Source: Opeltia flavorubescens (lineage: Eukaryota; Ascomycota; Lecanoromycetes; Teloschistales; Teloschistaceae). From it: a stretch of DNA of 64,000 nt. Position 1 is the stretch's first letter; each line of letters begins with the position of its first letter. A program made the position numbers and the translations under genes. Positions 1 through 64,000 of the stretch are shown piece by piece. A model generated the notes under the pieces. It was given only the letters and a program-made list of their open reading frames with translations. It did not search any database and was not told where the DNA came from. The stretch spans positions 581,889 through 645,888 of the forward strand of contig KE546982.1 in NCBI GenBank assembly GCA_000442125.1. Direction: 5' to 3'.

Positions 1-1
1 G

Positions 2-121
2 GGCGAACTTGCGGGTTTGAAAGAATCTTGTTCTTCAGCCATGTTGGACATCGGACTAGATGACTGGCTGAATGAGGCCGCTCTGGTGGATACGAGCAAG
101 AGAAGGTCCAAATCACTATGA
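2..121 (+). CDS. 3' end of an unidentified gene, cut by the window edge
   Basis: An open frame enters from the left edge and runs to a TGA at 119-121. It encodes about 39 residues ending in an acidic-amphipathic stretch (LDIGLDDWLNEAAL) and a basic tail (SKRRSKSL). The segment is too short to assign to a family, and there is no proof that it is the last exon rather than chance. It is reported because its composition looks coding and no start codon is needed at a window edge. Confidence 0.3.
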   Translation, partial: GELAGLKESCSSAMLDIGLDDWLNEAALVDTSKRRSKSL

Positions 122-538
122 GAAAGAATACAAGATAGAAGGTTCGCTCGGCAGAAGAATGTATGAAGAAAGAAAATGTTTTTGACTACGGATTGTGCGT
201 GTCACTACCACATACATCACCTTTACCGAGATTTTGCTAATTTTACTTATCGATGACTCCGAAGCTCCTATCTCGAGTGGCTAACCTAAATCAGCTTTGG
301 TTTCCTAATTTCGGCGAATCTACCCGAAGGAGCCAACAATGTGTAGACCGCCTATGATACCGAGGCAGTCTAATCGGGATTGTAACAAGACCACTGAATC
401 CCGAGAATGAGATTTGATAGATATAACCGTCAGCGTGGGAATATGGTATTTTTGCTGATATAAAGCAATTGTTCAACCAGTATAAGGTCCCGGCAGAACC
501 AGGTGACAAAAAAACGGTGGGAAATCATCGCCTGGATA
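122..538. other. Intergenic stretch, nothing recognised
   Basis: No frame of convincing composition is seen. It lies between the 3' ends of the edge fragment and the minus-strand gene that ends at 539, so it should hold both terminators, but no clear polyadenylation signal could be singled out. Confidence 0.4.
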
Positions 539-1498
539 CTAATTTTCTCGTCTCAAGATCTGCCGCCAAGACCTGTTCAGCCCTTCGAGATATCCCTTGG
601 AGTTCTCATGCTGGCAAACTAGATCGTCCCACCACGCGTTGAACTGAAATTCCGAAAGCTTTGTACCACCCTTCACCGCCACGCGAAGCCAGAACCATTC
701 TTTACCCAAGGTCAAGTCAAATGATCCCATGTCTAAGGAGGACAGTAGCTTTCGGAACTCGTCGTCGAGTGCCTGGCCTAGCTTTTCTATTCTTTCGAGT
801 CGAGCCAAGGCTTCCATTAGGATAAGTCTACCAGACTCAATCTCCGCCAGCTCGCTGTCCATCCGGTCGAATCGAGCTTGGAAGGTTGTGCTGAAGTGAC
901 CTACCCCTGGCAAGGGTGGTACGTGACAGTTGGCAAGTACTTTCTGCCAGGAGATTGAACTCAGATCTCGGTGCTCTAGTGATTGACTCCGATAATGGGT
1001 ATCGACAGCTTCGATTACTTGTTCATATGTTTTCCGGAGTCCAAGTACGTTCCTAGCGAGGATGTTGATTGTTGCGCTAGCTATGCTGGCCCTGGCGTAA
1101 AGGTTTCGATTCACCATCCCTGCATCGATTTCCTCGGAGGACCTTTTGAGCGCACAAGCCAAGTGATTAGAGAGTTGGAAATCGACGCTTATTACACTTG
1201 AGTTGGATGATACCTCCTGTTCTTGCAAATAGACCAAGACACGTGTGTCTAATACTTCAAGATCCTGTAGCCTTTGGAAAAATGGATACTTGGTGAGGGA
1301 TCGATTCAGCGGTAATTGTGATAGGTCTTCAAGCTTCAAGATAAAAGCTGAAACGGCAAGCACAGTACAAAGGGGCAAGAGGACGTATGTAGAGAGCATC
1401 GCTCTGAATCTCCGATTATTGCTGGCAAAGCAATTAGAGAAGGTAAGCCCCAAGCCTCTCGATTTGTGTGCCAAGCCGCTCCCCTCTGTTTTGGCCAT
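539..1498 (-). CDS. Single-pass membrane protein with helical outer domain (paralogue family A)
   Basis: A 319-residue open frame without introns. A short basic N-terminus (about 33 residues) precedes one strong transmembrane segment at about residues 35-56 (LLPLCTVLAVSAFIL). The rest is predicted helical, with a Leu/Glu-rich, coiled-coil-like stretch around residues 215-255 (LAEIESGRLILMEALARLER) and a Trp-rich end. The same order (short N-terminus, one membrane helix, long helical part, Trp near the end) is seen at 3747-4871, 15437-17011 and 23186-24551, so I treat them as one divergent family. I do not recognise a named domain. The start at 1498 is the first in-frame ATG and lies 97 bases from the start of a divergent gene. 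Orientation in the membrane cannot be told. Function unknown. Confidence 0.65.
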   Translation of the reverse strand: MAKTEGSGLAHKSRGLGLTFSNCFASNNRRFRAMLSTYVLLPLCTVLAVSAFILKLEDLSQLPLNRSLTKYPFFQRLQDLEVLDTRVLVYLQEQEVSSNSSVISVDFQLSNHLACALKRSSEEIDAGMVNRNLYARASIASATINILARNVLGLRKTYEQVIEAVDTHYRSQSLEHRDLSSISWQKVLANCHVPPLPGVGHFSTTFQARFDRMDSELAEIESGRLILMEALARLERIEKLGQALDDEFRKLLSSLDMGSFDLTLGKEWFWLRVAVKGGTKLSEFQFNAWWDDLVCQHENSKGYLEGLNRSWRQILRREN

Positions 1499-1595
1499 CT
1501 TTTATGGGCCGAGGTCAATCTCTCGAAAGTATACCTGGCGGACATATGCACATGACTACTCATACATCGTTGCGCTTCATAACGTGGCCGATACT
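1499..1595. promoter_or_regulatory. Short bidirectional promoter region between divergent membrane-protein genes
   Basis: Only 97 bases separate the start codons of the minus-strand gene at 1498 and the plus-strand gene at 1596, so both promoters must lie here or inside the neighbouring coding regions. No TATA box or known factor site was identified. The spacing suggests the two genes could be expressed together; that is inference. Confidence 0.35.
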
Positions 1596-2090
1596 ATGCA
1601 TCGTCTCTTGATCGTGATTACCAAAGTCTTGTTCGTCTGGCTTCTCCTTTCCCTAGGCTTGATATCAGTGTCCGCCTATTACTCCTCCGTGCAGCCGTAC
1701 GCTTCCATGAGTCCGCAGCAAGTGAAAGAAAAATCCTGGCCCGCTACTATCGCCGTGTGCTATCTCTGTCCATGTTTTCTGCTCGTCGTTGAGTGGATAA
1801 GGGACTTACAAGTGGGCTATAGAGGTCGACGCAGGCGCAACCCAACAGAACGTCAATCGAACCAGATCCATCAGTTTCCAGATTCTCTAGAGAGCGAGAT
1901 GATTCCCGGTCGTGGCACCGAAGACCAGCAGTGGCTCTACAGATACGGCGACCGTATTGTGGATACAGAAACACTACATCCCGATGACTCCATGTCTCAG
2001 AACGACTTTCGAGCGTTTCCCGCGGGGAATGTAGCTCATACCTCCCGACGTATACAACACCCAAGGAGGCGATATCAGAAAAGGTCTTGA
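1596..2090 (+). CDS. Two-pass membrane protein with Arg-rich tail (paralogue family B), probably incomplete as read
   Basis: Reading from the ATG at 1596 gives 164 residues. The frame stays open upstream to 1245, but that part lies opposite the coding region of the divergent gene and is rejected as a shadow. Two membrane helices are seen at about residues 4-29 (LLIVITKVLFVWLLLSLG) and 48-66 (ATIAVCYLCPCFLLVVEW), followed by a basic patch (GYRGRRRR) and a polar tail. The helix-loop-helix part resembles that of 12468-13999: both have a short loop with Pro-Tyr and a Lys/Arg-x-Trp motif before helix two. In another frame, coding-like sequence continues to 2394 and resembles the far end of that longer relative, so a missed intron or a frame break near 2090 is likely. 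Function unknown. Confidence 0.5.
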   Translation: MHRLLIVITKVLFVWLLLSLGLISVSAYYSSVQPYASMSPQQVKEKSWPATIAVCYLCPCFLLVVEWIRDLQVGYRGRRRRNPTERQSNQIHQFPDSLESEMIPGRGTEDQQWLYRYGDRIVDTETLHPDDSMSQNDFRAFPAGNVAHTSRRIQHPRRRYQKRS

Positions 2091-2383
2091 TCGGTGGCCA
2101 GAATAAGGACTCATCGATAAGGACTGGATATGGCTGGTTGATCTTGATCCAAGTCTTCAACGTCCGCGCCACGAAGTCGAGCAGATGCGCAGGAGATTTT
2201 ATCTGAACAACGAGCCCGAGATGAGAAGTACAGCGAAAAAAGTCCTTTCGTTGTACAGAACCCCGGAGTTCCATGCGATTGAATTAGTCACGTATTGGGT
2301 GGAGTCTGAATCTTTCGTTGGCCGCTACGACGAATGGCCGCGAGGTGTCCAAAGGCCACCTTCTCCAAGTTTTCAACCATCAG

Positions 2384-2683
2384 CTAGCCCATGAATGTCA
2401 CCTCACGGAGAGCCAGGTATTTGTTCCAGAGAATGGTGATGCGCTCCGTTGTCAAATGGACTGATGCACCAAAATGGAAGCCCGGTAATGCGGGTGAAAC
2501 CGAGCGTTTCCTAGCTAGGATAACCGTTCTTCTGCTTGCAGACCGAAGCATTTGAGTCCCCTGATATGTCCAGGATACAGCTGGCCATTGGGGCAGAAGA
2601 TTCTTCAGACAACCAAGACAAACACAAACATTTTCTACAAAGAGGAGGAAAAAAGAAAGAAGTCTAGAAAGCAAAGCTTTCAT
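2384..2683 (-). CDS. Small protein with signal-peptide-like N-terminus
   Basis: A 99-residue open frame starting at the ATG at 2683. The first 28 residues look like a secretion signal or membrane anchor (MKALLSRLLSFFLLFVENV), followed by a Cys-containing stretch and a C-terminal half (ERITILWNKYLALREV) of plausible protein composition. No family is recognised. It is convergent with the plus-strand gene ending between 2090 and 2394 and overlaps its possible end by a few bases. It could also be a 3' fragment of a larger gene. Confidence 0.35.
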   Translation of the reverse strand: MKALLSRLLSFFLLFVENVCVCLGCLKNLLPQWPAVSWTYQGTQMLRSASRRTVILARKRSVSPALPGFHFGASVHLTTERITILWNKYLALREVTFMG

Positions 2684-2826
2684 TTACGCCAAAGGATTGT
2701 ATATTATACACACGAAGACAACCCTACCAATGTCAAACTGTCTGTTCGATGAAGACATAATTCCCTCAAGCAACCTGAAAAGCCATTCTCTACCCACATC
2801 CTTGTCTCTCTTCCGCCAGCGCCAAC

Positions 2827-3099
2827 ATGGCAGACTTTACCAAATCGTGCCAGCTTGTCCCTTTCTCTTGCGGCCTTCAACGCCAGCTATCAAGCATCAA
2901 CCACTCATCACCCGCCTTTTCAATCCTCGCGTGCGCGGTAGCAGTAAATCGCAAAGCCGCAATACTAGTCTTCGATACTTGTCTATGGTACAATCAAGAG
3001 ACGAGAATCATCCGTGATGGTGCTGACTACGACAATGATTATGTCGGTGTAAGCGCTTGTAGCGACAGTAATCGGTATCGGACTTCGTGTGTGGGGTAG
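2827..3099 (+). CDS. Possible small protein, weak support
   Basis: A 90-residue open frame starting in a good fungal context (CAACATGG). It has a mildly hydrophobic middle (AFSILACAVAVNRKAAILVF) and several Cys residues. No family is recognised. Just downstream, about 3275-3445 in another plus-strand frame, another coding-like piece is seen (acidic, ending in two stops), so 2.7-3.7 kb may hold the remains of a longer gene. Long frames on the minus strand here look like shadows. Confidence 0.25.
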   Translation: MADFTKSCQLVPFSCGLQRQLSSINHSSPAFSILACAVAVNRKAAILVFDTCLWYNQETRIIRDGADYDNDYVGVSACSDSNRYRTSCVG

Positions 3100-3746
3100 A
3101 AACTCAGCATCTGAGGCGGGAGAAGGAGGTGAGGGAGGTTCATGCAGCAGGTGAAGATGCGGACGTAGGACGATACGGTTGAAGGCGGGGTCGGTGCGGT
3201 CTGTAGTCAATGGTGAGATTAACGGTCGGTTCCGGTATTCAAGAGATATTTTCAGGATAGAAGGATTGGAGTATGAGGACGTAAAAGCAAGAAAGCCGTA
3301 GAGCGTGACAAGGAGCTTGAGGTCGATGTTGTTGCTCTTTCGACCGTGCGGCGCAGTTATGAAGACAGCTTTGATATCTTTCCCCTACTCCGCAACGACC
3401 AATGCTACTATCCGACCACCGCAGGAAAGCTGCACGACCCTTTAAGCATCTAGTAGACAACGGCTCGGTAGATTTTTCGGAGGTGGCCACATTAGATTTG
3501 TCTTTTCCTGGAAGAAATATTCCAGTTGCATTTGACTTGTCCGTATCGACTGAAGGCATTGTCTCAATGTGCGAAACCGGCCAAATCGGTACTACGGTTT
3601 CCATTCGATCCCCGCAACTGCTGTTGACGTATTCATACATTCAAAACCTCCACACCCAGATTCTGTACATGTGGCAGATTATCCTCGAACTCCTACATCC
3701 AATCACACCTTGAAAAGATTGATTATATCATCTTCTCCAAGATCCA

Positions 3747-4871
3747 ATGGCAGATGCTAATATCGATCAACATACAGACATGCCAGATCCGGCCAGAGCC
3801 AGAGGTTCCAAATTTATCATCAGCCTATCTTTGATATTCGTATTGGTCGCCATTTCTATGATATGGATAGTTGGTGAGAAAACCGACGAAATCCCTCCTA
3901 TCGACCACTACAAAAGAGAATGTATACGATTTCTTCAATCCGTCGACGAGCTTCCCCATTTTCCTCTTCCACCTCCAATCACCAACCGTGTTCACGGTCG
4001 AAGTCTTCTCGATCTTGGTGTGCCAGAAAAATACGAGGAGCTAGAGAATGCTCACGCGAAGTGTTGTTCCACCTTTAAAGAAGTAGGTCGTCAGTGGGAG
4101 AAGGTTCTCTCTATGATCGCTCGGACCTATTCTTCGTCAGCCTTCGCCCTTTCCGACTTTGAGCTTGAGTACCAAATCGAAGTGTTGGAGGACCGATTCA
4201 AAGAAGCATTCTCGGCATTTAGCCATCTGGATGATCGTTCCAAGATCTTCGATGCTTACAGAGAATATACGGCGAGGGTCATCAATGCGGATACTGAGGG
4301 CCAACTTGATAACAAAGCTCGATTCGCAATTGCCCGACGCCACCAGGCAGGGGAATGGAAGGATAAAATCACTGATGGTGGCCCGAACAAAATGTGGCGC
4401 GACTTCAGTGCAAGAAAGGATACGATGCAAAGAGCGCAAGCGAGTTTGTCTGAGCTGGAACGTAACGCGATTAAAATGTCGGCGCTTCATGGAATGCTAT
4501 CAGAGATCTACAAAAGTCTCAAGATATTTAAGATAATGGCTGACCATTTGTACAACAACAAGAGTGGTGATTCTGACACTTCGGGTACTCGAACGGAATA
4601 CTGGATCGGATTATGGCATAACTTTCGACGTGAACCCCGAAGCGCGATATTCTCGCTCGGGCAGGCTACCTACAATGGATTATGGCGTGTTATTCAACGT
4701 GAGCCGCGACAAACGACTTCCTCGTTGAGGCGTCAACGAGTTCATTCAGCGTTTCAACAAGCCGTGCTACGAACCAATTTCTCAGAAGCTTGGACAAACC
4801 TAAGCGCAACGAGAGATGACGGCGAGCCTGGGATCGTGGTGAACATCAAGTTGGAATGGTGTGACTCATGA
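3747..4871 (+). CDS. Single-pass membrane protein with helical outer domain (paralogue family A)
   Basis: A 374-residue open frame without introns, starting at the first ATG in the frame. A hydrophilic N-terminus of about 25 residues precedes one membrane helix at about residues 26-45 (FIISLSLIFVLVAISMIWIV). A long charged helical part follows, with a coiled-coil-like stretch around residues 215-265 (ARKDTMQRAQASLSELERNA). That stretch aligns by eye with the same region of 23186-24551 (AKRDKVQAGIVACEAES), the best evidence for kinship. Near the C-terminus two copies of a 23-residue unit (GLW..F/I.REPR) come from a 69-base tandem duplication. The protein ends in LEWCDS. Function and topology unknown. 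It lies alone between two weakly coding stretches. Confidence 0.65.
   Translation: MADANIDQHTDMPDPARARGSKFIISLSLIFVLVAISMIWIVGEKTDEIPPIDHYKRECIRFLQSVDELPHFPLPPPITNRVHGRSLLDLGVPEKYEELENAHAKCCSTFKEVGRQWEKVLSMIARTYSSSAFALSDFELEYQIEVLEDRFKEAFSAFSHLDDRSKIFDAYREYTARVINADTEGQLDNKARFAIARRHQAGEWKDKITDGGPNKMWRDFSARKDTMQRAQASLSELERNAIKMSALHGMLSEIYKSLKIFKIMADHLYNNKSGDSDTSGTRTEYWIGLWHNFRREPRSAIFSLGQATYNGLWRVIQREPRQTTSSLRRQRVHSAFQQAVLRTNFSEAWTNLSATRDDGEPGIVVNIKLEWCDS
4608..4745 (+). repeat. 69-base tandem duplication inside a coding region
   Basis: Two diverged copies, starting at 4608 and 4677, keep the reading frame and add a second 23-residue unit (GLW, then REPR) to the membrane protein encoded there. 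Divergence between copies shows the duplication is not recent. Confidence 0.6.
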
Positions 4872-5340
4872 CTATGAACGCAGGTTGGGATGCACCTATA
4901 CAGATACTCCGAAATACTTTTGCTGCTCAGACGTTGCATGCTGAAATCTCTTCCTACGTCCGACTCCTACTATTATCGGGTTCGTCAGTCACACATCGGT
5001 TGTGCGGGGAACCTTTGTCCAAGTTCTACGAATTATTGGAGGGTTGCCTAGCTCGACTTCAACGCTACGACGCCACTGGAATCTAAGCAGGTCATGAGAG
5101 TTTGATTCCTTTGGGTCGAGCGTATCAAAACTTTCTTTGGATGGCCCTTCACTGCTTGGAGATGCCCGATGGTGGGAACCACAGGCACAGGAGTATCGTG
5201 GTCGCACCTAGTATCTGGAAGGTTGAGGCGGATGAACCTTGTGGCTTTATTGTCTCGCTAAGTCTTTGCGGTTCATCCAATTTTCCTCGACTAATGGTCT
5301 GGTCCGTAAATACTCCCCTCCGTGGCTATCTCGTCGTATA
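4872..5340. other. No confident gene; weak plus-strand frame
   Basis: A plus-strand frame of 72 residues (4868-5086) overlaps the stop of the upstream gene and has a fair composition (VRLLLLSGSSVTH, then a Leu-rich helix). It could be a 3' exon or a remnant; I could not tie it to a start or splice site. Confidence 0.2.
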
Positions 5341-6285
5341 TCACACTTCGCTACTCGTGTTGGAACTGTGAAGAGCCGAGCTGATGATGTATGTATCAGG
5401 ACGTAAACCTTCAAAGACCACAGACATGAACCTCTTGCTCAATGCCTGTGCTTGTGTCCAGCTCCAACACAAAAGCTTTTTCAAACCCCATAGCCAAATG
5501 CGTCTCCAGACCGCAGATACGATTTGTCCCCATGACCATTGCCGAATATTTGTCCAATCCCAAGACTCGTGCTGTCTCCGAACCCATTGCCAGATATCTC
5601 TCCACTCCCATTGCCACATGCCCCAAGCCCATCGCCAAATTGATGCCCAAATCGCAACCACATCTTCTCTCCACTTCCGCAGCGATACATATCCCCAAAC
5701 AGCTGATGCAATGTATCCCAACGAATCCAAAACCCCCCTCACACCATTGCTCAACGCCTGAAAGTCGCCCCGAAGGGCATTTCCAACCTCCCCCCAAGAG
5801 CATTGACCATCAGCACACAGATAATACAACTCAGTATGCCACATAGAAAACATCCAAAGATAGATTCCAAACCCAACAGGCACGAACCAACGCCAATGGC
5901 GGCAAATGAATCGCAGAGGGAATATCACCACGGGGACCCAGAATCTGATCTTCCCTCCTAACCGGCGCAAAACTCGAAGAAAAGATGCCCAAAAAAGTAG
6001 AAATCTCCCTTCCAAAGCTTGGAATAAGTCAATGGCTGCCTTGAACGAGTAGTACGGTACAGTTGCAGCCAGGATAAGTGGCCATACATTACTCCACAGG
6101 TCGAAGAGAAGCTGCCGGAGGTTTCCGAAAGGGCTGCCTGGTTCTGCGAATATTGTGAAGAATGTGGGGATGATGATGAGGTAGGTATTCCTGATCCATG
6201 CCCGTAGATCGATGGGGTAGTAGAATTCGTCGCGCCGGGGCTCGGGACGGCGAACTTTGTTGCTTGGCTTGGGATGGCGAGCCAT
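5341..6285 (-). CDS. Tryptophan-rich multi-pass membrane protein
   Basis: A 314-residue open frame with an intact start at 6285. A basic, Pro-rich N-terminus (about 25 residues) is followed by hydrophobic segments at about residues 34-48, 66-80, 95-104, 115-128 and 133-149. The striking part is residues 205-276, where 19 of 72 residues are Trp, alternating with Arg, Gln, Ser and Gly (WRWAWGMWQWEWRDIWQW). I count 30 Trp in the whole protein, near one in ten. The alternation suggests a slowly expanded repeat or an interfacial helix or strand. A related motif (EWRDI) recurs in the N-terminus of 9098-10124. No known domain is recognised. Overlapping frames on both strands are shadows of the Trp codons. 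Confidence 0.6.
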   Translation of the reverse strand: MARHPKPSNKVRRPEPRRDEFYYPIDLRAWIRNTYLIIIPTFFTIFAEPGSPFGNLRQLLFDLWSNVWPLILAATVPYYSFKAAIDLFQALEGRFLLFWASFLRVLRRLGGKIRFWVPVVIFPLRFICRHWRWFVPVGFGIYLWMFSMWHTELYYLCADGQCSWGEVGNALRGDFQALSNGVRGVLDSLGYIASAVWGYVSLRKWREDVVAIWASIWRWAWGMWQWEWRDIWQWVRRQHESWDWTNIRQWSWGQIVSAVWRRIWLWGLKKLLCWSWTQAQALSKRFMSVVFEGLRPDTYIISSALHSSNTSSEV

Positions 6286-7014
6286 ATTGCTTAGCTTGCG
6301 AGGGGAGCGAGGTAGTGGGTGAGGCGCTGGTATTGATAGGTTTTGACGAGTAATTGTTGGGAGGATTCGGCGTTGCTAGACAGATTGGTTGAAGGTAGGC
6401 ATTGAAGGGTCGGTGGGCGCGTTGAAGGGGGTGTCTGGCGTGTTCATTGGTTTCCGAAGGCAGACGTGTTTAGGAAATTGGGGTCTGCTCTGCGTGCGTG
6501 TAATATTGTAGGTCGGTTAGGAATAATATCAGTGGGTTTGCCTTGGGGCTTGGCTTGCAACGGCAAGTGCCGCTCGGTGTTTCCTGATTACGACCTTCGA
6601 ATAACGAACTATGCATATGCTTCCGCCTAGGTAATGAAGATCGTAGTTTGCAATTGGACTCTGTACCTTTTACTAAGTTTCTCAGGCCGTACAGATCTAC
6701 TATATCACACTCAAAAATCTCCCAAATTGAGCAGCGGACAGCGCAACACATCAGCAATGTTATTAATCGCAGTGGATGACAAGCTCGTTCGAATTAAGTC
6801 TATCGGCAAGAAGCACAAGTCTATTGCTAATTCAAGGATGTAAAACAGGACTCCATGGATCTGACAAAAAAGTTGCGGACAAAGTCGGACGTGAGCATAA
6901 TCCGTCGCCCCCAACAGTAACGGCGAACAGTATTCAGATAGCAACTCCCCAGCTTGTCGAGTATTTATGCGAGAATCGTATCCTCGATACTTGTTCCATC
7001 CTTTCCCCACGGAA
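6286..7014. other. Intergenic stretch, nothing recognised
   Basis: Several short frames exist on both strands but none has convincing composition or splice partners. It holds the presumed promoter of the Trp-rich gene and the terminator of the gene ending at 7015. Confidence 0.4.
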
Positions 7015-8340
7015 TCAGCGGACCTGTTTGCCGTAGTTTTTCCTAGGCTTCGCGGGCCCCCGACTCTCGTAATTGATTGTTGGTGCAGGATCGGACAAGA
7101 TGGCTGGAGGGCGGGCCAACCATTCTGAATCATTTCCATGCCCGCCTTTACCAGGTTGAACCCCACCAGCACTTGTGCTCACCTCTTCACTCAGCTGGCT
7201 TCCACCTAGATTCTGCACTGGTTTTCTCTTGCGGGCTTGACTCTTGCTGCCAGCTAATTCTTCTGGTGCAGCTTGTCCGACGTTATAGTGGATCCGCAGG
7301 CCTCGTAGCAATGCCGCTCCAAACTTATCACTTCCCGATGATTTGATCTTTTCGGGAAGGTTGAGATTGCCAAGATGTTGCTTGGCTAAATCCCAATGGG
7401 GACCTTCGGTGGATATTTCATCGCGGATACTAAAGACCGTTAGTGTGAAGGTGGAAAATCTGCTCGCCGAAATTAAGTCGTCGAGGAGGAAGGGGAGAAG
7501 AAGTCAGAGAAAACAGTCAGAGAAAACAGTCAGAGAAAACAGTCAGAGAAAACAGTCAGAGAAAACAGTCAGAGAAAACAGTCAGAGAAAAAGCACTTAC
7601 AAAGAGTCGCCCAGTCGGAGCCAGAGTAGACATCCGACGCCAAACTCGTTGCACAGAGCGGTGAGGTTACCTGCATGTTTTACCGCTCCCTTGATTGTAT
7701 CGCGCTTGATTGCTTTTCCGTAGTTCGCCAAGGTCCTCGCTTTCTTCTTGATATCTGCGTGCTTGGGCAGACGGAGCAACTCCAGGGCCATCTCATGGAG
7801 AACGAGGAATAGGAACTGCCGAAAAATTCTATCTTTTTTGGTTTCCCTTGGTATTACCTCAACATCAATACAGAACTGGACAAAGAAGGTCCGGTCAATT
7901 GTAGGACTTGTGGCTGGCAGCGTCATGTACGGTCGAAGGCTGGCCATTATATATTCGTCCGTGATGTCCCGTCGTTGGAAGCTTGCTAACACTTTATCAA
8001 AGGATTGGGGCGTATGAAGTGATGTTAGGTCGAGGATAACACCATTTGGTCGCCAAGCCGATGGTGTCGATGTGACTGGTGCGTTGTGTGAGATCTCAGG
8101 TTGGGTTTGTTTATCTGGACTCGTGCCACGAGTTTTAGGAGGCGTACACCCAAGTACAATGCGGTCTAGCATCTCTTGGTCATTTTCGGACTCTTCCCAT
8201 ATGGTACGACGACGTTTCCTTGGCGTCAAAGGAGTATTTGCGGTTTCGTTGCTATCAACGGGATCAGACTCCTCAGGAAACCGTGCCGCTAACTGTTTCA
8301 AGATCCGTCGATGTTCCGGCTTAACCGCCTCTTGAGGCAT
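7015..8340 (-). CDS. Unknown soluble, probably nuclear protein; intron enlarged by a minisatellite
   Basis: Two exons, 8340-7601 and 7459-7015, give 394 residues. The donor is a perfect GTAAGT and the acceptor is CAG; joining them restores one frame across the junction (GDSL then FSTFTLTVFSI). The intron of 141 bases is about three times longer than most in this window because it carries seven copies of a 13-base repeat. The N-terminus is polar, with a nuclear-signal-like RKRRR at residues 41-45 and Thr-Pro motifs; a helical middle (about 130-240) is Leu- and Lys-rich; the C-terminus is basic and disordered. No named domain is recognised. It could be a DNA- or chromatin-associated protein, but that rests only on the basic clusters. 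Confidence 0.7.
7502..7592 (+). repeat. 13-base minisatellite, seven copies, inside an intron
   Basis: The unit is AGTCAGAGAAAAC on the plus strand, repeated without change except at the last copy. On the sense (minus) strand it reads as a pyrimidine-rich array between donor and acceptor. Perfect copies point to recent expansion or ongoing homogenisation. There are no spacers, so it is not CRISPR-like. Confidence 0.9.
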
Positions 8341-8417
8341 TTCGTAAAGTTGTCTACAACCCTAATAATTATAAGTTGTTGTCATTGCAATTCACAAAGC
8401 TACTCGTACTTCGTCTG

Positions 8418-8828
8418 TCAGAAGTCTAAGAAATTGACTTCGCCAAAAGGTGGCCCGCTCCATATTAGTGACTGGTGCGGGAGGAGTCGCGTCTTGCTTG
8501 CTATCAGCTTCTCTTCCATCATTGAAATGCCAGAATAATACATACCGTAGGGACGTGGGTTAATCTCCATGGCGTTCATTCCTTCGTGATTCAATAGAAT
8601 AGCTAAGCGGTACGCAAGTCGCTGAAATTGGTACGTATGGACAGGAGCAGCAGAAAAGATGGCGGTAGTAGAAGACGTTGGAAAGCTGATAGCAGCAGTG
8701 GAAGATGAGGAGAAAATCTCGATACGGGTACGATGGATCATGATGTCGAAGCTAGAGTAAATTGGAACATAACAGTTTGGAATAAACAACACCAAAAGTT
8801 GATCCGAGGATTGAACATCCTTCATCAT
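8418..8828 (-). CDS. Possible small protein, weak support
   Basis: A 136-residue open frame with two Met codons at its start (8828). The N-terminal half is hydrophobic and Ser/Thr/Ala-rich (SSSSTAAISFPTSSTTAIFS); the C-terminal half (AYRLAILLNHEGMNAMEINP) looks more protein-like. No family is recognised. It lies just upstream of, and on the same strand as, the gene at 7015-8340, so it might also be part of that gene's 5' leader. Confidence 0.25.
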   Translation of the reverse strand: MMKDVQSSDQLLVLFIPNCYVPIYSSFDIMIHRTRIEIFSSSSTAAISFPTSSTTAIFSAAPVHTYQFQRLAYRLAILLNHEGMNAMEINPRPYGMYYSGISMMEEKLIASKTRLLPHQSLIWSGPPFGEVNFLDF

Positions 8829-9097
8829 CCATCATTACGGCTGTAATCTGAGGTCGAACCATAGAATGCTGTTAGCAGATCAAGAGCTGATTGTCTTTCG
8901 ACTTCCGTCTTGCGAATCTCGTCCATTTCGTTCCAGAACCGTCATACGGCTTGTGTTACAGATTGAATATCACTGGACTGCTATCGATCGCCAACCTGAC
9001 AATGTCAGTGGTGTTCGCAGGTACGAAAATCTAATTACAGACTATCAGTGTTAAGTTCTTCTTGGAAATCCTCTCGCTCTCTATCAATTAGGAGGCG

Positions 9098-10124
9098 ATG
9101 GATTCCCTTGGTTGGAGGGAAATGCTTTCCATCGAATGGAGGGATATCGTTTCCTTAAGTCGTGAACAGCTGGCTTGGTTCCGTTGGGGAGATATGGCAT
9201 CTTTCGGTTGGGCAAGTACCGAATTAATCCAACAGGACCTACGCGAAGCCATCAAAGACGGTATGGTTGAGGCCATCCACTCGTTGGATCCGTTGATCCG
9301 GGACAACATGTGTTTGCTCTGCCCCGAGTTCCTGAGCAGCCATGCCTTTCCAAGTACTCCGCAAGAGGCGGCTGCCATGGCCCAGTGCGAGCTGCTTCTG
9401 AAGCATGCTACCTGCTCTGCACGACATCTAATATTACCTCAAATGATATCACCCACCACATTCGCAGATGTAGGGACTGCTGTGATCGCAGTAGTCGGCA
9501 TCGTTATTATATGGAAAGGCGTCGGTCCTCGGTCAAGGAGAAAGGTATATCGACATTGACTGCGCAGATGAATGATCCAAGCTGACTTATATAGACGGGC
9601 AAGGTGAACCGCTGGAGGCAGAAGCGCAATGAGATGAGGCGATGGGTGTATGGTGCAATGCAAGGACAGGTGACCATCACCTCTTATCACGTATTTCAGC
9701 TGAGAGCTTACGGATAGTGCGGAAACAGCATTTCCCGCGACTGCTTCCTTTATTTCGGAGAGCGAACAGGAATGTCCGAGTTGTAGATGCTGTCGAGGCA
9801 CACACCCTAGGTGACGATGCAGCAACGCCACATACCAGCGGCATGGAGCCAACCAACCATGCGTCAATCACTACACCGTCGGAAAACTCGCGTGGCGAAG
9901 TGGGAGACTTAGCAACGCAGCCAGAGAATCGTGTTGACCCAACAACGCCGAAGACTAACGCCAGAAAGCCAGTGAATGATGCAGCAAACGGTCAACTGTC
10001 AGACAAGTCAAGGCGAGAGTTGCGTTTCACACCTTCCCCGAGGCGTACCGATCGTATGAGCAAGTCCCCATCCAACAATGCTCGAACTCCAAGAAGCAGG
10101 ACGAACAAGAAGAGCCACAGATGA
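9098..10124 (+). CDS. Tail-region single-pass membrane protein with Trp-rich N-terminus and basic, Thr/Asn/Pro-rich tail
   Basis: Exon one (9098-9544) is clear: a 42-residue Trp-rich start with a loosely repeated W/R/D pattern (LGWREMLSIEWRDIV), a soluble part with several Cys, and one membrane helix at about residues 126-142 (VGTAVIAVVGIVIIW). The donor GTATAT at 9545 and acceptor TATAG at 9594, with a CTGAC branch site, join it to a strongly basic exon (9595-about 9669). A further long frame (about 9705-10124) adds about 140 residues rich in Thr, Asn, Pro and Arg. The second junction needs either an unusually short intron of about 35 bases or a different pair of sites, so the exact model between 9595 and 9705 is unsure. 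Function unknown; the N-terminus recalls 5341-6285. Confidence 0.5.
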
Positions 10125-10303
10125 TGGAGACAAGATTAATCTTGGGCAGGGATTATGGGGCTGTGAAATCGATGCAGATTAGTACATGCTTCACAGTACC
10201 TCCACAGCAATCCTCTCGGCAGTCGTTTCACCGTTCTGAGCGCATGATGCCAGCATCTGGCTCCGGGATCTCGGCTGTTTCAAGAATGAATCTGATACGT
10301 CTC

Positions 10304-11380
10304 CTAAAGCTCATTGCATGATCTCAGCCGGTTTCCGTTTCGTTGCCTATCATGTGAAGACATGACCGAACATGGTACTTGACCCTCCAAGGTTTTCAAC
10401 AAAGATTGGCAGCTGGACATGGAGATGCGGGAGATTGGATCCGAATTCTGATGGTTCTCGCGTGGTTGAGTACGAAGGAAGAGCTTCACCGACGAAACTT
10501 TCGCCAACAAACCAGCTAACTTGTTCATTGTTGCATAAGGAAAGAGTTCGGAGGTATCCAGGCGGACAGCAAGCGGTGGTACCGTCAGCCTTCCAAGTCC
10601 ACCAACCTCTCTATCAGCATATCTCTCACTAGTCCGCTGACCAGCTCTTCGAACCACGAGGACTGTACGAGAAAACCAGACCACGGGGTGCCAGAAATCG
10701 TTTGTCGCAGCGGTATTGTTATACTGAATACACCCCGCCTATTTCTTTCCTCCCAAAAAATCCTTTTGAAATCACAGACAGGAACCATCTTTTTCAAGGT
10801 CGATGACATCCTAATTACGGCATCCCATTGCAATATTCCAAGGTTATCGCTTCATTCGACTACTCGTCTTCCTCGCGTCCATCTCTTGTCCTACGACGAT
10901 CAAGCAGCATCCGAGACGCGGGCGCTAGAGCAGATGTACTCTATTCATTTCCTTATGGGTGGCCGTAGGCGCAAAAGTTCCCTCCAGGTGGACGCCAAAG
11001 GCGCTGGGGCCGGATAGCATCTAGGTCGTACGACGAGCTGATTATCATCTGGGAAACACTGAATGATGGTCGGTGGGTAAAAACTTCCGTCTTAAGTCAG
11101 GGAGAGGTTCTATGTGCTGCTGCAGGATCGCCGTTCCTATCACAGTCCGAGTTGAATAAATAAGCACATCAGCATGCAACCGCGACTTCTCGAAAATATG
11201 CTCCTCCATACCCAATATCCAGGACCTGCGAAATCTTACAGAATGACGCACGAAATGATAGCGTAGCTCCTCCATGTCGAGTATACACAACTCGACTACC
11301 TTAACTGGGTCACTAGACCGGCGTATATCCATCTTGCAAAAACAATGGCTCTCTAGCCTTAATCTTGTCACACAATTCAA
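10304..11380 (-). pseudogene. Decayed gene, coding-like pieces in several frames
   Basis: On the minus strand, protein-like segments follow each other but change frame or meet stops. 11380-11045 encodes a segment with DPVKVVELCILDMEELRYHF. It runs on in a second frame from about 11075 (CFPDDNQLVVRPRCYPAPAP) to about 10960 before a stop, after a one-base shift in a run of C. After further stops a piece appears at about 10860-10585 (ISGTPWSGFLVQSSWFEELV), then one in a third frame to 10304. Several stops are TGA or TAG, as C-to-T change of CGA or CAG would give. No family is recognised. Some breaks could be missed introns or assembly errors, but not all. Confidence 0.45.
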
Positions 11381-12467
11381 TCGGTGGCATTCTGGTCGCT
11401 GATCCTCTTGTCCAGCAAACGAGGCGACTCGTGGATTCGATTGTTAGGAAGCTGCTCCCCTCGTCGATGCGCTCGCTGATCTTATGGGTGTAGCGACGAT
11501 GTTACCGCAGACCGCACTGAAAAGCCCAAGTCGATGCAGAAGAGATTAGGAATATACAAATGGTTGACGCGGATACGTTCGGCAAGATACGATGATCCAC
11601 AGTCGGTATATACGGGCTTTGAGGACAGTCTATGCGCACCATGTACGACGAGAACATTACTCTATCCTTCGTTCGGGTATGGAGTTGTTGCGACCGGTGG
11701 ATAGTATTCTCTCCTTGAGCGCATCAAGTCCGACCAAGATCACCGTCTTAAATATCAACTTCCAGTAACACCATACCTGTCAATTCCAGGGCTTCCAGCC
11801 AAGCAAGCAATACCATAGGCTTAAGTTTCGCGAGGTGTTGCACGAACGGAGATTTCTGGCGTAAGATCTAGGGATGGGGGTTGGAAGTCTATGGCAGAAT
11901 TTTGGTCCTCTTTTGGGTGCATAGCAGTGATACGTGTAAAGAGCAAGGATAAGGGATATCATGGTATGAATGCTATTGGAATTTTTACTGAAGCCTATCT
12001 TGATGCTCAATTCGGATGAATAGTTTACCTTTGGAGGAAGGCAAATTGCTGGTCTCTATGTTATTGCTGCTAATCGCTCCTGCGTCTAGGTATGAACAGA
12101 AAAAAGTAAGACTTTCATATGCTGGGTTTTCAACCCGGAAGGTGCTTTCGGCGTGTTACTTCACTCGTGGCCAACTGTCTCTTCCAGTGTTTCGATGGTC
12201 ATGATCTTGATCCCCAGTTGTAAACCTGTGTCCAGCAGCATGAATGACGAAAGATAGATTATACGCTGGATGCTTTGGACATTGGGTCGTCTGTCTCCTC
12301 AATTATTTGCGATGATCTGGGAACTCAAAGAAGGGACTTTGATTGCGATTTGTCCACGATTTGTCGCGACATGGTAGATCATGCTGCGTAGCAAATCGAA
12401 CAGGGCGGCAAGCGTATTTGTTTAGCTTTGTTCTTGCTCTAGAGCATGCGCCGAACAGGTACTAAAT
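11381..12467. other. Gene-poor stretch, nothing recognised
   Basis: Only short frames without splice partners are seen. The first 300 bases may hold upstream exons of the decayed gene ending at 11380, but none could be read with confidence. Confidence 0.4.
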
Positions 12468-13999
12468 TTATGTCTTCCACCATGAGAACCATGATCGTCG
12501 TGGTGGCGGGATGTCATGGGTATTCGCGGAAGAGGCTGCGGACGATAATGCTGACGAAGTGACTGACTGATATTCAATCCGAACAGATGATTGGGCCCGC
12601 ATTTCCTTCGTCCGATCTCTCCATAGACCGTGTGGCTTGTAATCGGGAGGCCAGATGCTGTCGGTCTTGTCTTGCACGTTGTGTAAATTCAAGGTGACCC
12701 AGAGCTTAAGCATATCGAGGTCATCCAGCAATATTGTCCCATAGACTGTGATAGGCAACTCCGCCATCACTTCTCTATCGTAGACGTATCCCTCGTAACG
12801 CATCCGATCCCGTTCAATCTCTACTTTACAAGGTAGCTTGTAGGCAGCTGGGTTGTCGTTGTCATCGAAACGCATCCGCTTTTTGATGGTCTCCTCTGTC
12901 GGGGCGTACGGCCAACATCGCGCTATGTCAAGGAGGCGCTGTTTGCATTTCCTGCGCTCGCTCGGTTCGCTCTCGCGGGAAGATTTCTGTAAGGCTCGAG
13001 GGTCTTTCCTTCGTGAGACGGTCCGCATGACTGAAGACAAGGCATCATTTGCGGGACGAAGCCCTGCTTTCGCAGGTCTTCGTTGATTCTGGACCAGATC
13101 TCCGTATCTGGTCAATGCCATTTGTGGGACTACCTCCTGAGCTTGAGATCGGCTCTCCAGCGTCGAGCCGCGTCGTGAGGGTGCTGGATCGCAGGACTCA
13201 ACGTTATGGAGGGGCCATGAGGAGTCACTTTCCCGGGGCATCACCTGATGAAACAGGCCGAAAAACCACTTGTTCCAGCGCATACTACGCTCCAGGATAG
13301 AGAACCGCCCGCTTTCATTGAAATCGCGACGGCTGTTCGGATACTGATCGCTAGATCGAATCAATGCCTGATTTGCAAGAGACAGACACTGATCGTCATC
13401 ATTGTGCCTAGACGATCTTCTCGCCGACGGTCTTCTGCGAGTGTGACGGGCCTGGTCATTTGGGTCTGTCAACCGCCTGTCACGTTTGGAATGTCTTCTT
13501 TCTCGATCTCTCGCAGATAAAGAAAGACTGTCTTGCACCGCCGGTCGATTGATGTGCACGATGGCACTGTCTAGCGAAGAGATTGGTTCGACATGCGGTC
13601 CTCCGAGCAAGAGCATCGTTGTGTGATCCTGACGAATGAGAGATTCAAGAATCTGACGAATGAAAGAGCTATGAATACGACTATTAGAGCTGGTGGCAGA
13701 CTAGGAGAAGAATGGCTGATGCTTAATACATACAGGAGGCGTGCGAGACCGGCTATCACGAGGCATGTCAGTACTACCGTCAGCGACCACTCCCACGGTC
13801 TTTTTCCATGCTGGAATTCGTATGCGTTCATCTGACGATATGGCGTCAGTTGTCGGAGCGGTAAGGTTACCATGAAGGCTGCGGCTTCATTGATAAAGTA
13901 CAAGATCGACAATGTAATGATAATAGGCAACTTGTACCAGTGAAAGCTATCTTGGAGTCGCTGTCTCCATTGAGACATTGGGGGCATATTGAAAACCAT
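12468..13999 (-). CDS. Two-pass membrane protein with long Arg/Ser-rich tail (paralogue family B)
   Basis: Two exons, 13999-13734 and 13689-12468, give 495 residues. The donor is GTATGT and the acceptor CCACCAG; the 44-base intron restores the frame (GLARLL then SNSRIHSSF). The N-terminus carries two membrane helices at about residues 22-45 (LPIIITLSILYFINEAAAF) and 70-90 (WSLTVVLTCLVIAGLARLL). A long disordered tail rich in Arg, Ser and Asp follows, then a compact-looking part (about residues 340-450) with PITVYGTILLDDLDMLKLWV, and a Trp-rich end (SWFSWWKT). The helix-loop-helix resembles 1596-2090. I start at the internal ATG at 13999 because the open frame upstream has no ATG. It is divergent from 14271-14909. 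Function unknown. Confidence 0.65.
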
Positions 14000-14270
14000 C
14001 TCCCGAAAGTGTGCTGATTCATAGGTCAAATATAGAAAGATTCAATTTTCGTCCTGGATAAAGGAAGGTCACACGATCTACCCAACAAAGGATTTAATGG
14101 CGTCATTGATAGATCAAAGGCTGCCTGATAAGGCTTGACGGATCTTGGCATGCTGGAAAGATGTCTGCGCGTGGACCAACTAGCTTGGCATATAACATCA
14201 TCTTGATTGACCATTATTTTGCATCGCTACAAATAATTCAGCCACCGCCGCTTCCAGAAGTTCATACAAG

Positions 14271-14909
14271 ATGAGACTTTTTCAGAATTTGAGGGACCAT
14301 GGTCAATCTATTTTCGCTCTATCCGGGATAATCTTGGCCTTCTATATGGCAAAGGTGGATATATTTGACCGAAGCGCAGGATCCGGCTAACACACGGGTA
14401 TTGATTCATAGGACTGGTCCAGCTTTGACGACATCAAGAAAACCTTCATAAACACGCAGAACTACGTACGAATCATACAACAGGATGAGAGACTAGCGCT
14501 AGCTTATCCAAAGCGTTCCTCGTCCTCCGAACCACCTGAATACACGCAACTCAGGTTGGCCATGGCAGCAAAGTTACCATACGAAGAAGCCCCTCGGCTG
14601 GCGGTCTTACTCGATAAACCTGCACGATGGATCGAACGATGGGGAGCGACAACTGTTGCAGAGCGCGTGGAGGGATTATGGCATTTGATTCTCCGGAAAT
14701 TGAATGAGTTTTGGGGTTGGCTCGAGGAGTGGCAGCAATCTACGGTTGGCCGGCTATTGAGAGCACTCTTCTTCATTGTTGTTGTAGGTATGTTGGTCTG
14801 GAGAGGTCCAGATTATTCGACCGTCTTCTTGAACGTGGCAGTCGCATTTGTGCTATACAATTTGCCCTGGATTCATAGCCGACTGCATGCATTCAGGGCG
14901 GAGCATTAA
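14271..14909 (+). CDS. Small membrane protein with Trp-rich amphipathic middle
   Basis: Exons 14271-14354 and 14412-14909 give 193 residues. The intron (57 bases) has a typical GCTAAC branch site and CATAG acceptor, and the junction (FYMAK then DWSSFDD) keeps phase. One hydrophobic segment lies at the N-terminus (SIFALSGIILAFYMA) and two near the C-terminus (LLRALFFIVVVGMLVW and VFLNVAVAFVLYNL). Between them lies an amphipathic, Trp-rich helix (GLWHLILRKLNEFWGWLEEW). No named family. It is divergent from the two-pass protein at 12468-13999, with 271 bases between starts, and is followed on the same strand by a family A gene at 15437, so three membrane-protein genes sit together. Confidence 0.65.
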
Positions 14910-15436
14910 AGATGTCATCAGTCCGTCGCTTGACTACAGATAGCCAGTTCAAAAATCCTCATTGAGACTTCGCACTATGGGAAGCTGCGTCCGGTGACCT
15001 GAAGCAGAGTGCTAAGTTGAGTTGTCGATTTCTGATAATTTTTCAGGCAAAAGTGATTTGAAATTAAAATGCAACTTCCAATCTTACTAGCAAGGCTTTC
15101 CTTGCCTCTCTTTAGCACAGCTCTTTTTAAGTCTTCAAGAATCCTCTCAATCTGACAGTGATGTTTCATACAGTATCGACACTGGCAGTCACCTGCCAAG
15201 CCCATGGAATGACGACCTCGGTCCGTGCACACACCGTCGACTGCATTCATTTACTTCAAAGTATCAGGTCATCTTTAGTCTTATTTCTATCCTTGCGACC
15301 TAAGCAGCCCCAGCAGTGAAGCCAACAACTGTAGTCATCATTACGTTGAGGCTACTCTCAACCATTATCATCCTAGAGAACCAACGGTAGCTATACCATC
15401 AAGTCAAGCAAACTTCATGCACCATTTCCAACTCCA
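14910..15436. other. Intergenic stretch with a weak minus-strand frame
   Basis: A minus-strand frame (15250-14975, 91 residues) starts with ATG and has a Cys/His cluster (CQCRYCMKHHC) followed by a helical stretch. It may be a remnant of a zinc-binding protein, but no matching exon was found. The last 150 bases should carry the promoter of the gene at 15437. Confidence 0.25.
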
Positions 15437-17011
15437 ATGGCTCCGAGAATCATTCAGCGAGTGATACAGGTAGCTGGAACGCTGCTAGTGTATTATTTTA
15501 TGAAAAAGCCGGTCCGTATTGCCAGTCGAAGTAGGTTTACGGACTGGATAACTTTCAGCTTTCTTGCCCAATTCTACCGCTATGCCGGCGCTCTTATCGC
15601 GACTTTTATCCTCGTACCGTTAGCTTTGATCTTACTCTGGTGGCGTATTACCTCCCAGGGCTGCCAGATACATGGCATCAGAAATCAATTGGGCAGAGTC
15701 TGTATACTAGAACTCCCACAGGAGTCTTCGTGGTGGAAAAGTTCGTGGGAAGACCCAAAACACAGTCGAGATGATGTTTATCCTCTTCCTTCAGCCATGG
15801 ACAAGATTATGACCGGTCACATCTTTCTCGAAAATGCTCAGGTAATATTCGTCGATTGGCGCAACAAGCTTGGCGAGAGACAAGGCGAGAGACATATACA
15901 AGGCCCTGGCTTAGATGAGTTGAAGATGAATATTAGTAAGTCATTTCTTGATGGTGGCTCTTGGTCATGAGGAGCTCGACTGACCGACTACCTTGTTAAA
16001 GCCTCCGTCGTAAATGAGCTCCAACCATTAGCACAGCGGATAGATGACTATTCAGAGAGATTATGCATCGATCAGGACCAACTCCTTTATGCATCTCGCC
16101 ATCTGATTAATGCGATTGCAATACCGATAACGATGCCTCTGCAAGAAATCACTGTCCCATCATTGATAATCTACCCTATGCGTCATTTCCTCAGAGCCCT
16201 CAATGGTGCTGCCAAGATTCGGTGGCTGCCTCAACCAACGATCTATCATTTCCAGGCCTATGCAGAGATCAAGTTCCGTATGGATAGATTCACACGGGGC
16301 GCCACAGCGGCCATGACGAGGATGACATCGAGTTTTTCAACCGATGCTGTGCTCCGTGAACGTTCGTCCTTATCCCAGACTTTCACACCGGTCATCAACA
16401 TGTTAATCGGGCTTGAGTCAGCGCTCGAAGAACGGATCAAAATGTGTTATCGAATCGATGTGCCGTGCCGTTGGAAGAATGGAATTGCAGCAACGGAAGA
16501 CTTCTTAGCCCAGATCAGACGCATTCGCTTCTATCTTGAAGATGTACTTGCTCATTATGACAATATCGTCCGCTTTATCGAAAGCCAGAACGCAAAGCTT
16601 GACAGCTTGAAGGAGCAGCTCAGAAGTCATTCTCTGGTACTCCCATCCAGAAATCTGGCGGATGAGTTGATTCCATCGCCTGCTGAAGTCGACAAACATG
16701 AAGGTATTCCGGCTCAGGCTCTGATATCAAAGATAGGCCAGACGTGCGCAACGAGTGATGGAAATCAATACGTCTCAGACGGATTGGCTTCACTCTGCCT
16801 CATATACAACATGGCAACAGTCTTCCTCGATGTTCACGACGACAGCCTGGGTGCAATTCCAAAGAACTGGTCCAACGCAAGAAGAGCCGCGATTGATCGA
16901 GAAAAGAGACGATTGAAAATGGATCCAGAGAGTATCTACCTCCTCTTAATTAAGAACCACAAAGCTCATGAATCGGCACGTCGATCCTATGGTGTCGTTT
17001 CCGGCAATTAA
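15437..17011 (+). CDS. Single-pass membrane protein with long helical outer domain (paralogue family A)
   Basis: Exons 15437-15935 and 16002-17011 give 502 residues. The donor is GTAAGT, the branch region GACTGAC and the acceptor TTAAAG; the join (KMNI-T-SVVNEL) restores one frame. An N-terminal soluble part is followed by a membrane helix at about residues 51-70 (AGALIATFILVPLALILLWW). The outer part is helical, with a charged segment (about 360-390, VRFIESQNAKLDSLKEQL) matching in position the coiled coil of its relatives. A second hydrophobic stretch near residue 420-445 (LASLCLIYNMATVFLDV) may be buried rather than membrane-spanning. It is the longest family member in the window. Function unknown. 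Confidence 0.65.
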
Positions 17012-18960
17012 TGCGTACTCGACGTCTGCTTTGAATGCGCTCCCATTTCCCTTGTTTGATTTGCACTGGGATTTTACAAGACGCGGAGCCTCGATCTGGT
17101 TGGGTTGGATCTCGCTCCCGCTCTACTCAAATCACTGCTCACGGTATCATCAATGCGATGGGCAATTTCCTAGGCCTAGCGAGCCCCATCGCGTCAGGTT
17201 ACACACCAGCTGTATCGTGACGCAGCTGCCAGATTTTGAACTATGCTCACATTGTTGACGTAGTCTTCTTGCAGATGCGGTCAATTCCTGTGAAAGGCCC
17301 TCGATCGCTTAATTTTCATCAACTGCTGAGTTGAATGGCAGCAGTATTCAATTAGAGTCGTGTCTCCTTTAGCAACAAGAAGAAGGGCGGTGGATTGTGC
17401 TTTCCAAATGGAAGGATTTGGTCCAGAAGTACGGCGTGATTTAGTTCTTTCAATTCGATTCGACGATAGCAGATCTATCAGTCCCTCCAACGATTTTCTT
17501 ATCCATTGCGTAGCGTCGTGAGAAAGACCATGGCTCTCGATACTTCTTGAAATGAGTATGGCGCGGTGCGAGTGGATCGAATGATCCATAAGCAGGTAGT
17601 GGAGTAGATAGAGTAGGAAAAATTGACCGTCTGTTTTCCACAGCATCCTTTGAATTTAGCCCTAGCTGGTGGAGAGTTAATCTGACGCCATGAAGTCCGA
17701 GCGAGAATGACATCGTGATAAGTCAGACAAAATTAATGGCGTGCTCAATATGGGACAGAGTTGTTTTCTCCCTAGATCGTCGCGATTATCTTGGCACCAT
17801 GGCAGTAGATACTGTCATCGTAGTAGATAAGAGTCGGAGTTGCAGCTGAGTTGCTTCTTATTGGCGTCTAGAACCTCCTTGCATAACCCATTCAAACTCC
17901 CCGCCAATCTCTCCGTGTCCAGCCATCTCTTCCCATAATCCCCTGATCTTGTTTCCCTCGGTACAAAAGCCCTGTCTAATGATTCACCAGATCTCTTTTC
18001 TCCACCCTGCCATCGGCACCGCAGCAAGAACGATGTGGTCGAGCAAGCGTCACGTCGCTAAAGCTTTGCAAAGATCGACTGGCTGCCATATGGTATCGGT
18101 GGTGCCTCGAACGCAGGTCACCTCCCTGTCCGTCCATTTTCTCTCCTACCATGCGACCCCACCCTTCGTCATCTCCTCTTGAGCATCTCATGGAAGGACC
18201 TGAGCCAGGTATTATAATCTTTGTCGTAGAAGCCAGTGTCGGAGATATTCGCCGCTTCGTGGATCATTTTTGATTGAGATGTGGGAAGAGTGGAATCCGA
18301 AAATCATCTATGGCTGAGGATGGTGCGGTATGGGAAGAAGTACGGGTTTTCTGAGAGATAGGTTGAAGCGGTAACAGTGATTAGTGCTGGCTATAGAAAA
18401 GAAGGTTAGCTTCATTCACTTATTTCAAACTAAGATAAATTTGGGGCGGAGACGATCGTACGTACAGATTACCATTACTGTTGTCCAGGGCTATGGAGTA
18501 CTGTACACCTTCAGTCAGCCGGCTGAAAGGAAGACAGTCTTGTAGTAAGATACGATCTGGTAGACGGTGTAGTATAAAACATGCTTACTGGAGTTGTACC
18601 GAAGATCGCAAGGGTTGTAGGGAAATAGTGCAGCGTTTCTGGTCGAGCTATCTGGTCGAGCAGGACTGCCGCGGCGTTTATTGATATTTTATCACAGCCC
18701 AAGGAAGTGCTAGAGAGAGTCAAAGAAGTGGATGAAACCGCGAACTGAGAATAATGGAATGTTATTGGGTGTGCCACTAAATAATTCTTTGTTCCTTTGT
18801 TAGAATGAATTTCCGCGCTTTTATCAGATCTGACAAACTTTCTTTGTTCGAAAATGTCGTCTTCCACTTAGATATAGCGATGACCCTGTATTTTAATTCC
18901 AGACATCTATATTCCGCGTACTGGATAACTCCAAATGATGATCCTTCTTCGATATGACCC
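17012..18960. other. Gene-poor stretch, nothing recognised
   Basis: Short frames on both strands (for example at 17035-17220 plus, 17281-17646 minus and 17815-18027 minus) lack convincing composition. Possible remnants of a family A 3' end may lie around 17150-17220 on the plus strand (NAMGNFLGLASPIASGYT). No RNA gene or repeat was seen. Confidence 0.4.
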
Positions 18961-19089
18961 ATGATCAGCAACGCTACTGAAGGGAGGTTCGGCCCGAACC
19001 TTATTCTGCCACCAATAAGAGCATCGTATTCTTCATCGTATGACGTAGTTTCTGGAGTCTTGCGACTCTCGGCGGTGTACCTCTGGCAT

Positions 19090-20508
19090 CCTGTTCCATT
19101 ATCTCCTTTTGGTTCAATGACTTCCTCCCGACCTACCTCTGGTATCTTGCCACATGCAGCCCACGGGGCTTTTATCCGCCGACCAAAGAATAATCCTATC
19201 TGGAAACGGCTTTCTCGGCAAGGCCCTAGACCTGCGATTGTGAACGTTCGAATCAGACCTCTCCTCAGCCAACGTTATTACTCCGTTGACCTCCATACCA
19301 CCTATTGTCTTCGACGGCACCCTCACGCGACTGTCGCTGCCCATGAATACCCAGCACTTGTAGCACGCAAGGACAGTATTATCAAATCAAGTACAAAGAG
19401 TGACTACCCTACGTCTCGAATGATTTCAACTTTACCTGGCTAATTTATCCACTCTAGAAAATCACCAGTCCATTGGTAGCTGGGTGGACGATTGTGTAAA
19501 CATTGTCGCAGCTCTTAAATGCGGACTGCGTGATATTACGACCTCCTTTATCAGTTTCCTGTATTCACCAGCGCCACTACTATGCTACTCCCCACGCCGC
19601 CGCCTTGCCGTCTTGGTTGGTAGCGGCATGACGTTACGATGAATTCGCATGGGTGGTAAAACCTCGAATGAGCCTTTATTATCCAACAAATCATGCGCTT
19701 CCTTCGTACACAATCAAAGAAGCATTAGCCAGACGTGCTGAAAAGAGGAAGGAGGCGCCCAGTGAGATGAGAGCATCAGCCAAAATTGCTGAGCCGCCGG
19801 ATCTTAAGAGCGGCAGGAGCGCAGCAACTGTTGCAGTTGAAGCTGGGGATGGGTTACAACTATACATCGTCGGGAATCCTATCAAGTCACGTCGGTCCAC
19901 GATAGATGCGAGGCAATGAGGCTAGATAAGGCCTGACCTTCCGAGAAACGATAGCCAATCTAATCACAAGCTGTAGCCAAAGAATATCACGCCAATGGAA
20001 AGAATCAGTCGAAGCCTATATCGATCGATCTAGCTATCGCACCAACAGCCATCGTAATGAGTCACCTTATTATCGACCTGGAATTCCACCACCTTCCCGT
20101 CGGCCTACTCTGCCTTCCCGTCACGGTCTTTCCTACCTATATCCCGTCCAACCCACGCTTCTCCTACCTCGATGCATCATGTCAATCTCAGGCAGCTTCT
20201 ACACGGCAAGCTCAACAGACTATTGTTATCAAAATTTCAGATCGCAATCCACACTCGACCGTATCAACCCCTTTCGAGCTTGTCGCACCACCACAAAACA
20301 GACTGAGAAGCTCTGCAGAGTCACGGTAATGCTATGCTACTCTTGAATAAGGGAATGGAGGCTCGCTAATTATTCTTGACCCCAGTCTACTTCCATAGCC
20401 TTAATTTCAGCCGCCTCGCGCCTTCTCTTCCTCCTCCTACAACCTTCGCAGCACTTTGATGCACCCGATATGCTTTCTTTGGCACCATTTTATCATGGAT
20501 CATGTTGA
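19090..20508 (+). pseudogene. Decayed or mis-assembled multi-exon gene, family unknown
   Basis: Several plus-strand pieces look coding but do not join into one frame. 19120-19360 reads well in one frame apart from one TGA (GNGFLGKALDLRL then TFESDLSSANVITPLTS), as if a CGA had changed. 19445-19640 adds a hydrophobic piece (DDCVNIVAALKCGLRDITTS). The clearest exon is about 19924-20325, a Tyr/Arg/Ser/Pro-rich frame (SSYRTNSHRNESPYYRPGIP) that ends in a good donor GTAATG; a 60-base intron with a CTAAT branch site reaches CCCCAG at 20385. The next exon runs to a stop at 20508. Beyond it, to about 20698, another frame has an Arg-Gly-rich stretch. An RNA-binding RGG protein is possible but unproven. 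Confidence 0.4.
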
Positions 20509-20699
20509 GACTGTCGTGGCAAGAGGAGTAAGGGAACGTGGAAGCTATCAGAGAGAAGGACATTTGGGGAGACGGGCCCGTGGGCGAACCACGGCAAAGT
20601 CGTCATGACCTAGGCGGAGCGATATATCATGGAAGAGGTGGTCCCCGAGGTATTATCGCCCGCCGCGGACGATCTCAATACCAGCCTGGGTTTCCCTGA

Positions 20700-21010
20700 G
20701 GCAAATAGGTCGGTGACCCTTCAAGTTTCCTGGGGCCATGATTGTGAGGTCAACGTCAACGAATGCACTGTGCTGATTTAAGCTCTTTGTGTGTCTCCCT
20801 TTCAATGCAGATTTCCGTTCTGATACAAAGGAACTGAGAAGTGAATGAAGGGTGGTCTTATCGTAGATGTAAGTCAGGTCTTTGGAGATTCATACCGAAA
20901 AGCTCTGCTGGAACGCAGAACCGTCGCTCAGCCATCCTTATGCCCAGAGACTTAGAATAAATCGTGACAATTGTCGTTCACAGCCAACCTCGCTCCCGGA
21001 TCACAGCTTC
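20700..21010. other. Intergenic stretch between convergent units
   Basis: No gene is seen. It lies between the end of the decayed plus-strand gene and the end of the minus-strand nuclease-like gene. Confidence 0.4.
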
Positions 21011-22394
21011 CTAATCCTTGTACTCACCATCAGGAGGGTCTACTTCATCGCCGCTTTCATTGTCTGACTCTTCTTCTGGGATGCTGGATATTGTGGAGTC
21101 CGATTCGTCTGATTGATCGGAATCGTACTCGTATCGATCGGGCTCTTTATCCTGGGCCTCACGCTTCTTCTGCTCTAGCTTCTCATAGACCGCTTGAGCG
21201 GCTTGGCCGTAAAATGATGCAAGATCGATCGTCACACAATCGGTATCCGTTGTACCATCCCGCGGCTCATCCATTGACATCATCTCTGCCTTGTTTATGG
21301 TGAAGCTCGCCTGTGAAGGTTGAGAAGATATATCCTCCCCTCGGACAACCCAATTCTTCCTGATGACAAAGCGCCCGGGTCTTGTGGGGCTTGGGTCAAA
21401 ATGCTTGACGCATTTGATGACACTCGCTAAGATGCGGTATTGCTCGTCGGGAGCACCTCTGATCTTTTGAAACTCAAACGCGCAAACGATCTTCACTTTC
21501 GCCTTGGTCCATTTGACCCATGCCCGGATCTTGCTCCTGAAATCTGCCAAGCTTTGCGCATCCTTCACTTCGAGGATGAGAAACGGATATTCGGCCCCTG
21601 AAAGACTATACGAGGTATCTGGCCGCCGGTTAAAGCGTGAGTCGTCTTTGTACACTAGGGTTCTCTCTTTGCACCGCATGTCAGCTGATCCATATTCCAG
21701 ACTCAGGAGGCTCTGACCTACCTGCTTCTCCTGTAGGGACAACCTTAAGCGGGGTACCATTGTCCTCGAACTTAGCTGTAATCAGTTTTCCATAAATGAT
21801 GGGGCCGATTTCTTTAGCGACTTCGTGCCCGAGCTTAGCCATAGTAACAACTATGCAGGAGGTTGGAATTGGACGTCCAGGGACCGTAATCGATTTGTGA
21901 AACTCAAGAAACGTACGGCGTGCGTCGGATCGAAGCTTGTATGAGCATAGAGTAAAGTATTCAGCTCGCGTGGCTGGAATTAGGAACCGATCGTCACCGC
22001 TCGGAAAGACCGGGTATGCCAAGGATCTTTCGATGTAGTCAGCGTTGCATCGGTACATGATGGTATACTGAAACCTATACCTAGTCTTTGGGGATAGATT
22101 GTTGCCTACACAAACTCCATAGGTGGCATTGATGATGGAAATCGTCTGTTGCTTTCGTTGCCTTGCTTGGAGATGCCTTCTTCGCTGGCGAGGTGTCTTT
22201 ATGGGACGTGAGGGTAGCTGTTCCGGGTGTTCAACCTGCCTCTCAGCTGCCACGGCGGGCGATAGCGGTGATGTACTACAGGAGTCATCCTTTTGTGCTG
22301 CCGGTGTAGTCGAGACTGGAGAAGTCGATGACGAAGTAGCAAAGGAGATCTGCGACTGATCTGTCTGACTTTCGAATTGCTTGGGTGAATCCAT
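21011..22394 (-). CDS. PD-(D/E)XK nuclease-like protein
   Basis: Exons 22394-21722 and 21666-21011 give 442 residues; the 55-base intron has GTAGGT, a GCTGAC branch site and AAAG acceptor. The N-terminus is Ser/Thr-rich with a basic patch (PRQRRRHLQARQRKQQ). The core of the second exon shows the nuclease pattern: Pro-Asp at residues 240-241, then a hydrophobic strand with Glu-Val-Lys at 257-259 (PFLILEVKDAQS), followed by an amphipathic helix and a strand (VKIVCAFEF). This spacing is typical of PD-(D/E)XK folds such as restriction endonucleases. The tail is very acidic (DSDQSDESDS). Fungal genomes carry many such proteins of unknown role. An earlier ATG-less extension to 22400 is rejected. 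The fold assignment is by motif only. Confidence 0.6.
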
Positions 22395-23185
22395 TGCCAC
22401 GGATGAACGTCGGTAATTATAGGAACCGCAAGCATGATATGAATACCGTCTTCACAAGACCTAATTACAGGTGATGAGCTTATCTGATACCGACAACGGG
22501 CAGGGTTGGCAAGTATCGTTATTTCCCAGCGTACTTTACACACCGACCCGAAATGATTATGACACCACACGACTCGACCCGAGGATGCAGTAGGGCAGCT
22601 GAAGTTAGAAAGATTGATCGTGTAGGTACTGTGAATGTTAGAGACAACCGGGGGTGGTAAGGTGAGTCGGGACATTCTCTAACCATATTAGTCCTAGTGT
22701 CTCGGAATCCCATCTGTGGCTTTATTTACTAGTCACTTCCTATCATCAACCAATGATCTTTCCAACACCATCGGAGCCCTGTCGTCCTTCCAGCCGATTA
22801 AGATATCCTCATTTGTCATTCAAGTATAGAATAGCAACAGACTCGAGCCTTCGGTACACAACTTTTCGAGACCGAAGTTGAAAATCATGGCAGTAAACGA
22901 CACCGGTCTTGGACATGGTGCCCTGTCGACGGTTAGATCTACCTTCAACTAAGTCCTGAATTATTGACACTGTTTAAACAATGCAAGACAGGTATTCAGA
23001 CATTCATTGAATCAGAGACCCTCAACCGACGCGGCGGAACTTGATCACCGCATCGATTAGGCAATTAAAACGCCCGCGTTTCCTCAACCTATCGACTCCA
23101 CGGCTACCTGACTCTACTCGCTATCCATCGATATCCATACGACTCCAGATTTGCGCCAAACCCCCACGTCAGAGTTCATACCATC
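22395..23185. other. Intergenic region between divergent genes
   Basis: A minus-strand frame from 22675 overlaps the start of the nuclease-like gene in another frame and could be a 5' exon or a chance frame. Otherwise nothing is seen. The region holds the promoters of the genes starting at 22394 (minus) and 23186 (plus). Confidence 0.35.
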
Positions 23186-24551
23186 ATGACGTTATTGGCC
23201 GAAGGCTTCGACATTGAAGAGTTCGCCGCAAATCTTCAAGGGCTCTCGCCATCGAACAACGAGGTTAATCTGGACGAACATGCCAGCGAGGTCCCACGGA
23301 ATGAGCTTGCCAACGACAACCTACAGAGTGAACCTGCCGACGAGAACCTGCCAAATAGACCTGCCAATGAGAACCTGCAGAACGGGTCTGTCAACGGGAC
23401 TTCACGGGACTTCACGGGGTGAACCATCCCATGACAACTTACAGAGTAAAGCCGCCAATTCGAACCTTCAGAACGGTCCGGAAAACGATGTTCCTTCACC
23501 CGAACGACTCTTGAAGTCTCCAAGGCCTTCGGAAGCTTCATTTTCGCCGAAGATCTTGCTCCTTGTTTTGCTAGTTGTTGTTGTCATTCTTGTCATCGCA
23601 TGGAAACTCCCCTCAGTGAACAAGGACACACTCCCTTTGAGCTCCGGCAGTGGCCCTGTGAACTCCTCTTCCATGGATGCAGATTGTATGAGTCTCCTGA
23701 ATTACCTTGATTCACTAGGACCGATTCCCTCTGCTCGGGGGCCATCGTAAGACGCTCACCGAGCCGTTCTCAAGGAGTTGAACAAAACGAAGATATTGAT
23801 AGATATCGAAACGGTAAATACGGGCATCAACTCGACGATTAGCACTATTGGCGATCAATTTCTCAGCTTCTTTAGTAATGTAATTTCGATCTTCACCTCT
23901 ATAGCCAACATTGTTACTCCCAAGAATGGTTTCTGTACGCTGGACGAACAGCTTCTTAAAGCGAGCGACCAGGTGAATGCTTGGCTCAACTTCTACAGTA
24001 GCTTGTGGAACGACTATCTCCTTCTTAATACAACTGCATCCCTCCAATACGAGTCTTTCGTCCGCACAAAACTTCTGTACCCTCTGGCCAACCACAAGTT
24101 CGTAGGTTACGTAATAAACTATTTGGTCAAAGACGCTGATGAGGCGATGGTTGCTTTTGAGAACACTTTAGCGAAAAGAGACAAAGTACAAGCCGGCATT
24201 GTAGCGTGCGAAGCAGAGTCAACGCATCTAGTGCGGCTATCTGAAATGATTCAGGAGGTGGGCCAAGCCCTATATCAATTTCGGCAGGCTATGAACGCAG
24301 AATACCCTCATATCACATCCCCGAACCGAGCGCGTCTCTCCGACCCTCGAAAGGAAGACCAAGCGAAGCGGCAAGAGACGCGTGAATGGAAGCAGGAGCA
24401 GCCGCTGGAGTGGCTTCAGCGCCACATTATGGAGAATAATGGACTGAGAGAAAATTGGATCAAGTATGTTGCGCCGGTAGACAACCCAGAAGGATCGTTT
24501 GAATTAGTGTTCGACCAGCAATGGTGTAAGCAAAATTCGAGTAGGGGATGA
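23186..24551 (+). pseudogene. Broken single-pass membrane protein gene (paralogue family A)
   Basis: The start at 23186 opens a frame with an Asn/Glu/Pro-rich repeat of about 10 residues (NELANDNLQSEPADENL). At about 23397-23418 a 10-base tandem duplication (GGGACTTCAC twice) shifts the frame; the same repeat continues in the next frame (EPSHDNLQSKAANSNLQNG), then a membrane helix (ILLLVLLVVVVILVIAW) and a Cys-containing segment. A TAA at 23748-23750 interrupts this frame, which then stays open to 24551, giving the helical outer part with a coiled-coil-like region (AKRDKVQAGIVACEAES) close to that of 3747-4871. A splice across the TAA was tested by eye; the apparent GTAAGA donor leads to the wrong phase. 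So two changes separate it from an intact gene of about 450 residues. Confidence 0.6.
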
Positions 24552-25098
24552 TAGCCAAGGAGAACGGAATGTAATACTGGAAGTATCAATTCGTGAACCG
24601 ACCGGAGATTGGTCATGAGAAGCGGAGGAAAGAAGTAGGAGTACCGGCTGCCTTGGACGCTGAGCCCTCGGTCAAGAATAGAGCTTTTGTGCTGCGACCA
24701 ATCATCATGGTTTCTCCTCTCTCCATCCACGTACACGATTATATCGTCTTCATCTTCTGTCATCCATCATTTTCCTCCAAAGTCCTGACGTAATGACAAT
24801 TAGGCAGCGGTCTACTCGAATCTATTATTTTCATCCAGAACCCGAGTCTATTCTTGACTATAAAAAGTTCCTCCAACGCCTGTTCTCGTTTAACTCTGAT
24901 ATCTCGCTGAGCTTGACTTCGATTGCTGAGCTTGAAGATCATCCTTTCATAAAAAGCACCTCCTAAGACTCGCCCTCTTCCGAAGATTTTATTACCACGG
25001 AGCGACAACTATAGCCATACACTTGGGCAACAAACTCCCTGTAGCAGACATTGATTCCATGGATGATTAAGTTCAAAGCCCAATCTGACATTGAGGTC
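24552..25098. other. Intergenic stretch, nothing recognised
   Basis: Short frames on both strands have no splice partners or convincing composition. It lies between two convergent genes. Confidence 0.4.
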
Positions 25099-25654
25099 CT
25101 AGTGGACCTGTATCCACGACTCTCCCTTCCGCAATTTATTCCTCCATCTATCCTTCGCCTTGCTCTCAAACGTATTGCCAAGCCGTAGTCTCTTCCTCCC
25201 ACCTGTTTCTCCGACAGCATCTGATTCACCGTCTCGTGCTCGAACCTTTTCTCTGCGCTCTTCATTGTAAGGATATTGCGGGCGCAGCGAATAAGGAGGG
25301 GTGGTAGCTAGCTCTTGTATACTTCTGGAGCTGGTGCTTTGGACTGAAGGGAGGTTGTTGGCGTTACATGTCTGGTCGGTCTTGTACTTCTTACCCCGGC
25401 GGCGGGCGGAGGATGTCTCGAGGAAGGAGGGAGGAAGGAAGGAGGAAGGAGGGAGGAAGGAGGGGAGGGAGGGAAGAAGATTGGACGTTGGGTTTTTGGG
25501 CCCAAGAAGGATCTGTACAGCTTCTATAAGGAGAGAGATCAGCGCACAGCCCTGTCAACGTCCGAGGAGCTTTGTTCACGTAGGTGTCCACTCACTGGGA
25601 TCAGGAGGTATACTCACCGGTATATGAAAGAATGGTTATACTGAAGGTGGGCAT
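25099..25654 (-). CDS. Small basic protein with Ser/Pro/Leu/Phe tract coded by a microsatellite
   Basis: Exons 25654-25618 and 25523-25099 give 153 residues. The donor is GTGAGT and the acceptor TTATAG, preceded by a GCTGAT branch-like site; the 94-base intron joins SYT to EAVQILLGPKNP in phase. Residues about 27-47 are low complexity (SLPSFLPPSSFLPSF), produced by a CTTCC-type pyrimidine tract. The rest is hydrophilic, with basic clusters (ARRRGKKYK, GGRKRLRL) and a C-terminal charged helix (KDRWRNKLRKGESWIQVH). The frame of 141 codons is open from the acceptor to the TAG and contains every coding-like piece here, which other frames only share in part. No named family; the basic clusters would suit a nuclear or nucleic-acid-binding role. 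Confidence 0.6.
25418..25479 (+). repeat. GA-rich microsatellite within a coding exon
   Basis: About 60 bases of irregular GGAAG/GGGAG units. On the sense (minus) strand they read as 20 in-frame codons for Ser, Pro, Leu and Phe. The length is a multiple of three and no stop arises. Confidence 0.8.
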
Positions 25655-25901
25655 TGCAGCTGGAGATGTACATTGAGCAGGTTAACGCTAAGTAAGTGAT
25701 GAACTCTCTACTGTTTACACAATGAAAGTGATGTATCACAAAAAGGCTTTGTGCGTCACTGGACAAATAATTTGAAATGTTTTTCGCTTAAAGAAAGAAA
25801 TTCATATACAGGAAACCTACTGTGATATTTTCACAAACGAAATTGACCTCCAACTCTATCTACTGTCTCTGATTCGTACCTTTACTTCCTGAACCCTGGC
25901 A

Positions 25902-26384
25902 ATGGCAGCTATGTCACAGGTAAACCATGATTCTCTCTATACGCGCAAATTTCGATAACATTGCCTGCAGGGTAGTGCGGAAAATAACACTCGAGCGGAG
26001 ATTGGTCTCAGCGAAGTGAATGGCAGCCAGCTTGATAGCGACGCAATATTTCAAGCCTATTCAGAGATGCAGGAAGACGACGAAAATAAGTCAGAAGACC
26101 CTTATGATGATGCTTTACCAAGCCCAGACTCCAAATTCGATGATTACTATAGTGTGTATTCAGACGAAAGCATGATCGTCTCGGATCAGGAAGGGGAGTC
26201 GCTGTCACCAATAGCGTCGGAGAGCAGTGAAAGCACGGAAAGTGAAACGGATTCGGAGGATACAAACGATTCGGAGGACTCCGAATTCGAGCCGGAAATC
26301 CATACTGCGATGCCTGCGGTTCGGTATGTGGGACGAGCGGTTTTGATAGACGTTATGGACCGCTCAAGTCAGGGTCGACAATAA
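25902..26384 (+). CDS. Small acidic Ser/Asp/Glu-rich protein
   Basis: Exons 25902-25919 and 25971-26384 give 143 residues. The first exon has only six codons; the 51-base intron (GTAAAC to CTGCAG) keeps phase and extends the frame to an ATG. The protein is strongly acidic, with runs of Ser, Asp and Glu (SESSESTESETDSEDTNDSE), and is followed by a short hydrophobic end (AVRYVGRAVLIDVMDRSS). Such proteins are often disordered and may act as histone-binding or DNA-mimic partners, but nothing here proves either. The divergent gene at 25654 starts 248 bases away. Confidence 0.6.
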
Positions 26385-26385
26385 A

Positions 26386-27120
26386 TCAAAGGTCAGAATA
26401 GGCTACCAAATTTCTTTCCTCGCACCAACCAATTTGAGCTGACCAGCCATAGTATTCAAGGCCACAGACGAAGCATTTCCTCCGACAATTCGAAGCTTCC
26501 TCTACCACAGAAATCAACCTCTTGCGAACGCCGATATTGCCGTCTGTATTTAGACCATTGTGCTCTCTGTAGCACCGGGCTTGTTGGTAATGAAACCCTT
26601 GAGAGTTTTCGCGATGAGGAGTCGAGGGGTATAAATTGAAGGTAGACAGACAGGTTCCTCGGTTTGGGCGCCAAAGATATGGAGGCTGGTACGACGACAA
26701 AATCCAGAACTGATCCCTATCATTTTCATCAGGAGATTTCGAATATGAATAGTCTTGCTGTCACGGAGTCTATTTGACGCCAAGATGGTAAAAATCTTGA
26801 GGCCTGTTGGAAAGAAGGGGGTGCGGCGACGAAAATGTTACCGCAATGATACATGAATCATCTTCTGTACTGGTCTGTTTGATTATTCTATCAGCTCCTT
26901 GGATTATGCACACTGGCCCAGCGATGACTTCGTCGTCTACTGCTGTAACCTCCTGGAAAATAAGGGTAGATTTGGAGCCCACCGCTCGACTTCCCTTATT
27001 ACGCGAGCCCGAATAAATCGTCAACGATCACCGAATGTCCCCATCGTCGGCTCAAAGATACAGCCGACGATCCTGGGGTACTCTTTGCTTGTAAACATTC
27101 AAATCATAGATCTATTCAAC
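26386..27120 (-). pseudogene. Coding-like minus-strand block, probably decayed
   Basis: Protein-like segments in changing frames are seen: about 27099-27020 starting with ATG (MFTSKEYPRIVGCIFEPTMG), then 27018-26770 (GSKSTLIFQEVTAVDDEVIA), then 26783-26550 (CLPSIYTPRLLIAKTLKGF). No consistent set of splice sites joins them. At least one break is a TGA where CGA would read through. No family is recognised. Missed introns cannot be excluded. Confidence 0.3.
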
Positions 27121-28120
27121 GAGGAAAGAGTCCTTTGAGATTAATCACCAATATTTGCGCGCCAGCCGATGGGGATGCAACTGGGAAGAACACAGGGCCA
27201 GCAGCCACAGTTGACGACCACCGTCGTCCGATGAGGTACTAGGGAGTGGATTGAGAGACAAGAGACCGTCAGGCCTGACGAGACTGCTAACATCGACTCT
27301 CGGTGATCAACGAGGTCTAAACTTGGAGCATGTCCCCGCCGCCGTCCCCGCTGCCAGACTCTTCCTAGGCTGCTTGGCCAAAATCTTCGAGCGACCCCAT
27401 TCATAGCTCTTCTGAAGCCGCCACTCGAGTTGGTATCGATGCTGCTGGAATTCTTGATGATGATATGGGACACTTGGCTGAAAAAGTTTCATAATCGACT
27501 GGGTGTAAAGCTTGCGTCAGGCGTTCATGGTTGGTCGTTCACTCCTGTGAGGCTTTCCGTTGCCGTTTATCTTCAAACATCGATCACCTATAGCAACAGT
27601 CAGCGCTAGCGGAGCTTCCTTACGACAACTTGTTACCACACGTCTTCACCCCCCCTGTTCTTAGCTTAATCCCTGTTCACAATAGATGGGCCACAGGAAG
27701 CAGCATCATTCGTGTTAACCTCCAGCCTACCGCCGAGGCTTTTGACGATCTGGGACACTCCTCATCGTGGGTCTTCGCACCTCCAGAGATCCCTTCTCTC
27801 AATCCGCCCCGACATACAGACTTGATGGTCTATATCGTGGGTCAATATCATAGATCGCTAGGGCGCTGTTGTGGGTCGTGGCAAGCACTGGGATAATTTA
27901 GTACTCAATCGTACAAGGATGGATTCAGCCTACCCAAGGGCTCTCCTTAGATAGTACTTACCCTCGATAATCGACGTGGCAATCCTTCTTTGAACCCATG
28001 GGCATGGGAACTAGTTTGGCTGTAGGTGTAGGAAGGTAAGGATGACGGAACGCGTTCCTTGATCTCCATGCGCTTGCTCTGCAGTATGGAAAGATGCTGA
28101 TCTAAGACTGCACTTACGAT
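27121..28120. other. Gene-poor stretch, nothing recognised
   Basis: Only short frames without convincing composition. It ends at the left arm of the palindromic satellite. Confidence 0.35.
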
Positions 28121-28725
28121 GCATGTCGGGTATCAAGCGATGCATGCATCNNNNNNNNNNNNNNNNNNNNNNNNNNNNNNNNNNNNNNNNNNNNNNNNNN
28201 NNNNNNNNNNNNNNNNNNNNNNNNNNNNNNNNNNNNNNNNNNNNNNNNNNNNNNNNNNNNNNNNNNNNNNNNNNNNNNNNNNNNNNNNNNNNNNNNNNNN
28301 NNNNNNNNNNNNNNNNNNNNNNNNNNNNNNNNNNNNNNNNNNNNNNNNNNNNNNNNNNNNNNNNNNNNNNNNNNNNNNNNNNNNNNNNNNNNNNNNNNNN
28401 NNNNNNNNNNNNNNNNNNNNNNNNNNNNNNNNNNNNNNNNNNNNNNNNNNNNNNNNNNNNNNNNNNNNNNNNNNNNNNNNNNNNNNNNNNNNNNNNNNNN
28501 NNNNNNNNNNNNNNNNNNNNNNNNNNNNNNNNNNNNNNNNNNNNNNNNNNNNNNNNNNNNNNNNNNNNNNNNNNNNNNNNNNNNNNNNNNNNNNNNNNNN
28601 NNNNNNNNNNNNNNNNNNNNNNNNNNNNNNAGTTACACTCCCGGCAGTCGCGATACATGTCGGATATCAAGTGATGCATGCATCGCTTGATACCCGAAGG
28701 GATGCATGCATCACTTGATACCCAC
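28121..28725. repeat. Palindromic satellite with an internal assembly gap
   Basis: On the left (28121-28150) and right (28650-28722) of a run of Ns the unit GGGTATCAAGCGATGCATGC and its reverse complement occur in close, slightly varied copies (GATGCATGCATC cores). Alternate copies face opposite ways, so single strands could fold back. Such arrays collapse in assembly, which explains the gap. The unit is rich in the 6-base palindromes ATGCAT and GCATGC. Confidence 0.7.
28151..28630. other. Assembly gap of 480 Ns
   Basis: The round size suggests an estimated scaffold gap. Long frames running through it are artefacts. Confidence 0.95.
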
Positions 28726-28879
28726 CAGAACACTAGATACAGTACTCACTACCAGCAGCGCTGGCGAAGTAAAAAAGGGAATGCCAAAGCTCGTTGCATA
28801 CGTGCCATTATCCCAGCTTGATAGCAGATTACGAGGTTGTTTTGCGAGCTGGTCCCAGTCTGTTTTGCGACCGTGTTTT

Positions 28880-29071
28880 CTAACTCCTTGAAGAGAAGCT
28901 ACTTGAGAAGCCTGTCGCATTGTTGCTGAGGAAGGCGGGCGCATCGATGGCGACGCAGCTTTCGATATGATGTAGGGTGGTGCAGCGCTTGCATTCAGGA
29001 GAACCCGCAGGGGGGTATGGCGGCGAAAAATGGGTGTGCGGCGGCGAAATGGGGGGTGGCGGAGTAACCAT
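28880..29071 (-). CDS. Possible small Pro-rich protein or first exon, weak support
   Basis: A 63-residue frame starting with ATG at 29071 has a Pro-rich N-terminus (TPPPPISPPHTHFSPPYPP) and then a Cys/His-containing part (SPECKRCTTLHHIESC). In another frame, coding-like sequence continues to about 28720 (QLAKQPRNLLSSWDNGTY), so it may be an exon of a larger or broken gene next to the satellite. No splice junction was found. Confidence 0.3.
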   Translation of the reverse strand: MVTPPPPISPPHTHFSPPYPPAGSPECKRCTTLHHIESCVAIDAPAFLSNNATGFSSSFSSRS

Positions 29072-29079
29072 AGCCAGCA

Positions 29080-31459
29080 CCTTGATCGTTCAAATCCAAG
29101 TGGATTTGAGCATGCTGGACTGCATATATTTTCAAAAGTTATAGCGAGTTCAATTATGCGCCAGGACTAACCTGATTCGCGTCTTGCGTAACACTCATTT
29201 CTTTCAAGTCCGTTTCGTTTCTGTAATTGGCTATGTTTGATCCGTACTACTATAAAAGCGCTGACGATTTGGAGCAGCAATATCCTTCCTCGACTTTGAA
29301 ATAAATGCCCTGCTGCGACCTACCGAGTCATGTATACATCACCTTTTTGATACATATCCCTCTGTATCGCTGTAGGGAATTTCCATATCGAAAAGATGCC
29401 CGATATCGATTTGTTATCGCAGCCAGAAGAAGGCCAATCTACCAGTAATAAGAGTAGGGGATGGCTTTAGGAGAGCCCTTCGACAGGGTTTGGCGCTGCT
29501 CTACAAGATGATAGTATCACCGTTATCGACGTCTAAAAGAATTGACCCTGGCTGTACGTGGGCTAGTCATGCGTTGCTGCAATGACTGGACCTTTGCTTT
29601 TTCGTCGTTATCAAGCGCTGATTCTTACTTGACAGTCAATTCTTCTCTTTGGCTCCCTGATAGTCACAAGAAATTTCTTGATGATCAGATCTCGTTACCT
29701 TGATTGATCTAACACATGAACGTGTCCCCAATGCCGCCTTTGATGACTAGGCTTCCTCTTCTGCGAACGCGGAAAAAAGAATTCCTGACGGCCAGTCAAA
29801 ATCCAATCCTTAACCTCGCTGCCGACGCGTATTGTATAAGCCTTCCCTCTGTTGCCTGCAACAACGACTTGGAGCCCTTCTCGAGCGATTATTCCCTGCG
29901 TTGATATGCTAGTCGCCCTCTATATAGTAGAAAGCTACAAAGCCTGTGATCGCGACGTCAGTACATGAGATCAGATTGCGGAGTGTGGGATTGGCTCACT
30001 GCCCGTCCCCTTCAGCCAAGAGTCGTAGCCACCAGCGTTGCTCCTGAGGAGTATCGTGATTATCAGGTTGGTCTGGAAGCTTATTTAATTTGATCTATAG
30101 AATTTGCTTTAACTTCATGTCAACCCTTCTCCTTTTGGCTATCTCTGGCCCAATCGTTAGTTCCAACCCATTCTTAGATAATTTGAGATGAACCTGTCCT
30201 TCAGCAACTTTATAGGTAGATTTAGTCCAAACACTACCCGGATCAAACTCTCTGTCAGACAGCCAATCACCGTCCATTTCGCCTCCGCTCGGAGCACCTT
30301 CAAGATGGATAGATGGCACAAAGCAAAGAGAACGGCGGTGCTAAGCCCAGTCTAGAAGCCATGAAGATCATCGAGAAGAACGTCCGTGGAGAAAGCCCGT
30401 ATAACGACAAAGGCAGCCCTTGCTACCCTTGGTGCCGGCGAGGTGCTCAATGTATGCCGTTTGTATGTATTCCATGCCCTGTGTCCCGTATGACGTGTCG
30501 CATTGCCATTCCTCGGCGAACTAATTCCTATCTGCTCTCTGACCGTCTATGTCTTCATCCAATCTTCTCCTTCAAGCTCTTCATTTGCAGCTGCGAGCTC
30601 GGGGCCGGTGCGGCGTGTAAGCTGGTAGGGTGAGCTGAATTCGAAAGGCCTGGTTCTGATTGGCTGGATCTAGCCGTTTGGATATTTTCGTGGGTATAGG
30701 CATTTTCGGTAGGTACAGTTGGTGTACGTGGTGAGATGTCTCGTGGCAGTATGGTCGGGGTTTGCGGAGTTACTTGCGTCAGACGGTGGAAAGATAGGTA
30801 GAGGTGCTGGCATGCGTGCCACTCTTGTTCTTGGGGTTCCTCATCGATTGGAAGGCGATTAGGCAGAGAAAGGAATCCGCGTCGTAATTGAGATACAGGA
30901 ATAGGCGGGGATGCGACAGGAGAAGATACTTTTGTTGCTCTCAGTGGCTTTCCCTCGACACTTCGGTTGGACTGGAGGACGCAACGATCGCTTGCTGCTG
31001 GATAAGAGATACTAGAGCAGTTGCAGGTGAATTCATTAGTGCTGCGGTGCGTTCTGTAGGGAATTACTCAAAGATCCGTGCCCATGCTGCGCGGCGACAT
31101 GCGTGTAGAATTGAGTCTTTGAGGGGAGTCTCTCTGGGCAGCGGTCGCTCTGTCGATGCTTTTTGCTTGATTATGTTTCGCCATGGCAGCTCGTTTCGCG
31201 TCTCGCCCGTAAGATGTAATCCGAGGTTGGTATCAATAATACATTGCTGTTCACTGTTCACCGGACTAAAGCCGTAAACCAGCGGTCTTGGCACTGCTTA
31301 GTAATTGCTTACTACGCGCTGTCTGTTGCCTCAGCAGATCGCCGCCATTTGATAAACAGACACTTGGAATTGCAACCCTTTGATCCGTTCCCGTCTGCCT
31401 CTTCATTCACCGTCCCGGATCCAGTGTGCCTTCATCCATCAGCTCAACGCTTGACATCA
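29080..31459. other. Gene-poor stretch with two weak pieces
   Basis: Two pieces deserve mention. 30319-30095 (minus) encodes a compact segment (WTKSTYKVAEGQVHLKLSKN) that could be a terminal exon. 30313-about 30450 (plus) starts with ATG and, after a change of frame, shows ATLGAGEVLN; a possible intron follows with a CTGAC branch site and TTTGCAG acceptor near 30593. Neither could be built into a gene. The rest shows nothing. Confidence 0.3.
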
Positions 31460-32860
31460 ATGCCATTCCTCATCGCTTCTCCTCACCATCTTTCCTCTTC
31501 TGCCTCATCTAGAATCAGCGCATGGCTCGCTGACGTTCCTCCACAAGACAGTCGTCAACGCCTTAAGAGAAGTCGATCTACGTCTCCGCTGCTGCAACGC
31601 AAGCGTCGCCTTTCAACCTCACCACTAGCATCCACCTCACTTTACGAATTCGGACTCGCCGACATGACCAAGGATCCGAAGACACCTACCTCCTCTACCA
31701 AAGGTCGCAGCAAGCGGCCACGCCTTGACGTGAGTATCGTACCGCTTGACCAGTCCTCACCATCCCATACTGATCTCCGCTAGAATATCAATGAGGAGGA
31801 AGATTCCGGTGTTGATTTGGAATCAAGTCAGGCAGCTACCACGCCAGACACCACGTCCGCGAAGAACAAGTCGCAGACCGACAATACCCGCAACCAACGC
31901 AGAGCCTTGAGACTACACATGATGTACCTGGATGAGGAGGGAGCGGAACAACGCAATGCAGACTTCCTTGCGCACGTAAGAGCTATCTTGAAGGGCGACC
32001 GGTCGTCTGAGAAGAGCGATCGATCGGTGAAAGAGATACAAAAGGCTCAGCGCACCAATCGGGTCGCCATGGAAAATACCTACGTCTCCACTGTTTTGCA
32101 TCAAATGATTGGGAAATCGCGCACGGTCAAGATTGAACACGATCCTTCGACGCAGCAGAATGTATCTGATTCAGAACTCGACCAGCTCCTCCCCGACTCC
32201 TCCAACCCCGATACCGTCAAGCAGATTAAGACCATAATACGCGACTTCACCGATGATCGTCTACATTGGGAGGGCCCTTGCTACTTCGTTAAGAAACTGA
32301 TCACGGGGCCACGTACTGTCAAGATCTTCGGAATCAAGGATCCTATGCCAGACGTGGGCTTTGGCATCCGGGAGAAGGGATTGGTATTCAATCCGCCCAA
32401 GGTATCCGATGACACAATGAACCACATCCACGCTGCGGGCCCTTTGGACTTCTGCTTCTTCATCATCGAGGACAAAGGCCCCGATGGTCCTTTTGCACAT
32501 GCCGTCACCCAGGCGATTCGAGGAGGGGCAACGCTGGTCCGAGTCATGAGAGAGCTACGGTGTCGCGCAGGTCATGAAACGAAGGGGATTGGGGCCGACT
32601 ATGAAACATTCGTGTTCACGTGCGCCTGGGAGGATGGATTGGCAGAGATTTACGTCAGTTGGCAGGAAGTGCTACCCGAGGGCGAGGTCACTCACATGAC
32701 GTGGTTGGAATCCTACGCTTTGCGCAAGGAGCAAGATATCAGGGAATTTTGTCGCGACATACATAATATTCTGGACTGGGGGATTGCTCCGGAGAGGATC
32801 GAAAAGCTTGAACAGATGGTCCGTGACATTGAGAAAAGGGAAGTGGCTGGCTTGTTTTAG
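31460..32860 (+). CDS. PD-(D/E)XK nuclease-like fungal protein (DUF7924-like by eye)
   Basis: Exons 31460-31729 and 31784-32860 give 448 residues; the 54-base intron has a GTGAGT donor and CGCTAG acceptor. The N-terminus is disordered and basic, with nuclear-signal-like clusters (RQRLKRSRS, LLQRKRR) and Thr-Pro sites. The central and C-terminal part is a globular domain with a hydrophobic strand ending in Glu-Asp-Lys at residues 319-321 (CFFIIEDKGPDGPFAHAVTQ), followed by a helix and Gly-rich turn. This matches the E-x-K strand of PD-(D/E)XK folds, and the order recalls the fungal DUF7924 group; I cannot confirm either by search. Its role is unknown. A stop at 32860 and both splice sites look intact. 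Confidence 0.6.
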
Positions 32861-33904
32861 ATGATCCGTCGCATCGGGGGATCGCAAGGCGGTTCATTAC
32901 ATCCATGTATGCACGATTATTCCGACGAAGGATTCAAGCGGGCAAAATGCTCTGTCTTGCCCAAGTTCCCCTTCCAAGTATACCCCTCCGATCGATCGAT
33001 GTTAAGTTCATGCTTCTTTTTTCCGTCGTCGATACTCGCCGCTTTTATTCTTTTAGGGCGAAGTCTGTCGTGCGAATCATACTTTGATACTGATGCCTTG
33101 ATTATACAAAATCCGAAAGCAACGGGCTTCCTTTAAACCACTCCATTCCAAGGTATGGTCTCAGATTGGTTTGGTTCTTTAACTAATTCATAGCAAGAAT
33201 TCCCACCTTATTGCTTTATTTATCCTAATACTACCACAGCGAGTTCTACTAGGAAATCAGAGCTTCCCGCAGCACCTTTAAACGGACCTGCTCAATAGAT
33301 CTTGTGGAGTCCAGACTTTGGTTCTCGGAGAAATCCCGAAAGTAGTTACATTTTGTCACACTCATTGTCATCGCGACGCAAATGATATTCATCTTACTCA
33401 GACAGCAATTTGACGAACCTAGCCTGGAGACAGTTGAGAAGTCCGTTATATGAACAAAATACTCTTACTTTACTCTTCTATTGATGTCAGCTTCCCCAAT
33501 TCGTCCAACTCCTACCAGGACTTCAAGAAAAGAAGACGCGCTGATTCTGAAGACTTCACAATCATAAGAGCGACTTCATCGATCATGGGGCTATGGTCAA
33601 AATATCTTTCTGTAACAATACCACCGAAGGGTGAAAGACTTTTTGAAGCCCGGTCTGGTCAAGATTGGGGCTATCTACAAGTTCGATCAAAACTAACAAC
33701 TAAGGTGCTGGTGCTGGCGCAACAGCAATTCGCCCAACGTTTGCTTGCGCCGGCTCTGTCACTAGAGATGCCCCAGCAGGAAGAGCGAACTGTGCTGCTG
33801 GCCTGCGACGTTGCTGGGATCTCATGATCTCAATGGTCTTCTCGTTAGCCTTGTCGGTACCTTTACTACGCTTTCGCTCGTCTAGCCTTCTATAATTAAC
33901 TATC
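32861..33904. other. Gene-poor stretch, nothing recognised
   Basis: A plus-strand frame at 33450-33827 (125 residues) is the longest, but its composition is not convincing and it lacks partners. No repeat or RNA gene was seen. Confidence 0.35.
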
Positions 33905-34902
33905 TCCAGATTCTACGGAGGTCTACCACATCTTCGACTCCAACATCGACCTCGAATCAAATCCTACTACTAGAATCTCACCTCGTCGATCTGATCACTC
34001 CGAGATCAACGTTAGACCTGATACTAAAAGTGTCTCAGCAGCAGGCAAGTACTTGGAATGCTTGCACCTACGAATCAGTCTGTTGGAGGATCTATTCAAC
34101 AAAGCAAGCTACGGTCACGACTCCCAGTACACACCAGAGACCCTGGAAATCGGCGACCGTGCTGCTGGCTTGGAGAAGACTGTCTGCATCAATCTTTGCT
34201 TCCGCACGACTTTAAGGGACATCCTGGGAGATTTGCGATAAAAGCTACAAGACACCTTCACGTTTATATTCGAGGGAAGCCCGGAATCGGGTATAACATT
34301 CATGAGCGGATCCTCGATCGAACTTATTGCATTCGCTGCGAGTTGCAGTGTAATAGGCCAAGGGATTTCCAGCGTCGCGAAAAAGCTAGTCATAGCGAGG
34401 CTTATAATTCAAGAACCGAGATCTTTTGGGATGTTTGACACAAGATGCACCTCAAGAACCTCCGGTGGACCAGACTCGAGTAAGTGCAGCAAACAACGGG
34501 CCGACCCAGAAGCTTAATGCTCTCTATAATCAAGCCTCCCAGCGGAAAACGAGCTTGATAGAATCGTGTAAGATGCTCGCAAATTCTGCAGGTTCTCAGC
34601 TCCTCACCAGCAACTATGGAGGCCAAGCAAGCGATGATTCCTTCACAGCAGCTCTCACACTAAGAGCTAACGACCCGATTCAAATACTGAACATTGGCAC
34701 CATTGTGCAAGACACACTCAATAGCATTTCAGCAAGGCTCCCGCCAATTCGAGAACTCAGCCTTCCTTTCGACCTGGCCCCTTGTCCACAACAAAAATTC
34801 GGCATCAGTGGCGATCATATTCAAAACAATCAAGCGAACAACTCCTTTACTCACCCGGAATTTCCATGTCCTATGGTCTCTCCTCTGACAAAAGGCCATT
34901 GA
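33905..34902 (+). pseudogene. Fragmented gene, perhaps a fungal transcription-factor relic
   Basis: Around 34044-34170 a plus-strand frame reads KYLECLHLRISLLEDLFNK, which resembles the linker helix that follows a Zn2Cys6 cluster in fungal regulators. No Cys cluster was found upstream. A second frame, 34426-34902, encodes a Ser/Asn/Gln-rich segment (QASDDSFTAALTLRANDPIQ). The pieces do not join by clear splice sites. The assignment rests on one short helix and is tentative. Confidence 0.25.
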
Positions 34903-36820
34903 CATCATAGGAGACACCAATATGATAGACAATTTCGGCCGCCACCAAATTTTTTTCCCGTTTGACATCACCCCCTCCCAACAACAAAATATCAACTCCG
35001 TTAGCGGCCAATCGAGCGTTGCACTGAGTAAGACTCATATCTTCCGAAAGGAGGCAGGCCTTGGATCAGGGTCAGGAGGGTCATTTGTTCAAGTAGTACA
35101 CCCTGGTAGAGCCTATATAGGGAGTGTATGCTTTGGGTCGGAGATTAGCCCTGCCCATAGGTAATTCACCCAGATAGATTCCGCCTTGCGGTTATCTCGT
35201 GATTGTGGGGACGGGGCTTTCCGCTTCAGCCAACCAGCACATAGGAAACTGGACTGGAGTCAGAAGATGTATAAGAGTCGGGCAATGACACAGTTACATA
35301 TCTGCTCCATTCGCCTTGGCTGTCCTCGTACTGCCCGTCTCCTTCCCCCGAAGTCCCATATCAAGTTCGACTACCCAATCATCCATATCGTATCCGCCAA
35401 GGTGGATGCAGGGAAAACCAGCGAGCCTGTCTCCTTGTGCCAGTACTTCCCAATTTGAGGAACGTCCCCATTTGGAACTGCTTGCCTTCACCAGGAAATC
35501 TTGGTCGACATTTGTTTCATCACGAGCCTAGGATAGGGTTGCTTGGACAGACTAGAACCTCCATTAGCTCTCCCTTTCCTGTTCGGTGGAATTCTCACCT
35601 TGCTATTAAAATTTCTTTCTTGTCAGAGTAGTCGCCTTGGTGGAATCTTTGAGGACAGCCAATCCGCCCCCCCGCAGAACTTGCTTCACAGTCGTTTCTT
35701 CGGCCGGATCGAGTGTCCCGATTTTATTACTGGGCTTCAACACTTGGATTTTTGACGGGTCCATTCGGGTTGATGTTGATTGAGGCGCCTTTGATGAAGG
35801 TGGGGTTTATTCGGGGGGGTCTGTCGCCGAGCAGCATATCTTATCGCACGTGAGTCGAGACTTCGCTGGGTTTGACTGACTATCTTTTCATCACCGATAG
35901 CTTTCCACAGCGAGATGCCTTGGCTCAGGCGTAATACATCCACCGGAATTTCACGCGGAGAGAGCAAAGAACCTTTTTCGATTGAGCAAACTGAGCATAT
36001 CATCAAGCTATGCCAACCGTTTGAGCCAATGCAACAGATCTGGCTCCGACGAGATGAATGTACGAGCATTCGTTATGCATCACGTCCGCAAATTCTTTTT
36101 TCTTACTTCGCCTTCCATCTTATTTCCTGTTGGCAATCTTATCTCCATCAGGATTTATCCACCTCTCACTAGCAATGTTATCCCAGTTAGGGGTTTTCCA
36201 GTCCTAATTAGGGTTCTTCCACATCTCACTGGCAATCTTATCCCAATTAGAGTTTTTCCACATCTTACTTACAGTCCAGCTCCCTCCTATCTGCTGGGAA
36301 TACGTGAACGCCTCGTTTACTGGAATCTAGAAGCTAAACGGAGATCTGCGGGATGCCCTTGCTTGAGACAAGCATAGGCTTGAATCCGGCTGGGATCTTG
36401 TCGTAAGAGTCAATTGTGACACGAATACAGTCCCCAAGTTGGATTCCGTTACATTTCCTATTCGGCATTTCCCCGCGGTGCTAAGACTTGACCCTGCTCT
36501 CTTCGAATTGACTATGATTGAGTTCGCTTTGCATGATTAAGTAGAAAAGGCTGCCGGGCCCCTGATGCCCACTTCATCCATACTGTGTTTCTTGCCTCGT
36601 TTATCTCCTGCCGAGAGTTTGGCGGTATAGCTTTCGTCCGGTAGTCATCCTTTTGCTCTAGGAATGAACTAGTCGTCTCCTATCGTACCCGCGCTAGAGC
36701 GGGTGCCAGTCGACCGCCTTCCGACATAGCTTTCTGTGACACCCGAAGCACATCAAGCCTTGCTACACGAACCTGCGGGGTTATGCAAGAGTTCCTGAAG
36801 CTCGACTCAAGTTGTTGATG
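34903..36820. other. Gene-poor stretch with a short minisatellite
   Basis: Frames on both strands are short and poorly supported. The only structure is the repeat at 36132-36270. Runs of G and C near 35660 and 35805 suggest low-constraint DNA. Confidence 0.35.
36132..36270 (+). repeat. Degenerate minisatellite, about three units of 40-60 bases
   Basis: The core GGCAATCTTATCCCAATTAG followed by a TTCCACATCTCACT-type segment occurs in three diverged copies, the middle one with an extra partial unit. In one frame it would encode GNLIPIRVFPHLT-like repeats, but no gene is evident. Confidence 0.6.
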
Positions 36821-38432
36821 CCTTGTAGTAGTCAAGCGACCCGACGGTCAAACCCTTATTGACGCAGATCAGGAAGTCCCACTCTCAGATGCGATAGCAT
36901 CTGCTTATCAGTCAATTGACGAGAACGATTGCAGCCCTCCCTTCACAACGGAGCATAATGCTGACCAGTCGGCACCTGCAAGCTCCTGTCCCCCTCCGTA
37001 CTGTACAGGACTGTCTCCGCCATCCTACGCAGCAGACAATTCACCATTGGGCTGGTGGGAAGAAGGAGCAGAAAAGGTTCTTCGAGGTTCTGACCTTGAG
37101 GCTATCCAAATGCTTTGTCAATTTCGCACATACAGAGACGAAAGCCTTCTAGGGGGGATTCTGCGCGCACGACCGTCACCTGTGTTAGACGCCTTTTTTG
37201 TCCTTCTCCACAAATATGATCGGGAAATCGATGCCAGGCTAGATAAAGATCAGAAAATTGATGAGATCTTGGAGCAGCTGTCACCTTCATTTTCTTCCCC
37301 AAATTCTTCGGAAATCCAGCTGATAGAGGACTTGTTGCCTAAACCGGACTTCTCCTTCGTCACTTTACAAATCTACAAGATAAGCTGCTCGGCATTCACG
37401 AGAATAACTTTTTCTGACTGGGGTCGGGCAGCTCGCGAAGACCATGTCGAACCCGTGGATGATTTCTTTGACTGGCACGAGAGTACAAAGGGCCTATTGA
37501 AGGAACACTTAGAGGAATTTCCAGATAAGATCGATAATTACATACAAATGGAAAAGGTAAATACTACCATAGCAATCTGAATTGTTCTATCCACTGGCAT
37601 TAATGGCAGCTCTTACCCGAGAAAAGTCCTGCCCGTTGGGCTGTATGCCAGAGTCTACCGTCCAATCGCCCGAACGCAGATACTGGTCCCCAATCCTTCC
37701 ACGAATCTGTTCTCTGCGAATTCCAGGACTTTTTCGAACGGTAGTACCGGGGCCCCGTCGCAACACTGAAACAGCTTGCCGTCCTAGAGATCCGCTATAA
37801 GCGTATATACCTGTATGAAGGGGAAATTGCTTGGACTCAGCGCTTCTGGACGGACGCCTGCTACGAAAATAGCTGATTTGCATCAACGGTGAAGACCCTC
37901 ATCTGCATCATGCGCATAGACGATGTAATCGGCTATGTGAAGCGGTCCAAGACAGCATCGTCTTTGAGAACCAGCTAAGCCGTCGTATTGCACGCCTCAT
38001 TGAGGCAGGTTTTCATACGTTGCTGCTCAGATCAAGCCAGCTAACATCTACAGCAGGCATTGCACATAAGACGGAACTTCTATTCCTTGATTCCAATACT
38101 TCAAGNTCTCAGAGAAACAGGCTTCCGTCAGTCAGATTTGCCAGACCTGTTCCCACTTGTGAAAAGCGGTCGGAACTTTCCCGCTACAGACAAGCATACG
38201 AAGAAGCACCAGGCGTCCCATTTCTACTACCCCATATCACACAACTCAGGCACTATCAAGAAGAAGGATTGTCGCAGATATACTCCTTTTTGAGCTACAA
38301 AAACCTGGGGGGATTGACTACAGCCCAGATCTCTACGAAGCAAGAGTACTCACATGGCCAGAAGCAGATTTCGTGGCGTCCTCGGACCTGGGCCAAGCTA
38401 TTTTCTTGAATTCATGTCTAATAGAGACCTGA
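36821..38432 (+). pseudogene. Decayed or mis-assembled gene of unknown family
   Basis: A frame without an ATG opens at about 36821 and runs through a Ser/Pro/Cys-rich part (SAPASSCPPPYCTGLSPPSY) into a helical domain (37047-37556; LEAIQMLCQFRTYRDESLLG). A possible intron (GTAAAT to GGCAG, about 37557-37610) leads to a further exon that stops at a TAG where CAG would continue into more coding-like sequence (LAVLEIRYKRIYLYEGEIAW). From about 37877 another frame gives LCEAVQDSIVFENQLSRRIA and, past an ambiguous base at 38106, RETGFRQSDLPDLFPLVKSG in a shifted frame. The last piece ends at about 38432. At least three breaks are needed. I do not recognise the protein. Confidence 0.45.
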
Positions 38433-39886
38433 TTCGGTGGCACAACGCTATCACGCGGTGAAAACCCGAGCATATTGGTCAATATCAAAGGCTAAAAGAT
38501 GGGATACAATTATTTGTACCGACACTTGATATCTAAGTATAAGTCGGATGTCGCCCTCAATAATAGGGGAATATAAGCATTGAACCACAAAAGACATCCT
38601 ACATTTGTCTTTCATGTAAGCATTGGGCAGATAACAACGCTAAGAGCAGACAGGCAACTCACTTCCGTCGACAACGCGCCCTTTCTCGGTGGATAACCAT
38701 CATCCATGGATTGGATAACTTCTCTGACGACCCGATAAAAGCTACCGACGACTTTTAATCTTAAGAGGCTCCAATAAAGTCTCGTGGACAATTATCGAGT
38801 TATACCTAAAGTTAGAGTAGGTAAGCTGCCTGCTTAATTGTATACATGGTGTGAGGACGAGTTATAGGGTATACTTATAATAAGGATCGAAATTACTTAT
38901 ATATAGCGAGAAAACAAAGGTCGAGGATACCTATCCGACATAATTATCTTCGACCTTAAGACTGCTTACTGGACTTAACCAGAGGTTCGAGGGCCAATTC
39001 CATCGGGGGCGATTACTTAGCTAATTACTCAGAAGAGCGTAGTTGATGACTCAATAGTACGCAGTTCAATTACTCAAAAGCGAGCAGTTCAACGACTTAG
39101 CTTAACAAGGCTTCCGAGTATCTAATCAGTCGCCCCATCTCTTGTTCTTCTGATTCTTCTTCTTCTTCCATTTGAACTCAGAACGACGGTATCGTCACCA
39201 CCACGATTTGACTGTTACGCTAAAATTAGCTTATGCTTAGGCAGTGGCGTCAAAGAATTTCTCTGTCGACGGTGACTTTTATTTGAGGAAGTCCTCCTAA
39301 GCAAGGTGCCTTTATCGAAGGGCTTTCGTGTTTCTGGCGTTCTTTCTGATTGCTGGAGTTTCATCCTTTCTTCGCGAGCGGTAATAGCCAAGTACTTTGG
39401 ACACATTGAGTCTAGTCAGCATAAGCGCTTCTATTTATTCGTAATCTCTATGAGTTCTCGGTATCCTTATACTGCCTAAAGAAGTGCTGAGTATCAAAGT
39501 TGTCCCCACAATTCCGAATCCTTTGACCTCGTCGACGAAGCTTGCTCCATTCCGTAATATCGTGGTCCTTTCCCCTATTTGATTTGCTAGTAGTCGCGCT
39601 CAGTGCTGTCTGGTACCATCCAAAGAGATGAGGACGTATACACGACCATATTCATAAAACAGCGGTGACTTGTAATCTTCGGAACCACCTAGTATATCTC
39701 CCTTAAGCTCTATTCACACTCTGAACGGCTTCTGTGATTAGTCTTCTCGATATCAGGCTTCATTCCTATAAGATCCTTTTCTTATCACTTGAAAATCGTG
39801 TCTATAACAGTCAAGCTTAGCTACATCGATCGCAACTAGCATTCGATATCAGAGTATCCTGGGTCAAAGCGACATCTCTCAAAAAC
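38433..39886. other. Gene-poor, partly A+T-rich stretch
   Basis: Around 38700-39000 the base composition shifts to A+T with TA-rich words, as in RIP-altered repeat DNA, but no element ends were found. At about 39010-39100 a loose repeat of about 25 bases (TTACTCA..AGCAGTTCAA) occurs three times. A Cys-free minus-strand frame at 39215-39406 is not convincing. Confidence 0.35.
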
Positions 39887-40429
39887 ATGACTGAAGCAAC
39901 AACGTAAGTAATCAAGGTACGTCTACCACGATTGGTTCACTAAATCCTTATATCCAGAGTGGTATCTGAGCCCCTGTGCAATCGCGTACACCCGAGGTGC
40001 GGTCACAATTGTCAAGTCGAATTGCATGGCAACTCACCTTGCCCACCTTGTGGTGAGAAGTGCTCTCGTAGTTGCGAGCACTCGCTTTGTCTAAAGGCTT
40101 GCGGAGAAGCATGTTACCCTTGTTGCATTTGCACTCCTCAACCAAGTAGCTTCGATGGGTATTACAAGATTGATCTCGATGATGATCAGACGATTTCCAC
40201 GCCTGATGGGGACTTGTTGTACTATTTGCGGTTGCGGCAGAGCGACAGAGCCCTTGAAGAAACGGCTGGCGGTTCCCCAACATCTGCCAGGTATGTTTGA
40301 ACTCTCATACCGTTCCTATAGCGCTATGAGATAACATTCCGCAGTGAGTCCGCCCAGGCTTCAGCATCGGCTCCAATACAGCCAGAGGAGACGTCGACGA
40401 GCAACACTGCATCTGAAACTGAAAAGTAG
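39887..40429 (+). CDS. Stand-alone NF-X1-type zinc-finger protein
   Basis: Three exons (39887-39903, 39958-40290, 40345-40429) give 144 residues. Both introns are 54 bases with GTAAGT and GTATGT donors and CCAG and GCAG acceptors, and every junction keeps phase. Residues about 12-56 carry a dense Cys/His series: C-x6-C-G-H-x-C, C-P-P-C, C-x3-C, H-x2-C-x3-C-x3-C-x2-C (HPRCGHNCQ, PCPPCGEKCSRSCEHSLCLK). This is the NF-X1-type zinc-finger pattern known from NFX1/ZNFX1 proteins, where it follows a helicase or RING domain. Here those domains are absent and the tail is acidic and Ser-rich (DLDDDQTISTPDGDLLYYL). It may be a detached fragment that remains expressed. Start chosen at the only ATG that the first intron connects in phase. 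Confidence 0.65.
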
Positions 40430-41950
40430 CCGAAGACCAATTTTCCTTAGAGCCGAGATTCCAGAATGAAGACAAGAGAGAACCATGTCAGTATCCATAA
40501 CAAGGGAGCTCTTCAGCGAGGCAGAAGGCTGGAGGAAGAATAGAGAACCATCACCAAATCCTCATTTATCCATTGAACCATCTAGCCCTCGTTAAACTTT
40601 CAATATCTACAGTAGTCTCGAATCTCTATCGATGAAGACGAGATAATATGGTCCAGGCTTAAACCTCGCTCGGTCGGCCAAGTCGCTATTACTCGATGAT
40701 CGACTGCTAGGCGATTTAATTTTTTCTCCTAAGATTTCTTTTACCAATTAATTCAATTCATGCACACCCGAATTCATCTAACACTCTTCCTTCTCTTGCG
40801 TGATGCTTTCTTCAATAGTAGGTAAGCGTTAATCGTAAGTCTTCTACGAGATCCAGTTGGTATAGATGTGATATTGCTTGTGGGGTTGTTACAAACTTGA
40901 TTCCTTGCCGTCATCTTTAGAGTCCACTTCTACCATTCCACCGAGCTCCAAACAGAAACTTCTGCCGTGGATAATTTTGTGAACGATGATTGATTGGGTA
41001 AACTTTATATCGGGCGTATTTTGCAGTACTGATCATGCCTTCGGATTATTGCTGATAACCAACCCTCTACATATTCGTCTTGCGTGGCAGTCGAGGTCCC
41101 CTTGACCCCAAAATCTCCTCTGCCCCAGGAAGGCTAGGACGTTTCTTTCCTTATTCGAGAGGAATTTAGATCTTCGAGAAGTAGAAGTAAGAAGAGAGTG
41201 CGGAAAATAAAAATGTAAGAGTTCTGATAAGAATTTCAATATCTCCAAGGACTACGACGGGAAAACGCTAGCATGTACAGAAAACCAAGTGTCACGGTCT
41301 ACCTAGTGGAGAATATATGGATGGGTATAACAAGAAGAATGTACGGAGTACAGGTAGGCAGCTGCAACGCCAAGAACGAACTTGAATCGCATGTTAAACC
41401 GTGACCTTTTCCATCTTAAATGCCGAAAACCTACTCCCGACTGCCTGGACCACGAATCAAAAGATATGGCCTTACATTACAATTGAGATTTCGTTTGCGT
41501 ACTGGAGAGGCGGTCATAGGCGAGCGGAGAAAGCTGCGTTCAACCCTGCCTTATATCCACTAGACTTTACGAAAACAAAGACTGAAGAGGTGTTATCATG
41601 GTACTTCAAAACGTAAATGTGCTATACCTTGAAGATGCGCCCCAACCGATACAATAGACTTGGCTTACACTCTGCATGTAATTTGTCTTGACCTGCGCCA
41701 TGGCTGGGTAAGTTATAATCTAGCTCGACAAAGATTAGAGCGTGGCGGCGCCCTTCCTCGTCTTCCATTGCCGTGTCCTTACTTTTAGGCGTCTGGCTAT
41801 CTCAAACACTCTTCCACTTCATAAGTTTGCTGAAGCTCCTTCTGGCCTCCGAGGTCTACCGCAGTTTTCCCTTCTTGCTCACTCACGTCCTTGCTTTCGA
41901 ATCTCCAGCAGTTCGCTTCTCAGCTCCTTAATACTTTCCTCCAAAAGATT
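40430..41950. other. Gene-poor stretch, nothing recognised
   Basis: Weak plus-strand frames near 41390-41620 have fair composition but no partners. On the minus strand, coding-like sequence between 41950 and about 41862 continues the frame of the gene that stops at 41951. Confidence 0.35.
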
Positions 41951-42319
41951 TTACTTGTTGTTCATCATTCGACATTCCTGGTAAATATCCGAGATTTGAC
42001 TGGCTCTGTATTTGCTGACGAACGGGGCCTTGAGTAGTTCTTCCATTTCTCTTTTACGAGCCGCCATGCTTTCTGGGGGTGCATAGGAGCTAAGTTCCTT
42101 GACTAGACAAGGAACAACATTCTTAAGTCGACTGAGCCTTATTTTCTTAGGGAACGGATTATCGAGTGGATCTTCCTCTTTTCTTTTGCCTGGTGCCGTG
42201 CTACGCTCTAGAGATGCACAGGAGCCGGCTTTCTCGCCTGCAAGCCCCCGACGCTGAAAATAGAGTTTCGGTGAATCTGGAGGAAGAGAAACATCTGTAA
42301 GTTGGCTGGACTCTTTCAT
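41951..42319 (-). CDS. Small charged protein, probably shortened by a stop
   Basis: A 122-residue frame from the ATG at 42319. It begins with a Ser/Pro-rich part, has a nuclear-signal-like region (PGKRKEEDPLDNPFPKKIRL) and ends in a helix (ISDIYQECRMMNN). The frame continues past the TAA with a clear coiled-coil helix (NLLEESIKELRSELLEIRK) until about 41862. One C-to-T change of CAA would produce this stop, so the gene was probably longer by about 28 residues or more. No named family. Confidence 0.45.
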   Translation of the reverse strand: MKESSQLTDVSLPPDSPKLYFQRRGLAGEKAGSCASLERSTAPGKRKEEDPLDNPFPKKIRLSRLKNVVPCLVKELSSYAPPESMAARKREMEELLKAPFVSKYRASQISDIYQECRMMNNK

Positions 42320-43056
42320 TTTTCTCTGGCGAAGTTGTATGCATGCTGAGCATGTCGAAAAATCTGGATAAGGAAGAGAGTGCGGGTCATGAAGAGTCGA
42401 GGGGATGCTACGGCTTGCTCCACTACTACAGGAACGTGTTTAAGGTTCTTCATACATCAAGTTGCCTATGCTCGTACCGGGTTCCCGGACAGATCGGTTT
42501 GCCATCGACAAACCTGATGTCTAAAATTGTTCAGCTAGTTGTATATAAGGGAAGTGAAGCATACATTCTGTTCTGAGGGTCTGCCATGCGGACGTAACGT
42601 CGATCCGGCGCTTAGCATCTTTCCTTCAGTATTGTTTCCTATAACAGTCTGGACTTCGAAAAGGTCGTTTGGAAAGGAGTAGGTCTCGGCCTTTGATAGC
42701 GTTGAAGCAGGAAACTAAAAAGTATTGTAGAGTATCAAAAATAGCCAGCTATAGGACGATGAATAGTGTATTCTAATATTGCGCTCAAAGTAGTATACAT
42801 TATGCCGTTTGGTCGCGCAAAAATCTGGGATGGTCCGCTCACATGGGGTAACCTTTTCTCACGGGTGCAACTTTCGATCTGCCCCTGCCGTTTATGGATT
42901 TGCCTTCTCAGGAGATACATCGTTCCACCCGCTCCTTATGCCTTAGCGAAAGAAAACATTGCGCTACTTCGACTAAAAGGCTAGCAGTGCAGCTGAAGTC
43001 GATCACGTTCGCAGCCCGCTCGACTGTTGTCCTTGGCTTTACCGATGTAGAACACC
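42320..43056. other. Intergenic stretch, nothing recognised
   Basis: Short frames only. It lies between the start side of the charged-protein gene and the end of the Vid27 relic. Confidence 0.35.
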
Positions 43057-43742
43057 TCAGCGTATCCCATGAAGAACATACTGCCGATCATCTTCGGTGA
43101 TTTCAGTCCATTTCACCTCGTTCAGCTGCTCCCACAATGCTCGCTCAGGCCTTTCTGAAAACGCTCTTCCGTTTCTTGATCTTTAAATCGAAGCAACCAC
43201 GAATAAGCGGATCTATCGTCCGTATAATGATTGAAATTGAAGGATAAGTACTCGAAATTGTTTAGCTGCTCCCACAATGCTCGTATCAAGCCTTCCTGAA
43301 AACGCTCTTCCGTTTCTTGATCTTTACATCGGAGTAGCCAGGAATAAGCGGATCCATCGTCCGTGGAATGATTGAAAATAAAGGATAAGTATTCGAAATT
43401 GAACCCCGGGTTGATATCCGCAATAACTGGCTGTCCAAGCCGCTCTTTATCGCCACTAGTGATCTGGAGCCAGTATTGCCATTTTCCAATTTTGGACACT
43501 GTAGCAGTCGGATGGATCTTGAAGGAGGAAAGAACCAGAAGGCAAGTCGTGTTGTTCAGCCAATAAGGTGTGAAAATCCTGGCTAGTGCAGAAATGGGCC
43601 AACTCGATGCACTTTTCGGATGCAGCACCGCCCGCTCCTGACCCAAGATTTCACTCGCTGTGGGGACTGAGACCGATGGTGGGGCTTGTGTAGGGACAGC
43701 TTCGTTGTCCGAGGCCCTGGACTTGAATGATCTGGATGCCAT
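43057..43742 (-). pseudogene. vid27 (fragment): Vid27 PH-like domain relic with an internal tandem duplication
   Basis: The frame from 43742 contains segments highly typical of the fungal Vid27 protein (vacuole import and degradation family): ASEILGQERAVLH, VSKIGKWQYWLQI, LGQPVIADI, and the PH-like domain segment NFEYLSFIFNHSTDDGSAYS with KDQETEERFQEGL and ALWEQLN. Vid27 is normally about 800 residues with a C-terminal beta-propeller; here only the PH-like region is present, with an unrelated insertion before it. The segment from NFEYLSF to EQLN occurs twice; the second copy is shifted by one base, and in that frame the usual continuation (EVKWTEITEDDRQYVL) follows before a stop at 43057. A truncated, rearranged duplicate of a host gene that almost surely has an intact copy elsewhere. 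Confidence 0.75.
43124..43404 (-). repeat. Tandem duplication of about 141 bases inside the Vid27 relic
   Basis: Two copies start with AGCTGCTCCCACAATGCTCG on the plus strand at 43124 and 43264. They differ by scattered substitutions and by one base in length, so the event is not very recent. Confidence 0.7.
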
Positions 43743-44289
43743 GTCTTTCTTCGTCTGTTTTGCTATTGAGTCTTCAACAGCTCCGGGTCATGGAGGGGGA
43801 GAGTCAATAGCTCTAGTGGCTGGGCTATAAAAAGCACTTGCACTGGGTATTTGGTGGTAGCGATTGCTTTATACCAGCAACCAACAACTCCAGGCCGCTT
43901 GACGGCATTGCCAGATGTTTTGCTGTTGAGCCTGGCGCACCCAAATCGCCAAAGCCGACCCCTGATTTTAGTGCCATGACCCAGGGATTGGATGCTTTGG
44001 TCTGTGAAATTGAATTGTTGCAAATCTCGCTCGGTCGCAGATTCCTGAGGTTTTCTGAATTTTCTTTCGTTCCGACGAGGTCAGGCTTGCTAGGGTAATT
44101 ATTCGGGCGAGGAGGTCGTGAAAACAAAGGAATAGGATGTGGTGTCCTACTATTGATTGCTACCATCTGTAAAGAACGTCATGATTCGCGTTCATCATTT
44201 TCTCCTAGGTATATCACGATCCTCCGGTCAGAACCAAATAACGATGTCTTGCATGTGTTCACTGACTTCTTTATTGATAGGGATGTCAT
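43743..44289. other. No confident gene
   Basis: Overlapping frames on both strands (for example 44023-43763 minus, ALELLTLPLHDPELL-like) could be leftover pieces upstream of the Vid27 relic. None can be supported. Confidence 0.3.
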
Positions 44290-44611
44290 CGATTATTAGA
44301 GAACGCAGCCGCTTTAGCAGTGCAATGAAATCTGCTGGAGCTTGGAAGCATATCCATTTCAATCCTATCGCCTCGATGAGTTGTGGCAGTCGCTGAATTC
44401 ACCGGAAGTATTCACCTATCTGCAAGATAGCTTGGAACACTGGCAAGTGCTGAGGTTCTGCTGGACTGTGGATTTTTGGTCCCGACTTTGCCTGCCTGGA
44501 TGGAGTGATCATCAGCGTACCAGCGATACTAACACGCTCGTCACATACTACGCATGGAATCAGCCCAGAGGAACCAAAGATACCTCGAGAACCACAACCT
44601 CCGGCCAATGA
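44290..44611 (+). pseudogene. Fragment of an unidentified gene
   Basis: The frame reads a compact, Trp-rich piece (YRLDELWQSLNSPEVFTYLQ, then LRFCWTVDFWSRLCLPGW) with upstream stops at about 44298 and 44316. It lacks a start and splice sites, so it looks like an exon remnant. No family is recognised. Confidence 0.35.
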
Positions 44612-45125
44612 TCCCTGACACACCTTTTGAAGAAATTTTACCGAAGGAGTAGGTTGGCTACTACGTCCACGACTGTCCTCCTACTCATCCTTATCGAGAA
44701 ATGCCGGCAATGTCGCATGTGCCTATGTATAATAGCCTGAGTCACTTCGGGCCCTCACGGCCTGGGATCGTAACGGTCCTCCTTCTCCTTCGCCTTCACC
44801 GTCGATGCCCTAATTGAAGAGGTCCGGGGCGGAGTAGATAATGTTCCAGGAGGCCAGCGTATTGCGATGGTTTGTAAATGCAAAGGATCAGGTAATCCCA
44901 CGTGCCCAACCCAACAGTCTACAGTCAGACGGTATCATCCAGAAATAACACAGTGGTCGAAAGATATCCTCTTCCTCGGCAGACTGTGTTCTTCCCACAC
45001 CATATTATATCCTTTTCCACTCGACAGACAGATCCTCTGCGCATTGCTGCTCTCTTAGGNCGGTGATCTTCGGGACTGGGGAAGGAATAGTTGGGAGGCG
45101 GGATGGAGTCAGCCGCGAAGTGCTT
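44612..45125. other. Intergenic stretch with one ambiguous base
   Basis: Nothing recognised. A single N at 45060 marks uncertain sequence. Confidence 0.4.
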
Positions 45126-45726
45126 TCAAGGCGTTGTGGCTGAGGGCTGTTGAAAATCGCTGATCGTAGTTCGCCTCTGCGTTTGAATCGGTGACACTGT
45201 GACTGCTGCTCGGTTTCCTACGGCTGTCGTGCCTATTTTGTCCCATCTTGAAACATTCTTTGTTTTCTGAATATCTGCGGGCCTATCTTCATGGGTATTT
45301 GCGGTCTTCTTGTAAAAAGGTACCAGACTACCCAGCATATCCATCTCTTCCATGAGGTTTCCGACGGGATCGAGGGACAAGCTGGGCAGTCCGGGACAGA
45401 CGACGGAGGAGATGTAGCTGCGAGAGCGCATGTAGGTACGGTCTGGTAACGGAAGGGATCGAGGGACGGTGTAAGTCAAGGTGTAAGATTTCGAAGGTGG
45501 GAGTGAATTGGCGTAAGCAAGCATTGAATCAACTCTGGGAGTACATGAGCTTGAACAGTATATTAGTAGTGGCAAGTATGCGCAACGGCATGAGAGAGGC
45601 AACAGACCTCGTTATCGACTCGTCGTCGCATTCTCTTGATGGGGCAGTTCGGTCCGATGTGTAGCCGAAGTTTCTGGTGACTGGTGGTTTTGGAGCTTGG
45701 TTAAGTTTGTATGGGTAGAGTAGCAT
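45126..45726 (-). CDS. Unknown 180-residue protein
   Basis: Exons 45726-45608 and 45549-45126 give 180 residues. The 58-base intron has a less usual GTCTGT donor but a textbook ACTAAT branch site and CAAG acceptor, and the join restores phase (DESIT-S-SCTPRVDSMLAY). The N-terminus is Tyr/Pro-rich, the middle is Ser/Tyr/Pro-rich (LPPSKSYTLTYTVPRSLPLP), then an acidic helix (PVGNLMEEMDMLGSLVPFYK) and a polar tail. No named domain or membrane segment. The ATG at 45726 is the only one downstream of an in-frame stop. Whether it is expressed is unknown; the consistent frame on both sides of the intron is the main support. Confidence 0.5.
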
Positions 45727-46195
45727 AATATAGGAGGGTTTGGGCAGAGGGACGGAAGGAGTCAAGACGAGCAAAATGGTAGAGCTTTACTGATCAACAA
45801 TGACATCATTATTGGCAGAAAATGCAGGCGGTCAGCGTCCTTTACCGGCTTCAACCACCAAAACAGCTGCGTTTTTTTGCAGCTAGATAATCCAGCCGGT
45901 ATTATACACAAAGATTTGCATAGTAGCTCATTTTCAAGCGCCTAGCGAGTGCATTCTAATCGAGCAAAGTTTTTCGGGATCGGGCGAAAATTGTTGGCGC
46001 TACAGCGCGTGAAAGATTTGGCCGTATCAGGTTGGCAGTGAAGTGGTAGCCAGCCCTACCAATCAGCCTGACCAGCTGCCAGCAGAAATCTCCCAAGAAT
46101 GGTGACCTGCTAGTCATGCCAGTGCTCATAGAAAGCATTTTGGAAGATGTTTTCAAAAGCCACCCCCATAGATAGCTAGCTAACCGCGTATCTAT

Positions 46196-46345
46196 TAGGT
46201 GGTTGTCCAGTGTATTTAGAATTTAACGCCGGAAATAACGGTCCAAATAATCTAGAATGAGATTTTTGACCGCGCTAGAGAGTTTGAACCGCGCTAGTCC
46301 AGAATGAGATCTTGGCCCGCTAATCCAGAATTTGACACATCAAAA
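46196..46345. repeat. Dispersed short repeat, related to one at 61.3 kb
   Basis: Contains several copies of CCAGAATGAGAT and CGCGCTAGTCCAGAATGAGA-type words, some inverted, as in the region 61258-61392. The copy here is less A+T-changed. Such clustered sub-repeats are often found near the ends of DNA transposons, but the family is not recognised. Confidence 0.5.
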
Positions 46346-47517
46346 GATTCAAATCTTTGCAGCTATGTGCACGCATGGATACTAAGGTGAAATCCTAGAT
46401 TAGTAGCTTAATTTCAAATTGCTCGATGAGCAATTTCTACAAACAATTTTGCAAGAGATTCGGACGAAGAGTAGTAACGTGATCGCCCTAGGAAAGTCTT
46501 TGCTCTCAAAAATTGCGCCCGTGGAAGCTGGTTCTCGGCGCCAAGCCAGCTGCCAGCCCTATCAGCTCCACGACAAACAGACTACCATGCTTACAAGCGC
46601 ATTCTTAGTCCAAAGATCGCAATCCGTGCCTTTTCCTCACCCTTACTCCCTCCCCGCAACTCTCATCCCTCATACATCTCTCCCTCGCCCATTCCCTCCT
46701 TGACATTCATCTCCACAACAGTCTACATATCCACCCCCGGGCGGCACCTCCTCCCTCTCCTCTCACACCCTCAATCACGACTTCTCTGGCGCCGTCTCCG
46801 TCCTGCGTTGACTAGCGAAGGGGACATACTGCCTCTGCTACCTCTATTGCACCGGTGACTCCAACTGGATCAAAGTGCTTGCGTGCCCACATACAGACGT
46901 CAGGTAAAGGGGCGATAGCGGTTGGCGATGCGTGCATCGAAACAATCACAATGAGGAATCCTGTCATATCAAAGACGAGTGGAGGATGTGGCGACGAAGA
47001 GTAATCGGTGGGTTGTTGAAGTGGGGGACAGAAAGGCTACCTTGGGAATGATAAAGACCTTCATACCGTCACGCCCTTCCTCATCAAACATCCATCCCAG
47101 AAAAGGGTACGTGCCATGCGACAACCCAGGTCTCGTGCACGCTAGCTTATTGCCAATAGATAAGCGGCTAGAAATCAATTTCTTTGTCAGCTGGACCCTT
47201 CTTTTGCCAAATCTATTATATAAAGAGTAGATAAAGTAAAAACAAACGAAAGGCCGTCGAACGTAAACAGTTGGATGCGATTCTGCGGGGTAACGTCACG
47301 ACAATCTCTGTTTACGCGCGCTTCCTCGCTTACAGGTTATATATAGTAGCTGGATCTTATCGTATCGATAACTGTCAGCTAGACTTGTAAACAATTTGTC
47401 TATCTTTTGAACATGTTTATATCCAACGCCTGCTGGCTTTTCGCATAGATCACTTGCCCTGGCAATACAACGTCACGTCATCAGCGCTTTCTTAATTAGC
47501 TTTCCCTTGTAGTAACC
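46346..47517. other. Region upstream of the nuclease-kinase gene; no confident gene
   Basis: A plus-strand frame (46419-46703) has a helical start (LDEQFLQTILQEIRTKSSNV) that may be a remnant of a mobile element next to the dispersed repeat. The last 300 bases should hold the promoter of the gene at 47518; a TATATA-like word lies near 47339, but its use is unproven. Confidence 0.3.
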
Positions 47518-50289
47518 ATGGGTGACGCCATCAAAGAATTGCAGGAGAAAATTGCCCAGCTAGAATTGGAGAAGAAAAAAGTTAGGCAACAGCTTGCAGA
47601 GAAAGATGACCAGCTTGCAGAACAAGCCGCCCAGCTTGCAGACAAAGACGCTCGGCTTGCGAAAACCACCTTTCTCGAACTAATACAGAAATCTCATGAG
47701 GCTTTCGTCGATACACTACATGTCGAATCCGATCCGACAAAAGCCACAACGGGAAAGACTTCAAAGGTGACCGACAAATTCCATCCGGTGAAATTGAAGC
47801 GTTGGCTTGAATTTCTTGAACTCCGTACCAAAACATTTGACCGCATGCGATCCTTCTTTGAGAGTGAAAAGGAAGAGCGTCAACGGTTCGGTTTCTCGCC
47901 GGATCAACTTGAAGGAAATGCTGCGGCAGCGCCATCAAATATATCATGCGAGCAAGATCTCCGTAACTACCTCTCACACTATCCCGAGCNGTCCATCAAG
48001 CGGATATTTGCTCGTTTAATCGAGATTCCTGGAGCCCGTCAGGAATTCGGTCTTGGCGATAAAATGACCTTTGAGAATCATACCCACTTCGACTTCGGGT
48101 CCAATACCCTTGATATCCTGCCAGAAGATGTTCATCTCGAGGCGGCCGAGCACCAAGTCAAGGACACAGACCAGTTGTGCGTCAAGCACCTAAATTCAGG
48201 CAAACCATCCGCTGTCGCAATCTTCGAGATGAAGGCTCCCCACAAAGTCACTCCGGAGCTCCTGACTGCCGGTTTGTATCCCGTGGACGATCTCCGCCCC
48301 TCCATAAGCAAGTGGGTAGAGGAAATAGGTAAAACGAAGCAGAAGAAAGGCACATCGAAGCAAAAAGAAGATAAGCTTAAGAATGATGAAGAGAAATTCC
48401 AACGTGCGGCGGATAAATTCGTAGCGATGATACTCACGCAGACCTACCACTATATGGTTAGAGCTGGCCTTGGATATGGCTGCATTATCACCGGACGCGC
48501 ATGGGTCTTTCTCCATATCAAGGAAATGGAACCCGACACACTCTATTTCTACCATGCAGATCCTAAAGCTGAAGTTGCTGACGACCACGACATCGGGTCT
48601 GAGTTTCCCTATGAGTGTACGGCGGTCGCACAACTCTCATGCATATGTTTGATGGCGCACGCTCTACCACAGTATCCTCAAGACTGGTGCGCAAAGATCC
48701 ATGCTGAGGCTCCGCGATGGGGATGGAAATGGGAGAACCCACCACCGGAGGTCGACGTTGCAATTGAGGCTATAGATTGCCCGAGACCTGACGCTGCTAA
48801 AACACCTCGTCATCAGATCACGGATTTGTATCGTAGTGTTGGTCCTGCACCTCAACCTAAGCCAATTGTATGGAGTCCAGGGTGCAAACCAGAGGAGAAG
48901 GGTACAACATCCAACAGCGATGAAAGCTCCACCGGCAGTTTTAACGATCAAGATTCGCCGACGACTCAACGTCGAGCGGCCATGAGAGACCGAGCCCGTC
49001 ATTCGAACACAGAGCACCAGAACGACAAGCAAGCGCCTCCCAAGTCGAGCGGGACAACAACAAAGTATGATTTTTGCTCTCAAAGCTGCTTAAGAGGGTT
49101 GCTCGACGGCACAGCTTTGGATCCAAGGTGCCCTAATTTCATTCATCACCCCATTTCCAATTCTGGCTACAAGCATGATTTTACAGCTCCTCAATTGACG
49201 CAGCTTCTTCGATCGCAGTTTGCCATGAGCTTGAACCATTACTGCGTCGATCTTGGCCTACACGGACGGACTGGGATGCTATTCAAGGTAACTCTGGCCT
49301 CTCATGGATATACCTTTGTCGCCAAGGGTTCCGTTCGCGGTTTCGTTGCCTCGTCGGAGAAAGAAGAGCAAGTGTACGCTCTGCTGAAAGAGAGGCAGGG
49401 TAAAAGTATTCCCGTGCATCTCGGGAGTTTTGATCTGGTCAGACCCTGGATTGAACCCTTTTTCGATATCGTCCATATGCTGCTTCTCTCCTGGTCAGGC
49501 GAGGACGTCCATCTTAATATCGCGTGTCAAAAAGCAGGGCAATCGCTGATCCGGAAGCATAAACGGCGATTTGAACGCGAATCCATGGCGATGGGCATTT
49601 GGCACACAGACGTCGAAAATCGAAACATATTATGGGACGCTCGGACCAACTCCATTACCTTTATTGATTTCGACCAGACGTTCATGTTCGATCCTTGCCA
49701 TCCTCCAGCCGACGTGATCGACAGCTGGCTCTATTGCGATGTGTTTGGCTCGCACGATGCAGATGCAGCCACGATATATTTAGCAAAGCAAGAGCGCGCA
49801 AAAATCGCCAACCGTCTGCGTGACCCGACTCCGGGCTTACAGCGCTCGGGCTCTGATGAGTACTCGGGCACGATCATCGAGCCGACATTAGTTCCAGCAT
49901 GGTTGTTTGCCGATGACAAAGCGGCGCTGAAAGGATTGGGATATGAATCCGCGGTCAGCGTGGACGATTCTACCTCGCAAGTGAGCATTATCGCGTCGTC
50001 ATCGTCACCACCAAAGCTTCGAATCCCTGGTCCGGGTCAGATCAAGTCAAAGCAGGCCTACCAGCTTTCAAGGGAAGTAGCCACACGTGAGTGGCAGATC
50101 TACACAGATAACGGCTCTGATGAGCTCCCTTCGATTCGATTTTGGCCGGGTAACAGTAACCCGGTACCGTATTCCAAACAGGCTTCTTGTAATCTTGACA
50201 AAGCAGACACGTCGACTCACAACAGTGAGGATAAAGAGAATAAGCGGTTAGCAGATACGGCATCCGACTTGATGTTTCAATCGGCCTAA
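47518..50289 (+). CDS. Coiled coil - restriction-endonuclease-like - kinase-like fusion protein
   Basis: One 923-residue exon with a good start context (CCATGG). Residues about 7-48 form a regular coiled coil (QLAEKDDQLAEQAAQLADKD). A domain at about 60-430 has a nuclease-like pattern, with Asp near 216-218 and a strand ending in Glu-Met-Lys at 237-239 (AVAIFEMKAPHKV). After a low-complexity linker (about 455-530) comes a kinase-like domain: a Lys in FVAKG near 602, a catalytic-loop motif HTDVENRN starting at about 696, and DFD at 717-719 (IDFDQ). It then ends in a Ser-rich tail. Fusions of REase-like and protein-kinase domains are described among fungal Crinkler-type conflict proteins; this looks like one, but the classification is mine. 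One ambiguous base (47990) gives one unknown residue. Not broken as read. Confidence 0.65.
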   Translation: MGDAIKELQEKIAQLELEKKKVRQQLAEKDDQLAEQAAQLADKDARLAKTTFLELIQKSHEAFVDTLHVESDPTKATTGKTSKVTDKFHPVKLKRWLEFLELRTKTFDRMRSFFESEKEERQRFGFSPDQLEGNAAAAPSNISCEQDLRNYLSHYPEXSIKRIFARLIEIPGARQEFGLGDKMTFENHTHFDFGSNTLDILPEDVHLEAAEHQVKDTDQLCVKHLNSGKPSAVAIFEMKAPHKVTPELLTAGLYPVDDLRPSISKWVEEIGKTKQKKGTSKQKEDKLKNDEEKFQRAADKFVAMILTQTYHYMVRAGLGYGCIITGRAWVFLHIKEMEPDTLYFYHADPKAEVADDHDIGSEFPYECTAVAQLSCICLMAHALPQYPQDWCAKIHAEAPRWGWKWENPPPEVDVAIEAIDCPRPDAAKTPRHQITDLYRSVGPAPQPKPIVWSPGCKPEEKGTTSNSDESSTGSFNDQDSPTTQRRAAMRDRARHSNTEHQNDKQAPPKSSGTTTKYDFCSQSCLRGLLDGTALDPRCPNFIHHPISNSGYKHDFTAPQLTQLLRSQFAMSLNHYCVDLGLHGRTGMLFKVTLASHGYTFVAKGSVRGFVASSEKEEQVYALLKERQGKSIPVHLGSFDLVRPWIEPFFDIVHMLLLSWSGEDVHLNIACQKAGQSLIRKHKRRFERESMAMGIWHTDVENRNILWDARTNSITFIDFDQTFMFDPCHPPADVIDSWLYCDVFGSHDADAATIYLAKQERAKIANRLRDPTPGLQRSGSDEYSGTIIEPTLVPAWLFADDKAALKGLGYESAVSVDDSTSQVSIIASSSSPPKLRIPGPGQIKSKQAYQLSREVATREWQIYTDNGSDELPSIRFWPGNSNPVPYSKQASCNLDKADTSTHNSEDKENKRLADTASDLMFQSA

Positions 50290-50647
50290 AGAGGATTGCA
50301 AAGGCGACTTGACGCGGCCTTCTTTTCCAATGAAATGCTTGGAATTGTTGGTATAAGCTTGATACTCATTGACTCTTGTGACTTTATCAATACATTGGCG
50401 ACGACAGACGGCACCACAGACTGTAGGGATGGGCCTCCTGGCGGCGAAAAGGGGAGAGGAAAGGAATCCAGTGAGATCAAATGCTGCCTGTAATTATTAC
50501 AGTATTAGTTGAGTAGCAATTCCAAGGTCATCCGAGCCTCTTTTACTAGTCTTCCCAAGGTAATGCTCGTTGGGAAATTGGTAGATTTCAGCGAATAACC
50601 TCTTGACAGCTACCAAGATTGAGGACGTCTCGACGGATGTAGTACTT
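50290..50647. other. Intergenic stretch between convergent genes
   Basis: Nothing recognised. It holds the ends of the plus-strand fusion gene and of the minus-strand gene remnant. Confidence 0.4.
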
Positions 50648-52666
50648 TCAGCTGTTGTTTCCGTAGCCCGATCCAGGTTGACTCGTTAATTCCATTCTAG
50701 GCATCGTAGTCTCTAAGGCAACAAAACACTCCTTAAATCTGCTCTCACACCTAACAGTAGCCTCAAATATCTCCTGCTCGGAAGCATTTACATTACATGA
50801 AAGTCCCGATCGTATCTCCTGAAACTTACATGTTGACAATCGGTGCCAGACTTTGCCATCCAATTGGAATACTAATTCATGAAACAACGGTAGGTAGATG
50901 CATACAAATGGAAGAACTCTAGAGCTTGTGGTGCGCCATCGGTACCCTGTCATCGTCGTCTCCCGGTCCCGTCATCAGCTCGTCATCGAACTCGCCATCG
51001 TGCGTGTCAGATGCGCTGTCCGACAGCATCGTCTCGCTATTCCACAGCATCGTCTCGTCCTCGTTATCTGTAGACATTTCTTCATCGTTACGTAATGGAT
51101 GTTCGCCGTCCTTTTCTCCAGCCATTACCCCTCCATACTCAGCATAGATTCGTCCCCCTCTGAAGCGATGTCCGACATAGCATCGTCCTCGTCCCCGGTC
51201 AACAAACGTTCCACATCCTCGCCTTCTGGCACACGCAAGATATCCGAGTGCTCGACACACCGTCGCTGTCGGCCTCCTCCCAGTGTTCAAGCGTGAACAA
51301 CTTGCTGGACTCTTCTATGTGCTGAATCTCAATCCAATGGCGCTCTTCGTCGGCTTTTATCAAGCCCGACGCTCATCTTTTAGTTCAACTGCGCGGCAGA
51401 GCCAGCTGCACAGATCCAGCTTCGTTGAGTTGTCTACAGCAGGCCCGGTGTCGCCATCATGCTCTCTCGACAAGAGCTTGAGAAGGATTGACCCAGCCGA
51501 CAGCTCCAGGGGGAGGAACAAGCATCGCAGGTGGTGAGTGCAGGTTGATGACTTGAAAATTCCGCCGCCGGGTAAACCCGGTACCCATAAGGATCCTCAA
51601 TCATAACTTTCTTGATGCAGGGATTCTTGACCTTTCTCAGAGCTATATACATACTTCTGCAGGGACCCCTTTCCTGGTGCGGCTTGTGGGGAAAGGGAAA
51701 TTCGTCGTAGCGCGGACTTGTCTCCCTGCACATTGGCACGTCAACCCTGTGCGTCCAGGTGCGGCGGTCCTGGACCGGCTTTCGCACTTTATGTCCTGTG
51801 ATGTCATGCCAGACGGACGTCTTGGTGAGGTCGCACAGCGGGTGGAGTGCGGTTCGTAGCTGCTGTCCGGTGGGAATCTACTCCGGCCCAGAGACGGCGA
51901 AGACCCAGCGCTTCCGAAGATCACCTCGAGCATGCGCTTGCGGGTATAGGAGCAGAAGCTGACTAGAGGCCAAAGACCACCCGTCATGCTATCCCCACGA
52001 GCCTTGGCAGCCTTTATTCGGAAATGAGAAAAGGCGCCAGGGTGAGCCTGTAGGCAATGTCGTCGCGGCAGCTCTCTGTCTGAACGATGAAAGTGGCGCG
52101 GATTACTGTCGTCGTCCTCCAGAGGCACCGGTACATCATGGTATAGATTTCTGCGCGTGCGTGTCAGCCTCTCAGTCTATATCGTATCTTCGTCATCAAG
52201 GGGGGTCTGCCTTACTGACAGGAAGATCGAGAAGCCTAGCTGTCGTCTCTCGTCAAATGACACCTTTACAGGGAAAACTGGCTGAAGCAGCAGCTTCTGT
52301 GATTGCGAGTTTTTCGCGACCGGACGAGCTTTGAGATGAGGAGTACGAAACGAGCGTTTAGAACCGAGTAGGAGACGGTATAGTTGGAGGCGAGCCCAGC
52401 TGATGGCTTGGCACAAACGCAGGCAAGTCTAATTTTTGTACAGACTCTGGCGGAGACTCTACAAAACTCGAGGCTTGCATGCACCGCCTCTTGGAAGCTC
52501 GTTCTGAGTCTGGAGGCGTCAGGGGCTGCTTCTTGGCAGCCTCGATCTCGTTGCCCGTAAGCGCTCTGGGCTTGGTGACACGGAAGTTGAGCGTGGTTTG
52601 CGTTCGCTTTCGCGTCCCGAAGGACAGTGGTGTGCTGGGCGACAGTGTCAAAATTGGATGGGCCAT
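50648..52666 (-). pseudogene. Multi-exon gene with several frame breaks, family unknown
   Basis: The start at 52666 gives a clear N-terminus (MAHPILTLSPSTPLSFGTRK; Pro-, Ser- and Lys-rich, with CDK-like sites). Coding-like pieces follow almost without pause: KVSFDERRQLGFSIFL (about 52230), an intron with a GGCTGAC branch site ending near 52145, VPLEDDDSNPRHFHRSDREL, then a second intron (about 51938-51892) that restores phase into IPTGQQLRTALHPLCDLTKT. Later pieces (LEHWEEADSDGVSS; GEDVERLLTGDEDDAMSD) form an acidic tail and need changes of frame. The last exons, separated by a GTAAGT intron, end at 50648 (EIFEATVRCESRFKECF). Two introns are consistent, so the gene was real, but at least three breaks remain. 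No known domain seen. Confidence 0.5.
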
Positions 52667-52832
52667 GGTAATAGATATGCTCCTTTGCAGCGAGCTAGCG
52701 ACTTCGAATAAAAACCATTATAGACGATCTGTAAGAAAGCGTGCAGGAAAAGGAACAAATTATGTGCTCTATCTTAGCTCAAGATCAGACGAGTCAATGC
52801 CAGTGATTATACCCAGCCTTGGAAGTCCACGG

Positions 52833-52950
52833 AGAAATGTGCTAGGCGGGGTTCTTGAGGTAAGCAGCTGGATTTCATAGTATCTAAAGCTAAGTGCTCG
52901 TTCAACTAAATATGCCAGCTATACCACATTCTATAGCTCCTTCCTCCTCA
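52833..52950 (-). repeat. LTR (downstream copy in element orientation)
   Basis: 118 bases; matches the copy at 61109-61226 at 104 positions. It keeps a much higher G+C content than the other copy. The element starts about 170 bases upstream of the start codon of the gene remnant at 52666. Confidence 0.75.
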
Positions 52951-55900
52951 ACTACCAAACCGAAAAGAATCGCGAGCCCCCGCAAATACAAAGGCCACTA
53001 CCAACGACTATAGACCCTAACGGAGGCTTAATAAAAGAAAAGAAATACAACCGCCAGTATAGTATCCTACTCAGCTCAGTCCTTACTAACCAGTATTACC
53101 TCCGTTCCCGTTAGCGTTAGTGCTTTTAATCTACCCTCTATTTAATAGTTTATTAGTAGTTAACGATTTAATTACCTCTTTCTACCCTACCTTACAACCG
53201 CGCTCAAAAGCTTCGTTAGTCTCTTTATTCTTAGACTCGATAACTTCCTTATTTACCGCGAAACGATCCTATTCTATAGACGCGACTAGAGTACCTATAT
53301 TACGTTAAGCGCTTATAAAGTCGTTCGTAATCTTTTAAAAGCGTTAGTTAGAGTTTTTAACTATTATATAAGGAGTATACTATTTAATAGCCTGCTAGAA
53401 TATAAAGAGAGTAATATACTTCGCTTTACTTTTACCTTTCTAGACACGCGATAAAGATACGCTTAAACCCGCAGTAATTTTATTAAAAGCTCGAGATACT
53501 CTATTAACCCTCTCTACTTTAATTACGTTCTCGCTGCGAATACGTTTCGTATATTCTTCCTCGGTTTCTACTACCGGTATTATTAATATTAATATATTAC
53601 CGTTATAAACAGCCACCTAGGTATAGCTAGAACGCCCGCGTATCTTTAGTTTAGGTTAACCCTCGTTCTCGCGTTCCTTTACTTCCTATACTACTTTTAC
53701 CTTCGCTCTACTATTCCGTATACGTCGATAATATACCTTAACCGCTTTACTACTATTATACCTGTATTACTATTAGTTAAGTTACTTAAAGTAGTCTATA
53801 ACCTCGTTAATATATTTCTCTAAATTAAAAATAGATTCAGCGCCCGAATTATATAGGTACTCTATATTAAACTTTTTTAATAAGTTATACCTATCGCTAA
53901 GTTCTAACTATATTAGCGAACTTATTTATAAAATCACCTCTAATTCCTTTAAGTCGCTCGAGATAATAATTTCGTTTTTAACGGCTAACTAGAGTTCCGT
54001 AGCAGCTTAAAATAAAAAAGCCTATTTATATTTTATATTATTAAGAAGCTCGTTATCTTAAACTTTAAAAGTATTTCTTTTATATTTATATTCTACATGT
54101 CCCTTAATAATAGTATTTTATTCCTAAAGCTAAATAAGTTTAGATATATTACTATTAATAGTTTAAAGTAGATTTATAGTTAAATATAAGCTATAAGAAG
54201 ATAGGTTATAGGAATAATAGTTTAAAAGAAGGAATAAAGTAAAGATATATTAAGCGAAGTAAGTTTTTAATTAAACGAAGTAAGGTAAGATTTAAAAATA
54301 TAAAATAAAGTTTTAAAAATAATAAAAAGATATATAGAAAGCAAAAAAAATGTTTATAATAAGATTTATTCAGCGAAAACTTTAGTTGTAAAAGGTATAG
54401 TAACTATTTTATATATATTACTTTCTATTCCTCGCTCTTCTAATAGTTTAATATAGGGGTAGTTGAAAGTTTTATATTAACGTAAAATATCCAGCTCGCG
54501 GAATAAAAAGTTTTAGATAATTATTATAAAAGACGTTAGTAATCTTTCTACTATTAAGCTACCGTATTTTATACGAGACTTTATAATCCTTAAAGCTATT
54601 AATTAAAAATAGCTTATACTAATACTCTAGTAGCTTCGTTACCTTTTCTAAATATAGTATATATAGGTCTCCTAATACCAACGATACCCTGTTTTATACC
54701 CCTATGTTATATCGCCTCGCTTTTATCTCCTTCTTTCGTACTGAACGCTCTCAAACTATATTATAGATCTAAGCGCGGTACTAAAAATATATATAAATAA
54801 CCATTTAATACGTATACGGATAGGCTATTAAAAGGTTAATAGTAAGGGATATATTTTATAATACGATAGGAGGCTTTATTAACTTAAGGTCGGCTCTAAT
54901 AAAACTTACTAACATCTCTATTAGGATACCGACTGGGGATATACCTAAGTATATAATAACTCGCGCGTTTATAATTTATATTATTTATAAAAGAGTAGCG
55001 TCCTATTTGTTACGGTCTTTTTATAACACGTCCTTAAATAACCGGTTAGATATCTTAACTATACTAGTACTCTTATACAAGTTTAATAGGCTATAGTCAA
55101 TTATAATACTAACGCCCTTTAGATAGTAGCGCAACTCTTCGTTATTAAAATATAAACCCCTATTATAATAGAACGCTACCAGCTTTGTATAGCTTATAAA
55201 TACTTCTTTTAGACTCTAGATAACGACTCTAACATCGTCTATTAGTAAAGTATAGATAATCAAGAATCGTAAGAAGTAGTAAATAATATATAGAATATAC
55301 TTATTCCCTTAGATAGTAACTAGTAACGGGCTAATCCAATCCATTTTTATAAACTAGAACGGTTTAAGAATAAGGATAGGATATAACGGTTGAGATCGTA
55401 TAACTAGGCTGTATCTAGTATACTCGATATACCCGTTAATATAGCGCTCGATATTTATAGTCTATTAAAGCTAATATATAAGCTTTTATAACCTTATAAA
55501 TATTATTATTTTTACCTAATATCCTCCGTCGTTATATATTTCTTTTATAATAAGTAATACCTTACGTTCCGGTATATATAGTAGGAATATACTTATCTAG
55601 CCCTTATAGATCTATAAGACTTCTATTACTAGGTTAATACGGTAATCGAACGCTTTCTATAAAATAGCTACCGTCGCTTTTATATCGACTAGTAGCTTAC
55701 CTATTAATAGGTATCGGTAAATATCCCCGAATTATATTAACTCTAGATACGCCTGCTTTTATATTAATAAAGGTAATTATCGTTAGGTATTAGTATATTA
55801 TAGTAAGGTATTTAGACTAAATACCGATACGTTATTAAGTATACCAAATTAAAGTACTTCCTCCTACTTATTATATCCTAGACTATTAATTATCTTATTA

Positions 55901-58900
55901 AAGCCTTTTTTTCTATTTTTCTATATCTACTATAGTCTTTACTTCCTTAAAGTTTCTACCAGCCGTTAAACTTATATATTAATATTATAATTATTATATC
56001 GAAATAGTATTCGCGATAGGCCGTCCGCGTATTTATTCTTTAGCTTTAGGATATACTTAATAATAATATTAAGACGGTGGAGTTTATCGGCCTAATAATT
56101 ATATATACCCTCGTATAAGTCTAATTTAAGGAAGTAAGTAAACGGTCGATAATTTATATAAACGATAGTAGTATTAAACGGATATTTATATAAATATTCA
56201 AATTTAGTATAAAATTTAATAATTATATAAAGCTCTTTTTTATAGGTAGGATATTTTTATTAGGTAATAAAGAATATAAACGAATTATATAGTATAGATA
56301 CCTTAATAGCCGTTAAAAATATATTTAGATTTATTATTGGTAAAAACCTCTTTAAGATCTATATCTATATAATAGCTAGTCCAGCCCTAAATCCTGAAGC
56401 GTCTATATAAAAAAACACAACCGCTAATATATTAATACTATATATAATAGTTCTCGTTGCGTATTTTATCTGTAGTAGCTTGAACAAGAGTTGTTCAGCT
56501 TCCCCCTACTTTTATAGGATCTTTCCTATTAACCGATTAAAGGGTCGTGCTAGCTCTACGAAATTCTTTATTTATCGTCGTATAATATCTACTATTCCTA
56601 TAAAAGCTTTTACTCCTATTACGTTAACGGGAATAAACCACTCTATAATCTTACAGACTCGCTTCTTTAATACCTGGATTATACCCCCGGTATAATAGAT
56701 AATATTTAATATAGTAATCTAATCGTAGAATAGCTTTAGCTTTTTAAACGATAAGCGAAATTTTACCTATTTAACCTGTAGTAGGAAGTGTTCTTTAAAA
56801 AAGTAGAACTAGGCGTTAAAGTCCGTAAAATCGCTAAATAGATTATTAATATATACTACTAACGGCGGGTTATCTATAGGGTCCTATAAATATAGTAGTA
56901 ATAGTTTCAGCTTTAAAGGAGGTATTAGGCTAAATGCTATATATATTCCTTTAGTTAATATAAAGCCCGCTAACTTCAATTCTTATTATATCCTTATAGA
57001 TTGATATTATTCTTTTCTAGGGATTATAAACGTAAAGTAATATCGATCGTTAGAGTATAACCTAATAATATAATAGGTATATTTAAGATTAGCCGCGAAT
57101 AGGTATCTATATTATAAATTAGATAATATATCGTAGACTTTAGATAATAGCTCTATCTATATAGCTAATAGATCTTTAATAACTTTCGATAGGTTAAACG
57201 TTAGGTAAAGCTTATTTATTAGCTATAGATCTTCTACTTTATTAATAAATACTACTCTCGCGTTCTATTCCGATAGCCTAGTATTAGCGTTAATTATCGA
57301 CTTATAGATTCCTCTATCGATTCCTTTTTATATAATCTTTTAGAGTTACTATTCACGATAAGGTATTAAATATCGTTGTTTAAAGTTTAACGGCCTGGTC
57401 TCTACTTTTAAATATATACGGTACGTAATAAAGTCTATATAGGGTAAATTAATAAAGTCTATTCTATTAAAATAATAATAATTAAATAATAACTTTAAAA
57501 CTTTAACGCGGTCTTATAGGGTTGGGATTAACGGCCCTAGCTTTAGGCTAACCGCTTCTACCTATTATTCTAGCTTATTAGGTAGTAAATATTTAGCTAC
57601 CGTGTAATAAATAAAGCGTTTTATAGATAATAGATATCGTTTCTAATATATTATAGGTTTTTTAAGCCTTTAGAAGCTATTAAAATTTAGCCCGAATATA
57701 CTAACTAATTTAACGGAAGTATCAGGCTAATTAATTATTAGATTAACGTTTTAAAGGGCGCTGGTAGACGGGAGATTAGCCATTAGTCCGGGTAGTTTAA
57801 TATTATACTATAGACCTAATAAAAAATCTATTATTCGATATCTAATAACTTATCCTTTAACAATTTATCGGACGATAATAATTTATCTTCACTATCTTTA
57901 TTAGCAGCTTTAGCAAACTTCGGTACTATTATTAATAGTACTTCTCTAGGATATAATAATAAGTTATAGTCCGGGTAGAATATAAGTTCAGGCCCTATAA
58001 CTAGTCTAATAGCTTCTCCGTTACCTATATTACCGATTAAAATTTATAAACCGCGGATATAGATCCAAACGTTAATAGAGTATAGTTATAAAAGTCCTAG
58101 TAGTAAGCTAAGGCGCTTTCAGCTAGACGTTTTATCAGGGCCAATAAAGTACCTAATTTGGCGCTATAGGCCTTTAACACCAACGTCTATCTATACCTAG
58201 TGCTGTAGGATAGTCTTATTATAATCCGCCGTTTGTATTATTAAGCTATAGAAGCTAATAACGGAGAGATTATATATTTATAGGCCTAGGCGCTGAATTA
58301 TTACTATAGAGACCACGTTTATATCCGACCCCTAGTCGGCCTAGATATATAATCTATCTAACACGATCTTTTTACCGTTAACTTGGATAGTATATAAAAT
58401 ACGGAATGCTTTCTTTATACTAACTATCGTGCTAAGGAACCTTATATATATATCGCTGCTACTAATACTAATACTACGCACTTTAACTAATATTACTATA
58501 CCTTAAGACTATTGGTTACCAGTTTTTATTTATTAGGGGTAAGATAGAATTTAAAGGGGTACCTATCCTAGTATTTATATTAATATCTGTATAAATATTT
58601 ATTCTAGCTATTAAAAGAATATTAGGTATAAAACGCCCTATAATAGCTGATTAAACGGAAACTGTAGTATATTTTACTACTAGCCCGCTAGTAGGTTTAA
58701 CGGATTAAATATAAACGCTAGTATTTATATTTACTACTCTATCTATTCCTATCCAGATTATTGTTCCGGCTCTTTACCCTTCTTTTCTTTCTTTTTAATA
58801 ACCCTCGTATAGAGACGCTTTAGCTCCTAATATACCGCTAGTAACTATACTATTAAATCTATAAACGATATATTAACTTTATTATCTATTAATACCTAGC

Positions 58901-61108
58901 GAATTAAGATCGGCTCGTTAAAAGACCTAAAATTATTTATCTATCCAACTAGTAGTATCGGGTTAACTCGCTTGCCTATACACTTCTATCCCTTCTTCTT
59001 TAGTACTAGCGGTGCTATATTAGTAGTAAATTTAAAGTTATTTAGGTTTTAGCTTTAATTCGCTTAAGCTAGTTGTTATACCTAAGTAGGTTATTAATAT
59101 TACTATAGAGCCTGTTTAGGTTCTAGGCCCTTTTTAATATATACACGTTTATTAGGGCTACTGCCTTTACTATAGAATATATTAACAGCTTTTATCTCCG
59201 TTACTAGCGTTTTAGGATTAACAAGCTTAAGTCCGCTGAAGCTGTAGCTAACAGAGTTCGATAATAGCTTAGATGTCTATATAGTAGGTAGAGTTAGGAT
59301 ACCAAATATTAATTATAAGCTTATAGCTGAACTGCTTTTATAAAATCTCCAGCCGGTCCGGTTATTTTTAATATAATCGCTGCTATACGGCTTCGTGGCA
59401 CCGTTGTAGGTATTATAGCTAGCTATTATAAAATTCGCCTAGGGTAAATCACCGAAAACTAGGTTACAAAAGTATAATTACTTCTATATAAGCAACGGCA
59501 GGTTAGTACACGAGCGGCTAATATATCCAACCTCTCCACAACGGATATACAACACCCTATTTTTATTAATAGCTCATAGCAACGTGCCGTTAATATATAG
59601 ATTTTTAGATTTATTCGCCTTAAGTAGTTTACGAGGCTCGAGCCTACCGGGACCTCTACAGTTTCCAAACACAATTCCTTCACGCAATAGACGTCTAGGC
59701 TAACGATTATCCTAAGCTCTTAATTCCTAAGCTCGTGGCTTTTATATTATAGGTGCCGAGCTTAATCTATAAATAAGATCCGGAGTATTAACGGACTAAA
59801 TCTAGGCAGGTAAACCAGTAGGATCAGCAGTATAAGCCGCCTTAAGAGCATCCACCTATATTAATAGCAGGTACTTAACCTAAAAGGGTGCTATAGATTA
59901 CACGAGGGATTATAATAACTCCAACTTTTTATCTTTTACCTTATTTACTATATCTTTAAACATTTCTAATTTAGTACAACGTACTTCTTTAACTATAGTA
60001 TACGCCCCCTTTAATAAACTATTTATTCGACTAAAAACTTTATAGGTTTTCCAACGGATATTTTTATCGATAATATCTTTAATAAACGTTTTAATAATTA
60101 TTTCTAGTATAACTCCTTCGATTATAAAGTACGACCTAATAATAGTTAAGCCTAATAACGGACGATTATAAGCTCCGAAACGTTATATAAAATTAATAGT
60201 ACGGTTATAGTAGCTTAATAACGACTTATCGTTCTTTTAAATTAGGTTTATAAGTTCAGCAGTAAACGGTTTTAGTACTACGTCTTTTAACTTAACTAAA
60301 AAACGCTCTTATAGCAAGTTTCGTATATTAGTAATATTCTAAATTATTAGATCAGGCTTATTAACAATAACTAATACTTCTAAATAACTTTCTAGCCAGT
60401 CAGCAGCCGTTCTAGTAAGTAATAAGGCAAGCGACTCTATATATCGTTAAAGAGGTATACTTCCGTTAGTATCCTTATAGCCTATTAGGTTATATTTAAA
60501 GCGACGGATCCACCTAATAGCTAGCACTCCGTCATCTCCTAAAAACGAGCCATAGAATATAAATATAGGATAGAATTCTACTATAGCGTTGAACGTAGTA
60601 ATAGGTATTACTAGAATTACTAGTATAGTAAGAATACTCGTTAGTAAGCTTAAAATACTAGATAACGGTCCTTTAAATTCGTCGAGAGCTTTATAGTCAG
60701 ATAGTAGGTTCTTAACGAACGGTACAAGCTCCTCGAGTAAGCTCGTTGGTGCCACTATAGATAATAGATAACAGGTAAAGGCAGGTAAGAAGCAGTGAGA
60801 CTTTTAGAGGAACGGAAAAGTGTTTAGGAACGAGTGTATAGGTCGGAACGAATATATCGGAGAAAAAAATTGTTTTCCCACAATTATATATCTCTCAAAC
60901 TTGCTCTCGGAAGGAAGGAACGAATATACGGTACTACTTAGGCAGGCGCGGGGCACCGGCAACGAGAATACACTCTAGTAGAAAAACCTAGTAGAAAACG
61001 AATAATCAAATGAACGGACTGTATATAATAGAAGGTTGCAAATTGAATAAACTAGAGGATCTTAATCCAGCTTACTAAAATTTAATAATAGTCCCGTATA
61101 CGTTTACC

Positions 61109-61226
61109 AGAAATATATTAGGCGGGGTTTTTAAGATAAGCAGCTGGATTTTATAGTATCTAAAGCTAAGTACTCGTTCAACTAAATATACCAGCTATAC
61201 CACGTTTTATAGCTCCTTCCTTTTTA
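61109..61226 (-). repeat. LTR (upstream copy in element orientation)
   Basis: 118 bases; all 14 differences from the other copy are transitions, and 13 of them are G:C to A:T in this copy, as RIP produces. Confidence 0.75.
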
Positions 61227-61257
61227 TACGGATCCGTTACGAATAAGGGGGATAACG

Positions 61258-61392
61258 GGTCCAAAATCTCATTTTGGACCGCGCTAGTCCAGAATAAGAT
61301 TTTGGACCTTTAGTCCATTTTGACCCTTAGTCCAGAATACAATTCTGGACCGCGCTAGTCCAGAATGAGATTTTGGACCTTTAGTCCAGAAT
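61258..61392. repeat. Cluster of inverted and direct short repeats (same family as 46.2 kb)
   Basis: Words of the type TCCAGAATGAGATTTTGGAC, their reverse complements, and CCGCGCTAG spacers follow each other five to six times. Adjacent inverted copies could form a hairpin. It begins about 30 bases beyond the LTR element, so the LTR element may have landed next to or in an older repeat. Possibly the end of a DNA transposon; family unknown. Confidence 0.6.
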
Positions 61393-61984
61393 AAAGGTAG
61401 CGCTTGCGGATTTTGGGTTGCCGAGAAAGTCAACCAAGGCTTCTCCGCGATCTTTATCCGACGTCAAGCTCTTTGTACGGGAAGTCTCCAATCGCGCTTC
61501 AACTTAGAGAAACTCTAAGGAAAATCCTTCCCGGCAACTCTCGTGCTTAACACTGAACCACAATCTTCTAGTCGATATCGAAAGGCGGTTATCGGTAGAA
61601 GGCCACTCTTTATTGATACGGCGGGAAAACTGGATTTTATTGTATTATCCTAATCCGAATAACCTCAACTAGCAGCTTTAAATCTGATCTCGTCTCGTGC
61701 CCACGAGAGAGCCTATCTTCCCTACCGCGAAGCTGCTTAGAGACACGCCCACACCAGATTACAGCAACGAAGGAATATTTTAATTGTTGCTGTTCAACGA
61801 GTCAGGTCCTTCGTGGTAAATAGGCCGAGAAATTTCCAATTACAGCAGTTTATTACTTCGCCGTAGGACAATCCGAAATATCTTTTATATCAAACTTGAT
61901 TTCTTTAAAAGCGATCCCGAATATCTAAAGGAATTTTTTTGCTTTCGAGATCGAAACGCCGAATTACGAATCTGTTAAATAAAT
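61393..61984. other. Stretch of normal base composition between repeats, no gene seen
   Basis: G+C is near that of the gene-bearing part, in contrast to both neighbours. No open frame of note is found. It could be host DNA between two elements, or the non-coding end of the repeat that starts at 61258. Confidence 0.35.
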
Positions 61985-64000
61985 GCGTATATATATATAT
62001 AAATTAATTACTAAAAGAAATCTATAGAGAAAAATTAAATCGCCTAGTACTTAGTATAATGGAGCTAATTACCTAATTAGATTAGTACTATTAAGTCAGC
62101 AGGTTTTAGTATAATAAGCGCCTATAGTTCGCCTAAATAATACGAAAATAAACTATTTATAAATATATAAATTTAAATTTTATAAAAATATTAATATACT
62201 TTTTTAAATTTATTATTTTTAGTAATAATTCTACTATTTATTCTAATTAATTAAAGGTAGTTCTATATATTATAATTAATTAAAAACTAGAATTTAAAGT
62301 TTTATAAGCTTTATAAAAAATTTTATAAAAATTCTATAAATTTATTTTTTATTATAGTTTATAGTCTTTATATTAACTATATATATATTTTAATATATTT
62401 TTAGGTTTAGTATAACTTTAAAATATAATAAAAAATAAATCGATTATAATTTAAATATAAAACTTTAAACTATAAAATATATAATTATTTATAGATATTA
62501 ATAGCTACTAGGTATTTAAATAATCTAAACGTTTATTCTCTCGCTTATATTATACTATTTAACTACTAATTCTATTATAAATACAATAGCTTTATTACTA
62601 GATATAAACTTAATATATTAAAGGTTTAGAAAATAAAAAAAGAAATAGACTAATTATAAATTAAATATAGGCTTTTTAAATAAAATATTAATTTTAATCT
62701 ATATAATAGACTAAAATTAAAATTTAATCCTACTTAAATATTATATCCCTAGACTACCGATTCTAAATATAAATAATAGAACTATTAGAGTATATAAGGT
62801 AGCTTTTTAATAAAGAGCTTTTTAAAGCCGAGTAGGTTAACGAAATTAGTATAGCGTTAAAGAAAAAGCGATTTTATAAAACCGTTAGCTAGAATTATAT
62901 TAGAAGGGACTTATTTAATTTATATAGTATTTAGATTTATTTTCTAGCGAAGCTAGTAATAATATATATCTATATAACGCAATTTAATAGTAAATTATAA
63001 ACTAATATTATTTAAAAATCGAATCGTTTATTAATTATTATATTTAATATAAATAGATATAGTATTTATATCTATATTAATTAAATTAAAGAATTTAATC
63101 TATTAAATAAGTTTTTTATTTATAAATAATATCGCTAATAACTCCGCTTTAATAGAACTCGTTATTATTATTTATTATTTAGTTATTTTCTAGTTAATTA
63201 AGCTATTAAAGAATTTAAAATAAAAGCTTTATAAACTCCGTTTATTATATAGATTATCGCTAAAAGAGGTATTTAAAAAAGCTAAAAATAGTATTTTATC
63301 TTAAATTCTACTATTATAAATAATAAAGTAGTATTTTATATATATTAAATATTTTATAATTCGTTTTACTTTTTTAATATATTTATTAAAAAAATAAATA
63401 AAAAATTTAAATAGTTTTAAAATAGTATATATAATATTTAGTCTAGTTATTATAATAGCGAAATTTAGCGATTTAATATACTACTAATATATATAAATTT
63501 TTTAAAATATTATTTACTTTTAATTTTTTTTAAATAATAAAATATTTAATAATAGCGATTTAAAAGCTTTTAAAAAAAATAAAATATTATATTTTATAGT
63601 AATTTTATCGATATAACTATTCTAGTATAGATAAATCTAGCGGAGTTCTTGATTTTATACTATATAAATTCCTAAAAACTATTTAATTTTATCTAGGTAT
63701 CGAATTTTATATTTATTAAAAAGGTAAATCTAAAATTTATCTATTTTAATAGTATATTTTTAATAATAAATAATAGCTATATTATTTATAAAGAAAAAAA
63801 GTATTATATAATTATAAAGAAATAAATATTCTATTTCTACTATTAACTCTAATTCTAAATTAATTAAAATACTTAATAAATCGTTATATTAAAAAATAAA
63901 TAATTTTTTAAAACTATAAAGTACTTAAATAAAAAATAATAATATATTTATATTATTATTCTATCTATTAAAGGTTTATAAATATATAAAAGTTTTAATT
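61985..64000. mobile_element. Extremely A+T-rich, probably RIP-altered repeat DNA, cut by the window edge
   Basis: Nearly all of this stretch is A and T with TA-rich words and scattered leftover CG steps; it begins near a TA run at about 61990. No frame can be read and no element ends were recognised, so the family cannot be named. By analogy with the neighbouring LTR element, it is most likely an old transposon copy. Confidence 0.4.

Follow-up and report, generated by a model that had tools for sequence, protein, structure and literature searches.

Candidate superfamily of diverging membrane-anchored proteins on a small, telomere-bounded chromosome of the lichen fungus Opeltia flavorubescens

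The window, a 64,000-nucleotide stretch of the contig here called C18, contains four genes (g1 to g4) that a sequence-only reading had described as related single-pass membrane proteins with helical outer domains. On the reverse strand, g1 (539..1498) is an open frame of 319 amino acids, assigned to family B, with a polar N-terminal part, a predicted membrane helix at residues ~38-56 and the C-terminal sequence WWDDLVC; a partner gene of 164 amino acids, which has no Pfam match, lies divergent to it on the forward strand (1596..2090). The remaining three genes are on the forward strand as well. The open frame of g2 (3747..4871), a member of family A, specifies 374 amino acids, with the predicted membrane helix at residues ~24-42, a cysteine at position 58 and a C-terminal EWC. 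In g3 (15437..17011), which represents family C, removal of a putative intron (15936..16001), recognized by its GTAAGT donor, CTGAC branch-like site and AG acceptor, leaves 502 amino acids; exon 1 (15437..15935) contributes the N-terminal hydrophobic part and a CQ....R..LG..C motif, and exon 2 (16002..17011) belongs to the family C profile. One of the four genes had been read as broken, and g4 (23186..24551) is indeed disrupted twice, by a frameshift and then by an in-frame TAA at 23748-23750. Its first piece (23186..23422, family A) comprises the polar N-terminus up to the frameshift and closes with a TGA at 23420-23422, adjoining a 10-bp tandem repeat at 23394-23418; the second (23280..23750) carries the membrane helix and the CMSLLNYLDSLGPIPS motif and closes with the TAA; and the third (23751..24551) groups with g2 in family A and terminates in QWC. 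When the first 26 kb were base-shuffled 100 times, the longest frame was 287 amino acids (mean 170), a maximum exceeded by g1, g2 and exon 2 of g3, the single pieces of g4 being shorter.

Membership of g2 and g4 in family A was established by profile search, which recovered the same 9 of 637 frames whether started from g2 or from g4; an independent origin of these two genes is thereby refuted. In the MAFFT alignment of the family, g2 shares only 14-19% identity with the five remaining rows, a divergence far beyond that of recent tandem copies, as had been claimed, and four of the six members end in EWC or QWC. The g2 and g4 peptides that had been aligned by eye do come from the same segment, although the original register is about three residues off in MAFFT. 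In family B, three of the four members share a C-terminal WW..L.C, and the remaining one has WWENLIYQC. Paralogs of g1 are located on C18, and its relics on contigs C21 and C17 are short or broken. The starts of three B frames (at 503k, 520k and 686k) are not settled, because an in-frame methionine is either absent ahead of the helix stretch or found only inside it. Parts of the neighborhood are also seen again: the pair of g1 and its partner is found, interrupted by stops, at C21:277 kb as well as C18:505 kb, and the block of g1, partner and g2 recurs, with stops, at 276-280 kb on C21.

The four genes had been proposed to be related, and this is supported for g1, g2 and g4 by profile comparison but not for g3, for which no sequence link was found. 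The profile-profile score between A and B was 54.9, a value reached by none of 100 column shuffles (best 20.9) nor by the reversed control (20.1), and a different alignment returned the match with a probability of 86. In profile-to-sequence searches the two families hardly detect each other, the best A match of the B profile having an E value of 0.0066 and the best B match of the A profile 1.2. When 98 frames were ranked, B members took places 1, 2, 5 and 14 once the A frames were set aside, and A members took places 1, 2 and 4 once the B frames were set aside, most A members being placed 26th or lower by the B profile. The profile-profile scores of family C were 17.7 with A and 15.1 with B; of 100 shuffles, 11 and 28, respectively, scored as high. 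Members of A and B ranked 1st, 3rd and 4th outside C among the 98 frames, a result that was not counted as a link because the remaining frames probably include many that do not code for protein. Judged from sequence, g1, g2 and g4 look distantly related, within a membrane-anchored group that diverges fast and had not been seen before, and family C is a look-alike that has a similar plan. For a tryptophan-rich gene at 5341-6285, kinship with family C was considered and rejected, as the gene did not appear up to an E value of 5 with the profile of the C first exons.

The common plan that had been described is likewise upheld for three of the genes: a single strong hydrophobic stretch near the N-terminus is present in g1, in g2 and in the second piece of g4. 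It does not extend throughout family C, where the N-terminus has two hydrophobic peaks in two of four first exons. The aromatic C-terminal motif occurs in A and B and was not seen in C. The region following the membrane helix was predicted to be helical in g2 and g1 by AlphaFold2, in keeping with the proposed helical outer part, at low confidence; the mean pLDDT values (49.8 for g2 with the third piece of g4 as second row, and 41.8 for g1 alone) are so low that fold comparison from these models would be meaningless. As regards topology, the net charge before the helix exceeds that after it in seven of ten A and B copies, the exceptions being those at 330k, 288k and 520k, and cysteine positions are conserved in the alignments of both families. 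Family A has 22 N-glycosylation sites against 11.9 expected, family B has 9 against 6.1 (P 0.17), and family C shows no excess (5 against ~7); taken singly, just one of 14 sequences reaches 0.05. The charge bias, the conserved cysteines and the N-glycosylation sites of A together hint at a surface or lumenal position of the part behind the helix, and the cell surface is our best guess for the place of these proteins.

The contig that carries the window is 870,562 bp long, with N runs inside, and amounts to 2.5% of the 34.4-Mb genome, the largest contig seen being 2.8 Mb. It begins with 15 copies of CCCTAA and ends with 15 copies of TTAGGG, and is, as assembled, a complete, small, linear chromosome. 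Genome-wide, 16 of the 25 family sites found are on C18, which bears out the clustering that had been noted, the queries having been taken from C18 and thus favoring its paralogs. All 13 family A, B and C frames of at least 300 amino acids among these sites are on C18 (300-464 amino acids, open in the stretches read), and the nine sites elsewhere, on contigs C5, C10, C16, C17, C19 and C21, are short or contain stops. Clustering near chromosome ends, which the sequence-only reading had suggested checking, was not observed, the nearest end of C18 being 264 kb or more away from each of the four genes.

No Pfam match above cut-off was obtained for g1, g2, g3 or the third piece of g4, nor was there a convincing PDB match to the profiles of A, B and C (best E value 0.03); thus, the outcome in which each protein joins a different known family was not encountered in these two databases. 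With g2 and the family A alignment as queries, no family A relative was found at an E value of 0.01 among ~5.8 billion proteins, a database in which a control gene of the window retrieved 27 proteins including itself, with 17 relatives in lichen fungi. A lineage-private set of membrane proteins is our best explanation, the search of ~5.8 billion proteins having covered family A. Among other genes, two of ten window frames passed a Pfam cut-off, and at an E value of 0.01 so did three of 20 non-family C18 frames (228-522 amino acids, drawn from 75 of 566 frames); the core control, in which three of eight frames (two genes) matched, all on C6 and none above cut-off on C1, is too small to show a difference.

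The explanation towards which we lean, on balance, places g1, g2 and g4 in a single lineage-private superfamily whose members cross the membrane once, probably with the N-terminus inside (type II), and g3 in a look-alike family beside it, the setting being an accessory-like chromosome bounded on either side by telomere repeats. Behind the helix, the protein would be extracellular or would face the secretory lumen, and this part may form a long helical bundle, which the cysteine near the membrane and the C-terminal cysteine may clasp. New copies would come from the duplication of small blocks of several genes; they would then diverge, being weakly constrained, and those on other chromosomes would decay. 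That the four proteins are instead independent, and alike merely in having a membrane helix and helical low-complexity sequence, describes g3 relative to the other three as far as can be told, but is highly improbable for the whole set, considering that g2 and g4 share a family and that the A-B score surpasses all shuffles and the reversed control. As to function, the likeliest use may tentatively be the display of diversifying outer domains for recognition of self and non-self, partners or parasites. An alternative that we regard as quite possible, though short of probable, is non-adaptive drift, in which the genes are old, their chromosome is poorly constrained and purifying selection on them is weak, recognition being no special role of theirs. 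The claim of fast divergence itself was borne out, dN/dS being ~0.3-0.4 between the closest paralogs with dS near saturation. In those eight of 11 paralog pairs for which dS could be computed, omega is 0.27-0.42 (upper bootstrap bounds at most 0.60) and none is above 1, as drift would have it; these values are rough, since dS approaches saturation and any bootstrap sample that was saturated counted as zero. Two C18 pairs of other families give similar or higher values (0.58 for 550k-698k and 0.35 for 478k-497k), and g4, one of the four genes in the window, is broken, both of which also favor drift. Against it, the 13 long frames are still open, cysteine motifs are kept despite low identity, and differences rise from codon position 2 through 1 to 3 in eight of nine paralog pairs, positions 1 and 2 being tied and position 3 highest in the ninth; coding constraint is present alongside high divergence.

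The proteins might alternatively serve the chromosome, as membrane or nuclear-envelope proteins that aid its persistence or drive. This would account for long open copies having been found on C18 alone, and their distribution, with short or broken copies elsewhere, and the telomere repeats bounding C18 both fit; nevertheless, we consider this improbable, as the window genes have no known domain above cut-off, the N-glycosylation excess of family A suggests the secretory pathway, and diverged copies are many. Returning to the private superfamily, a bolder version, which we consider unlikely though less so, is that C18 is an accessory chromosome with a private, diversifying surface repertoire, which nuclei, strains or partners in conflict might use. 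The short and broken copies off C18 would then be traces of repeated past exchange of C18 with the other chromosomes.

Among fungi, it is in plant pathogens that accessory chromosomes are best known. C18 resembles those of Zymoseptoria, Colletotrichum and Magnaporthe in being small and telomere-bounded and in having the DUF7924 gene family in common with other small contigs, and may resemble them in a high share of frames with no Pfam match (17 of 20 tested), for which the core control is too small to show a contrast; it differs in that its host is a lichen fungus, the comparison covering one genome. No report of an accessory chromosome in lichen fungi was found in the literature at the level of titles and abstracts, and for contig 1 of Letharia the question is merely raised in passages of one paper. 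A telomere-bounded small chromosome with private membrane families in a lichen mutualist would make the role of such chromosomes in symbiosis testable, and the same system would open a test of accessory chromosomes in fungal self/non-self recognition. Genes of heterokaryon incompatibility have known domains, e.g. HET, NACHT and NB-ARC. The present families are like those of fungal allorecognition in having diverged copies, some of them broken, and a recognition role is possible, but they are unlike them in that g1, g2, g3 and the third piece of g4 have no Pfam domain above cut-off, those three types included. They also resemble secreted or surface effector-like families of fungi, being apparently lineage-private, cysteine-bearing and fast-diverging; they may differ from secreted effectors in having a membrane anchor, which is likelier here than a cleaved signal peptide, with a long part behind it, and the polar N-terminus and hydrophobic stretch (residues ~24-56) of g1 and g2 fit such an anchor.

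Compared with its C18 relative, the relic on C17 has a mild excess of C-to-T plus G-to-A changes (38, against 20 in reverse), from which RIP is not claimed. Outside the families, the window ends in an AT-rich block (54001..64000) that extends to ~C18:662 kb, with a TpA/ApT ratio of 1.2-1.4; it is the only such block within the 258 kb of C18 that were read, and may be centromere-like or RIP-mutated.

Whole-genome protein searches of the assembly (34,397,415 bp in 23 contigs) located at least 25 sites of the three families of membrane-anchored proteins, at least 16 of them on C18, the contig that carries the window at positions 581889-645888, and at least nine elsewhere. These counts are lower bounds in which the best candidates alone were scored, pieces of one place were merged, and a weak family A match at C20:591 kb (E 0.09) was omitted. 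On C18, family A occupies positions 288, 330, 491, 556, 585 (the window gene g2) and 605 kb (g4), family B positions 275, 503, 520, 582 (g1), 667 and 686 kb, and family C positions 302, 336, 566 and 598 kb (g3). Outside C18, family A was found at C21:279, C17:319, C10:1485, C10:1524 and C5:268 kb, family B at C21:276 and C17:78 kb, and family C at C16:128 kb and, over 31 residues only (E 0.009), at C19:606 kb. Frames of 300-464 amino acids (for family C, the lengths of exon 2) are present at 13 of the C18 sites; the family B match at 667 kb has four stops inside, and that at 275 kb lies inside a reported 2447-residue frame, possibly running through Ns. All matches outside C18 are short or stop-bearing, in a search that ignores introns and in which a stop could fall in an intron. 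The location of 16 of the 25 sites on 2.5% of the genome has P = 5e-20 if sites are independent, which is untrue of duplicates, and the query sequences were themselves taken from C18. The stronger finding concerns location: every long unbroken copy found lies on this one small chromosome, and those found elsewhere are short or broken. Pieces resembling C18:590980-592009 and C18:598838-599143 occur at C19:605-608 kb (stretch L040), which suggests that this place is a decayed copy of the C18 segment concerned.

These families are not alone in being concentrated on small contigs: a DUF7924 gene (window 31784-32857) and another orphan C18 gene share the pattern. The former has 21 matches in the genome including itself (10 on C18, seven on C19, three on C21 and one on C1), so that C18, C19 and C21, which make up 6.8% of the genome, hold 20 of the 21; the latter has three including itself, two of them on C18.

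In the window, g1 (539-1498, minus strand), g2 (3747-4871) and g3 (15437-15935 and 16002-17011) are open, and g4 (23186-24551) is broken in two places. Near the N-terminus, g1, g2 and g4 (in its second piece) each carry one strong hydrophobic stretch (hydropathy 2.1-3.3). Family A has a Cys after the helix, within a motif exemplified by CNTILASFDTPQRLPY. A pattern for this type of motif, written from the family A sequences themselves, matched five of 637 frames, all of them family A, and missed looser forms in g2 and in the stop-bearing C21 copy. A C-terminal Cys is present in five of the six aligned family A members, the 556 kb member being without it. In family B, WW..L.C stands close to the C-terminus in three of four members, the fourth (at 503 kb) having WWENLIYQC, and all four family C members have CQ....R..LG..C.

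The sequence-only reading had treated the four genes as relatives, which was borne out by profile comparison for g1, g2 and g4 and did not extend to g3. In iterated profile searches of the 637 frames, g2 and the third piece of g4 retrieved the identical nine frames, g1 six, and exon 2 of g3 four. The A and B profiles matched with a score of 54.9 (E 1e-6, 157 columns) that none of 100 column shuffles reached, and the A-C and B-C scores fell inside the chance range. The A-B link was weak in profile-to-sequence comparison. The longest helices in the AlphaFold models of g2 (213-270) and g1 (200-254) both span the final segment aligned between A and B, an overlap given little weight because the models are low-confidence. 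Three of the four window genes are thus, as judged from their profiles, remote kin.

Charge and glycosylation sites weakly support an outer or lumenal position of the C-terminal part of these proteins. In family A, counting g4, five of the six C18 copies carry a positive net charge over the 15 residues that precede the helix, as do two of four family B copies, and the charge before the helix exceeds that after it in four of six and three of four, respectively; this evidence is not uniform. N-glycosylation sites behind the helix number 22 in family A where 11.9 would be expected (P 0.005, treating members as independent; the g4 count covers only part of its third piece), nine in family B against 6.1 (P 0.17), and five in exon 2 of family C against seven, and the excess reaches 0.05 singly in one of 14 sequences.

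Codon-position differences document coding constraint on the family genes. Eight of the 11 close paralog pairs compared within families A, B and C allow dS to be computed (1.5-2.6) and give dN/dS values of 0.27-0.42, higher than is usual for ordinary fungal genes; in the other three dS is saturated. Small blocks have been copied, because the block of g1, its divergent partner gene (1596-2090) and g2 recurs on C21 with order and orientation kept and with stops present. The C17 relic, a family copy outside C18, shares 80% DNA identity with its C18 relative over 384 bases.

In a protein database, under a search that needs shared 5-residue words, neither g2 alone (1772 candidates) nor the family A alignment (7083 candidates) had a match at E 0.01. 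Since g2 did not match even itself, this genome's g2 is absent from the database. Similar genes in relatives were possibly missed by gene predictors. The control query, a 923-residue protein at window 47518-50286 whose relatives carry PF27653, matched 27 proteins including itself among the 7992 scored candidates with most shared words: 17 under lichen-fungus names (e.g., Caloplaca, Gyalolechia, Seirophora) at 36-49% identity, seven under Penicillium or Aspergillus names and two without a name. A taxonomy check places Seirophora villosa in Teloschistaceae. Caloplaca and Gyalolechia are genera of that family.

In the assembly, C18 represents a whole chromosome, interrupted by internal N runs, because telomere repeats stand at both ends (CCCTAA x15 and TTAGGG x15 in the first and last 800 bases). 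C1, C5, C16, C19 and C21 also begin with such repeats, and none were found at the starts of C22 and C23 or the right end of C21. The titles and abstracts listed in literature searches on accessory chromosomes or Teloschistaceae genomes, with most subscription papers outside their coverage, mention no lichen fungus with an accessory chromosome; one paper raises the question for contig 1 of Letharia (PMC10512270) and a review names plant pathogens (PMC7385547). Pfam matches at E 0.01 were obtained for three of 20 non-family frames in C18:462001-720000 (a set cleared of family members, of frames in the window and of those crossing from one stretch into another), and two of 10 window frames passed a Pfam cut-off; a core control gave three of eight from 20 kb, a sample too small to set C18 apart.

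A single AT-rich block, near 632-662 kb, was seen in those 258 kb of C18. In the window it occupies 54001-64000 (GC 15-37%, TpA/ApT above 1.2), extending to about C18:662 kb, and it may be centromere-like or RIP-mutated. A run of about 480 Ns with adjoining GCATGCATCACTTGATACCCG-type repeats lies at window 28100-28725. The VID27 PH-like domain fragment at 43122-43787 contains a 141-bp tandem duplication and seems to be part of a conserved gene, and a strongly hydrophobic, tryptophan-rich protein at 5341-6285 has no Pfam match. The frame at C18:541037-542569 (end of stretch L028, start of L027; the L028 part translated), which has a relative at C18:713 kb, looks, by its motif, like a ULP1-type cysteine protease.
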